64,000 nucleotides of DNA from Apostichopus japonicus (Eukaryota > Echinodermata > Holothuroidea > Aspidochirotida > Stichopodidae). Shown here one piece after another: positions 1-64,000 of this stretch. The stretch is from positions 39,765,611-39,829,610 of the forward strand of contig NC_092576.1 in the NCBI RefSeq assembly GCF_037975245.1, in the 5' to 3' direction. The position numbers and the translations under genes are program-made. The notes below the pieces were generated by a model. It had not been told where the DNA came from and searched no databases. It saw only the letters and a list, made by a program, of their open reading frames with translations. Position 1 is the first letter of the stretch, and each line of letters begins with the position of its first letter.

Positions 1-1182
1 TATGTCAGACAAGAGCGATCCATCAGGATTTCCGCTTCCGTTAACACGTGCTTCAAATAATTCCACGAGTGACCAGTGAGGTATGACAATTTTTGGTTAG
101 GAGAGTTTAATTAGTCAAGTATGTATATTAAGTTGTTCAGTTAGCTAAATGAGGGAACATAATGAAGAAAACAATTGGGTCAGTTGAATTGGCGCAGGGT
201 TACAGCATGCATTTTCTTATATTATTCTTACTAAAACTGAAATGTGCTTCTCTTCAAAGAGTCCATGGGGGGGGGGGGGGGGCTGATGTTAGATATTCAT
301 AGTTACACAACCATGAGCGTTGACCAATAAGGATCGCCAAATGAAGAAGATGTGTACGATAACTTACTTTCTGTCAGTATTATTCATACAGTTTATCAGT
401 GCAACATCCCTAGTTTGACACACACACAAAATGGCTTTGATTGTCCAATGCGTCCAAAAGGGGCATCCTTCACCCAGGTCGGCCTATTATTCATTGAATG
501 GGCTGTAAATATGTTTACCAGGCTCCAGCCGATTTTCACACAACCGGCCAGCTCACCGACCCACCGGAACCACCAAGCCACAGGGCATTGACGAAACGTC
601 CATATGGCCAGCCCCCTCCCCCTGACGTGAATTGAAGAGAGGTTTAAAACGCTCGCAGGGTAGCAGGAAATGCCTAATGAACTTTGACTATGGGTAAATT
701 ATATCCATTTTTTATGAGTTCCTAGCATGATGTTAAGACAATGGTGATTATTCATTTCTGGGATAAATGAAAACGAGCAAGTAAACAAATACCATCTCTT
801 CAATATTTTCACCAAATATGTGTAGAAATTGCTCATAATTTCCTTGGAAATGTATGACAATAATATTATCTTATAGAAATCCTATAGAAATGTAAAGAAT
901 TAAACCCCCTACGAGAATAAAAACACGATGGGTATTTGTCTTACATGATCGTATAGGTTACATGATGTCCATTGATGACGATACACAGACCAAATTGTGC
1001 CAAAATCATACCATGATTATAACATTAATGTCAATTTTGAGGGCGCTGTCAGATAATGGATGGAACGACATATTCCAATTCTTTGTCCAAATTTGTATAA
1101 AATTACGCAAATAGCGATTGAATTTTTATAGGTGTACAGATATGGTTTTTCACAAATTTGATTACATAACAAGATACAGTAC
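1..1182. other. Non-coding flank, no gene recognised
   Basis: No exon with recognisable protein content was found. There is a run of about 16 G at 267-282. A short open stretch on the minus strand touches the left window edge, but nothing supports it. This interval probably holds the last intron and 3' UTR of peptide gene D, whose last recognised exon ends at 1183 with a splice donor. Confidence 0.4.
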
Positions 1183-1195
1183 CTTTCAGTGGGAA

Positions 1196-2145
1196 CTAAC
1201 AAGTAACACCAGGTGTAATTGTACAGTCCCATTCTCTGTTGACACATACGCAGCGTCGGCAGCTTGGGCTGCCGGAAAGGTAGCCTCTGGTTTGGGCTTT
1301 CACCACATTACCCACACAAGGGCCGCCGGCTGAAATGTACATAAAGCAACATAATCTTTGATATCAATATATGTAACTAAAATATTGGTTACTTCTGTCT
1401 TATGGAAGGAAACGTGAACGAATAATTAATATCTCTCTCTCTCTCTCTATATATATATATAGGTAAGTGGTTAAAGGGACAAGGAGTAGCAAGATTTGAA
1501 ACTATTTTATAGAGCAGAGTGTCGGCCAAGCGAAGCATTCTTAAGGATGCCTTTCCAATTGGCAAAACTGTCGCTATCAGAAAGTGGTAAACCAGCACGG
1601 ACCTTGATTTTAGTCCTTTTGGTACCGTTTTGTTTTTACGGTAAAATCTGTAGTTGAAAAGGTGATGCCGATACCTAACCCTTTTTTCGGAAAGGCGTCG
1701 AAGACTTTTCAAAGTTTCAAAGGTGCTCTCCATTTTGAAGCATAGTTGGATCAATTAGATACAAACAGTGAAAGTTATATAGGAATTAACGGAGAAAACT
1801 GTTCATCAACTATGCTGCATTTAGAGAAAGGCTGTATCTCGAGTGAGATACAATAAATAAATTAAGTAGCCTAAGTGATTGAAACTTATCTTGAAACTAA
1901 TAATCACTATGTACAATGTCTACCAACTGTACATATGCACGCAGAACTGTGTATAGTTAATAATTGTCGTGTTCGATCAATAAGAAGTGTAGAAATCGAT
2001 CGATCGATCGAAATCGATCGATAATAAGTGTAGAAACATGCCATAGTGCAACTCAAGTTCACATAACCCTCTCACCTTCAACGGTCATCACCGCAGCTAC
2101 TGTGAGCAGTAGAAAAGCAAGACAGATTATTCTCACGGCGGCCAT
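1196..2145 (-). CDS. Secreted six-cysteine mini-protein D (2 coding exons)
   Basis: Two coding exons: 2145-2076 (ATG, 23 codons plus 1 nt) and 1329-1196 (43 codons plus TAG), joined in phase 1 across GT-AG borders (donor GTGAGA, acceptor ATTTCAG). The 67-residue product starts with a hydrophobic signal peptide (MAAVRIICLAFLLL...) and likely cleaves at VEA|GG. The mature ~43 residues have six cysteines spaced C-x18-C-x2-C-x-C-x6-C-x7-C, like the first subdomain of VWC domains or pacifastin-like modules. A donor (AAAG|GTACTG) follows the stop by about 13 nt, so a 3' UTR exon lies further left. Gene layout matches A, B and C, but the sequence is the most diverged: longer first loop, with an RR pair inside the CxxC. 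Function is unknown; a secreted defence, signalling or inhibitor peptide is inferred. Confidence 0.8.
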
Positions 2146-2739
2146 TTTGTTTTGTCGATGTACAGAGGCTGTGATTTAACAGAATAATAAAGAAGGGAAC
2201 GATGAAAAATAAATAGCATCAAGCCAATAAGGACTTCTTTTATTATGATGAACATTACAGCCACATGCAATAACGTGTATAAATGGGTCTCTACCAGATA
2301 ACGCGTATATCCTATTTGTTTGAAACTTGCACTGTGTGTTTGAATAAAGGAATACATTGGCACATCGCCAGGTGTTATGTTTTCTTTATTTGCAATTAAA
2401 AGCTGTCGTTGTTCCTAGTTTTGATGTACCAATAAATTATCATGTGAACTATTAATACAGGTAAACGATTTCCCCAAAAAGTCGATACAATTCGGAAAGC
2501 TCTTTTGAAAATAACTATTATTTAAAAAAAATATAATCGTTAGGCCACGCCTTGATGACACCATAGGATATGAATGTTCAGCATCTTCAGGAACCTTGAT
2601 CAACTGATCAATATTTCTCGAAAAACGTGGTGTATAGGTCTTGGAATGGTCTGGTTCCACAGTACCTTGTGGACATGTTCCGTCAAACGAATAACATATT
2701 ACCATTCCCTATAAGGTCCACCACGCGAAATAATTTATA

Positions 2740-2885
2740 CTTAGAGTGAAGTTATACCAAGTATCAACAGACAACATTTTCATATGTTGCTGCTAAGGAG
2801 TGGAATTGAGTTATCAAAGGAGTGTAAGAATGACAACTTCTTAAATACCTTTAAATGTTTTATCCAGGACTTTAACTAATTTCTT
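2740..2885 (+). mobile_element. LINE reverse transcriptase C-terminal remnant
   Basis: Conceptual translation gives a degenerate version of the motif at the C-terminus of many non-LTR retrotransposon ORF2 proteins (F-S-x3-A-x-x-W-N, then F-x(2-3)-F near the end), here with an in-frame TGA right after W-N. It is a fragment, and its clade cannot be told. Confidence 0.45.
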
Positions 2886-3109
2886 AATTTCATTTCATTT
2901 CATTGTTCCATTGTTACATTTTATGCCGTTGTCAATTTTTAAATGTATTTTTTTCCTTTTCCATTGACATCTTTTTGATTCACGTTTGTATTCTTATTAT
3001 GATTATTTTATTTGTATTCTACTTATGTATTTCAGGGCCTCGGGTGGGGGGGGGGGATGGGGGCGATTGTCTTTTACGCTAACCGAGTTTATCCTTTAAT
3101 GGTATAAAT

Positions 3110-3233
3110 AATTAAAATCCTGAAGATCCTGCTAGGATCGAAACGTCAGGCCAACTTACTTTTACACATTCTATTACACAGGCTCTGTAGTAGATAAGCA
3201 GTTTGCTAACAGTTTTATTTTATTTTAAATAAA
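3110..3233 (+). mobile_element. Retroelement 3'-end fragment, copy 1
   Basis: This ~120 bp segment matches 39262-39366. Both contain the perfect hairpin GATCCT-GCT-AGGATC followed by GAAACGTC, and both finish in the same AACAGTTTTATTTTATTTT tail. Two dispersed copies with a common 3' terminus and a truncated 5' end indicate a retroposed element tail. Confidence 0.5.
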
Positions 3234-3261
3234 TAAAATGCTAGAGGTGGACTTCAAATGA

Positions 3262-3477
3262 GCCATCATTGGCTTATGAAAGCCGCAAGCTGACCGAAGT
3301 CAGTCTCTTAGATTCATATTTAACGTCCATGATAATGAATTGTCAATTGTCAACAACCCTGTAACTGGACGACATACATTAATCTTGGAGTCACTCGAAC
3401 TCGGACATTATGATTGAAAGGCACTGGCGTTAATCACTTAGCTAACACTCCACTGAGCTAACACTCCACACTTTTTG
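3262..3477 (-). mobile_element. tRNA-derived SINE, family 2 copy
   Basis: Read on the minus strand it has a tRNA-like head (TTAGCT..., then a TTCGAGTGACTCC box B) followed by a body shared with the copies at 7394-7566 and 57698-57895. The shared body includes CTTCGGTCAGCTTGCGGCT. No open frame is expected. Confidence 0.65.
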
Positions 3478-4230
3478 TAACATGAAATAAGCTACAAAGT
3501 AGAAGGCACTTGATGAGTTTTCAAATTTACAAAATCATTAATCATTTCACTCCAGTACCTTCATAGCACATCATATTTAAGTACAGAAGCGCAGTTTCTT
3601 AAATAAAACTTAACGAAGTATATTAACATTACATATGTTGACTTCTTCACGAATATGAGACCACATGGCACATGGCATCACATTAAAGCAGAAAGAGTTT
3701 TGAATTACTATTAAAAGTGAGTTGTGTGTAAATCTGCTTGTGAAAAAAAGGAACGTTCTTTCACAGCCTGCAGCTTTAGCGATCAAAATTGGCGTAATAA
3801 AAACTTTCAGATTTACAGTATTTACTGTAATCTGTGTGTGAATCGGTGGCATTTACGCTTGTCTCCCAACCCCTCTACCACAATAGGTGGTTGCGTCGCT
3901 GGTTGGGAGTGGTGTAGATATGAATGTGACAAATGTGTTGCTTATTGGGTTTTATCAATTAGTTTCAAGATAGAACTGCTGCTATTCGAATTGCAAGTAC
4001 AATACCGATTGAGATTTTGATCTCATCACGCAACAAGTACAACGGCACCGACCACAAGGTAATAATAACAAGAACCATCATAATTATGCTATTGCTATAC
4101 TGGATAACAGAGTTCTAAAATTTGTGCAAACTTATACAAACTAACGGGGGAAAAAATACAAAAATTAATCACTTTAAATTTCGCTAATGACTACAATTTT
4201 CGCTACATAATAGTTTCAATTGATAAATGC

Positions 4231-4232
<2 letters not shown>

Positions 4233-4286
<54 letters not shown>
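4233..4286. repeat. (TA)n microsatellite
   Basis: Uninterrupted alternating TA for about 54 bp, next to the hammerhead-bearing SINE at 4331. Confidence 0.95.
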
Positions 4287-4287
<1 letters not shown>

Positions 4288-4330
4288 CTATGATGGTTGT
4301 GAAAACGATTGGAGAGTTCTATACCAAGAG

Positions 4331-4470
4331 AATCACTGTGGCCGAGTGGTATGGACTATATTGGGTCAGTAACACAGAGGTCCTATAGGTTCGGTTCCTG
4401 TCTTCGCCTGGTGAGTCCCAAAAAGGACGAACCCGGTCGTGGAGTTGCATTTTGGTATATTGATCGTTAA
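4331..4470 (+). mobile_element. tRNA-derived SINE with degraded hammerhead (copy 1)
   Basis: Box A-like GTGGCCGAGTGGTAT at 4338-4352 and box B-like GGTTCGGTTCC at 4388-4398 form a tRNA-Ser/Leu-like head. Directly downstream is a hammerhead-like segment (4402-4444). The same order, head then hammerhead, recurs on the minus strand at 35020-35150, so the two parts form one element. Confidence 0.7.
4402..4444 (+). ncRNA. Degenerate type I hammerhead ribozyme
   Basis: Stem I is CTTCGC paired with GTGGAG (six pairs with GU wobbles). Stem II is GTCC/GGAC with a CAAAAA loop. The cleavage triplet is GTC. The conserved core reads CTGGTGA instead of CTGANGA, and GAAC instead of GAAA, so two invariant positions are changed and this copy is probably inactive. 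Confidence 0.65.
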
Positions 4471-4622
4471 TAAGTTTATAACTTATGCATATTCATAAAA
4501 TAGATTAGCAATTTTTCTTCATATGCCATTGCATATTGTAATATGTTAAGTGCAAAATATGATTACAATCGAAAAAGAAAGAATTCCAAACGTTGGACGA
4601 TAACAATCAGACAGTTTTAATT

Positions 4623-4625
<3 letters not shown>

Positions 4626-4684
<59 letters not shown>

Positions 4685-4696
4685 CATATACATATA
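4626..4696. repeat. (TA)n microsatellite with TG/CA interruptions
   Basis: About 70 bp of alternating TA with a few G and C interruptions near the right end. Confidence 0.9.
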
Positions 4697-4788
4697 AACA
4701 CACAAAAATATATGCTTACGAAAGTGTGTACTGCTAGACGATTAAAAAATAAAAGATATGGTTGTGATAATATTTCTAAATCACTTAC

Positions 4789-4838
4789 TTGTAACTAAAA
4801 GTCGAGGTTGGAATCAGCAATTTCAGGAACTTGATTAA
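4789..4838 (-). promoter_or_regulatory. Candidate 5' UTR exon and TATA promoter of peptide gene D
   Basis: On the minus strand a TATAAAAG box (4862-4870 region) is followed about 30 nt later by a short potential exon that ends at 4789 with a strong donor (GTAAGTGA). An acceptor (AAATCACAG) lies about 20-30 nt upstream of the gene D start codon. This mirrors the 5' UTR exons of A and B. There is no expression evidence and the transcription start is approximate. Confidence 0.4.
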
Positions 4839-4899
4839 ACCAATTCGACAAGATTGTGTTTCTTTTATACGAAAGCTAAATGTCATCAAAAATTGTATT

Positions 4900-5470
4900 T
4901 TTTACAGTAACCAAAGTTTTTCTGGATATATTATGATTATTATCATCATTTTTACAATTGTCTTCATTATATGAAATGCGTTTTTTTTTTTAAATCATTC
5001 AAACTTCGATATTTACCTGACACAGCTTGTCAAAAATATCGGTTTCTTAACTTTCCAGGACTCTAAAATTAGCCAATAACTTAATCAAATTGATAGCCTT
5101 CGTCTGAATTCATTGTTAACTCAACCACCCATGAAGACTTCCTGCTGGTTCCCCCCTGCTGAATCTCTTTTGAGACTTGACATGATCCCCTTGTGAATAC
5201 CAAATATTTGGTGTAGAAAAAATGGAGAGAACCTGAAGAAAACGGGTAACGACATCTTCTGACATTTCATCAAAAATCACCAGTCCGTTTATAAACATCT
5301 TTTCCCAAAAATTATTATTCATATTTTCAAGATGAATTTCTTGCCAATTTTAAAACAAACTTCTAATACAGATGTATTGATTGACATTAGCAGGTTGTTG
5401 CAACCGATACACACAGAGACACATTTACTACTGATAATCTGAAAAGTTTTGTACCAAAGTAAAACTTGAT
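4900..5470. other. No gene recognised
   Basis: AT-rich DNA. A 68-codon minus-strand open frame at 5116-5322 has no recognisable domain and no supporting splice context, so it is not called. Confidence 0.4.
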
Positions 5471-5473
5471 CGT

Positions 5474-5624
5474 GCTATAATTCGGTAGCATGTGCTATTT
5501 CGATTACAGTAAGAACTGAGGAAATGTGTGATCCCAACAAATCCAGTTTGATGCGTTTGTTGGGATTACACATAATCCTCAGTTCTTACTGTAATCCTAA
5601 AAGCACATTCTACCGATTTATCAG
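5474..5624. repeat. Foldback hairpin element
   Basis: Left arm 5474-5541 and right arm 5556-5624 are inverted copies, separated by a 14-nt loop. The inner ~40 nt (from GATTACAGTAAGAACTGAGG to CCCAACAAA) are almost perfect. The arms could form a cruciform, or an RNA hairpin if transcribed. A foldback MITE is most likely, and a hairpin RNA precursor is possible. Confidence 0.75.
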
Positions 5625-5639
5625 ATTTGTCAACACAGT

Positions 5640-7390
5640 CCTGTTTTAAGTGTGGTACAAAGTTTGAAGATTTACAGTCGTTACTCTCTCTGTCAATATC
5701 GCTGTGTGAATCGGCTTGTTATACCATTACATTTTAAACTTAAAAGTTATAAAATTAGGAACAACATTCAGTTAACTAGATATAAATGTGGAAAACCATT
5801 AATAACTTGCTAAATACAAATAAATTAAAAAATTAAAAAGAGAGAAAGAGAGAAAGAGGAAGAAACATATGTAATGTTGATGCACGGTCAAGAATGTTGT
5901 AAAACTATTATACTATTTATTGTTCAATGTAATACAGTTAGTGATAAACAATGTTACACAATCATGTTAGACAACACTGCACAACGTTATACAACAGTAA
6001 AGATGTTGTGGCAAAGCAATTTATAGTTAATAGAATTCGGGTATAACATGTTCTACAAGATAATACGCTATAAGACATGTTGTTATACAGTGTTATAAAA
6101 TAGTATAGTTGATATAGAATATTAAGTATAAAAACGTACAGTGTTAAACAATGTTTGATAATGTTACACAATATCATACAATGTTAAAATTTGATTGGTT
6201 ATACAGAATAATTTTCATCTAACTATAATGATCACATTTTGGATCAACATTTTTATTAACTAGTTCAAAGATGTATCTCCGTTTCACAGTTGACATTATA
6301 GACAACTGTTTGATATTTAAAATAACCTGACTGATACTTTATTCTGCAATTGATCCATGTAAGGCAACTTCCCATGTAATTAATGAACGAACGTGACCAT
6401 AATGTAATACACTGTTGTGCTTGTTATATATCACATATCTAGGACAACTGATTTAATATGTTAGGAGGAGGGGGATTCCCGACAGCCCCGCGACTCTATG
6501 AAATATGGAATGATGAATAACCAAGTATTTTTTAAGGCAAAATAAGCCTTCAAGTGGTCAGAGCAGGGGGGGGGGGGTCGGGGGGGGGGGTAAAACGGGG
6601 GGTGGGCGTTGGATCTTTGGCATAATTTTCTCCGGGATCAGACCAGGCATTTGACGCGCCCTGGTGGTGCATCACTATCGTATATCAAAGTGATATCTGC
6701 CTATTTTTTATCTGAACTCTTTTTCCTCTTAAATCCTTTCTGATGTTCTTAGCACAATGCATTAACTGTTCGTGTGTTTCTTGCAAGCTGCATATTACAT
6801 ATATGATGTCATACTGCTTGTAACATTTATTTTATGATTTGAATGTAGACGGCATTGTAATTGAAGAACTTTGTCATATGTCAATGTAATTTGCATAGTT
6901 CTTCCAATCAGAACTCTAGAACGAGAATGAGCTGATAGGAACACGAGAAACTGTCATGAATTCGTCAGATGTCGATTTCTCGTAATTTATTTCCAATATT
7001 TTCCCTCTTTTTTTCCCCGCCACAAATGTCTGGTCGCAATCTCCGTCTGAATACTAGGGATTAAGAACACAGCTTGACACAGGAATATATCATAATATTT
7101 CATACTTAATCGAATGTTTAACATTGACAATTCTGAATGTAACTGGAGCAAAACGGATAAAGTTTATAAAGATCAGAGGTATAGGATTCCTACACGTTAG
7201 CACATTTCAAGGTACATCGTATAAATATCCTTAATCATCCAAGAGTGAAAAACAATATAGTGAATACCAGCATATTTGTTTGATGGTATGAGTTTATTAG
7301 AAACAATGTATGTCAGAAACAGATCATTAGTTTAATTTAAGGACCCCGTCAGGTACAGGCTGTATTTTGTTGATTGTAACTCATTGTATA
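5640..7390. other. Intergenic, degenerate short repeats and G-runs
   Basis: From 5880 to 6190 the sequence is a degenerate array of short ACAATGTTA/ACAACATT-like words. G-runs lie at 6567-6590. No exon, RNA gene or clear mobile-element terminus was found. Confidence 0.4.
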
Positions 7391-7393
7391 TTA

Positions 7394-7566
7394 AGGCGTG
7401 TTAGCTCAATGGTTAACGCGGGTGCCTTCCAATCATAATGTCCCCAGTTCGAGTCACTCCAAGATTAATGTATGTCGTTCAGTTACAGAGTTGTTGACAA
7501 TTCATAATCATGGACGTTAAATATGGATATAAGAGACTTCGGTCAGCTTACGGCTTTTATAAGCTT
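7394..7566 (+). mobile_element. tRNA-derived SINE, family 2 copy
   Basis: The head has GTGTTAGCTCAATGGTTAAC (box A-like) and AGTTCGAGTCACTCC (box B-like). The body, including CTTCGGTCAGCTTACGGCT, matches the minus-strand copies at 3262-3477 and 57698-57895. Confidence 0.7.
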
Positions 7567-8515
7567 GCAGGAGGATCTAAAATACATACATATGTAAGCG
7601 AGGCCGATTACGGTAAATGTAGAGTTCGGAAGGATACAAAAATATACTATGTATAACACTGTGAACTGTGCGTAACATATATTTAATCAAAAGTATTATG
7701 TACAACACTGGATTCGTGCGTAACATATATTTAATCAAACGTACTATCTAACACCTCGTTGCCAACTCAACCAGCCTTCTCTACAAGCGAGCCAGGGCTC
7801 GCCGACAGCTACCATGCATCACTGAACAAAAAGATTAAACTATTGTTACAAAAATAAAGGGCATCATTCCTATATCGTCTTAGCATTTCGGATATGCAAA
7901 TGAGGGATAAAGGTTAAGGGTGAGAGTGAGAGTGAACTTTACAATTGAATACAGTCGTTTGTTATTTCATTAAAAATATAGTGGGCCATCAGTCTTTATT
8001 ATAAGATGTTACACATACATACATATTATTGAAGTGAGTGGAGGATCTAGTTTAGCAGACAGGTCGGTTTTGGCCTAGATCATGTGACCATGTGTGTAAA
8101 ACAGTACACATCCAGTCTATTCTCATGACTTTATGATTTAAGGCTGGTAAAGGTGAGTAACCGTTAATCAGTTCAAACTGATGTGTGTTGTAATTTCTTA
8201 ACATGTGTTACAGTTATGACCAGTTGCTACTGAGGACTTACAAAACAGAAAATACTAAACACATAATCCTTTACATACTGATTGACGGGACTAACCAGAC
8301 TACTCTAAAGGTCTTCGCCAATAATTCCGACCACATTTTAACAGAAAATGGATGGCACTTTACTGCAAACTATTAAATCTGCAATTTGAACCATCTGTAT
8401 TCATAAGGTATTCTTACTAGTCAAACATAGAGACAGCTGTTGTTTAGACTCCTAGCCAGTCATTAGTTGAAACATCCTATGAGTAATAAATTCGTCTGTT
8501 AGTATTGGATTTCCT
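7567..8515. other. No gene recognised
   Basis: Unique-looking AT-rich DNA. An ATACATACATATTATTGAAG word near 8018 recurs near 37860. No coding evidence was found. Confidence 0.35.
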
Positions 8516-8518
8516 TCT

Positions 8519-9110
8519 GTAGCATCTGCTGACAGGTATAACATGTGTAACGGTGTTACAACACACTTCAGTTTATACTGATAAATGGGTGTCTCTTATT
8601 CACAGTACAAACTGCAACATCCATGTGCATTGGGTGCACAGTAGCATCTGCTGACAGGTATAACACGTGTTACGGTATTGTAACACACTACAGTTTATAC
8701 TGATTAACGGTTGTCTCTTATTCACAGTACAAACTGCAGCATCCATGTACATTGGGTGCACAGTATCATCTGCTGACATGTCTAACATACGTTACGGTGT
8801 TATAATACACCTCAGTTGATACTGATAAATAGTTGTCTCTTATTCACAGTACAAACTGATGAAAGGCATGTACATTGGATGCACATCAGCATCTCCTGAC
8901 ATGTGTAACATATGTCACGGTGTTATAACACACTTCAGTTGATTCAGATTAACGGTTGTTTTTTTCACAGTACAAACTGATAACGCCATGTACATTGGGT
9001 GCACAGTAGTATCTACTGACATGTCTTACATGTGTTGCGGTGTTACAACACACTTCAGTTTTAAACTCAATTCACAGTACAAACTGATCAAGCCATGTAC
9101 ATCTCGTGAC
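8519..9110. repeat. ~121-bp tandem repeat, about 5 units
   Basis: Units begin near 8521, 8643, 8765, 8887 and 9007, each with ATCTGCTGACA...AACATRYGTTACGGTGTT and TTCACAGTACAAACTG. Divergence increases to the right. Open frames across it are repeat artefacts. Confidence 0.85.
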
Positions 9111-10490
9111 ACAGCAGATCGCTCACCCAATTTTTTAATCTGATCATGCATATTTTCTCTTCCCTTTCCAAGCACCTCGTGATACTCACATGACGTAACA
9201 ACCTCTCGACCATTAGGTTACAATCTCGACGTGAGGGGTACTAGGGTTGAGAGGGTATCAGGTTGTTCGGTTTCCGGCACTGGGCTCTTTCTGTGGGGAT
9301 TTTTCTTCAAAGGTATCAAATGAGCTCCTCCTCCGAAGAAACACAAGACTTTTGACGAGGTCAAGAAGTAAGTTCAACTTATAATGACCAAAGAGTTTTT
9401 CGTAGGTTTGGACTTTAGTGCGTTGCCGTGAGAGGCGACAGAAGATGGTCCATTCAGGAGGTTGGGGTGGGCGGTAGTGCACTAACTTTCGAAAGGGCAT
9501 TGGGACATTATTTGATTTTGATTTGCAGAAGGTTACCGTCGTCTTGAAAAAATACACCTTCTGTAGATTCTGTACCACAAAATGCTATCACTCTTTTTTT
9601 TTCTTCAAAAGATGACACTTTTTGTATAATCTTTCTCAATTTATTTAAGCTCTGGGCACTTCTGTTTACACTTTTTAACCAACGTTAATTTGTTTCAGAT
9701 CATTCATCAATGCTAATACAAAGAAAAGATCAAATATCAGCGTTAACAGGTCAAGCAAGAATCTCTCTCTTTTCTTCTCGTTGAACAACATCAAGGCACA
9801 GATCAGCCTTTATCATAGTACAGTGTGTTTTTGTAAAGTCTCAACAAATATTCAAATTTAAAGACAAAACACCATCTTTAAAATGGGTACTTTTCGTTAC
9901 AGAGATAGGCCAATTGTAACTTATGGGAATGATTTGTTTTAGTTCTTCTTTTCACACAATTGGGGAAACACGCGAGCCCCCCCACCCCCCCCCCCCCCCC
10001 AATGTCGACAATTTTAGATCTTTTGCCATTGATAAGAAAATATTAAAGAACTTTTCTAGAAGTTCAAACAATTCCCAAACACTAAGGAGGGTTGAAATTA
10101 ACAAGTAAATGTCTCAGAATAAAAACTTGTTTTCACACTCAAACATACCCCTAACCACCCCCCCCCCCCCTCCTCCTCCACACACACTGATAACTAGAGA
10201 AGGGAAAAAGATATATAATATTTCCATTTTTATCTTTTATTTAGATATAAGGGCATGTATTTTACTTTCACATATTTGAAACCTTTATGGATGGTTGAAT
10301 AGCAAATGAAGAATATCAGCCAAGGATGTAAATGTACATTCTCCATGCATCCTTGAAATTTTAATTTTGCATCATCCATCAGAAAGGGTTGTCAAGTATT
10401 TCAGTTCTAGACGACCAGAAAACGGATGGAGGATTCACCAGCATTCACCAGCCAGCCATGAAGATGATGAAGCGGGCTAGTAATCCTAAA
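9111..10490. other. No gene recognised
   Basis: This interval contains C/G homopolymer runs near 9980 and 10160. A 106-codon minus-strand open frame at 9258-9578 has no recognisable domain and is not called. Confidence 0.35.
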
Positions 10491-10493
10491 ACT

Positions 10494-10539
10494 GTAGCGC
10501 GCATGCGCACTACAATATATACATATATATATTGCAGAA

Positions 10540-10593
<54 letters not shown>

Positions 10594-11065
10594 TCTTCAT
10601 AGCAACCTCAAATACACAGGTTGGCTACGCAGGAAATAATCCAGACTCAGATTTGCAAAGAATAGTGGCGGCGAACAATAAATACAATAGATCTTGAGTA
10701 GCATTCTTCTTCAAGACAATACGTCAAAATGTTGACTTTTTTATTGGGGGGGGGGGAACCTTTTAAATAAAAATATTGAGGTAATAGGTCAAAATGTGGA
10801 CTTTTAACTCAATTTTTCTCTTTCTTATGTCCCTATCAAACCACCGTACATTGGAGTCCATGAAAGCCAAGTATTTATTGTAGCGCGCATGCGCGATACA
10901 ATATTGGGATTAGCTTTTTCATAGCAATCTCAAATTTACAGGTTGGCTACGCAGAAAAAAAAATACAGACCCAGATTTGCAAGAATTGTGGCGGCGAACA
11001 GTTAATTCTGTACACGTAAATAAAATAGATCTCCTTGCGTATCATACTTCTTCAAAATAATACGT
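10494..11065. repeat. Two direct copies of a ~190-bp dispersed repeat
   Basis: Copies at 10494-10726 (split by a (TA)n tract at 10543-10589) and 10879-11065 both start at GTAGCGCGCATGCGC. Both share CAGGTTGGCTACGCAG, GTGGCGGCGAACA and ATAGATCT. Short related GC-palindrome pieces occur near 37310 and 37873. Confidence 0.7.
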
Positions 11066-11874
11066 ACAATTCTCTAAATTGGTTCGTTATTCTAGAATTG
11101 AACAAGACAGGTAACATTTGAACGCATTTGAGTTAATAACATCCTGTAAAAAAAGATGCAAGCAACAAATGTTAATCGTATTTATCAACAACGACTCGGC
11201 GTTATCTTTGCTACTTCAGCTCTCGCATACATAGGGACTTGTAACGTTATTATTGTGTTATGGAATTAGTATATACTATGGCTGATATTACGTGTTTTGG
11301 ATGATGATAAACCAGGGCCAGGAAATCGACCAAGCAGTTTTTAATAGACCGGAGGGTGTTACATTTTCAATGATAGACTATAGGCCTTTCGTTAGATTCA
11401 TCGCCCATTAGGCCTTCGGTGCAAATCACCTTATGTTCGTAAAATTTCGCTTACTATGTGGAGATACAGTAACGTTTACATGTAGTCAAATTTGACCAAT
11501 CACTGTCCAGGACTCTGTGTATTCTCTGTCACATCCGGAAACAGGCATGATTCGTGATTGACAGCTTGGTTCTGATGGTTTTATTCATCATGTATTCGTT
11601 TATTATGCAGACACATGCTAGCTAGAGTTTTGTTTATAAACATTACACTATAATGTTAAAGGACCAAACGCCGAACTGGCTTCTTCGTGACCGAAAATAA
11701 AATGTAAAAGGGTTGCAGTAAAAAAGACCCCTCCATTGAATATAAAACAACTAACTAACGTTGACCTCCACGCACTACTATGACATGTGTGTGTATACAA
11801 ATACAATTGGTCTAGTTTGATATTGACTTATGATGGCTTTAAAAAGTTTGATTCATACCTTTTTTTCTTAACTT

Positions 11875-13370
11875 GTACTTTACTCTGTACTTGTGACTGT
11901 ACTATGATATTGTCTGATCTGTGACTTGTGCTTGTGACTGTACTATGATATTGTCTGATCTGTGACTTGTACTTGTGACTGTACTATGATATTGTCTGAT
12001 CTGTGACTTGTACTTGTGACTGTACTATGATATTTTCTGATCTGTGACTTTCACTTGTGACTGTACTATGATATTGTCTGATCTGTGACTTGTACTTGTG
12101 ACTGTACTATGATATTGTCTGATCTGTGACTTGTACTTGTGACTGTACTATGATATTTTCTGATCTGTGACTTTCACTTGTGACTGTAATATGATATTGT
12201 CTGATCTGTGACTTTCACTTGTGACTGTACTATGATATTATCTGATCTGTGACTTGTACTTGTGACTGTACTATGATATCGTCTGATCTGTGACTTGTAC
12301 TTGTGACTGTACTATGATATTGTCTGATCTGTGACTTGTACTTGTGACTGTACTATGATATTGTCTGATCTGTGACTTGTACTTGTGACTGTACTATGAT
12401 ATTTTCTGATCTGTGACTTTCACTTGTGACTGTACTATGATATTGTCTGATCTGTGACTTGTACTTGTGACTGTACTATGATATTGTCTGATCTGTGACT
12501 TGTACTTGTGACTGTACTATGATATTTTCTGATCTGTGACTTTCACTTGTGACTGTAATATGATATTGTCTGATCTGTGACTTTCACTTGTGACTGTACT
12601 ATGATATTGTCTGATCTGTGACTTGTACTTGTGAATGTACTATGATATTGTCTGATCTGTGACTTGTACTTGTGACTGTACTATGATATTGTCTGATCTG
12701 TGACTTGTGCTAGTGACTGTACTATGATATTGTCTGATCTGTGACTTGTACTTGTGACTGTACTATGATATTGTCTGATCTGTGACTTTCACTTGTGACT
12801 GTACTATGATATTGTCTGATCTGTGACTTGTACTTGTGACTGTACTATGATATTTTCTGATCTGTGACTTTCACTTGTGACTGTACTATGATATTGTCTG
12901 ATCTGTGACTTGTACTTGTGACTGTACTATGATATTGTCTGATCTGTGACTTGTACTTGTGACTGTACTATGATATTTTCTGATCTGTGACTTTCACTTG
13001 TGACTGTAATATGATATTGTCTGATCTGTGAATTTCACTTGTGACTGTACTATGATATTGTCTGATCTGTGACTTGTACTTGTGACTGTACTATGATATT
13101 GTCTGATCTGTGACTTGTACTTGTGACTGTACTATGATATTGTCTGATCTGTGACTTGTGCTAGTGACTGTACTATGATATTGTCTGATCTGTGACTTGT
13201 ACTTGTGACTGTACTATGATATTGTCTGATCTGTGACTTGTACTTGTGACTGTACTATGATATTGTCTGATCTGTGACTTGTACTTGTGACTGTACTATG
13301 ATATTGTCTGATCTGTGACTTGTTACCTATGACTATACTATGACATTGTCTGATCTCTGAATGATGCTAG
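11875..13370. repeat. 41-bp minisatellite, about 36 units
   Basis: The unit is CTTGTGACTGTACTATGATATTGTCTGATCTGTGA plus a variable end (CTTGTA or CTTTCA), and is almost invariant in length at 41 bp. Subtypes alternate in a patterned order. A marker subtype with GTAATATG recurs at 12188, 12557 and 13008, exactly 9 and 11 units apart, showing amplification in blocks. No coding frame is conserved. Confidence 0.97.
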
Positions 13371-13576
13371 TGTCTGTACTGTTTGGCGTTAGCATGTTGT
13401 TATTTGGTTCCTTTCCATTCTGCATAATGATTAATTGGTTAAAGTTGCTTTCAGGCTTTTTTCAAGAGGGTGCTTATAATGCAGCTGCTCTTAAAGTCCG
13501 GAATATTTTGTTTTTTCCTGTAAAAGTAAGGGTTCTGTATTTTAAAATAAAGTCGGTTGCAAAAGCTGAAGTATAC

Positions 13577-13590
13577 AATTATTATTATTA

Positions 13591-13626
<36 letters not shown>

Positions 13627-13648
13627 TTATTATTATTATTATTATTAT
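13577..13648. repeat. (ATT)n microsatellite
   Basis: About 70 bp of ATT with rare C interruptions. It lies at the left border of duplication copy 1 and creates artificial Tyr-rich and Ile-rich open frames on the two strands. Confidence 0.95.
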
Positions 13649-14479
13649 TGTCTCTCTTCTGGTTATCACGTTTCGGTCTATATGGTCATAATTTTGTCAT
13701 AATCCACTTCTCAAATTGAAGGAGAAGAAAGATTCGCATCAATCTATCCGTCTGAAACGTTAATCAAAAGTAATATGATATCACCATAAATTGAACAGCT
13801 TCCAAAATCTGGACGTATATAATTCATGGTTGTATTACACAGTAACATCTGTAATCAATTAATTAATCATTTTTGAGTCGATCAATCAATTATTAAGTGA
13901 AATAGCCAAATCATACTGTATTGATTTATTGATCTTTTGCGTTTATTTTGATGATATTTGATCGGTTTTATAATTGTGTAATTTTGCGAGCAAAATGTTA
14001 AATTTTTCTCGAAAGTTAGATTTAAGGAATTTATCATTCGTTGCGTGTGTTGCTAATATATATATCTGCAAAGGCAAAAACTCTGTTGAAATAGGCAACA
14101 GTCGATGTTTAATTAACGATCTAAGCAATTGAACGGCACCTTGGTTATTCTATCTCTACACTTTCGAGTTGTCTGCCTTTAAATTGAGAGGGTTCACACA
14201 CTGTCAGGAAAAGCCAGTGTCCAACTGTCTGTATGGTACGTCTGTATATTTTGCAACCTGCACAGCTTGCTGTTAGCTTATCTACATGTGTGTCTGTCTG
14301 TCTTCATGTCAATGTGTCTGACCGAATGCCTTTCCGTAAGTTTTCATTAAACATCTGTCTTCTGTTAATGCGAGTGATGACATTTACTAGTCTGATCATG
14401 ATGTTATTGAAATATATAACCCTCCCCCTGCCCACCCAAACGAAGACAAACAAACAAGAAAAAAGACAAGAGATAAAGT

Positions 14480-14993
14480 GAAATGCTCTCTAAACTATTT
14501 ATTATCAACAGAAACGTCAAACATTACACTGTGTAAATTAACTTAAAATGCAAGTATATTATGTAATAAATTGCTTTTAACCACAATCCAATCGCCATCT
14601 TCTGGATACCAAAATAACTCAGTCTTATCTGGGAATATGTTAACGTTCTGATTTTTCAAAATCCTTTGTAATTTGCGATTTTTATGTGTCTGATTGTTTC
14701 AGAAATGTAAACTTGATTTGGCTGAACGTTTCGGCTGCGTTTGTAGAACTATTTAAGGTTCCAATGCCATGTTGCAGGGACAGCAAAACGTAGTGACAAG
14801 GAGAAACAATTTAAGACGCAACAATTTGGGTCACCAGAGTAGATGATGGATGTTCAGGAAATGTTGTCTAACCAAAGTAACAGGAAATGAAAAGGCATAG
14901 CCAGTGGCCACATGCAGTACGCTGGAGAGAGATAGAGTAACGAGATAAGACGAGAAAACCATACACAGAGTTCCAAAGAAGTTGTCGCATTTC
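14480..14993 (-). other. 3' UTR exon of peptide gene A, with poly(A) signal
   Basis: An acceptor (TTTTATTTCAG) opens this exon at 14993. It pairs with the donor GTAGAG|GTAACT that follows the gene A stop codon (exon end 15705). AATAAA lies at 14503-14498 on the minus strand. The same acceptor and AATAAA occur in copy 2. A short open frame inside is disrupted between copies by a 2-nt indel, which fits UTR rather than coding sequence. Confidence 0.6.
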
Positions 14994-15717
14994 CTGAAAT
15001 AAAACAAAAAAGGGAGCACAAAATTACTAAGTTTGTGATTTATGGGGAGTTACTTCAAAACATTGACAAACAAAAAAATTTCCGAATGTTTCCTCCTTCT
15101 CCCACCATCAAACAAATTAAACGAAAAATCGTGACTGAAATCTTCATCGTCATTTAATAATTCTGAATTTTAAATGAAGGGAAAATATTTAACCACTGTG
15201 TGAAATAAATATTTGTTCATAAGAAAAATGCGTCATAGACCTTTAAACTAATAGCAAAGTGTCGACCACACTTCCGTTTACATTAAATAATAACAACTAA
15301 TAACATAATTAAAAAATTTAAAAAAAAAGACTTTCCGGTGCATATCGTAATATTTTTTTGATATGTCCATATATCATGCCATATAATGCATAAGAGGCTG
15401 AACCTTGTAACTCTATGGACATATCCATGATTCATTCTTACTCTGCATTGACGTATGATACTCATTTTCTCCCTAAGGTATTGTAAAGTAAAATATATGA
15501 AAAAATTAAAACGCTATTCTTATACCAATGTTACAATAGTCAAAAGTCGAAAAACTTTGGATACAATATCCATGATTTCTTTCTTGTGGATCCTTGAGTG
15601 TTGTAAACTCACGCCCCCCCCCCCCCGCCACCCCTTTGTATTTCGATAGTTCAATATTATATTTTCATATACACTGCTGATTAATTAATATAATTTATAG
15701 TTACCTCTACAAGTACC

Positions 15718-16040
15718 CTAGCATGCACCGTCTTCCTTTGCGCATTCATATACACCATCGACGCACTGGCACACTTTACAGCTACCGTCATGGGTAGGAG
15801 TGTACGTAAACGAGTTCGGTGCACAACCTGTAAAAATAACAAAATATAAAAAATGATATAAAAAGAACAAAATATAAAAAAAGAACAAAATATAAAAAAT
15901 AATATAAAAAAATATATATATTAATATGTAAAAAATTATACAACAAATCCTTTTAAAAGATAACAAAATATAAACAAATCTATAAAAGATAACAAAATAA
16001 ATAAAGAAAATATAATAAAATGATATATTATAATAAAGTT

Positions 16041-16084
<44 letters not shown>

Positions 16085-17072
16085 ATAACTGATATTTTAA
16101 TTCCTAATGAATCATGTGATTTTTTTTTGGGGGGGGGGGGTTCTCGCTAAGATTGGAATCAACTTCCCTACGTTAAACTTTTGTATGTAGTAAAATTCCA
16201 GCTGGAATACAACTGTCTATGTTTCTTGACACATAACATATAATTCCGCACCAAACGCAACACGCAGTGTGCACGGGAATCTATATCGAATTGAGGTCAT
16301 CGTTCTAGCCCCTAGAAGACCCGTCCCCGAAAAGACTAAAACAACATTAAATGCAATGTCTGCTGCTCCATCTCGTAAGAAAATATACCAATCTATAATC
16401 CCTTTGATAACTTTCCGGAAAAAAATGGGAGTATTTGACTTGAAAACTGAAAATGAAACCATTTTAGATTTTGAGGAGAGATGAGCTGTGAAGACAAGAG
16501 AAAAATGGACTTTTTATAGAATTTTGGAGTCCATAACTCACGCAAAAATCGGAAACATGTTACCTTTCTGACGTCAGTTGACTAACATCGGTAATTTTAC
16601 CAAACCTAACAGGTATTAATTTAAGATAAAGCGCCATTCATTAAACTATATATATATAACGATATATATATATATATGTTTTTGTGATCAAAAATAATAA
16701 ATAAAGAATAATGAATGAAAAAGTCTGTACTTTTTCTGCCGATAAAGTTATTCGCTCAGACATCGTATCATATAACAACACATGCAAACGAAACTTACGA
16801 GTATTGCCAGGTTTAACGTCTCGACTTATATTCACCATTTGAGATGAACTAAACTAGAATAGTGACGCTAATAACCTCTTTCTGTTATCTTATGAATTGA
16901 CATTATCGAACTTAGAAAAAGAAAGAAGGATCCAAGATTGTAGAACGCAGTAGCTGTTGGTGACCATCTTGTAACCATTGGATGCGTGAAACTCACCTGC
17001 ATTCACCATAGCAAACATGGAGACGGCAGACAGCACCATCAAGACGAGAAATACGAATCTAACCGAAGCCAT
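15718..17072 (-). CDS. Secreted six-cysteine mini-protein A (2 coding exons)
   Basis: Coding exons 17072-16997 (25 codons plus 1 nt) and 15827-15718 (to TAG) join in phase 1 (donor GCAG|GTGAGT, acceptor TTTTTACAG). The product is 61 residues: a strongly hydrophobic signal peptide with a VNA|G cleavage site exactly at the intron, then a ~36-residue mature peptide spaced C-x14-C-x2-C-x-C-x6-C-x6-C. Landmarks are HDGSCKVCQC and YEC. Spacing resembles VWC subdomain 1 or pacifastin light-chain modules, so three disulfides are expected. The exon continues 13 nt past the stop to a donor at 15705, leading to the 3' UTR exon at 14993. A non-coding 5' exon lies at 18988-19045. B at 24977-26453 is the tandem paralogue. 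The molecular target is unknown. Confidence 0.87.
16043..16082. repeat. (TA)n microsatellite
   Basis: About 40 bp of alternating TA in the intron between the two coding exons of gene A. At the matching place in gene B the tract is much shorter. Confidence 0.9.
16445..16510 (-). pseudogene. Relic copy of the signal-peptide exon 5' part (gene A intron)
   Basis: The minus strand has an acceptor (TCTTCACAG) followed by CTCATCTCTCCTCAAAATC and an ATG (16462). This closely resembles the leader just upstream of the true start of gene A (CTCAACTCACACGAAAATCC then ATG). After the ATG the similarity to the signal peptide is lost. The relic is shared by gene B near 25850. The frame after the ATG differs between the two copies through a poly-T length change, so it does not look coding. 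Confidence 0.5.
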
Positions 17073-17239
17073 TTTGGATTTTCGTGTGAGTTGAGCTTTG
17101 ATTAGAAAAGAAGAAAAAAGTGGATTTTTTTATTTTCTAGTTTTATTTTTTATGGTTATGGATATTTTAAGAACATCAGTCAAGACACTTGACCTGTTCA
17201 TAAATCAGCAGAGTTTCCTAAACTGTAAGATTAATGAAG

Positions 17240-17640
17240 GTTTAACAGCCGTTTATTAAGGCCTTCTCACACTAATACTTTACAACAGTTAATCCCTGAT
17301 CATTTGGTATAACTTGCCACATTCACCCAACCTTTAAGTTTGCACAATTCAAACAGCCACTGTCGTGGCACTACAGTGCAACACATATACGTGTCCCATC
17401 GGGGACATCCCGTCCACCAACCGGAGCACGTCAAAACATATTGACTAGTTAAGTCGCAGGTCCCTATCTATACACAATGGTGCATGAAGAGTGACTAGAA
17501 CGTGATGAAACCCCTTTTCCAAATCACGCAACGTTATCATCTTGTCAGGACTCGAATCTACAATCCTTTCAGATCTCAAGTCCATTGCCATTGACCTTTG
17601 ACCTATACGGTCCAGGATCCGATACAATACTAATTATGCA
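17240..17640 (-). mobile_element. Old tRNA-derived SINE, family 1 (gene A first intron)
   Basis: On the minus strand a box B-like GATTCGAGTCCTG (near 17550) is followed by a body with GGACGGGATGTCCCCGATGGG and CACTGTAGTGCCACGA. These correspond to the family 1 SINEs at 51223, 57048 and 62115. It is diverged and shared with duplication copy 2, so it predates the duplication. Confidence 0.6.
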
Positions 17641-18987
17641 AATATAAAACAATTTCTATTTTTCTGACAATATCTTTTAAGTCCACTTTTTGTAGTGCAT
17701 TTCACAAAATTGTGATAACGTGATATGTTAACATATAAAGCTACTAGACAATCTTCCCTCATCCCAAAGAAAAGATTTTTCTTGTTTCAAATTTATTAAG
17801 CATTTCACAAGATGTTAAGTGTATGAGATATCATGAAGAAGAAAACAACAAGTTTTTGTGCTTTCTTTGATCGTTTAGCTAGCATTTATGAAGCATAAAT
17901 ATGATTTTTGTTTTTCAAAATATGAATATGTAACGCTTTCCGAAATTATGTGCCTTTGGTGTACTATGCGATTATGAAATATACCTTCAAATTGGGTTAA
18001 GTTTCTTCGCTTAACATGTAGAACACACTACATTTCATACTTCAACACTGTCCTAAAATATTATTATTTACTATCTGATAGAGATGCTAATACAAACAAG
18101 TTTCCACACTATCTTAAAAGCGACTAAATCTAAAGATTATTAATCACTTATGTCATAAACGTACTATTGAAAATAAGTTCCAACTCACTGAAAATATGCG
18201 AATTAGTTTCGTTTGTCCAATAATAATCATGTTTCGTCTAATTAGCTTGCATGAAGAAAATTTCATCACAGAGCCGTTATTTTGTATTTAAACATCTTGA
18301 AGATTTTTTTTTTAATTTGGGCTCTAGTTACTGTGATTAAAGTATTACCTTCGAAACTCCGTTATCGATTTGTTTACTTGTTTACGTTTACATTGAAGAT
18401 TGACCAAAGCAAAAACGGAAAAGTCCGTTACTTAAAGAGAAAAGAAATATAAGAAAAAAGAAAAGCATAGCGAACACTAAGTCTGTACTTAAACTGTATA
18501 TATATATATACATTAGAAGTGAATCTATTCCTAGTCTTTGTAAGATTTTTGACTACATGAATAAGTTAGCATACCACATATATGAGTTATTAAGTAAGTC
18601 CTATCGGAATAGGAAAACAAAAATCAACTTTCGAGCTACATGAGACTTTTAGGTGAGAATAAACATTTCACATGATATTCTGCCATCTTGTTTTTTGTTT
18701 GGTATTTCCTATAAAATATTATGGTTAGTTCTTGAGAGAGTAAACCATTTTAAAGAATAAAATATGATTATTTTTCTTCGGAAATTGTAGAAAAGTCATA
18801 CTACTTCAAATATGTGTTTTATTTTAACATTTCCTTACAAAATTGAAATTCATACAAAATTAAGACCTATCATTTTCAAATTAATATTACAATTTTGAGA
18901 AAAGTTTAAAACAACCTCAATTTAAGTAACTACTGAGGACGATTTGACTAAAAAGAGGAAGAAATGAAAACAACAAAATTCTCTTAC

Positions 18988-19045
18988 CTTGGAAAGCTGA
19001 CCAGAGATAAACTGCTTTTCAATAGTTGTTTGAAAGTTTCAGAAT
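18988..19045 (-). promoter_or_regulatory. 5' UTR exon of gene A with TATA box
   Basis: On the minus strand CTTTATAAGG (19078-19071 region) lies about 30 nt before a short exon that ends at 18988 with CTTTCCAAG|GTAAGAG. An acceptor (TCTAATCAAAG) lies about 27 nt upstream of the gene A start codon. The exon and TATA box are conserved with only a couple of differences in gene B (28265-28355), far better than the surrounding intron, supporting function. The transcription start is approximate. Confidence 0.65.
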
Positions 19046-20339
19046 GACTTGAACGTAAAAAGTGATCGCCTTATAAAGAAAACAATCCCTTTTGTCTATC
19101 TTTATGGTTTTATAGTAACAATTTTCTTTTTCATCTTGATGATACTTTTGTTCTCATGGGAAATTGACAGGAAGTTTGAACTTAAGGACCAGGCGTGACA
19201 TGAGTCGTAACAAATGGGCCGGAAAATGCTCTTATATTAAAACAAAATTACTCATCCGAGAGCAGATGAAACTAACAAAATACCATCAACCAAGACCTAA
19301 TTAGTTGGATTAATTATGTACACAAATTAAACAAACTGATCATCCGTTTAGATTGATGAGTATTTGTAGGATGCACATCTCAGATGGTATACATCATTTA
19401 AGCAGAAAGTTGTTTTGTTTAACAAACTTGAAATGGTTCAAAGTATTTGAATAATTCAACGGCTAGTACCATTTGGGGTGGGGCGGGCGGGGTGAAATTT
19501 GCATGAGAAGGCCATAACAAGTGAATGAAAGTAACTTCACAAAGGTTTTGAACTTCAAAATAACTACCTTTTCTATTTTTACATTTTTAAAATAATGGTT
19601 CTTAACAATGTTAATTGACTTCCAAAAATGCGTTGGATATATATAAGTTTTGCAATATTGAATTTTTAATAGTATAGCTTACAGGAATACATAGTTATGT
19701 GTGACATGATGTAAACATAAAAATACAGTTCTTAAAATCATGTAGTGTTATACTCATAACTGTTCATTGTTACAAACATTTGTTACCAAGTTTTGTTTCA
19801 ACAATACCTCTTTTGTTTAATATTGTCGTCTTGCTTTGTTTTCAGCTGACTCCACCTTCTAAACGAAACAAAGAGCTCCTTTGTTTTATTTCTTGACGTT
19901 CCATCTAGTTGACAATCAAACATGTTCATTCTTTTCTATCCTAAGTGACTCACCCTTTCGTTAAGAACAGGTGGTGGGGTAAAGGGGAGGGGTTGAGGTC
20001 TGGGGAGGGGTGAGGGAGGGGTAGATGAGACACATTTTTTATATCAGTATTTTCATTTATGAATGCTTGGTATATGAAATTCGTTTTAGTTACATGAACA
20101 GCCGTCCTGCAATACGCAGAGGAAGTTCTACTTACTCAACATGTTAATAATATTGAACCAATGCCTGTTTCTGTAGACATCGCGAAACTTCTCGGCCCCT
20201 GAATGACCACAATATGTTTAAAGGCATTAATCAAAACCATTTATTATTTTTTAGCCTCGCATCGATTTTAATCTTCGTACAACTTTTCCTGATGATCCAT
20301 GGGTGCATAAAATGTTTTAGGTAATTTCCTAATAAAAAG

Positions 20340-20990
20340 GAGGGAGGCGGGTGGGCAGAAGGTCGCCCATCAGGGAATCGAACACGAATATCAAGTGAGC
20401 ATGACACTGTTGGTACATATGACACAAATGGTACATAAAAACCAAATATGATATTTCTAAAATTATATGTCTCGCATATATGGAATATCACTCCGTTATG
20501 TATAGGCCCATTCTGGATAAGCGACGGTATAGCCTAATTAGCACAGGTGCTGTGGCCGAGTGGATAAAGGCTGTGGCATATTGAAGTAATGAGGTTTATA
20601 GCAACGGGGAGGTTCCGGGTTCGATTCCCCGCCGATTCATAATAAGGTGGGTTTTTACATCCAAGAGCAATCCACGGTTTTCCTGTCTGAAATGACTCTC
20701 TAAATTGAAAAGAATCCAAATTTGAGTTTACATGTTGAATTGGAAGCCACCCGACGTGAGAACGGACTTTTCGGACTCTTCAAACGGAGGAGATCATTTC
20801 CATTTCAAGTAAAAGAAATGCCTAATAACTTCACGGGCTTAAGAGTAAATCTGATATTAAACTCGTGAATAAAAGCCGGACAATAGGGGGCAAGCGGAGC
20901 TCGCGGAAAAAAATTCGAATTGGTTAATTTAATTGTCAGTCCTGAGGCTAATCTCAGTTGATTAAGAATGTCCAATGCCTCCTTTATCAT
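20340..20990. other. Spacer between duplication copies, with tRNA-like SINE segment
   Basis: At 20545-20640 a tRNA-like segment has GTGGCCGAGTGGATAAAGG (box A) and GGGTTCGATTCCCC (box B). Its acceptor and T stems do not pair well enough for a functional tRNA, so a SINE head is the better reading. No gene was found in the remainder. Confidence 0.5.
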
Positions 20991-21282
20991 TTATTATCTC
21001 TCCTCTGGTTATCACGTTTCGGTCTATATGGCCATAACTTTGTCATAAATCAGTTTTGAAATTGAAGGAGAAGAAAGGTCCGCGTGAATCTATTCATCTG
21101 AGATCTTCTTTTGTGCAAAAAGCAAAAGTAGTATGATATCATCATAAAGTGAACCGCTTCCAAATCTGGACGTTTATAACTCACGGTTGTATTACACAGT
21201 AACAACTGTAATCAATTAATTATTAAGTGTAATAGCCAAATTATACTGTATCGATTTATTGATCTTTTTTATTTATTTTTAT

Positions 21283-22955
21283 TATCATTCCATCAAGTAT
21301 CCAAACAATGTACAGTTCATAATAACATATACTTTATGACCATCAGTCAATATTATCCACAACAACCAATAAATCATTTAACTTCAAATAAGGATTTCCA
21401 GTTAAGCCATCTGATATCAAAGCATTTTGCTTACAATTAGTTTGATACATAAACATTTCTTTTAGATAAAAATTCTTTACATCAATTTTAACATAGCTAA
21501 AGGAAGGTTTCTCTTTTTTAACCTTACTTTTGTAAACACAAAATTTCAGAACCAGAAGGATGTTAATAAACACATAGTCTTTGTACAAATAATTTCCAAA
21601 CAGAACAAGCTCTTTACTAACTGCAATATTGATATTCAAATTGAATTGAACCCAGTTTTGAAAATCCCTCCATACTTTATGGGTGTGGCCGCATTCCCAA
21701 AATCCAAAATAAATGAATTAAACCCTCAACTGCCACACCACAAAAAGTGCACAATGGATCATTGGTTTTGCCAATTTTAACAATGAGAGTAATTGCCCCT
21801 AATGTTCTGTGCAGACGAAATTGGAACCAACGAAGCTTCACCTCAGAAGTACATTTCCAGTTGTATGAGCACACCTTATACCAATCTACTTCAGAAAGAA
21901 GTGGGGACAAGAGCATGTTCCATTTTTGAATACATTTATATTTGACCTTATAATTTGTTAATAAAGTATTATAAAACCTTTTAGACCCTTTTGACTCCAT
22001 AAGAACAGTTTTTATATGAAAGCCTTGAAATGGGAGTGCAAGAAAATTATTTCTGGCCTAAAAGACCACAAAAGGATTTCTCTATTGCCTTTTTAATACC
22101 ATGCAAGTGAAGAAAATTTGTTCTCACATCATATTTTGTAAACATTTCATCAGCGGATAAGAACTCACCCTTAGAGTTTATATACCATGTCTTTGCCAAT
22201 CTTTATACAAAATGCATATATTACCCACCTTAATTTTTTCACTGTGCCAAATAATGTAACTTAAAATATTTTTGGGGTTGAGCGAAACGGTGAAATCCTT
22301 CCAGGCTGAAAAAAACTTTTCCAAAAGGTATTTTTACTTTCTTTAATAGCTGTATCCCAATAAGTACTAGAAGAGTAATAAAGATTACAATTAGGAGTAT
22401 TCAGTTTATATAAATTATACACCTTACTGTCATTGTTGTATTTAAGCAATTTACGACTCCAAGTAATCTTAAGTGCCCTCTGAAAGGTTCAAATTGAATC
22501 ATGCCAGCACCATCTTTTGTAACGGGAAGCGCCATTTGATTTTTAATGATCCTATCAACTTTACCTCCCCATACAAAGTTAAAAAACTTGGAATTAATCT
22601 CCTTGATAATTTCTTTACTTGGGGTTAGAGTGAAAGAACCAGATGGTTCAATTTTGGCAACAAAATGGATTTAACCACAACTATTCTACCTAAAGCTGTC
22701 AGAAACCTCTTTGATCAGTGGTGAATTTGTTTTGTAATAGCTTGCATAGTAGTAACATAATTTACATTCACGATAACATCCAATTGTGTACACAATGTTG
22801 CCCCCAAATAACTGAATATATTATCTCCAACCCAAGATAAGTTATAATTCCTACATAAACCATCATCACTACCTTTTTTTGATCCTATCCAAACAGCACT
22901 AGTTTTATCCATGTTAATTTCCGAACCAGATATATTATGGAAATTGATTTATTTA
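21283..22955 (-). mobile_element. 5'-truncated LINE (L1/Tx1-like) inserted in copy 2
   Basis: Minus-strand frames, broken by frameshifts, show reverse transcriptase pieces: a K-T-x-A-V-W-I-G-S block at about 22915-22880 with a downstream FSYLG, then KLRWFQFRLHRTLG...KIG and a CTFC...HLFW zinc-knuckle-like end (21677-22000). These are typical of the C-terminal half of L1/Tx1-type ORF2. A ~32-bp direct repeat flanks it (21251-21282 and 22956-22987, about 30 of 32 identical). The uninterrupted site is preserved at 13921-13952 in copy 1. The element is therefore a truncated insertion that arrived after the duplication. Confidence 0.85.
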
Positions 22956-23482
22956 TCAATTTATTGATCTTTTTTGTTTATTTTTATGACATTTTATCAA
23001 TTTTGAAATGATGTAATTTTGCAGGTAAAATGTTGAATTTTTCACGACTGTTAGTTTTAAGGAATTTATCCTACTTTGCGTGTGTTGCTAATACATATAT
23101 ATCTGCAAAGTCAAAAAAATTGTTGAAAGATGATACAGTTTATGTTTACTGAACGATCTAAGCAATTGAACGGCACCTTGGTTAGTTTATCTCTTCACGT
23201 TCGAGTTGTCTGCCTTTAAATTGAGAGGGTTCACAAACTGCGAGGAAAAGCCAGTTTCCAACTGTCTGTATGGCACGTTTGTATGTTTTGCAACCTACAT
23301 ATCTGTGTGTCTGTCTGTCTTCATGCCAGTGTGTCTGACCGAATACCTTTCCGTAAGCTTTCATTAAAACTCTGTCTTCTGTTATTTGAGCCTGATCATG
23401 ATCTTATTGAAATATATACCCCCCCTTCCAACCACACCCACCCACACGGCGACAAACAACAAGAAAAAACAAGAGATAAAGT

Positions 23483-24014
23483 GAAATGCTCTCTTAACTA
23501 TTTATTATCAACAGAAACGTCAAACATCACACTGTGTAAATTAACTTAAAATGCAAGTACATTATGTTTTGATGATGATTACGTGATATAGTAATAAATT
23601 GAATTTAAACAGAATCCAATCGAAATATTCTGGCTTACAAAATAATTCAGTCTTATCTGGGAGAATGTTAACGTTCGAATTTTCAAAATCAGTTTTGATT
23701 TTCAATTTTAATGTGTCTGATTGTTTCAGAAATGTAAAATGTTTTTGGCTGAACGTTTCGGCTGCGCTTGTAGAACTATTTAAATTTCCAATGCCATATT
23801 GCAGGGACAACAAAACGTAGTGACACGGATAGACAATTTAAGAAGCAACAATTTGGTCACCAGAGGACATGATGGATGTTAAGAAAATGTTGTTTAACCA
23901 AAGTAACAAGAAATGAAAAGGCATAGCCAGTGGCCACAGGCAGTACGCTAGAAGAGAGTAACGAGATAAGACGAGAAAACCAGACACAGAGTTCCAAGGA
24001 AGTTGTCGCATTTC
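23483..24014 (-). other. 3' UTR exon of peptide gene B, with poly(A) signal
   Basis: This is the counterpart of 14480-14993. An acceptor (TTTTATTTCAG) opens it at 24014, matching the donor GTAGAG|GTAATT at 24964 just after the gene B stop. AATAAA lies at 23506-23501 on the minus strand. Confidence 0.6.
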
Positions 24015-24976
24015 CTGAAATAAAACATAAAAGGCAAAACAAAATTACTAAGTTTGTGATTTATGGGAAGTTAGTTACTTTAAAGCTTCAAACAAACAAA
24101 CCATTAAAGCGATACTTTTTTTAAGAATGTTTCAGTGATGGGGTTGATTCAGTATTAAGATTGTTGACGTTACCTCCCCCACCCCCTCCCTTCTCGTTCT
24201 CCCATCATCAAAACAAGTTAAACGGAAACATGTGACTGAAATATTCAGCGTCATTTCATCATTCCGAATTTCGAATGAAGGAAAATGTATTTAACCACTG
24301 TGTGAAATAAATATTTTTTTCATATTAAAATGCGCCATAGATCTTTTAACATTCCATAATAACTACTTATAACATAATTAAACAAATTAAAAAAAAAAAC
24401 AAGAAACCTAACTGACTTTCCGCCGCATATCGTAATATTTGTTGTTATCTTGAGTACAGATATTGTTTTACAATTTGATGGATATGTCAATATATCATGG
24501 CATGCGGTATATTAAGAGGCTGAACCTTGTAAATATATGGTCATATCCATGATTCGTTCCTGTTCTGCCTTGACGTACAATACTAATTTCCTCCCTCGTG
24601 TGTTGTAAAGTCAAATATATGATTAAAATATTTGATTAAAACGCTACTCTTATACCAATGTTACAATAGCCAAATGTCAAACAACTGTGGATACAATGTC
24701 CGAGATTTCTTTGTGGTGGATCGTTGAGTGTTGTAAACTCACTACATCAGCAAAATGTATAATTTGACGCAATTATAATAAAAACTTTCGCCAAACAGCA
24801 TACAAAACAGCCAATTAAAAGGTTGAAAACATCTGTGGACATGATATCCACAGTTCTCACCACCCCCACCCCACCCGCCACCCCACCCCTTTGTATTTTG
24901 ATAGTTCAATATTATATTTTTATATACACTGCTGAATAATTTGAAAAAAAAAATGATAATTACCTCTACATGTACC

Positions 24977-26453
24977 CTAGCAGGGACCGTCTTCCTTTGT
25001 GCATTCATATTCACCACTGACGCACTGGCACACTTTACATCTACCGTCATGGGTAGTAGTGTACGTAAACGTGTTTGGTGAACAACCTGTACAAAATAAC
25101 AAAATATGAAAATCATATAAAAAATAACAAAATATAAAAAAATAATATAAAAAATAACAAAAATACAAAATAATACAAAACATAAATTTAAAAAATATAA
25201 AAAATAATATAAAAGATAACAAAATAAAAAAAATAATATAAAAGATAACAAAATAAAAAAAATAATAAAAATTACAAAAAATTACAAAATCATCCAGATC
25301 TAAAAGAGAAACCACAAACCAATAACAACAACAACATGCATGCATTGTCGATATTTTTAGACTAAAAATGGTAATTAAAAATTTAACATAATAAATTCGG
25401 CCTTATAAAACCTTAGCGAACTAAACCTTCCACGTGAATGATTTGATAAAATATATATATATAATCTTGTATAACTGATTTATTTTAATTCCTAATGAAT
25501 CCTGTGATGTTTTTATAGGGATTCTCGCTAGGATTGGAATCAACCTCTCTGCGTTAAAATTTTGTATCTGGTAATATTCCAGCTGGCATACAACTTCCTA
25601 TGTTTGTTAACATAGAACATATAATTCCGCACCTAACGCAACACGCAGTATGCACGGGAGTCTATATCGAATTGAGGTCATCGTTCTAGCCCATAGAAGA
25701 CCCCTTCCCTTCCCCGAAAAGATTAAAACAACATTGAATACAATATCTGTTGCTCCATCTCGTAAAATAATATACCAATCTATAATCTCTTTGATAGCTT
25801 TCCGAAAAAAAAATGTATGTATTTGATTTCAAAACTGAAATTGAAACCATTTTGGATTTTGAGGAGAGATGAGCTGTGATGACAAGAGAAAAATGGAATT
25901 TCTAAATAAAATTGGATTCCTTAACTCACGCAAAAATCGGAAACATGTTAACTTTCTGACGTCAGTTGACTAACATCGATAATTTGACCAAACCTACTAT
26001 ATAACTAATTAAGATGAAGCGCCATTTATTAAACTAAGTACAAGTCATCCTAACACAAGATATATATGTTTTTGTGATCAAAATTAACGAATAATAAATA
26101 AAAGAGTAGTGTACTTTTCCTTCCGATGAAATTATTCGCGCAGACATCGTATCATATAAGAATACATGCAAACGAAACTTACGAGTATTGCCAGAATTGA
26201 CGTCTCGACTTATTTTCACCATTTGAGATGAACTAAACTATATAAGTGACGCTAATAACCTCTTTCTGTTATGTTATGATTTGACTTTATCGAGGAAAAA
26301 AAACAGTAGAATCCAAGACTGTAGAACGCAGTAGCTGTTGGTGACCATTCTGCAACCGTCGGATGCGTGAAACTCACCTGCATTCACCATAGCAAACATG
26401 GAGACGGCAGACAGCACTACCAAGACGAGAAAAACGAATCGAACGGAAGCCAT
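24977..26453 (-). CDS. Secreted six-cysteine mini-protein B (2 coding exons)
   Basis: Coding exons 26453-26378 and 25086-24977 join in phase 1 (donor GTGAGT, acceptor TTTTGTACAG), giving 61 residues. The signal peptide differs from that of gene A by one residue (Val for Met at 12). The mature ~36 residues keep all six cysteines and spacing (C-x14-C-x2-C-x-C-x6-C-x6-C) but differ at eight positions, including Ser to Arg before the second Cys, Asp to Ser and Val to Glu in the C4-C5 loop, and Ala to Pro before the last Cys. Between A and B I count about ten replacement nucleotide differences and one silent one in this exon, against about three silent differences and one changed codon in the signal exon. 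Exon layout, 5' UTR exon and 3' UTR exon match A. Confidence 0.87.
25840..25905 (-). pseudogene. Relic signal-peptide exon leader (gene B intron)
   Basis: Counterpart of 16445-16510: acceptor (TCATCACAG), leader CTCATCTCTCCTCAAAATCC and ATG at 25850. The downstream frame is shifted relative to copy 1 by a poly-T length change, so it is not under coding constraint. Confidence 0.5.
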
Positions 26454-26828
26454 TTTGGATTTACGCGTGAGTTGAGCTTCGATTAGAAAAGAAAGAAAGA
26501 AAATGTAGATTTTTTTAATTTTTTATAGAAATTTTAAGAACACAAGTCAAGAAGACGTCTAAACTTCTCAATTATAATCTGATTTTTTTTTTACTGTCGG
26601 AGTACTGAGGTGTTTTGGACATCTTACATCAAAACGTAAATAAGCTACACACGCACATGGTCCACTAGCACAACGTTAGTGTCCCATTGATACCTATACA
26701 GTCTGTAATCAAATTAAATAGTGTAATGCAACGCATAAGTTAATTAATACCTAGCTTTTGTCAAGAAATAATAGATTTGACCTGTTCATAAATCAGCACA
26801 GTTTCCTAAACTGTTAGAATAATGAAGG

Positions 26829-27300
26829 TTTAACAGCCGTTTATTAAGGCCTTCTCACCCTAATATTTTACAACAGTTAATCCCTGATCATTTGGTATAA
26901 TTTTTACATTCACCTAATCTTTAAGTTTGCAAAATTCAAACAGCCGCTGTCGTGGCACTACAGTGAAACACATATACGTGTCCCATCGGGGACATCCCGT
27001 CCACCAACCGGAGCACGTCAATATATTGACAAATAAAGTCACAGGTCCCTATCAATACACATTGGTGTTAACAGCCGTTTATTAATGCCTTCTCACACTA
27101 ACACTTTACAACAGTTAAACTCTGATCATTTGGGATAACTTGCCACATTCACCCAACCTTTAAGTGTGCACAATTCAAACAGCCGCGGTCGTGGCACTAC
27201 AGTGCAACACATATACGTGTCCCATCGGGGACATCCCGTACACCAACCGGAGCACTTCAAAACAAAGTGACATGTAAAGTCACAGGTCCCTATCTATACA
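26829..27300 (-). mobile_element. Doubled family 1 SINE body (gene B first intron)
   Basis: Two head-to-tail copies of about 236 bp (26829-27065 and 27066-27300), each with CCCATCGGGGACATCCCGT. Copy 1 has a single copy at about 17240-17480. The tRNA-like head seen in copy 1 is missing here. Confidence 0.7.
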
Positions 27301-28264
27301 CATTGTTGCATGAAGAATGACTAAAACGAAAGAAAAAAAAACGTAGCGAACACTAAGCCTGTACTTACACTGTACACTTGTGTTTTTGGATATGATTATG
27401 AGAACAAAATGAAATTGCATAGCCTGACAAATTTTTATGCCAACATTTTATTTACCTTTGCAGAATTAACAAAAGCGTTCCAAGTTATGATATTTACAAG
27501 CATAAGCTTTCATTTTTCTTCAGTGTTGAAATGTATTTATACTTAATAACAATAACAAAAAGCACAAAGAAATTAAACTGCTAAGAGATTCTTTGCGTTA
27601 TTGATAAAGCAAATGTCCCTTTTGATGCCATGAGACGAACTTTTCTTTCTTTTTACCTTAATGTGGTGTGCAGAAGAATTGAATGCAAATGAAAAATGAA
27701 AGAAAAAAATACTTACACTGTATACATACATTAGGAGTGAATCTATTCCTAGTCATTTATAAACACAGAACGGCGGATTTTTGCTTACATGAATAGGTTA
27801 ACATACAACATATATGAGTTATTAAATATGTCCTATCCGAATAGGAAAACAAAAATCAACTTTCGAGCTACATGAGACTTTTAGGTGAGAATAAGCATTT
27901 CATATTTTGGTTCAACTAAATATTACTTTTGTTAATTTAGTCATATAAGATATTCTGCCATCTTGCTGTTTTTGGGTATTCCTTTTCAATATTATTGTTA
28001 GTTCTTGAGAGAGTGAACGATTTAAAGAAAAAGATATGACTTTTTTGTTGTTGAAATTGTAGAAAGTCATACTACTTCAAACATGTGTTTTATTTTAACA
28101 AGCATTTCCTGGCCAAATTGAATTCATACAAAGGTAAGACCTATCATTTTTAAATTAATAACACAATTTTGAGAAAAGTTTAAAACAACCTCAATTTAAG
28201 TGACTATACTACTGAGGACGATTTGACCAAAAAACAAACAGAAATGAAAAAAAAAATCTCTTAC

Positions 28265-28320
28265 CTTGGAAAGCTGACCAAAGATATACTGCTTTTCAAT
28301 AGTTGTTTGAAAGTTTCAGA
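28265..28320 (-). promoter_or_regulatory. 5' UTR exon of gene B with TATA box
   Basis: The TATA element CTTTATAAGG (28355-28348 region, minus strand) is followed by a short exon ending at 28265 with CTTTCCAAG|GTAAGAG. It is almost identical to 18988-19045 in gene A. Confidence 0.65.
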
Positions 28321-28730
28321 ATGACTTGAACGTAAAAAGTGATCGCCTTATAAAGGAGACAATTCCTTTTGTCTTTCTTTAATGTTTTATACTAACAAAT
28401 TCTTCTTTGTTTTTGCATCTTTAAGGTACTTAACTTGTATTCTCGTGGGACAATGATAAGACATTTGCACTTAAGGACAAGGCGTGACATGATATGGGGG
28501 AATTAAGCAAACAAATGAGTCGGAAAATGATCTTATATAAAAACAAAATTACTCATCAGAGAGCAAATAAAAATGACAATAATACCATCAACCAAGACCT
28601 ATTTAGTTGGATTAATTATGTACACAAATTTAAGAAACTGATCAAGCATTATATTTATGGGTCTCATTTACATGGTTACATGTGCCATGGTTTGTAGGAT
28701 ACACATACCTAACATGCTCAGATGGTATAC

Positions 28731-29921
28731 ATCATTTAAGCAGAAAGTTGTATTGTTTAACTAACTCGAAAAAGTTGAAAAGTATTTGAATAATTCAGCG
28801 GCTAGTACCATTTGGGGGCAGGAGCGGGGTGGTGCAAAGTTTTATGAGAAGGCCATAATACGTGAATGATCTGAAAGGAACTTCACAGATGATTTTGAAC
28901 TGCAAAATAATTGCTTTTTCTATTTGCAAAGTTTGATTCTTAGCGATGTTAATTGACTTCGAAAAAAAGGTGAATAGATAAATGGATAGATATAAATTTT
29001 GCAATATTGAATTTTTAATAACATAGCTTACAGGAATACATAGTTATTTGTGAAATGATGTAACTATAAGAACACAGCACTTAAAATCATGTAGTGTTAC
29101 ACTAACAACTGTTCACCCTGACAAACAATCATTTAAGCAGAAAGTTGTATTGTTTAACTAACTCGAAATGGTTGAAAAGTATTTGAATAATTCAGCGGCT
29201 AGTACCATTCGGGGCGGGAGCGGGGTGGTGCAAATTTTTTATGAGAAGGACATAATACGTGAATGATCTGAAAGGAACTTCACAAATGATTTTGAACTGC
29301 AAAATAATTGCTTTCTCTATTTGCATAGTTTGATTCTTAGCGATGTTAATCGACTTCGAAAAAAAGGTGAATAGATAAATGGATAGATATAAATTTTGCA
29401 ATATTGAATTTTTAATAACATAGCTTACAGGAATACATAGTTATTTGTGAAATGATGTAACTATAAGAATACAGCACTTAAAATCATGTAGTGTTACACT
29501 AACAACTGTTCACCCTGACAAACAATCATTTAAGCAGAAAGTTGTATTGTTTAACTAACTCGAAATGGTTGAAAAGTATTTGAATAATTCAGCGGCTAGT
29601 ACCATTCGGGGCGGGAGCGGGGTGGTGCAAATTTTTTATGAGAAGGACATAATACGTGAATGATCTGAAAGGAACTTCACAAATGATTTTGAACTGCAAA
29701 ATAATTGCTTTCTCTATTTGCATAGTTTGATTCTTAGCGATGTTAATCGACTTCGAAAAAAAGGTGAATAGATAAATGGATAGATATAAATTTTGCAATA
29801 TTGAATTTTTAATAACATAGCTTACAGGAATACATAGTTATTTGTGAAATGATGTAACTATAAGAACACAGCACTTAAAATCATGTAGTGTTACACTAAC
29901 AACTGTTGACCCTGACAAACA
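28731..29921. repeat. 397-bp unit, three tandem copies
   Basis: Three consecutive units of exactly 397 bp, from CATTTAAGCAGAAAGTTG to CACCCTGACAAACAAT. Units 2 and 3 are nearly identical and unit 1 is slightly more diverged. Copy 1 has a single unit (about 19390-19790). A 69-codon minus-strand frame repeats three times only because the DNA repeats. Confidence 0.95.
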
Positions 29922-30539
29922 ATTGTTACCAATATTTGTTTCAACAATAGCTCTTTCTTTGTTTAATATTGTCTTCTTTCTTTGTTTTTAGCTGACTCCG
30001 TCTTCTAAACCAAACAAAGAACTCCTTTGTTTTATTTCTTGACAATCAAACATGTTCATTCTGTTCTATCTTAAGTGACTCACCCTTTCGTTAAAATATG
30101 TATCGCCAAGAACCGGTGGTGGGGTGAAAAGGGAGGGGTTGAGGTCTGGGGAAGGTCGAGGGAGATGTCTGTGGAGGGGTGAGGGAGGGTTAGATGAGAC
30201 CATTTTTTTATATCAGTCATTTCATTTATGAATGCTTGGTGTATGACATTCGTTTTAGTTACATGAACAGCTGTCTTCCAATACGGAGAGGAAGTTCTAC
30301 TTACTCAACATGTTAATAATATTGAACAAATGTGTGCTTCTGTAGACATCCTGAGACTTCTCGGCACCTGAATGGTAATAAAATGTTGAAATGGCATTAA
30401 TCAAAACCATTTATGCATTTTTAGCTTCGCATCGATTCCAAGAATCTTGCTTAATGGAGTATGAAATATGAATTATTTAGTTTTAATCTTCGTACAACTT
30501 TTTCCTGATGTTCCATGGGTGCATAAAATGTTCTATATA

Positions 30540-32280
30540 ATTACCTATGGGCTGGAATTTTTCTCACAATATTGAGCATTTTCAAATGGAAGTTTGCTTC
30601 TCAACAAAAGGAGACTTTTGCACCAAAAAAAGGATACAAGCTTCTTCATTATCAAAATGGATACAGGGAATTTTTTCTTAACTAAACAATTTCACTTTGA
30701 TGTTTTTCACAAAATTGGGGTACGTACCCCCTCCCCCCCCCCCCTCCAACCCATCCTCCCCACTGCTCCGGTTCAGATGCGCTGATGCGATAGAGCCTGA
30801 CGGTAGATTTTGAGCCAAATATGATAAGGAAATAGGACTAGAAAGCGTCCTATGCAAATTAGAGCGTGGCGCATAATTCGATTGGTCGCTTTGATTTATA
30901 TCAGCAATGATATTACCACTCAATGACCGGTCAACAACACTCCGGACAAGAGCTATTAGTTTTGTTCACGTTGTTTTTCTTTTAATTTCGAAAACTAATT
31001 GCAATAAGACAAATTTACTTTTCGGCCTTCCGTTTGTAATCCCACTTACCGTAATAATCATCAAATCACCAGTCCTTGTATAATTAGGACCTACAAAAAG
31101 AAAGCTATGTCAACGCAACTGGAACATAATGAGTGACCAAATTTAGTCAGTTTTTGAAAGTATTCTTTCGGCGGTTGACCTGATAATTTAAAGTTTTGTT
31201 TGTATTTTTTTTAACCAAGATTGACTTTTTTGATCTTTTATTATTTCTTCCAGAGGGACGGATTATCTTCCTTGTCAGGGTATTAAACATTTGCACGAAT
31301 TATCACAATTTTAATTTGTTTTTTGTTTTGTATTTCGCACTATATCGGGAGTTTGACCTTAGATTGTGTAATTCTGTCAACTTTCTCTGTAGGGGTTGTT
31401 AATGGCGGATCTACTGTCATTCCTCCATAGGTACGGTACATACCGCCATAGCTTTCCGCCATATGTTTCAATCATTTCCGCCATGGCGGAAAGGCTGGAT
31501 AACTATAATGGTTGAAAGGTACACTGTAGGAACTGTAGGAACCATGGTGTACAGGAATGTATCTGTGAAACTTTCTTTGAATTGCTGTGAAGGATAGGTC
31601 AGTACACCGTCTTCAAATGTGACGGCTCGCTGGGGAATTAATTAATACACAGTCTTTAATGTACAGGTTTCAATTGTAAGTTCGTAAGAGTCAATACACT
31701 GTCTTCAAATATATAATACTTGGTTGAACAAATCGAAATTAATTAAGCTGATTGTTTATTAAAAAGACGGATTTTGATTCTCGATTAAAATGACCGATTT
31801 TGTGGACGTAGGTAGTGTGAAGCGAAGCAACATAAGTGCATGTATGCCTACAGTGCACCCACAATAAATGTTCTCTTACCGCCATACAAAAAGTGCGAGA
31901 TAATACGGCGGAATGGCCCTTTTCTATGGCGGGAAAGAGCACATTTTTTATGACGAAATGTACCGCTGGCGGAATGAAAAAGCCCCCTTCTTAATTAACC
32001 CAATGTGCACGTTGCAATATACTTGTAAACGATAAACATTTACCATACAGTGAATTCATCTACTTATAAAGTGGGAACATTTGACTCAAGTTTTGACGGA
32101 AAACAAAACCTGTCCTTGATATAGTTGTTCATTTATGACGTCACACTTGTTTGCTTCAAGTTCGCTCTGGATCAAAATGTAAAATGAACTTCAAATGATC
32201 AGATATCAAAACAAACAAACACACAATAATAATTATAATAAAAATGAAAGCAGCAAACAGCTTTATGACTTAAACAAAAA
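30540..32280. other. No gene recognised
   Basis: A repeat-like stretch ends in a C-run at 30730-30745. Between 31440 and 31975 CCGCCAT/ATGGCGG words occur in inverted orientation (for example TTCCGCCATGGCGGAA at 31478-31493), suggesting a degraded inverted-repeat element. No coding evidence was found. Confidence 0.4.
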
Positions 32281-32284
32281 ATAT

Positions 32285-33340
32285 ACCTTACTGTTAAAAC
32301 TGCATTCCTCTTTTCAAAAGTAGCTAAAAGTAGCAAAAATAGTTAAGATAAAGCTAACTACCAAGTTATTTAAAACAGAACACATAAAAAATATAAAATA
32401 TACTAAACTATTATCTATCTGCTACAGGCTGTCGCTTGTCTCAAAACAGTTTAACATTAAAGTCAAAATAAAGGTCTCTTTTCAAAAGTGAAATATAGCT
32501 AAGATAAAGCTAACAAGTAAGTACTTTAAAATAAAACACATACAAAATATAAAATATAATAAACTAATAGCTATCTGCTAGAGGATGTCGCTTGTCACAA
32601 AACAGTTAAACATAAAAATCAAGATAAAGTTCTCTTTTCAAGGGCGAAATATAGCTAAAGTAAAGCTAACTACCAAGTTATTTAAAATAAAGTACATAAT
32701 AAATATAAAATATACTAAACTATTATATATCTGCTACAGTCTATCGCTTGTCCCAAAACAGTTTAACATAAAATACAAGATAAATTTCTCTTTTTCAAAA
32801 GCGAGATATAGCTAAGATAATGCTGACTTACCCAGTTATTTAAAAAAACACATAAAAATATAAAATATATTACAATATTATCAATCTGCTACAGGCTGCC
32901 GCTTGTTCCAAAACATTTTAACATAAAGTACGAGATAAAGTTCTCTTTTTCAAAAGCGAAATATAGCTAAGATAGAGCTAACTTCACAGTTATTTCAAAT
33001 AAAACACATAAAAAATATAAAATATACTACAATATTATCAATCTGCTACAGGCTGTCGCTTGTCTCAAACCAGTTTAACATTAAAGTCAAGATAAAGTTC
33101 TCTTTTCAAATGCGAAATATTGCTAAGATAAAGCTAACAAGTAAGTTACTTAAAATAAAACACATTAAAAATATATATATATATATACTAAACTATTATC
33201 TATCTGTTACAGGCTGTCGCTTGTCCAAAAACAGTTCAGCATAAAGTACAAGATAAAGTTCTTTTTTTTTTTCAAAAGCGAAGTATAGCTTAGACAAAAC
33301 TAACAAGTAAGTTATTTCAAATAAAACTATAAGAAAACAT
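32285..33340. repeat. ~156-bp satellite-like tandem repeat, about 6 units
   Basis: CTGCTACAGGCTGTCGCTTGT or close variants recur at 32419, 32575, 32730, 32886, 33043 and 33203, spaced 155-160 bp. Each is followed by AAACAGTTTAACAT and a GAAATATAGCTAAGATAAAG block. Confidence 0.92.
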
Positions 33341-34440
33341 TCCATGTGCAAGTTTACATAAACAAATAATGTCCAGTTAGACTTCACATGAACTCCTATA
33401 AATGCACTACAGGGGATAAATGAATAAGGCTTCTGTTGTAATTATAAAATGCGACAGTACTAAGGTCACGGTTGAAACAAAGGTTTTCTTGAGGTCACGT
33501 GATCCATCATTCGTAATATATTGCAATAATGCGGTCTGAACTGAGCGATTTAACTTAAAATAAGTTTTGATCTTGGATCCATATCGCGTGATGACTATAA
33601 AGTATTCTTGGAATATATCTAAGAAAAAAAGATATTGGCTGCAAATGTAACTTTATTTTCAACTCTGCCAGACTTGAACAGCATGAAATATATAAATAAA
33701 GTCAAATATTTTACTTTCTTTCTATGAATTGTTTCTCTGTATGAAAATGTATATCAAATGTGTATCTTTTCGTATTTCTTCAAATGTTCTACCTCTTCAA
33801 TGAAAAAATTGTTCATAATGGATCCTAGAAATATACATTTGGAATATATTTTGACTTGCCAATATTCTACGCATTTCTAGTGCCATAAAATTGAAATTTT
33901 TATTTGTCAAAATATTACCCCCCCCCCCACCAATTGGATAAATTACAAGTATCTTTTAAATACAAAAATTCATCTCAATTGCAATGGTGACATCACAAAT
34001 GTTTCCAGATACTTTTAGAAAATTTCAGGTTTTTTTTTTTGGATTAAAGAAAAATAAATTTACCCTCATTAATGCAACATGCTATTCTATAGGGTGTGGT
34101 ATTTCCCCTAAAAGAAACTGAAGATAATTTCCACAACTTATTTTAAAAGAATGAACTTCAGCCACCTGAAGTCTCCCTCTTAACATGTTAATCTTACTTT
34201 CTTTATGACTTCCATCTGAACTCAATGTTTATACACGCTACATGATTTTAATGTTGCCAGATACGTCGTCGCCAAAGAACTTTATCGTATGACTTTGTGA
34301 CCTTTACGAGACAAGCCACGCTACACGCTACATGCATGGAGAATTATTAATAAGCGAGCGTTTCGGTAAGTGACCTTACTTGTATTAAATTATTTCCTCA
34401 CAGTTTATATCGAAGAGGTCAGAGTACATCGGATACGTTA
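33341..34440. other. No gene recognised
   Basis: AT-rich sequence with short homopolymers (C-run at 33919). No exon-like or mobile-element structure was identified. Confidence 0.35.
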
Positions 34441-34445
34441 CGATA

Positions 34446-34921
34446 TGTTTTGTAATAAGCTGTTTCCGCCGTAAGGCGCTTCAGCGAGCCAGGGACGAAA
34501 GCCCCTGACCGGTAAAAATAAGACCCCATGGTTTGAGATCTGAAAATTTGAGCGTGTGTAAATATGACTTAGAGAACTTGAGAACTTTGTGGGCCTGGTC
34601 TGGGAGACGTGCTGAACGTGGCTGGAGAATGGCAGGATGGAACGTAGCATGTTTGGAGGGAGGCGATGAGTGGTGGCTGGCTTCAAGGACTGGATTGGCG
34701 TAAAATAGCATAGATTGTCTTGTAAATAGCTGTTTCCGCCGAATGGCGATTCAGCGAGCCAGGGGCGAAAGCCCCTGACCGGTAAATAAAATACTCCTAA
34801 AATGAGAGATCGGAAGTGAGAGATTTATTTTTAAATTTGAACTTTGTGGGCCGGGTCGGAGAGACACGTGGCTGGACGGTGACAGGAAGGTAGCATGTTA
34901 TGGTTGGAGGAGGCGATGAGG
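34446..34921. repeat. Two tandem copies of a ~280-bp dispersed repeat
   Basis: AGCTGTTTCCGCCG starts copies at about 34457 and 34729. Both contain TTCAGCGAGCCAGGG.CGAAAG followed by CCCCTGACCGGTAAA, then a TTGTGGGCC.GGTC block and an AGGCGATGAG end. It resembles a retroelement 3' end but carries no protein. Confidence 0.7.
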
Positions 34922-35019
34922 CACATCGGGGCAGTGATCTGACGTCTTACACTTTTCGATTCTATCCTAATTATATATATATATATATTTATATATTGTA
35001 TATACATAAAGAACATCAC

Positions 35020-35150
35020 ACCAGACAAATTCCACTTCACGACCGGTTTCGTCCTTGTGGGACTCATCAGGCAAAGGTAGGAATCGAACTCCCGGATCTT
35101 GTGTCACAGACCGAAGTCATTACCACTCGACCACAGTGATTCTACTGGTG
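35020..35150 (-). mobile_element. tRNA-derived SINE carrying an intact hammerhead (copy 2)
   Basis: Read on the minus strand: box A-like GTGGTCGAGTGGTAATG (35134-35118), box B-like GGGAGTTCGATTCC (35093-35080), then the hammerhead (35076-35035), then an AT-rich tail ending in (TA)n. The head-plus-ribozyme order is the same as at 4331-4470. Confidence 0.75.
35035..35076 (-). ncRNA. Type I hammerhead ribozyme, intact core
   Basis: In order on the minus strand: stem I 5' strand CTTTGC, core CTGATGA, stem II GTCC/GGAC with CACAA loop, core GAAA, minimal stem III within ACCGGT, cleavage triplet GTC, stem I 3' strand GTGAAG (six pairs including two G-U). All invariant positions of the hammerhead core are present. 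Stem III is too short for a stable monomer, as in hammerheads of Penelope-like elements and the schistosome Sm-alpha SINE-like family, where dimers cleave better. Self-cleavage is inferred, not shown. Confidence 0.8.
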
Positions 35151-35159
35151 TGTGAATGC

Positions 35160-36032
35160 GTTTAAATTGGCTTTGTATAACTGTCATTGAGAGCGTATAG
35201 CCCAAGTGTTATAATTGTACAGAGTGCACCCCTGGTGCTTTGAATCTGACAATTTACACAGTATAACCACTCTTTAATAAAGGCAAGCCAAGCCGTAAAT
35301 AAGAAATGAATGTGTAGCAAATGGTATGACAGATATCACAAACAGAGACGCCTATAATGATAAACAAAATCCCTCCCCGAACCGTGAAATACAAAATTTT
35401 TCATTTCGCCTGATAGGCTGTTATCATGCTCAGGGTGTAAATCATTCAAGTAACAAACTAGAGACAATTAGGCTCTAATTAGGCATCGAAAACAAAACTA
35501 CTGGTGCTTGTATGTTTAATGTTTCATCGCATTTGGTTTTATCTTTATTTTGCTTATTTGTTTTCACGGAGGAGAGGATGTGGATCGACTAATCAACTCA
35601 GGATACTAAACTGCAGATGTTTCCAAACAAGTGCGGAAAATATGGCCGCCACATGACACTACATAAAGTTTATTTCAGCAGTAGCATAACATTAGAACAT
35701 GAAATGCAAGCTGAGGAGTCTGAATGTAAGACTTAATAATAAGGAGGGGGTAGTGGTGGGAAGGGGAGGAGGAAGGGTGTAGAGGGCTATGTGTGATATA
35801 TGACGGTGTGAAGTGTAAAATATCATTCTGTTCATTTTATCCAGTGATGTACAAACATAAATATATATATTTATTATCATTAGGTATATCAAGAGTCCAT
35901 GACCAAGTTCCGTAAAAATAAATTAATTGAGATAGGGGAGGGGTGAAACGGTACAAATTAAAATTCAACAACTAATGAAGAGTAGCAGCTGTTTCTAATT
36001 GTATAGTAATATTGATAAGGATTAATGTTAAT

Positions 36033-36119
<87 letters not shown>

Positions 36120-38630
36120 CAAATATATCATATTCATTACGCGTGTTTGCGCCTGATGAGTTGAAGGAATTCATAACTTACTTTGAACGATGGAACTTTT
36201 AGAACATTTCGACGCCCGTGTTAGAAATTAACACAAATTAATGACAATTCCAGAAACAAATATATATATTAAAAAAAAATTATTTCAGTTTATTTTTTAT
36301 GATAAATTTGAAAGTACAAGCTGCACCTATAAACATATATAATGTTATGTTTTTAGTATCACCACGAAAATCGAAAAGAAAAAAAAAATTCTCCAAATGA
36401 GCTTTGGAAAAAAATGGTTAAATATATACTAGCATTGATAGACACTTCTTAATTAGATATCGTATCGTGCTCCGATACTTTTCTGAATGATAGTAATGGC
36501 TACTTTTACGTCGACTAAATGACACCAAGGACTACAAATGACTTCCTTGAGTACTTTAGCCTTAATTTAACGCTGCCTTAAACATCAAGTCTTCCAACAC
36601 CTCCCCCCCCTGCACCCCCACCCCCGCAAAAAAAAAAGGAAGAGACATTACAGTGTGGAGGTGGAACGTTTTGTTATGATCTCACTTTGATATAAATGGT
36701 AAAAACAAATGTGAATTTTAAGAAGAAAAAGAAGAAATATAATGATATTGGTTTATGTAATTTTAATAAAAATTAGAAAGGTGATAAACCTTTGTCTCTG
36801 TCGTTGAACGGTCTCAAGGTGTAATGTGCGGAATTACAAAAATTCTAGGATCTTTAGCTTGGGAAGGTTTTATTCAATTCTAACTTCATTATTTATAATT
36901 CGGTGCGAGAGAGATGTGTTTTATTTGAGATATTTTCCTCCGGAGGGAGAGGGAGGGGGGAGGTGGAGGGAGGGGGTGGCGTTGTTGCTGGGGTCTATGG
37001 ATATTAAATTCGAACGACAAAAACGCAAATGAAGACAGGTCAAGTGAAGTTTCAGAAACATAAGTTGATCGGGAGAGGGTACGTGTGGGGGGGGGGGCGG
37101 TGTTGACGAAGGGGAAGGCTTGCGAGGATTAATACTTCTTAATTCATATTTACAAAACCAATGACAAGAGAACAAGTTATTTTGTCATACCCTCGTTTAT
37201 TGCTTGACTCAAATATATTTATTATATATATTTATATATATATATTCATATATATATATATATATATATTCACATATATTATGTATATAGATATATATAT
37301 ATAACATTTACGCATGCGCAGATACCACCACCATCTTCAAGCGACTGTAGGCTACACCCTTTGCAGCTAATCTGAGATTGTATAAATTGGTCGATCAAGA
37401 GTTTCAGTTGCTAAGACAACAATGCTCGTCGTCCCAGGAGTAATCAGTTCCAAGTTGTTTTACGATCTTTCATCGTCCAGGCCAGATGAAACTTCCATCT
37501 ACGTCTACAAGACAACCGCCACCATCGCGTACCTTTATCATCCCAAACCGAAAAACTAACGTTGCAAGTTGGTGATATCTGAAGAAACGTTACGAGAAAG
37601 AGAAACAAGATAAGAAAATGGGAGGTTGCGGCGGGGAGGAGGTGGGGTGGTGTAGAAGGAGTGGGGTGGTGGGGAGACGGTGGGGGAGGGAAGGATAGAA
37701 AATTCTAGCTTGTCCTTTGAAATTGACTCTCACTTGTTAGTCAACCATACACATTTTTCACTTAAATCGTGATATTGATTTCTGTAAATGTCTTACGTAG
37801 CTGATTGATTGTGAGATCTAGGCTAGATTTGAACCTCGTGATTGCAGTTTCAACTTACATACATATTATTGAAGTGCGTGTGCGCGCTACAATATTGGCA
37901 TTACTGGCCAAGTGGACGATACCTACATGACTGGAAGTTGAAACTTATAGTTTCATATAGTCTCTGTACATTTGCAGTTTCACAAGCTATAGCTACGTAG
38001 CCAACTTATTATGAACCTGTCACGGAGCTCACAAGCGCCCTCACTGTGTAGGTACCTACTTGACTATATTCCCTGGTGTGTTGTCCACCCCCCCCCCCCC
38101 AAAAAATAACACCCATGAACAACCGAAAAGTTCTTCCTTATACTACAAGCACTCCACGCTCACTACAATATAGTCTTGTTAATACCCAAGTATGCTATAG
38201 GCAACTGCTTCAGTATGAGCCAGCCGAAAGCTTCTCTATGTTAGCTCTGTGGTGTTACTTATATAGCGCCCCCCAATTTATTCAGTTTCTTTTCGATACG
38301 TTTGTTACCACTGATCTGTACAGTGTTTGTAACGGACAGATCCTTGGGTAAGCTTAATTCAGTGGACAAGCGCCCTCGTATGCATACATAATCCCAAGAT
38401 GTGTAGATATACAGCATGCAGTGCATAGAGACTATAGCGATGTAATGATAAGCTGCTACAATAATGCGGACGAGCGCCCCCGATCGTGCAAACATATTAC
38501 CGGTATCGTGGGAGCTTCGTGTTAGATTAAAAGTACGCAAGAGAAACGAACATTACAGACGTCTTGACCAGACTAACTAGAATACTGCGTATTTGCAGGC
38601 AAATGCAGTTCTATATAGTTGTTGTTGTTG
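35160..38630. other. No gene recognised; microsatellites
   Basis: Long (TA)n tracts lie at 36032-36119 and 37211-37303, with G/C homopolymers at 36603, 37087 and 38090. The sequence between them shows no recognisable exon. Part of it may be the last intron or 3' UTR of gene C; a minus-strand AATAAA lies at about 38276-38281. Confidence 0.4.
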
Positions 38631-38644
38631 TTTTACTCACGTGA

Positions 38645-39940
38645 TCAGCAACTGCCGGCCTCTATCAGACAATCCAGCTCCCCAATCTTGCATCTACAGA
38701 CTTTACAATCTTTCCCGCCGTGGATCGGGGTAAAAGTCATGGATCCGGACTTGCACGATTCTAATCGGTGAAAGAGTTAAATCGACCGAAAATATAAACA
38801 TAAACATGAACACTACAAATGAAACACTGCAAGTTATGGATCATTCATATTTATAAATATGCATCTGGTTCTGTTGGTATACCAAGTAATAATAATACAT
38901 TATTTTTATATAGCGCCAAACAAACTATGAAATAATTCTAGTATCGCTTAACATAATCATAAAACATATATGCTTTTGTGAAAAGATACATTTGAGAAGT
39001 CCTGGAAGTGAGTTCCACAGGCACGGTGCACTGGATGCGAACGTTCTCAAGCCGTGAGTCTGTGTTTTTACTTTATATGTACATACGTATATATATTCAA
39101 AAAGGAAAATATGCCTCACTGCTGTGAGAGGAATTCTCAGGTACAGCTGCAAATATTTCTTATTGTTATGTAAATAAGTTGTTCAGTAGAGAATCCTCAG
39201 TTATCTTTGTAATTACTGTCCCTCTTCAATTTATCTAACAAGGGAGCTTGTCATTTAGCCTTTGAAGAAGATCCTGCTAGGATCGAAACGTCAGACCAAC
39301 TTACTATTACATATTCTCCTACACAGGCTCTCTAGTGGATAAGAAGTTTGCTAACAGTTTTATTTTATTTTGAAGGGAGCCACGGTCAGATACCTCTCGC
39401 CTGTACTCTCATACAAAGTTGACACCATTTTATTTCTCCTGCAATCATCTTCGTTATCTCTGTTCTGAATCTTAACTTACCATGTGTGTTCCCCTCCAAG
39501 AACTTAGTTCGGTTCCTCGCTCGACATTATAGATCAGTTCAACCCCCCCCCCCACCCACGATCTCAGTATTAGTATAGCCCCTAAGCATGAGGTTGATTG
39601 AATGTAACCTGTCTACCCCCCCTTCCCCACCTCTCCCCTGCCTACGCACATAATTCCAACATGAAGTGATAATATGTGGCAAATTTTAGTTGTTTATCTT
39701 AAAACTCTGCAATTTTTGGGAATAAGTTGGAAATTCAGAACCTTCTGGAACAGTGGAAAGTACTTTTGAAAACTTTTTTTTCGAGTTTGAAAGAAAATGT
39801 TTGGGCAAAACCTGCTCGATTTTTGAAGCGTTCAAAACATATTAATTAATTCTTTTTTACTTACCTGCATTCACGTAGTAAGCCATCGTAGTCATCAACA
39901 GCACGACCACCAACAGACACATGTACACAGATGAAGCCAT
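38645..39940 (-). CDS. Secreted six-cysteine mini-protein C (2 coding exons)
   Basis: Coding exons 39940-39865 (25 codons plus 1 nt; donor GTAAGT) and 38760-38645 (to TGA) join in phase 1, giving 63 residues. The signal peptide is hydrophobic (core LLVVVLLMTT) and ends VNA|E, again at the exon junction. The mature ~38 residues are spaced C-x15-C-x2-C-x-C-x6-C-x6-C with a DCKVCRC landmark matching the KVCQC block of A and B. Four nt after the stop comes a strong donor (CAC|GTGAGT), the same arrangement as in A, B and D. A LINE fragment sits in the intron. The acceptor used (CACCGATTAG) is acceptable but not strong. Confidence 0.8.
38880..39100 (-). mobile_element. LINE 3'-end fragment (gene C intron)
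   Basis: Minus-strand translation near 39060-38990 gives LRTFASSAPCLWNSLP, a form of the C-terminal motif of many LINE reverse transcriptases. Its downstream end, GGCGCTATATAAAAATAATG followed by (ATT)n, resembles the tail of the family 1 SINE at 57048. Confidence 0.6.
39262..39366 (+). mobile_element. Retroelement 3'-end fragment, copy 2
   Basis: Second copy of the element end at 3110-3233: hairpin GATCCTGCTAGGATC, GAAACGTC, CACAGGCTC and the AACAGTTTTATTTTATTTT terminus. Confidence 0.5.
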
Positions 39941-40129
39941 TGTAGTGTTATTACCGGGTTAGTTAGTTATAGTTAGTCGGTATACGAATGATTCTGTCAG
40001 ATATATTAAAATTATAGAAAAGAAAAGATATTCGGCAAGCAATCATCAATGTTAACCAATAATTATTTTGTTCGTTTTTTTTGGGGGGGGGAGGGGGGGG
40101 GGCTTTGCTTTTTTGTCTTTCTCTCCCGA

Positions 40130-40202
40130 GCCTTGAGCACCCTTCCGCGTGGAAATGCGCGCGTTATAAATCACCATTATTATTATTATGATTATTATAA
40201 AT
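40130..40202 (+). mobile_element. Possible retroelement tail ending in (ATT)n
   Basis: GAGCACCCTTCCGCGTGGAAATGCGCGCGTTATAAATCACC-type sequence runs into ATTATTATTATTATG, the same general ending (GCGC..TATA..ATT repeats) as the SINE and LINE tails elsewhere in the window. Confidence 0.35.
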
Positions 40203-40667
40203 ATTAAGTAAACATTTCGATCTTGATTTAATCGAATTGACTATATGTTTGGATAATATATAGAGGACAATGATATTTGATTATGATATTGATATTCTTT
40301 TGATATTGATACTTAGCGATCATGAATAATAACAACAACAACAACATTGATGGAATGTTTGACAAGAAATGGCTGATAAGTTAGTTATCAAAGTAAAACA
40401 GGTAGGTGTCATAATGTTTTCGTTTTCTTAATTATGCTGAATTAGTAAACACGAGAAACCACATGATCTTCAGCGGGATAAGGTAGAAAAAGGATAATGG
40501 TATGATAATATCAAACAGCTAACAGGTACCCAAGTGCTCTTGATCGAGTCGACATCTCCTTGCGGTAAAACCATATATATATGCTACCATATATTTATCA
40601 ATATCATGGTTACAGTAGAAAGACTTGAATTTGCAACGACACAGAGCATTAGAAGTATATGTATAAC

Positions 40668-40966
40668 CAGGCGCGTAGCCAGGAATTTGCCATGGGAGGG
40701 GCGAAACTGTAGATTCTGCATTGCAAACTATCTAAGCGTAGCACCACCATGATTGGCGCGAAGCGTACAAGAAAATTTTGGCTGAAAATGCCTCCCAGAT
40801 CGCTGGAAATGGCACTTCCCAGGCCTTGTAAGTTGCATCTTAGCATTTTCTCTTTTGAAAATACTAGCGATATCATAAAAAACATTAAAAAAAAAATTAA
40901 AAATAATGCTCAAAGGGGGGGGGGGGGAGCTGCCCCCTTCGCCCCCCCCCCTTGGCTAGGCGCCTG
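40668..40966. mobile_element. hAT-type MITE, 299 bp
   Basis: Terminal inverted repeats CAGGCGCGTAGCCA (left) and CAGGCGCCTAGCCA (right, reverse complement) are bordered by a perfect 8-bp target site duplication TGTATAAC (40660-40667 and 40967-40974). The 8-bp duplication and CAG terminus fit the hAT superfamily. No transposase is encoded. Confidence 0.92.
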
Positions 40967-41760
40967 TGTATAACCCCCTGGATTTAAGACACTTCATCAG
41001 AGGAATTTGTATTTGTTAAATTAGTGCCCAAGAGATGATTTTAGTTTTATACTTATAAGGTTATACTTATGATGCTCCCCGTCCCTTGACGCTTGAGGGA
41101 GTGAGGTAATGAGGTTCTTACGCCACGCCCCGTCAATGGACTCTTAGCGGTAGATGTCGAAAATTTAGACTATCTACTAGCTAAATGCCAGTAGATAATC
41201 ATTGTTTATCAGTAGAAAGAAAAAATGTATTGGCATTTTTCTGTCGATATAGACACATGTTGCTATTGTATTAATTGAACCAAAACACCAGTGGCAATTT
41301 GATGGTAGGCCTACAGCAAGATTTTAGTCAGGTTTGCACTCAACTTTTGTTAACAAGTAATACAAATTTGTTAAACTCCAGACTTGTGTTGCAGTTTATG
41401 TATTATGAAGTACGGCCACAGAAAAGACCATATTAAACCATAATATGCTATTAATTGTGTTCGAATCACCACTTTTCTGTTACCTGGCTCATAAATGAGG
41501 TTCTTAGCAGTAAATATATATGTTCAACACGTCTCATGTCGAACCATTGCCTTAACCTTACTGTATAATGGAAATTATTATTTTGCAAGATTCGATATGA
41601 GTTTGTTAAGTAAGGAAGAATGGAAAGTAAAGGAAACAGAGGAAAAAAGGAAAAGACAATCACACAAAGACGCATACACACACACACACACCAAAAGAAA
41701 AATGCACGCACGCAAAAACACACACACGAACATACAAACAAAACTGAAAAAAAAACTTAC

Positions 41761-41815
41761 GAATTGAAGATCCAATACTAGGCAATGTTCTGATCCTTTC
41801 TGGAAACCGGTGGAA
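41761..41815 (-). promoter_or_regulatory. Candidate 5' UTR exon of peptide gene C
   Basis: The minus strand shows ATATAAAT (about 41848-41841) followed by a short potential exon ending at 41761 with donor GTAAGTTTT. An acceptor (TATCTGACAG) precedes the gene C start codon by about 60 nt. It is placed by analogy with A and B. Confidence 0.35.
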
Positions 41816-41819
41816 GCAA

Positions 41820-43590
41820 TGATCAAAGGGATTGAAGGGATTTATATTTGACAGAAAAGCGCGAGTCTTTACAGGTATAAAAAATGAAGAAGAAAGATTT
41901 ATGTGTTTACTTGGGAGGTTTTAGGAAACGCATGTATAAGTTAACGGTACTCTTTGGATATAAATCATACTATATATGGACGTATAGGCGTCATGATTCA
42001 TTGCTTCATTACACCGAGACAGATTCATCGCAGGGCAAGTAACTCTCAATATTGGCCCAAAATAAAGTAAAAACTATCTTGTCTTTCTACCCAGTCATGC
42101 ATACAGATTATTGAACTATCACAGATTTAGCCTATATATAGCCTAGTTCTACTATGACATATATTGACTTTATCATAAATTGTTCAGAATCGTGTCGGAT
42201 CAAGGTTTTTCTCGAAAATTGATTTAGGGGTTGGGAAGGAGGGTGGGGGTAGGGGTGGGGTGGGGGAGGTGTGCGGAATAGGTAGTGTTGGTATAGATAC
42301 AATTTTACCAGTAAATCGCAATTCATAGTAACAACAAAAAAATAAAAAATTATAAATGCTTAAAAATTGCCTACGGTGTGTATCTTAGTTTTGATTGAAA
42401 GTATGTTTATAGGTAACTTTTAAAGTGTCAATCACGACAGACTGGGACCGGAGGCCACGCCCCTCCCCCCCCCCCCCCTCCGGCTATCTATGAATCCTTC
42501 TCTGCACTGATGGCGGTCTTGGAGGTGGCAGCCTGTTGGGACAGTTTTCTAATGCTAATACCTCTCTAACTGTTCTCCCAAATCATGCTTCAAACCAGTC
42601 GTATTGCAGTATGAACAGTTCCTAATTTGTATCTGATTATAATGCTAATATCACTAGATACTGCCCTCCCATATCATGCTTCAAAGCACTCGTATTAGCA
42701 GTATGAACAGTTCCTAACCTTTATCTGATAGAGGCATGGATATTCATACTGCAGTGCTCATACTGACAGGACAAGTGCTTTGAAGTGGGACATGACAGTA
42801 TCATGTGTTTCATTTCGCAAAGAAAGATGGAGGAAGATTCGTCTTTGGTTTTCAAAATATTGGGGAGGTGGGAGGAGGGGGAATGGGGATACGGAAGCCT
42901 GAAGGGAACTTATTTAAAAAGCTAACTCCAATGAAATACTAGGCAAATGTACGATGTAGGCGATTTGGGGGGGGGGGGGTAGGGGTCGTCAACTTGAGCT
43001 ACAATATGTCACTTTCGGCGGATTCAGTATACCAACACTTAGTGATAGCTATTCAAAATGACTTCAGCTAGTCTTAATTTTTTGTTGCTATAATAATGAG
43101 GTGGGTTTGAGTTCGAGTTCGAATCCTGAAACATAAGTCATAGCCGTACTTGAAAATTTATCAAAAGGGAAAGCATTGTTTCCATAACCTCGGATGCCGA
43201 CGGAACGTTAGACACAATGAAACTCAATGACGGGGTGGGAGGGGTTCAAGTTAGGACAATTCAGGCAACCTAAACTTGACTTAAGATCGTGGTATAAAAT
43301 TTATTCCCGTTGAATGTCAGCTGAGTTGCAAGTTCACGCAATCCTTCCCCACCCTATCCCCCACCCCACCCCAGGCACTCATCTCATCGTCAACCAGCCA
43401 GATACAATTAAATATAGCATCATGATCGACAGTCATTCTTCAACCGCCGTCGCTTTTGTTTTCAGCTTTTCAAATTGGCAGATTATGCATCCTTACTTTA
43501 GCCGATTACATCGAATTAAATCTGGACACAAACTTATCCTTCCATTTCGATCGAAAAACGTAAACAAAACAGGAAGTCGGACCGAAAATC
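41820..43590. other. Intergenic between peptide cluster and VCPIP1
   Basis: G-runs occur at 42240, 42466 and 42967. A ~110-bp block at about 42545-42720 is doubled (ATCATGCTTCAAA..CGTATT.GCAGTATGAACAGTTCC) and partly repeated in inverted form to 42800. No gene was identified. Confidence 0.4.
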
Positions 43591-43599
43591 GCGGCCGTC

Positions 43600-43791
43600 T
43601 GTAATGTTCGTTTAGTTCATTAATGTAAGAAAAATGTAGGTACAAGAATATTCATCACAAGGTTTGCATTTATGTAAAACTTTGAAGTTTCGAGAGGATT
43701 CTGGTGTCCGTCCTAGTTTTGTGAACACAGTTATTGTAGTTTGCAGGCAGAGGCCTAAGTTAAAGCCTTGGCTGGAGAGGCTTTCAAGTAG
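43600..43791 (+). promoter_or_regulatory. Candidate promoter and non-coding first exon of VCPIP1
   Basis: Just upstream (43570-43600) is a locally GC-richer stretch with ACAGGAAGTCGG (ETS-like) and TCGCGGCCGTC. A strong donor TAG|GTGAGTGTT occurs at 43791, and an acceptor-like ACCTAAACAG precedes the ATG exon at about 44320. This suggests a 5' UTR exon and intron before the coding exon. There is no transcript evidence. Confidence 0.35.
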
Positions 43792-44358
43792 GTGAGTGTT
43801 AGCTAGGCTACAGCTTAGGCCTATAGTAACTGTGTTATTGTTCAGCCGAGTCCTCAGAGGTATTGTGTAACAACTACTATAGATTGGGCAACTATGTTAG
43901 CTTTACCAACTCAAGCTTAAAAGTATTAGATGTCCCTTTCATTATTAAATTGCCAAGCTTAGTAGGCCTCCTGTGTGCAATCTCCAGCAGGAATGTTCAG
44001 CATAACCATCATCTTTTCATTGACAAACTTCCATATTTGCACATTTTGATGCCTAAGCCCTAGCACAGAGATGTTACTTCCTTTACTTTCTACCTAAGCC
44101 TATCCAAGTTGGAATTCCCCAAGACTTAAGAATGACACAACAAAATTACATTAGCTTTAACATTAGTTATACTATTTCAGGCCATGTTTTTTATTTTAAT
44201 TTATGTAGGCTATTTGATTGAGATTACATATAGATTTATGACTATTTAGTTCAAAAAAATTATTTATTTTGCATGGCTATCATAAAGAAAAAATAATATT
44301 TCGCTCTCATACCTAAACAGGGCTTGGAAGTAGGATTTGACGAAGGGAAGTGTTCGCG

Positions 44359-44711
44359 ATGGCATCACAGCCGTCGAGAGCACAGGATGCGGCCCCGGTG
44401 ATGCTCTGCGGGACGTGCCCCGATCAACATTGCCAAACGAAGCTCTATTTTCCTTCCTACGATGTGAGTATAGAATGCCCCGACTGCGGCCAGAGGCACC
44501 TACGGCAGAGTCTGAAGGACATCAAGGAGGTCAAGAATCCGGAGGTAGCGATACACAACATGCTACGAACTCTACTGGTCGGGAACGTGACCCCAAAGAA
44601 GACCACCGATTCGGTGAAGGTGCTGGGCCTTTCCAATTATCACTGCAAATTACTGAGTCCCCTGCTGACCCGGTATGGGATGGACAAGCAAGGCAAAGCT
44701 GTTCCACTCAG
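44359..44711 (+). CDS. VCPIP1: VCPIP1 exon 1: zinc-binding N-terminus
   Basis: ATG at 44359 (MASQPSRAQ...). In-frame upstream codons (from a GTG) are not needed. It encodes 117 residues plus 2 nt with MLCGTCPDQHC and ECPDCGQRHL, a likely zinc ribbon, and ends CTC AG|GTGAGA in phase 2. Confidence 0.93.
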
Positions 44712-47700
44712 GTGAGACTTTGGTATTTTTAACTTTGTTCGAGAAAACAGTCGATTATACAGTACCGCTTTTAAGTAAATTGGAAGAGATTAGCGCGATT
44801 CAGCGCAAAACGCAGCTTAACTGTACTTAACCGCGCTCCAAATAAAGGAACGCGATTTCCCCGTGTTCCAAACAAAGGAACGCGAATTCCCCTCGCTCGC
44901 TATTCACCACCGACACAATGCGAGTGAACCGATCGATACAACGCTATTCATAGCGTGGAGGTAGTGTAAACCTATCGCTTGTAACCAACACCCGTTATAA
45001 ACATCACAATTTTAAACGAAGTTTACCAACTTTGACGGAAAGAAAGTTTTAATCGAGAATAGTTTCGTGTTGAAGGGCAAAACCTTTTTATACATGTTTA
45101 TTTTATTCCCCGATATGTTCTGGTAACCAGAAGTAATAAAAAGCAAGAAGGAAACTTCGTGTCTTATTCTTTCGGGGTAACATATCATTTTCAGTAGTAA
45201 CATTAGGCCCCGCGTTTTGTGTTGAGTTTAGGCACATTAGGCCAGTGTACGAGTACGAAGTTCACGACTTCGACTGAAAGTTTTAAACGAGAATAGTTTC
45301 GTGTTGAAGGGCAAAACCTTTTTTATACGTTTTTATTTTATTCCCCGATATGTTATGGTTATCAGAAGTAATAAAAAGCAAGAAGGAAACTTCGTGCCTT
45401 ATCCTTTCGGGGTAACATATCATTTTTAGTAGTAACATTAGGCCCCGCGTTTTGTGTGAACTTTAGGCACATTAGGCCAGGAAACGTTGCACTGATTTTA
45501 TTTTATTTTTTATAGAGTTCTGTTCATAGGCTTACGAATGCGAAGGTTGTCACTAACTGAAAGGAGTTGTAAAGAGAATAATTGTAGTTATATCCTGGAA
45601 ACCAAAATGAAAAAGAATTCTAAGCACAAATGCTTGTTTAAAAAAAAGGCAAATTATTATAAAATAAGAATAATCATGCAACAGTGTTAAAGCTTAGAAA
45701 TGCAAACTAAAAAGTAACAAACAGTCTATTGTCTGAAAATCTTTTAAAAATTCTAAAAGAAAGGCACACATTAGGCTAGGAAGCTTTGCACTCACAAAGC
45801 AAATAAATTAATACTATAAAAGAAAACAGTACAACAGTGTCACGCTTAGAAAAGCAAACTAAAAGCAACACACTGTCTATTAGACTAGGAAACATTGCAC
45901 TTACAAAGGCAACAACATTGAAAAATACAATAAGTAAAATATTAAAATTACCATGCAAGGGATCAAAATTAACATGTAGTTCTTTTTGACTACAGTCTTC
46001 AAAGGTTTCACATCAAGAATAACTTAAATATATTATGACAAAAAATAGAGGAAAATGGAATATACCAAAAAATACTGTACTTCAAGATTTGACTGCCATT
46101 GCTAAGTATCTCTTAGCATTTCTGTTGGCTGTGTCCATCTTTTTAACGCACTGTCCCCAAACTCTTTTCTGAATGTGAAGTGGTACATGAAACTGCTCCA
46201 TAATACATTTCCTAATTGCAAATACCCTATCCTTATTAAGTGCATTTTTCTTAATCCCATTAACATTACAATATAAAAGCTCATATGGTGTAAATATTTT
46301 ATGCATTAAATATCTGGCAAGACCACATGGATCTCCCTGTTCAGAAAGAGACGACAGCACAACTTCAGGTCTTATTTCTGTTATGACGGAGGATAAGTTT
46401 ACTTTAAATAGTTGGCAACATTTTGAAGAAATAATAAAGTGTTACTAAGCGTTTCTTGTGGAATTTTTTATATAAATTACCATTGGTTCCAGCAGAATGA
46501 AAAGAAAAAAGAACTTCCACCCAACAAATTTGAAGCAGGGCCGGTTAAATTCAAAACATGTTTCTCGTCCGCGCAATTGATGGGCCTCCTTTTTTCCTGA
46601 TTCCCGACTTTCTTTTCGGATTACAAGAAATCTAAACTATCCTTAAAAATTATTTTGTAAAGGTTGGAACATATTCCAAACTAGTAGCAGCGCCTGAAAA
46701 GAAGAAAAATGGCCGCCCGTTTTTTTTCAGATCTCAGTACGAGAAACATGTACTTTATTTGGATACTATAGAACAGCTTTCGTTCCCTAGCTGTATGTCG
46801 ATTTTTTATAAAACCTTCATGAAAATTAACAGACTTGTTTGAAAATGGATTTTGAAGCTCAGTCAACAATTTAAGAAATGCTTACCGTTAAATAATGCCG
46901 TCAAGCAATACATTTCGAATTTATTCCAATAAAGATCCGCAAAGGATAAAAATGATGATTAGAGCTTACTAAAGAGAAATAGAAACTGCATGTACATGGT
47001 CATTTTAAGTATCCAAGTACTATACAAAGAGATCGAGTTCACCGAAACACCCCTTTTCCCTATCGCCTGAGGAAAACCGTCTTTTATAAATTATAGTAGG
47101 CCTACCATACAGTACTTTACATTTGATACAAAAGTTACTTCTCCAACACACAGAATTTGTGTGTGTTGCAATAGTTTAAGTTTTAACCGCGCAGTACACT
47201 ACCATTCATAATTTGCATATTACACCAAAAGTTATAACTTGGCGTCCAGATGGCGGGAAAATGTACAATCATGTACAATTTGTTGTGTCGTTCCCATGGT
47301 GCAATGAACTTGGGCAAGTTGCCAAGTTCGAATGTCGATGACCTACTTATGTTCCGTGACCAATGTCAATGGGAATTCTGTGTGTAAAAACTCGGGTTTT
47401 CCACGTGCAATATATATAGAAGTTTCACGTAAGCGGAACGAATTCGGGGCGGCTCGTTGATTGTGAGGAAGCACTTATCTAATCATCAATTTTTGTGAAA
47501 AATATCGTACGTTTTTCGGAAAATGTACAATCATGTACAATTTGTTGTGTCGTTCCCATGGTGCAATGAACTTGGGCAAGTTGCCAAGTTCGAATGTCGA
47601 TGACCTACTTATGTTCCGTGACCAATGTCAATGGGAATTCTGTGTGTAAAAACTCGGGTTTTCCACGTGCAATATATATAGAAGTTTTACGTAAGCGGAG

Positions 47701-50700
47701 CGAATTCGGGGCGGCTCGTTGATTGTGAGGAAGCACTTATCTAATCATCAATTTTTGTGAAAAATATCGTACTTTTTTTCAGAAAATATTTTTGACTAGT
47801 AATTGGAAACTCAATGTATCAAGAAGTACTGGGGGTAGACCTTATCATTGCATTTTGAGGGAAGTCAGATCTTCAAGTGCAAAATATTGTTTTTTCATTT
47901 AAGGTTATCATGGTTTTCTTGCGAGGTGTGTACGGCGTAACTTTCGATGTAGGCTTAGAGGTAGGATCGGCCCATGCATACTAAATGAGAACGTGCAAAA
48001 ACGTTTGAAGTGTTGTTTTGAACAGTGCCCGTGAAGCTGTATACTTTGAGAATTCCAAGGGCAGTGACAACGTGCAATGTCTCAGTGCAGTATACAACTG
48101 AGTACCAACTCAGTTCCGTAATGTAACATGTGCGCGAATAGCCCGTATTACTTGCAAGAACATTATACTGTACTGTTCTAGCCCCGAGAAATGATCAATT
48201 CGGCTTTCACTTAATCTGTGGTAGGAAAAATCATGATTCCTGAATAATTTTCAGGAATAGGCCTATTGTTATTTCCGAACGGACGTTGAGAACTGTTTGA
48301 ATATTAAACGGCAATTTTTATTGTTCGCAGCAATCGCCGGAATTCTGTTTGCTAACGTTTCACTCATCAAACCAACTGTTTTGCTCCCACTTGAACATTT
48401 GTATTGTACGTTGAATTTAAACAGTATAAGATACGTGCTTATACACTATCCCTTCCCTTGACCGAGTATAAACCCTCGGTCTTCTTTCTACCGGCGACGA
48501 TCGATATTCTTTTGTTACCGGATTGGAAGGAATTAAGTAGGATTACAGCCATTGACCGTCTGACGGTAACAATGAACTTCACACTTTTAGCTGGCATGAA
48601 TAGAATTAGGGAAGCCTTCCGACGGAATCTGCGCTCTGATAAACAGTTCCCCGCAATTAACTGCATTTCAATGCGGGTTTTAACAAAAGATAGAGCACGG
48701 TTTAAACGCACAGAGCGCGATTAAGAGCGCGGTTTTCCAATTTACTTAAAAGCGGTACTGTATATTCTGTATGTGTACATGTATGCAAAAATGACGTGTG
48801 GTATGTTACAGTTCCTTAAGAAGAAAGGAAATGATTGTGGTCAAGCTGGGGAAAAAAAATGATCACAGTACAATTGGGTGATTGGTAAGTACACATCACA
48901 GTGTACAGTGCAATTTGGTGATTGGTAATGACACATCACAGTGTACAGTACAATTGGGTGATTGCTAAGTACACATCACAGTGTACATTAAAAATGAGTG
49001 ATTGCTAAATACACATCACAGTGTATAGTACAAGTGGGTGATTACCAAATACACATCACAGTGGTACAGTGCAATTGAGTGAAATCTTGCTAAATACACA
49101 TAGTTTAATTGGGTGTTTGCTACATAAATACACATCACATTGTTATTGGGTGATTGTTAAGTACACATCACAGTGATACAGTACAATAGGTAGATTGCTA
49201 AATGCACATCACAGTGTACAGTACAATTTGGTGATTGCTAAATACACATCACAGTGGTATAATACAATTTGGTGATTGCTAAGTTAAGATGTTCTACCAT
49301 TGAACATTAAACAAGCTTGCAGTATACAGTACAGTATAACTGAGAGAATATATTTGTCAGCTAGCCACACTTATACATCGACTCATATGTATCTAGGCTG
49401 TATAGCCTAACATGTTGGGAGCCTGTACTGTTCTAACCTAATTCACTCTGGAGACTAAAGTAAAAGCTATCCCAACATTTGAAGAGACAGTCACACTCTT
49501 CCATTTATATCAATTGTTCTACATTGTGTAGTTTGAATACTGTAGACCCCTGTGGTGATGATATCAAGAAGCCTCATTTAGCCTCTTTAAGATGTCTCTC
49601 TGGGCTTGTGTTCTGTGGCTGGTATATCTCTTACTTGAAACAGTTTTTGTCTTTCCATCCTTTCAGAAGCCTGAACAAAGGCGACGTTTTCAACTGTGCA
49701 ATACTCGGCTCCAGAGCTTTCTTGATTCAGCCCGAGCATATCGAGATCATGGGGTACGGCCGGGACATGACGGGGAGCGTCGAGTACCTCAAGGAGACCC
49801 TGGAGGGTATCAACCGAATAAACAGTAACCAAGAGGTCCTGACCCCGATCCATGCGGACGGGGACGGCCACTGCCTGGTCCACGGTATATCCCGGGCCCT
49901 CGTGGGCCGGGAGTTGTTCTGGCATGCCTTGAGGACTAGCCTGAAGGCCCACTTCCAGGAAAAGTTAGACATTTATAAGGCCATGTTCCACGACTTTGTG
50001 GACTCGAAAGAGTGGGACCAGATCATCGCGGAGAGCGACCCAGACTTTGTGCCTGGGCCGAATGAAGAGATGGGTCTTCAAAATATTCATATATTCGGGC
50101 TGGCTAATGTACTTCATCGACCTATTGTCTTGTTGGATTCGTTAAAGGGCCTTCAAAGTGCGGGTGATTACACCGGTGAGTGATAAGAGTTTGTTATTAC
50201 ACCAGTGAGTATTGAGAGTTTGTTATTACACTGGTGAGTGTTGAGAGTTTGTTAAATTACACCAGTGAGTATTAAGAGTTTGTTATAACACCAGTGAGTG
50301 TTGAGAGTTTGTTATTACACTGGTGAATATTAAGAGTTTTTTATTACACCAGTGAGTGTTAAAAGTTTGTTATTACACCTGTGAGTGTTTTGCTGAATAG
50401 GCCTAAATACCATTTACGGGCTAATCCTACATTATTAAATATAACTATGATTCTTAATAATTCCCATCTTCCCGAATATTTGCTTTCCTTTGCATCTCGC
50501 CGTATCAGGAGTTTTTCTACCGGCTCTAGTGGAGCCAGAGTTATGCCAAGGTCCTGATGGGTCTCTTAACAAACCTCTTTGCATCGCTTGGAGTAGCTCA
50601 GGAAGAAATCATTTCATTGCCCTGGTCGCAGTTAAAGGTATAATTTTCTTCGTTTGTTATTTACACATCTCAGCATTTATCAACGTTTATTCCTTTCCAT

Positions 50701-53700
50701 TTGTCACAAGAAACTTGTTTGTTCAAATCTTTAATCGCGAAGGTACAGTAATTCATGAATCCTGTAAATTGTTTATTTGTATTCTACGGTGTCATTTATC
50801 AACATATACCTTTTCAGTCGGTACAGAAGAAATGTGTTGGTTAAAATCTTTCATTCTGAAGGTACAGGAATTCATGATTCCTGTAAATTGTTTATTTGTA
50901 TTTGACGGCATCATTTATCAACATAAACCTTTTCAGAAGATATGTGTTTTATTGCTGTCTTGATATAACCTAGAACTTGTAGTTTATCGATTGATGAAGG
51001 ATTACATAAGTTCAACAGATCAATAGTTTGGCCATGGCCTGGCCTCTTTCTGCAAATTTGACTTTTACCTTCTTGCACGAAATTAAAAATGTCTGGCAGT
51101 AATCAGTCAACTTTATGAAAAGATCTACAGTGATCTGATTTTAATCGGATCTCTGGTAACATGTCGTTAACTAACAAAGGCTGGTGTTCCACTCACCAAA
51201 CCTACAATTCGTCTCTTTCAGTAATAATAATAATTCTCATTTCTTATATAGTGCAACTTACAATAAAGTCTCGCCACGCTGTACTTAACCCTGGTCATTG
51301 GTAACTTGTCACACGTATACACCAAAGTGTGCACAATTCAAACAATCTCTCCTGGGGCACCACAGTGCACTGCAGCCATGTGTCCCCTGGGGGACTTCCC
51401 ATAGGGTGCAGCCACAAACCGGCGCACGCAACTATATTTACAAGTCACCTCGCAAGTCCCCATTTATACACCTAGGGAAGAGAGTCAACCTGTAATCCTT
51501 AGATCACAAGTCCACTGCTTTAACCACAACGCCCTCTGTATACACATTGGTCACTTGTTGCTATTTTGCTAACATTCCTTTGGCCAACCGAACTTGCTGT
51601 CCTAAAAAAGAAAAGTGTCAAAGGACAACCAGATAAATAATCCTTAAAAACCTTTCAAAGTTGCCATGTTATACAACTGGCCTTAGCACATGTATGATGA
51701 GCACACACTGCCTGGCTGAATGGTGACTGGACTCAACCATGGTGGCATGGAAAATTGTGGCTTGTAGAATTTAGACCAGTTGAGACTTTGCCCGGTTGTC
51801 TTCGATCTGGGAAGTCGACACGCAGCATCTTCCCGACATGGCCGTCGTGCAGTGCCCTTCCCCCCTTCCAAGATCCCCTCTGCAACCGCGAATGTTATCT
51901 TTGGCGATCCATATTTACTTCACTCCTCTCTTACCTGTCTCCTACAACAATAACGCAAATTTCCTGGTCTACCCAGACCCCACTGGTATAATTTTTGCAC
52001 TGTGCCCCCGGTGACCTCTCCCACAGGTCACTGTGCACTCTCTCTCCGTTCTGAATTTACCATTCTGAAGGAAAATGCATCTTTTTTTTCGGTTTTCACT
52101 TACGCCAAACTGATGTTTTCTTGCTGGAATTCTGCTGCTTACGACCGACGAAGGTTCTTAACAGAGTTAAAGACAGGATTCTTCAAGTTTCTGCTAAGTA
52201 TCCTTTTGTTTTCGGCAGTTTTCTGCCTCTTTTGACAATTTACAGGGGTCCGTATCGATTCATCTCGTTTCAGGTCGACCTCTACCAAAGCTGCCGAGGT
52301 GGATGCTCACCAGAGTCTGGGGAGCTCCTCAGAATCTCATAAATAGATATATCGAATTTGACGAAGATGACATGTGTACGATAGGAGGAGACAGGTCCCT
52401 GCAGGTAAGGTCTTAATTTATCGTTCAGAGTTGAGTTCAGATTTAGTCTTTAGAAGGTGGAATTAGGTGCTTGCTCGTCGTATTTGAAGACGAATACCTT
52501 TTTAGCTGTTTTTAAACTGTTTTTAAACTGTCATTATACTTCTTAGTCTGGTTTAACTGTTTAGGTTTCTTTTTACTTATTTTTTATTGTACAGTGCTTC
52601 GAGATTTCTGGGAGGCTCTATATAAGTATTACATATTATTATTACCTAACATATTGTGGTCATTTAGCCATTGCACCTACAGAGATATTATGGAGAATGA
52701 CGTAGTGGTCACTTTTTTTGTAGTGTTTGTCTCTGAATATTGTCTTTTTAATATATTTATAATTTTGTTTGTGTGTTTATTCCTGTGCTGGGGTTTTCTA
52801 TGGGTAGGCTTTCCAAGGGGCATGTGCTCTTTTAACCTGTTATGTTAAATACTATTTTTTCCAGTGTGCAAAAGTTGCTATATACACCTTTACAACGTTT
52901 TTTTAATTTTAATTTAATTATTTATATAATTTTTTTGCTGTGCCATACAGGAAAACAATATTCTCTGGTAAAACTGGAAATGAGATGTGAATTGATTTAA
53001 ATTAAGGCCATCCTTTGATGTTTTCACAAAATGGACAATAGTTACTGTAGCATGTATTTAATAATGAGATTTATTCAAAGATTGTTTTCACACATCTTCA
53101 CACATGGGAGGGACCACTTTTAGTGCAACGGGGAGCGGGCAGCGGGTTTGGGGGAATTGATGGGAGAGGGAAGGTTGTGGAAACACATTTATCAATTATA
53201 AACTACAATGCATTGCCAGCTGTCTTCACTAATGTAGAATTAAGTAATCAGTGTATATCAGTACATATGGGTCATATCGTGTGGGGTCAGTAGGATTCCC
53301 GGTGACACTAGCAGATTTAGAATTAATGTGAGAATTCATCAGGGTAAGTTACTGTAGCCTCATTGAACATAAACAGTACCATACACTCAAACTGTGTCTG
53401 GGTTACAGGGTTTGGGAATTGTGAGTAAATCCTGTTTTTCAATTGGAAAGTCACAAATTGTTAATTTTTGTCTTTTTTCTGACTTGGAGAGTTCTTAACT
53501 TGCTCACAATATATGATATGAAGCCGATTATTCACAGTCCGAAAACGCATGCTGTATATTCGGAAGAAGTTTTGTCTAAATCTGAAAGGGTCAGCTGAGA
53601 TTTAACTTGCTCACAATATACGAATAGATGGAGCCGATAATTCACAGTCCGAAAACGCATGCGGTATATTTGGAAGAAAGTTTTGTCTAAAATCTGAAAG

Positions 53701-56700
53701 GGTCAACTGAGATTGCTCATAATACCCAATATGAATCTGATAAGTCACAGTCCAATCACTAACGGTATGTGCTGCAGTTTCGTCTAAATCTGAAAGGGTC
53801 GCCGGATATTTCAGTAATTGCATGATTTGATATGAGATGATGAACCCAACGAATGGAAGACTGTTAGATAGAAGGTTTGTAGGAATTAGCTGTGTATGAA
53901 TCTAGTTTTTTGGTTTTGGTTTTTCTTTCAACAGGATAAATATATCCAGAGATTGGCCTCTGCGATGGAGGAGGTCTTCCAACAAGAGTACGGTGTGCAT
54001 CCATCGGTCGTCGCCGATGTCCATCACTACATCTACAAGAGGACGGGTAAGTCCAGCACTGTCGTGATCCCGCTTCAGTACTGGTTGAGACAAAATAATA
54101 AGACACAATCAATACGCGTGAGTGAGAATATACTTCTCTTCTATTTGGTGGTTCCGGTATATCTGATATGACATAGGTGACCTCGGGTAGGTGTATCTTA
54201 TGGAATATATATACAAGTGACCTTAAAGAGTATAGAATATTTAGTTAATCTTTTACAAGCACTCAGTATGTAAGCTGTATGGGGAGGTGATGGAGGGAAG
54301 GGACATACCCATAGGAGTAGTGTACAGTGATACAAGATATGTGTGGGAATGTTAAAGTGGTTTGAAGGTTGTAGATGATATGAGGTAGGTTTGGTGGCTT
54401 GGTAGAGAAGGTCAGGCATGGGACTCCTTCATAAGACTTGCCCCCTCTGGGAGAGGGTGACATATTTAAAGGAGCAGTTTAGACATTTAATAATATGGCC
54501 AATCTCATCTTCAAGATTTTAAAGGAGCAGTTTAACATTTCATAATATCGACAATGTAATCATCAAGATTTAAAGGAGCAGTCTAGACATTAAAACAAAT
54601 TGGCTGTCATCAAAATTTAAAGGAGCAGTCTAGACATTTAATAACATGACCAATGTCATCTTAAGATTTAAAGGAGCAGTCTAGACATTTAATAATATAC
54701 AACATATAAACTGATTAACACCGAGCCGTTAAATACAATACCCTTATTTTGCTAACACGTCACCAGGTATCGTGGGTCTTCGTCAAGAAACCATCATCAC
54801 AGCCACCCGACGAGCTATCGAGGACCGACAGTTGTACTCCTGCCTGCTCTGCAATGCCGTCTCGCAGATAATGGACGCCTGCAATGTGGACCTTGATTCT
54901 CTGAAGCCAGGCGGAGAACACTACGAGCTGGCGAAAGACACCTACCATGAACTCGCCGAAGGCAGAATCTATTCCTTTCCAGGTGGGGGTGAGAGTCATT
55001 TTTTTTTCTTCAGTATTCTGATGAAGGGACTCTAGTTCTAATATGCTCTACATAGGATTATGTGAGGACTTGTTTATCAAGTTTATGTCAGAAGGGGTGA
55101 AACATCTGTTGCTCAGTCACTTAATTATTTCTCATTTTTCTTCAAAGGTTATTATAGTCAAGTCTTTGGCTTGGTTGATTTGTATTATCTGTTGTTTGGA
55201 ATAGAAACGTTGACTTCTATGGCTAGCCAAATGGCGGATAAATTGGAAAACGCTTTGATCGATTGATAATCCTGGTTCATCGATTGATGATCCAGGTGTA
55301 TCAGTTGAGAATCCAGGTCTGATGATGGATTTATAACCCTGTCAGGATTTCGACTAGTAAACCTGGATTATGGAATAAAAATTGGAAAATCAGCCGAAAA
55401 TCCAAGATTTTCAATTGATAATCCAAAGTTTATCGAAGTAATTAAGATAAACCTGGATTATCAACCTAAAATCCAGGTTTGTCGGTAACAATTCAGGATT
55501 ATCGACCAAAAAACCTTGATTTTCGACTGATAAAACCTTGATTCTGGAAATGATAAACCTGGAATATTGACTGATGAACCTGCATTATCGACTAATGAAC
55601 CTGGATACTGGAAAAATAAACTTGGATTCTGAAACAATAAACGTGGATTTATATTGAATAAACCTGGATTATCGAAAACTAAACGTTTTTAAATTTTTTA
55701 TTGGACATTGGCTTGCCATAGACTTCATGTTTAGCTTCAGTTTATTTTCTCTAGATGTATCCTCCAAAGTAGTTATAAGAGACATAAATGCAACAACAAA
55801 AAAGATATACCACAATAAGGTAATACAGATGGTAGTCACAAGAGAGATACATATACAAATAGGTATTCAGAAAATAATACAAAATTACTGAGAGCAGTAC
55901 TGACATGGTGGCACCAGCACTACAGTTAGTGCTGGCGATTGTGAAAGAAGTCAAGTACGGGAAGGTTACCATCATCTTAGCACATAAAATTGACTTAAAC
56001 TGACATTAACGACTTAAGACTTTGTTGGAAAAAGGTTAAATGCATTATAAGCACTGTGGCAGACTGACACCATTGTCATGATTACATGGGCACACACTCC
56101 TGAAGTAAAAGGACACATGTTACGGTTGATATGTCTTGCTGAAGAAATTTATTCCCACAAGAACCTTCGGGTGGATTTGTTTACGACTCTTATAAACTAC
56201 TCCTATGTGTGTTAAAAACAGGGAAATTGCTTGACATGTCCATTTTACTAGAAAAACATAAAAGGGACTTCTGGCAGGACATTTTGAAACTTTTGAAACA
56301 AATCATGTGTGTTACTATTTTGCAGCAAGTGATAACAATATATAATGTAAAGAAATGTATTCAAAACTTCCTATGAGCAAATCATGTGACACATTTCCCA
56401 AGGTATTTGGGTGGGGTGGGGTTAGGGGGTTAGGGGCTTGTTAAACTATAAACATCACTGCCCTTTCAAGTAGTTTTTAGTCTGGCTTGAAAGACACATT
56501 ATAAACACAGAATATGAAAACGAGTGGGTTGTGTTATGCGTTTTATTTAAGGTTTAAATGCTAGGAGGAGAGACAGACTTTTTGCAACAGAAATTAATGT
56601 AAGAAGTACTTTGTTTTTCATTCCCACTAAATAGGTAATGGGACAAACGGAGGGGGAAGGGGTGCCTGCAGTGCCACAATCAGATTTTGGACTGGGGGGT

Positions 56701-59700
56701 GGGCAAAAGTTCGAGTCGGGAGCAACCTCTGTGCGCGACCAGTTTGGTCATTTTAGGTACTTTTGTAATATACCCCATATCCTAACACTTGTAAGCATGG
56801 TAACAGTGGGGGTGTCTGGCTTCCACTGCTGCAATTTATGTTACCTTTAATAGTTTGGTGGATTTCTTCTCTTTTCAGGTTTACAATGTCACTATGACCC
56901 TGTCCTGGATGAACTTGTTGTTGACTTGTCACAAACATCTGCTTCCTGTACCTGCTGTAAAGGGTGAGTTTCAGAGTTCCTGCTACTGTGTTGTTGTTCA
57001 TATATGCTACTCATGTTATCCCTTGATTCTAATAGAGATTCTAATAGAGAGCGTGGTGGCCAATTGGCTAAGGCGTCGGACTTGTGATCCAAGGATTGCT
57101 GGTTCGATTCCTGCCTAGTTCATTACGTTGTGTACTTTGGCAATATGCTATATCTCAATTGCCTCTCTCCACCCAGGTGTTAAATGGGTACCTGTGAGGT
57201 AACTTGTCATTGGGCGCAGTATATAACTGCAGCCGCATGGAGGGATTGTCTCTGGGACAGGTTATCATTGACCAGGGGTAATATAACGTCTGTAAAGCGC
57301 TTCAATGAGACATATTGCTGGTGTAATGCGCTATATAAAAGTGGAATATTATTATTATTATTATGAACACTGTACAGTTGGCATATATACACATTGTGAT
57401 AAAACTGTAATGTGTACTTCCTTTAACAATTTGCAAAGCACAGAAGTTGTCCTTATGTCTTGCTTATGTCTTGCTCTTGTCCTTATGCTAAGTGTAAACT
57501 ACTACTGCAATGGTATGACTATCTCGCTACAGTACCGAAATGTGTACTAGAAATTGTTGTTGTGTTAACAGATAGATATCATAATGAACCTGTGCTACCT
57601 CTACAATTGTGTAAATGTATAGTTACAGTACTGAAATGTGTACAAAAAACTGTTGTTGTGTATGTATTTTTTAGATCATCCTGCAAGCAGGAACTCCCGA
57701 AGAAGCCTCATTCCTTATCAAAGCCGCAAGCTGACCGAAGTCAGTCTCTTACATTCATATTTAACGTCCATGAATTTGAATTGTTAATTGTCAACAACTC
57801 TGTAACTGGACAACATACATTAATCTTGCAATGACTCGAACCAGGGACCTTATGATTGAAAGGCATTGGCGTTAACCACTGAGCTAACACTCCACTCCTC
57901 TGTTGTGTAAACACATAGTTATCACAGTGAACCTGTGCTATCTCTACAATTGTGTAACTCTATAGTTACAGTACTGAATTTGTACGACAAAGTGTACTTT
58001 GTGTAAATACATAGTTGTCATTGTGAACCCTGTGCTACCTCTACAATTGTGTTAATGTACAATTTATGTATATGACTTTATATGTATATATTTGAATATG
58101 CACAGAAATGAATGTTGTACTACATAAATTGTAGTTGTGTAAATACACTGCCTAGTACACACATAAGGATTATATTACATTTATTCAAGTTTAATGAATG
58201 GGTATTACTGTTGCTAAATTTGTGTAGACATATAAAGTTAAGGTAAGTTTATTGGGTATTATACAACACCTTATTATATTCCGGCCATTTGATTGGTCAA
58301 TTGCTCGTCGATTGGATACAAAATCCGCTCTATTGCACGTTATGATGATAGAACCATGGGTTATACTTTTTTGATAGCACTTTTTTCAATGGTAAGAGAG
58401 CAGAGAAACCTGTCAGTTCAAAACAATCTGTTGCATGAGTGCATTTTACATCCAATTATATCCAAATTTGAAGGTGTTGTATAAAACAAATAATGAATGG
58501 TTTCCATTCGTGCAATAGTGCAAATATTTCATTCGTTGAAAGATGTTATTTGTTGCATTCAACTCGGCTGCGCCTCGTTGACTTCAACTCATGAAATATT
58601 TGCACTATTGCACTCATAACCATTCATTATTTGTATACTATACTACACTTGTGGAAATGAAAAACACATAGTGGTGGTTCTATATGTTGATTTGGCTGGT
58701 CTTACTCAGACCACATTGACTACCAGTCAAGTTGTGTATAAATCACGTAAAGTTTATGTTTACAAGTTAAGTATGCACCTGGGCTACTGCTAGTGTTGTG
58801 TGAATGTGTCCGTATGGTACAGCACTACATGTATGCTACCAGTGTCTATTCGTAAGGTATTTTATTCCAATTTCAACCTTTGCTGACATTTCAAACTTTC
58901 TCTGTGCCAGGAGAATCCCATTGCTTCATGTTCCTATGGGTGTAACTTAATGTCACTGCCAGTACAGTGTGTAGCTTATATTACAGCCAAGTTAAAAATG
59001 CATCAAGTCTGTCAAATACAAAGAATCAAAAGAGATATGGGTGTACAGTGGTTGCCTTTCTCCATTTTGAGAACTACGATGATCCATATTTCCTGTGGAT
59101 AACATACATATCTAAATAATTATATTTTGTGTGTGTGGAGAAATTGTGTGCATTTGATACATCCAACCCTGTATTCTCGTGTTGATTGATTTGTGCGATG
59201 TTTGGTTCTTTTACGCCAGGAAGGAGTTGAGATTGGAGAGAGCAGATGGCTCTATAGTCTACCACAACGGAGACAAGACCGCCACCCCGGCGCCAGACAC
59301 TAAATGCAGTTGTGGCTTCAAACATTATTGGGATGGCAAAGAGTTTGACAATATGCCACTGATGTGAGTCGATACTAAACTTTATCGTTAATTCTCATAA
59401 CATGCTCAACCTGTCATTAGATATATAATGTGATGTCCGGGCACGGAGCTGGAAAGCTGACTAAAATATAACAAAGACGAAAGTCTGTAATGATACACAG
59501 TGACGAAAGTCCGTAGTAAAGTAACATTACAACTTGTATTTTACAAAGAAAAGTTTACACCGTTCCTTTCGTCACGAAAAACAAGGAAACAAAAAAACGG
59601 TTAGTATGATTGACTGAAAGTTTTCGAAACACACAAAAATACTTGATATCTATCAGCGTAGGTCGTAAATGCTGCAATTTACTAACTCGTAGATACCGTG

Positions 59701-62700
59701 TTGGCTTGTAGGCCTTCAGCACCCGAAAACACAAAATAACTTTTCTATGGAAGGCCAAATAAGCAGCTCTGCCACTACATATATAGTTGTATATTGGGTT
59801 CCTTGATAACGTGATTCTGACCAAGTCTCAATTATGGGTCGGTCGTACACCAGATAATGTCTGCCTGGAATATTTTCTGGTTGCCATAGTGTCTGTTTTC
59901 AAAAGAGTTTGTGATATTTTTGAGCGGCAAGTGTATGGTAGTGTTTTGGAAACATAATCAAGTGTAATTCTAAAAATATTAAAAATTTGGAAATTGGAAA
60001 AAGTTGCCCCTTGTTTTAATTCAAGTTTTTGTTTCTCAATTTTGATTTAAGAATTGACTAGTCAATTTTAATGACCTTCATCTTAGGTGGATTTTGAATT
60101 ATGGAGATATCATAGGCAACAAAAGTTTGAAAAAAACTTCAGCTAAAACATCTGTGTTTCAATAAAGAAGAAAAATATGAGGGAAATAACGTATTTTGTT
60201 TTCTCTTTCCAAAGGATATCTGTCCCCTTGAACTGGAAGAACGAATCATTCTCAGAGGAAGTGGCATGGTTTCAAAACGAGTCCGATACATCCATGAATA
60301 GTAACGCTTACGATGTGGCATCTAAGCTAGTCCAACAGTACTTCCCGACAGACTTTGGCAGCGAGACACTCGTCAAGCAGATAGTGGATGTTATCCTTGA
60401 AAAGGTTTGGAAAATTGCGAATTCAGTTTTCAAATTTATTTACACTGACATTCTTGTATTACACATAAATTTATGTATGTAGCTTTGGCAATTACGGTAA
60501 ACTACCATGACTAAATTGTCCACAAAAGTCACCTGCGCACTTTTTGGACTTTGCTAGAAATTAAAGGAATTCTGCCATGTGATTTCACCTTTTTCTGCAT
60601 TTCATAGGCCGACCTATCAAACACCAATTAATTATATTATGATGTAATGCAATCTCAGCAGAATCTAGTGAAAGAGTCTGAGAACTCTTAAGCTTGCTAC
60701 TGTAGATTGAAATGGCAGGCATTCTAATGTGGATACTTTAATCTTTCCAGGTTTTTGCAGTAAGTAAGAAGTATGTTTACAGTTGGTTATTTGTCCCTCT
60801 CTGCTCTCTACACATAGTTGTTTGTTGGATTTTGTGGATGGTTAATAATTATTATGTATCTATGTAAGGGAGATTCTATGCCTTTAAAGCAGGGGTTCCC
60901 AAACTGGGGTGCGTGAACCCCCAGGGGGTGCGTGAGTCCATCCCAGGAGGTTCGTGAGACGTTTCTGAAATGTTGAACTAAAATCTGATATATCATATAT
61001 TTTAGTAATGTAAAAAAGTCGTACCTATCGACAAACTCTTTTCGCGTTCCATACGCATATGTTGCCAGAGTATTACCGTACCATGCATGTAATACTTGAG
61101 ATTTTATGAAGCATCGTTATGCGTATTATAGTATAATAATGACTCAGATCGTGTCTCGAAAAGTTGGGGGTTCGTGGACAACTCTGACATCCACAGGGGG
61201 TTCGTGGGGGGATGTATTTAGGGAAACCCTGCTTTGCAGGCTCATGTAATTACTGGATGAAACTGAAATGATTTACCAGTGACCTTCTGGATACATCAGA
61301 ATAAGATCTCAGAACTTTCTCAATCACTGGACTGTGCATGCATACCTTAACATGTAAATGGTCATTTGCTGGGGAGGTGGGTGGGGTGGGTGTTAGGGTG
61401 AGGGGAAGTAATGTGTCTCATGTTTCAATGTTTTGTATATCATTATTATTGAGAATAATTTGCCAATAATATTTAGAAACATTTTTTATATTAGTTTTTG
61501 TATTTGGGTTTCTTTTTTGGTGTGAGGGAACTTAAATTACTTAAACCTGTTTTCTTTTTGGTTAATTTCTCTCCTGTCACAGACAGCAAAATCCACACCA
61601 GAGTTTAAGCCACCATCTCTACAGGATATGCAGTCTATGACATCACCACCAGGTAGCCAATCACCAAGCCCCTCCAAACGAACCGCAGCACAAAGCAGCC
61701 AATCACCCGACAGGTCGAAGGAGACGGCTCAGAGAGGCCAGTCACCCACCACCTCAAGAGTGACATCATCAAAGGGTAGCCAATCACCAGGCTCCTCCAG
61801 AGCCACAGCATCAAGTAGCAGCCAATCAGCAAGCAGTCCTTCAACAAAGCCAAAGGGAAGTTCCCCAAAGAGGAGAACAGATGACATTGAACCCTGGAAC
61901 AGTCAGCAGTCATCCAAGATAATTCTCTCTGGGAGAAGTGTAAGTAACTAGCAGCGTTGCCTCGAGGCAAACGTTTAGAGAAGACCTACATATTTTATAT
62001 GAAGGTTAATCAAAGAAAATGTCACATGGCACTCAGTATGTGACAGTTTCAGGTAAAAAAACGTCCAGACTACTATGTGAAAATCTTGCTAAAAAGTTTA
62101 AAGTTGAAGGTTTACAGTCTTGTTCAAGGCCACACACGACTTTACAATACTTAACCCCTGGTCATTGGGAACTTGTCACACCCACACACTTTACACACAA
62201 TTAAAAAATCCCTCCTGGGGCACTACAGTGCAGCCACAAACCGTTGCACACAACTATATTTACAAGTTACCTGGTAAGTTCCCATTTATTCACCTGGGTG
62301 AAGAGAGGCAATGGAGATAAAGTGCCTTGCCCAAGGACACAACGCAATAATCTGGCAAGGACTCGAACCTGTAAACCTTAGATCACAAGCCTACTGCCTT
62401 AACCACTTGTTCACTATGCTCTAGTTAACTGAGATATATATAAATATGTATTTGTGGCACATTCATCTTATAGCTCTGTAAAATATGCAAATGCAGAAAA
62501 CAGATAAAAAAATAAAAAAAGTCAACAACTCCAAACAAACTTAGGTAAATCGAAGCAAAACGGAACAGGATGAAATGACAAAACAACTGGGAAATAAACA
62601 AACAAGAAAGGGTATTTGCTTTTACTTATCATTACCAGCATTTTGCAGTCACATTATTTTCTCGTTTCAGTTCACCCCCCATCAAGTAATTTTTTCATAA

Positions 62701-64000
62701 ATCTTGCTTTCCAGACACAATCTCTCCACAAGGAAGAACTAACCCTCAGTAAGACGGAAAAGGAAATTCAGAGAAGAGTGTCAGAGAATGCTCCGATCCA
62801 TCAGCGAAAGTCTCCGTCTAGGATCCATTCAGGGGCTCTGCCCTCTTCCACCAAGGATTCAACTGCGAAGCAGGAAAAATTAAAGACAGTCAGCAAGGGA
62901 GTACCGTCTAAGACTGCCGTCTCTGGGACGAAGATTAGACTCTCCACGTCAGATGGGAGACAGGTAAGACCATGTGTGAAAATGAGTAAAGGAGGCTGAC
63001 TGAATCCATGAGTATTGAGACAAATGTTGAAAGAATTTAACTTTCAAAAACCAGTCTTTTTTTATCCTTTTGCTTAGTTAGCAGCGTCATTGGTTAACAA
63101 AATGGTGTTGAAATGTCATTGAAGGATGCTGTAGACTTGTTTTATATGAAGTTTATATAAGTATACATGAAGTTCATATAAGTACATATGAAGTTTATAT
63201 AAGTATATATGAAGTTATATAAAGTATGTATGAAGTTTATGTGAAGTTTATATGTAAATTGAAGTTTATATAAAGTATATATGAAGTCTATATGAAGTTA
63301 ATGTGAAGTATATATGAAGTTCATATAAAGTATGAATTTCATATGAAGTTTATATGAAGTTTATGTGAAGTTTATATAAAATATATATTAACTTTTTGTA
63401 AAGTATATTTATGAAGTTTATAAAAAGTATTGAAATTTATAGATAAAGTATATGTGAAGTTTATATAAAGTATATAAGTTAAATATGACAACGAGGTATT
63501 ATTTGTTATTATTGTATTACTTATTAGAACATATGCAACGATGGATTAACATTAACATTGAGGTCTGGACCCAGGAGTTGACTTCACCATCAAGTTCCCC
63601 TTAAAGGAGCAATCCAGAGATTAAGTCATCTTTCAATATGTTAATATGCTTGAAAACAGAGGAATACTGTAGATAATAGAAACATCAGATGAACTCATAT
63701 TTTCCCAATTCTCTTCAATTATAATATATCAGGATAACAATTTGGCCTAAAGTCATCGTTTAAGGAATGCTTACAGGACCATTCCAGGATGAGAATGTCA
63801 GATAGATAGCCAGTTGGTTATTGCAGGCCTATTCACGGTCATTAAACTGATTATTGGTGGTCATTAAATAAGACATGGTTACGTTCCTTTTTTATTCACA
63901 GTTGACACTGTCATTGGATAACCATACGACTTACGCCCAACTCCAACAGAAGATCAATCAGGAATTGCAGATCCCGATATTCAGGCAGACTATCAAATAT
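44359..64000 (+). CDS. VCPIP1: VCPIP1-type OTU deubiquitinase, partial (12 exons, C-terminus off window)
   Basis: Orthologue of the p97/VCP-p47-interacting deubiquitinase VCPIP1 (VCIP135), which in animals acts with p97 in post-mitotic Golgi and ER reassembly and in DNA-protein crosslink repair. Exons: 44359-44711, 49667-50175, 50509-50637, 52274-52404, 53935-54046, 54767-54982, 56879-56963, 59220-59363, 60215-60404, 61583-61939, 62715-62963, 63902->64000; all junctions keep frame across GT-AG borders. The visible 858 codons contain an N-terminal CxxC...CxxC zinc-binding-like region, an OTU domain with HADGDGHC (catalytic Cys ~187, Asp ~184) and NHF (catalytic His ~322), a conserved Cys/His-rich middle, a low-complexity Ser-rich linker and the start of a ubiquitin-like fold. 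The human protein is about 1220 residues, so roughly 360 codons lie beyond the window. Confidence 0.95.
45035..45480. repeat. ~241-bp tandem duplication inside the transposon
   Basis: Two copies, each with GAGAATAGTTTCGTGTTGAAG, CCCCGATATGTT, TTTCGGGGTAACATATCATT and AACATTAGGCCCCGCGTTTT. The copies differ at a few positions. Confidence 0.9.
46082..46445 (-). CDS. BEN-domain reading frame within the transposon (partial)
   Basis: The open frame (TGA at 46082-46084, extending up to about 46445 without a clear start) encodes about 110 residues. Order and content match a BEN domain, a DNA- and protein-binding fold: GDPCGLARYLMHKIFTPYEL, then NVNG, then a basic helix (KDRVFAIRKCI), then a final basic segment. 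The track start is not ATG (GTG). The frame may be a terminal exon, with an acceptor-like CTATTTAAAG upstream. Function is unknown; it could be a captured host domain or part of an element-encoded regulator. Confidence 0.6.
47258..47781. repeat. 262-bp tandem duplication inside the transposon
   Basis: AAAATGTACAATCATGTAC starts units at 47258 and 47520. The two units are almost identical (for example GAAGTTTCACG versus GAAGTTTTACG), so the duplication is recent. Confidence 0.95.
48861..49281. repeat. 40-bp minisatellite in VCPIP1 intron 1
   Basis: About ten units of ACACATCACAGTGTACAGTA + CAATTGGGTGATTGCTAAGT with small length changes, between the transposon and exon 2. Confidence 0.92.
49667..50175 (+). 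CDS. VCPIP1: VCPIP1 exon 2: OTU domain core
   Basis: The acceptor CTTTCAG and phase 2 entry complete the split Arg codon. It encodes the OTU catalytic loop HADGDGHC (Asp ~184, Cys ~187) and the LFWHALR...HF helices that follow. It ends GAT TAC ACC G|GTGAGT in phase 1. The donor region is tandemly repeated in the intron (50166-50395). Confidence 0.95.
50166..50395 (+). repeat. Minisatellite made from the exon 2 splice donor
   Basis: About seven units of 33-37 bp, each containing ATTACACCRGTGAGT, followed by GAGAGTTTGTT-type sequence. The first unit is the authentic exon-intron junction and the others are intronic copies, most of them keeping a consensus-like GTGAGT. Confidence 0.9.
50509..50637 (+). 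CDS. VCPIP1: VCPIP1 exon 3: OTU catalytic histidine
   Basis: Phase 1 entry after CGTATCAG. It encodes VFLPALVEPELC...PLCIAW and the catalytic NHFIALV (His ~322). It ends GTT AAA G|GTATAA in phase 1. Confidence 0.93.
51223..51540 (-). mobile_element. tRNA-derived SINE, family 1, near full length
   Basis: On the minus strand a tRNA-like head (near 51540-51485, GTGGTTAAAGCAGTGGACTTGTG-type) leads into a body with GGGACTTGCGAGG, GGTTTGTGGCTGCACC and CCAATGACCAGGG. It ends in a TATATAAG..(ATT)n tail at 51223-51240. It lies in VCPIP1 intron 3. Confidence 0.75.
52274..52404 (+). CDS. VCPIP1: VCPIP1 exon 4
   Basis: Acceptor CGTTTCAG, phase 1 entry. It encodes RPLPKLPRWMLTRVWG and the conserved IGGDRSLQ end, with a CTG CAG|GTAAGG donor in phase 0. 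Confidence 0.93.
52590..52650 (+). mobile_element. SINE 3'-tail fragment
   Basis: GTGCTTCGAGATTTCTGGGA, then GGCTCTATATAAGT and ATTATTATT match the general 3' tail of the SINE at 57048-57365. No tRNA-like head is nearby. Confidence 0.45.
53498..53800. repeat. ~108-bp tandem repeat, 3 units, in VCPIP1 intron 4
   Basis: TTGCTCACAATATAYGA, ATTCACAGTCCGAAAACGCATG and TTTTGTCTAAATCTGAAAGG recur three times, with the third unit most diverged. Confidence 0.85.
53935..54046 (+). CDS. VCPIP1: VCPIP1 exon 5
   Basis: Acceptor TTCAACAG, phase 0. It encodes DKYIQRLASAMEEVFQQEYG and VADVHHYIYKRT, with a G|GTAAGT donor in phase 1. Confidence 0.93.
54465..54705. repeat. ~50-bp tandem repeat, 5 units, in VCPIP1 intron 5
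   Basis: TTTAAAGGAGCAGTYTAGAC is repeated five times with degenerate ATTTAATAATATGNCCAATNTCATC spacers. A single related word occurs near 63602. Confidence 0.88.
54767..54982 (+). CDS. VCPIP1: VCPIP1 exon 6
   Basis: Acceptor TCACCAG, phase 1 entry. It encodes IVGLRQETI...YSCLLCNAVSQI...ELAEGRIYSFP, with a conserved CxxC. Two donors are possible, CCAG|GTGGGG (end 54982) or six nt later GGGG|GTGAGA. Both keep phase 1 and would differ by two residues; the first fits the family length better. Confidence 0.92.
55255..55680. repeat. ~30-bp degenerate repeat in VCPIP1 intron 6
   Basis: Words such as ATAAACCTGGATTATCGACTG and GATAATCCAGGTTT recur about a dozen times in mixed lengths. Confidence 0.8.
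56879..56963 (+). CDS. VCPIP1: VCPIP1 exon 7
   Basis: Acceptor CTTTTCAG, phase 1 entry. It encodes LQCHYDPVLDELVVDLSQT and CTCCK, with an AAA GG|GTGAGT donor in phase 2. Confidence 0.9.
57048..57365 (+). mobile_element. tRNA-derived SINE, family 1, full length
   Basis: Box A (GTGGCCAATTGGCTAAGGC) and box B (GGTTCGATTCC) lie about 35 bp apart. A body with ACCCAGGTGTTAAATGGGTA and a 3' tail GCGCTATATAAAAGTGG ending in (ATT)n follow. This is the best-preserved copy; reversed copies lie at 51223 and 62115, older ones at 17240 and 26829. It lies in VCPIP1 intron 7. Confidence 0.88.
57698..57895 (-). mobile_element. tRNA-derived SINE, family 2 copy
   Basis: Minus-strand head (GAGTGTTAGCTCAGTGGTTA, box B GGTTCGAGTCA) and body with CTTCGGTCAGCTTGCGGCT, matching copies at 3262 and 7394. 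Confidence 0.75.
58259..58484. mobile_element. MITE-like element with 14-bp TIRs
   Basis: TTATACAACACCTT at 58259-58272 and its exact reverse complement at 58471-58484 enclose 226 bp. A clear target duplication was not seen. Confidence 0.55.
58486..58634. repeat. 149-bp foldback hairpin
   Basis: ACAAATAATGAATGGTT opens the element and AACCATTCATTATTTGT closes it. Inner arms share CGTGCAATAGTGCAAATATT and its inverse. It directly abuts the MITE-like element at 58259. Confidence 0.75.
59220..59363 (+). CDS. VCPIP1: VCPIP1 exon 8
   Basis: Acceptor TTACGCCAG, phase 2 entry. It encodes RADGSIVYHNGDKT...CSCGFKHYWDGKEFDN, a strongly conserved Cys/Trp-rich VCPIP1 block, with a CTG AT|GTGAGT donor in phase 2. 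Confidence 0.94.
60215..60404 (+). CDS. VCPIP1: VCPIP1 exon 9
   Basis: Acceptor CTTTCCAAAG, phase 2 entry. It encodes WFQNESDTSMNSNAYDVA and QYFPTDFGSETLVKQIV, with donor GAAAAG|GTTTGG in phase 0. Confidence 0.94.
60890..61231. mobile_element. hAT-type MITE, 342 bp
   Basis: Left terminus CAGGGGTTCCC and right terminus CAGGGTTTCCC (reverse complement) are flanked by 8-bp near-duplicates CTTTAAAG (60882-60889) and CTTTGCAG (61232-61239). The interior has repeated GGGGGT.CGTG words. It is non-coding and lies in VCPIP1 intron 9. Confidence 0.85.
61583..61939 (+). CDS. VCPIP1: VCPIP1 exon 10: Ser/Gln/Pro-rich linker
   Basis: Acceptor CTGTCACAG, phase 0. It encodes 119 residues. After TAKSTPEFKPPSLQDM comes a low-complexity stretch with at least six SQSP/SQSA-type units, ending KIILSGRS. 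Donor AGT|GTAAGT, phase 0. This linker is disordered in the family and appears expanded here. Confidence 0.9.
62115..62425 (-). mobile_element. tRNA-derived SINE, family 1, reverse copy
   Basis: Minus-strand head (AAGTGGTTAAGGCAGTAGG, box B GGTTCGAGTCC near 62370), then body with CACCCAGGTGAATAAATGGG, GGTTTGTGGCTGCACTG and CCAATGACCAGGGG. It lies in VCPIP1 intron 10. Confidence 0.85.
62715..62963 (+). CDS. VCPIP1: VCPIP1 exon 11
   Basis: Acceptor TTTCCAG, phase 0. It encodes SLHKEELTLSKTEKEIQRRV, a basic Ser-rich segment and KIRLSTSDGRQ, which opens the ubiquitin-like fold. Donor CAG|GTAAGA, phase 0. Confidence 0.93.
63140..63480. repeat. Degenerate TATGAAGTTTATATAAAG repeat
   Basis: Some 20 short units of ATGAAGTTTATATAAGTATAT type fill part of VCPIP1 intron 11. 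Confidence 0.88.
63902..64000 (+). CDS. VCPIP1: VCPIP1 exon 12 (cut by window end)
   Basis: Acceptor TATTCACAG, phase 0. The 33 codons visible (LTLSLDNHTTYAQLQQKI...IPIFRQTIKY) fit the continuation of the ubiquitin-like/UBX-type fold. The frame is open at the window edge. Confidence 0.88.
   Translation, partial: MTLSLDNHTTYAQLQQKINQELQIPIFRQTIKY

Follow-up and report, generated by a model that had tools for sequence, protein, structure and literature searches.

A tandem family of predicted secreted six-cysteine mini-proteins on one chromosome of the sea cucumber Apostichopus japonicus

Several small extracellular modules share a compact cysteine framework. The VWC domain contains ten cysteines in two subdomains, and the CFC domain has a six-cysteine, half-VWC framework. 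In both the CFC and pacifastin modules the disulfides pair cysteines 1-4, 2-6 and 3-5, and pacifastin inhibitors carry an asparagine after the second cysteine. Extracellular modulation of TGF-beta/BMP/activin signalling is a role of Cripto, through its CFC domain, and of chordin-type proteins, through their VWC modules. For A. japonicus, Zhang et al. 2017 (PMC5638244) report 11 tandem PSP94-like genes on Scaffold889 with conserved cysteines and without homologues in other species, which are upregulated more than 10,000-fold from 0 to 3 days after evisceration.

At the locus described here, on one A. japonicus chromosome, at least five related genes are arranged in tandem. Four of these (g1 to g4) lie, all on the minus strand, within the window, the 64,000-nucleotide stretch of DNA that was analysed (C16:39765611-39829610), and one (g5) lies to its left. 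A first-pass annotation of the window had described a cluster of four minus-strand genes; re-reading of the exons confirmed its coordinates, intron phases, cysteine spacings and post-stop splice donors. The right edge given there (41815) seems to take in a putative 5′ exon of g4. The four gene structures are present in the DNA, but the count was too low, as the fifth paralogue falls outside the window.

Each gene consists of a signal-peptide exon joined to one six-cysteine exon, together encoding a protein of 61-67 residues as read from the DNA. In g1, the coding part of the signal-peptide exon (2076..2145, minus strand) ends at the donor AAG/GTGAGA (10.7 bits; the slash marks the exon boundary) and the coding part of the six-cysteine exon (1196..1329, minus strand) ends in TAG. 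The corresponding coding parts, assigned by exon and splice reading and likewise on the minus strand, are located at 16997..17072 and 15718..15827 in g2 (stop TAG; exon extending to 15705), 26378..26453 and 24977..25086 in g3 (TAG; extending to 24964), and 39865..39940 and 38645..38760 in g4 (TGA; extending to 38641). The coding span of g5 (C16:39755234-39756679, minus strand) lies 9-10 kb left of the window and has the same architecture; a six-frame scan and splice reading place its signal exon at C16:39756613-39756679 and its six-cysteine exon from C16:39755364 down to a stop at 39755234, 13 nt before the donor GAG/GTAAGC. The coding intron is flanked by a GT donor and an AG acceptor in all four window genes, and is in phase 1 at, or no more than one codon from, the assumed V-x-A cleavage site. 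Hydrophobic cores and V-x-A ends are present in all five predicted signal peptides. Assuming cleavage at V-x-A, the mature products of g1 to g4 would be 43, 36, 36 and 38 residues long, and net charge spans -3 to +3 across the predicted mature peptides. On this assumption the five peptides, when oxidised, would have average masses near 3754, 3915, 4002, 4355 and 4525 Da. The residues between successive cysteines number 18-2-1-6-7 in g1, 14-2-1-6-6 in both g2 and g3, 15-2-1-6-6 in g4 and 18-2-1-7-6 in g5, with the stop codon immediately 3′ of the sixth cysteine in every gene.

A further GT donor follows the stop codon at a distance of 13, 13, 13 and 4 nt in g1, g2, g3 and g4, scoring 4.8, 7.9, 7.5 and 8.6 bits, respectively, with a generic donor matrix; in the window, sites of at least 7 bits occur at 0.0016 per base and sites of at least 4 bits at 0.0063 per base. 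The g1 donor, to which its six-cysteine exon would extend (after base 1183), is therefore weak, given its score against the background of sites of at least 4 bits. By the usual rule, a stop codon only 4-13 nt from a downstream donor would not trigger nonsense-mediated decay. At the 5′ end, an AG is found 23-53 nt upstream of the ATG in all five genes, and TATA-like stretches also occur in that region; the genes may begin either at a promoter near the ATG or with a noncoding exon.

A six-frame scan for the six-cysteine pattern over 204 kb (100 kb to the left, the window and 40 kb to the right) returned the five genes and nothing else, with g3 matched twice, and tblastn of the five proteins against the same 204 kb recovered the five genes, all remaining rows having E values of at least 0.17. 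In order-1 Markov simulations, the motif matched four times in 1,140 windows versus four times in the one real window, and a phase-1 AG together with a GTR near the stop occurred in none of the 1,140; this splice context was scored automatically for three of the four real genes. The gene without automatic credit is taken to be g3, whose match begins at an intronic cysteine and whose splice was read directly. A separate simulation of 200 windows gave no matches to a tighter pattern and two to a looser one. The patterns for these tests were drawn up after the genes were already known; a chance origin of the cluster is very unlikely.

In whole-genome searches with g1, g2, g4 and g5 as queries, family members were returned from this locus alone and nothing outside the cluster fell below an E value of 0.46. 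Diverged copies elsewhere could be missed by these searches, since no query recovered the whole cluster: g1 went undetected with g2 and with g4, g3 and g4 with g5, and g2, g3 and g4 with g1. Weak matches on C5, C11, C16 at 29.8 Mb, C21 and C23 (E 0.46 to 6.6) were rejected; the translations at the first four of these sites lack the six-cysteine motif, and those on C5 and C11 have one repeat in common.

Other features were identified in the window. Two plus-strand exons of VCPIP1, encoding VCIP135 N-terminal and OTU domains, are located to the right of the cluster (44341-44712 and 49464-50180); their best PDB match is Deubiquitinating protein VCPIP1 (E 6.8e-76), and they may serve as a synteny anchor. 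A type I hammerhead ribozyme match (35035-35076, minus strand; 35.3 bits, cut-off 34) possibly derives from a mobile element, and a tRNA-Thr (TGT)-like gene, which Rfam scores at 35 bits (57049-57122, plus strand), may instead be a repeat derived from a tRNA. A tandem array at 11886-13360 comprises 36 copies of a 41-bp unit with 95% matches.

The five genes are constrained by codon position and include a recent duplication. The third codon position carries the most differences in all nine divergent pairs (g1/g5, for instance, differ at 23, 20 and 38 sites at positions 1, 2 and 3) and in nine of ten pairs overall, the exception being the young pair g2/g3 (8, 2 and 6). These two genes sit in a duplicated segment with blocks 72-92% identical. 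Their exons align without indels, at 71/76 identical positions in the signal exon, 99/110 in the six-cysteine coding part and 12/13 in the remainder of that exon, versus 964/1147 and 569/678 in the introns with 25 indel events. Although the absence of exon indels is not significant taken alone (p 0.064) and, in another alignment, identity rises to 0.891 over a 400-nt stretch of the first intron, the exons are more conserved than the introns overall (182/199 versus 1533/1825, Fisher p 0.005). Further downstream, both genes have an acceptor in common (at 14993 in g2 and 24014 in g3) and then an AATAAA; the block between the acceptor and a point roughly 20 nt beyond the AATAAA is identical at 458/507 positions (p 0.0003 versus introns), and the sequence after it at 420/490. 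Each of the three forward frames of this block is interrupted by stops, which together with the conservation of the acceptor and AATAAA makes it a likely 3′ noncoding exon. Such a terminal exon is established as likely for g2 and g3 only, at 14480..14993 (AATAAA from 14503) and 23485..24014 (AATAAA from 23506), both on the minus strand with approximate 3′ ends; the g2 acceptor, TTTATTTCAG/, is also present in g3. Between g2 and g3, Ka and Ks are 0.027 and 0.214 for the signal exon and 0.113 and 0.095 for the mature part, a sequence comparison that suggests diversification of the mature part while the signal exon stays conserved, with numbers of changes too small to demonstrate positive selection. 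The range of mature net charge and the lack of other genome hits below E 0.46 also favour diversification. The first introns of g2 (about 16440-16520, minus strand) and g3 (about 25840-25920, minus strand) contain an apparent decayed second copy of the 5′ part of the signal exon and its start, preceded in g2 by a TATA-like stretch.

Public protein catalogues were searched with g3 and g4. Neither had a candidate among about 5.8 billion proteins, in a search limited to subjects of 0.55-1.75 times the query length with three shared 5-residue words, which fused or longer annotations and distant relatives would escape. Since this database includes A. japonicus proteins, g3 and g4 seem to be unannotated; a PSP94 query, used as a positive control, found its A. 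japonicus entry. The earlier expectation that such short split exons escape gene finders is supported for the two genes tested. A restriction of the family to sea cucumbers is compatible with these searches but not demonstrated by them. The family was not found in the parts consulted of the mostly open-access sea cucumber literature on small cysteine-rich, VWC, CFC/Cripto and PSP94/microseminoprotein proteins.

No member of g1 to g5 matches a profile above its cut-off. As a whole protein, g4 matches the Pfam CFC family (PF09443; E 7.4e-4, 19.7 bits) below the curated cut-off of 23.2. With the exons alone, one of the five members matches CFC at an E value of 2.7e-4 and one matches FnI_RECK at 0.0037, and NCBIfam returned no match to any of the five exons. 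The proposed HMM comparison with VWC, pacifastin and microseminoprotein profiles was run on all five genes and matched none of them, with no VWC row at E <= 10 in searches whose HMMER filters drop most matches above 0.1. Predicted models of two of the five members each show a three-stranded sheet (mean pLDDT 82.1 and 85.8) and neither has a Foldseek match at E <= 0.001; FnI modules or chains containing FnI make up 9/50 and 7/50 of the rows in the weak lists, and NEL and one pacifastin row are also among the matches listed. The models fit the VWC-subdomain-1/CFC/FnI/pacifastin class weakly. The first-pass suggestion that the spacing fits VWC subdomain 1 or pacifastin-like modules accordingly stands as a weak likeness, seen in the CFC match, the models and the fold lists, but not as family membership. 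Matches to PPR proteins in Pfam and PDB, spanning 9-25 residues and in PDB summed over repeats, were taken as chance, as were the remaining weak matches in PDB (E 0.77 and 0.9).

A PSP94/beta-microseminoprotein gene was located on the same chromosome at C16:3479854-3482619 (plus strand), 36 Mb from the cluster. It scores 23.5 bits against PF05825 (cut-off 22) and encodes ten cysteines, including a CC pair, across introns read as phase 1 and 2. Over 78% of its length, its spliced product is 99% identical to an A. japonicus NCBI protein named uncharacterized protein, whose exon 2-3 join agrees with the present model and whose start differs. No second C-x2-C-x-C-x5-9-C frame was found in the 40 kb around this gene, and a PF05825 search of the genome gave three weak rows, none within the cluster; the best, on C20 (E 0.76), contains an internal stop, adjoins a tandem repeat and was rejected. 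Judged by cysteine number and exon phase, this gene is not a member of the g1-g5 family, and the absence of a PF05825 match speaks against counting g1 to g5 as microseminoproteins.

The best explanation of the whole, with a probability of about 0.5, is that g1 to g5 encode tandem, disulfide-stabilised binding peptides, classically secreted and 36-43 residues long when mature, whose mature parts are changing and whose role would lie in defence or secretion. Each is predicted from the two modelled members to fold as a three-stranded sheet, and by analogy with CFC and pacifastin the six cysteines may form three disulfides paired 1-4, 2-6 and 3-5, so that the mature protein would correspond to one half of a VWC-like module standing by itself. 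The peptides would work outside the cell, with loops varying between paralogues. Their spread in tandem, with a signal exon that is conserved and a mature part that changes, suggests effectors secreted for defence or as part of a secretion. The leading guess for function is accordingly a role in defence or in surface or coelomic secretions; conserved signalling is considered less likely. A bolder version, in which this stand-alone half-VWC family is so far known only from this sea cucumber, at least partly uncatalogued, and supplies diversifying secreted effectors for regrowth of the viscera or for defence in the coelom, is tentative and rather doubtful.

Other readings were weighed against these peptides being defence or secretion effectors. 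That they are regeneration-induced secreted factors, belonging to or functionally resembling the PSP94-like genes, is suggested by the shared species and by a description similar to that of the 11 genes in PMC5638244, however the cluster has five genes rather than 11 and no PF05825 row, and the located PSP94 gene is distant and has ten cysteines, making this reading unlikely. Less likely again is a function as extracellular modulators of TGF-beta/BMP/activin signalling: the cysteine framework, the sub-threshold CFC match of g4 and the three-stranded models are consistent with it, but CFC is matched by one member in five, these 61-67-residue proteins contain no EGF domain, and fast change and restriction to a single cluster are unlike conserved developmental regulators. 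The lack of a profile match, the lysine or arginine in place of asparagine in all five members and the C5-C6 spacing of 6-7 make pacifastin-like serine protease inhibitors more improbable still. Lowest in probability are relic or non-translated genes; g3 and g4 lack a match among predicted proteins and decayed signal-exon copies occur in the g2 and g3 first introns, while frames and splice sites are intact in diverged copies, differences concentrate at third positions and g2 and g3 share their AATAAA.

The family was found through exon architecture, not similarity, in a well-studied aquaculture and regeneration model. If expressed, its five peptides, each of about 3.8-4.5 kDa, could be tested directly in an animal studied for its regrowth of organs, and would be an example of a mature protein made up of no more than half a VWC-type module.

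Among known systems, PSP94 resembles g1 to g5 in its C-x2-C-x-C core, secretion and phase-1 intron after the signal exon (predicted for g1 to g5), however the A. japonicus PSP94 gene encodes ten cysteines, two of them adjacent as a CC pair, and its second intron is in phase 2, unlike the six cysteines without CC found here. Pacifastin light-chain inhibitors are similar in size and in the order of six cysteines, and differ in having asparagine rather than lysine or arginine after the second cysteine and a shorter C5-C6 loop. Of the small modules that can be recognised in the weak fold lists, fibronectin type I occurs most often. The cysteine order corresponds to that of the first half (subdomain 1) of the VWC domain (PF00093), which also occurs in single-VWC proteins; when profiles were compared with three VWC repeats from the A. 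japonicus genome, the alignment covered the C-x2-C-x-C-x6-C core at a probability of 27%, versus 8% for a PSP94 control. Unlike VWC, g1 to g5 have no second-half cysteines and no tryptophan between the first and second cysteines, a residue invariant in these three repeats. The CFC domain of Cripto, FRL-1 and Cryptic (PF09443) also shares the C-x2-C-x-C core, and g1 to g5 are unlike CFC proteins in having no EGF domain and in that the six-cysteine module forms the entire mature protein.
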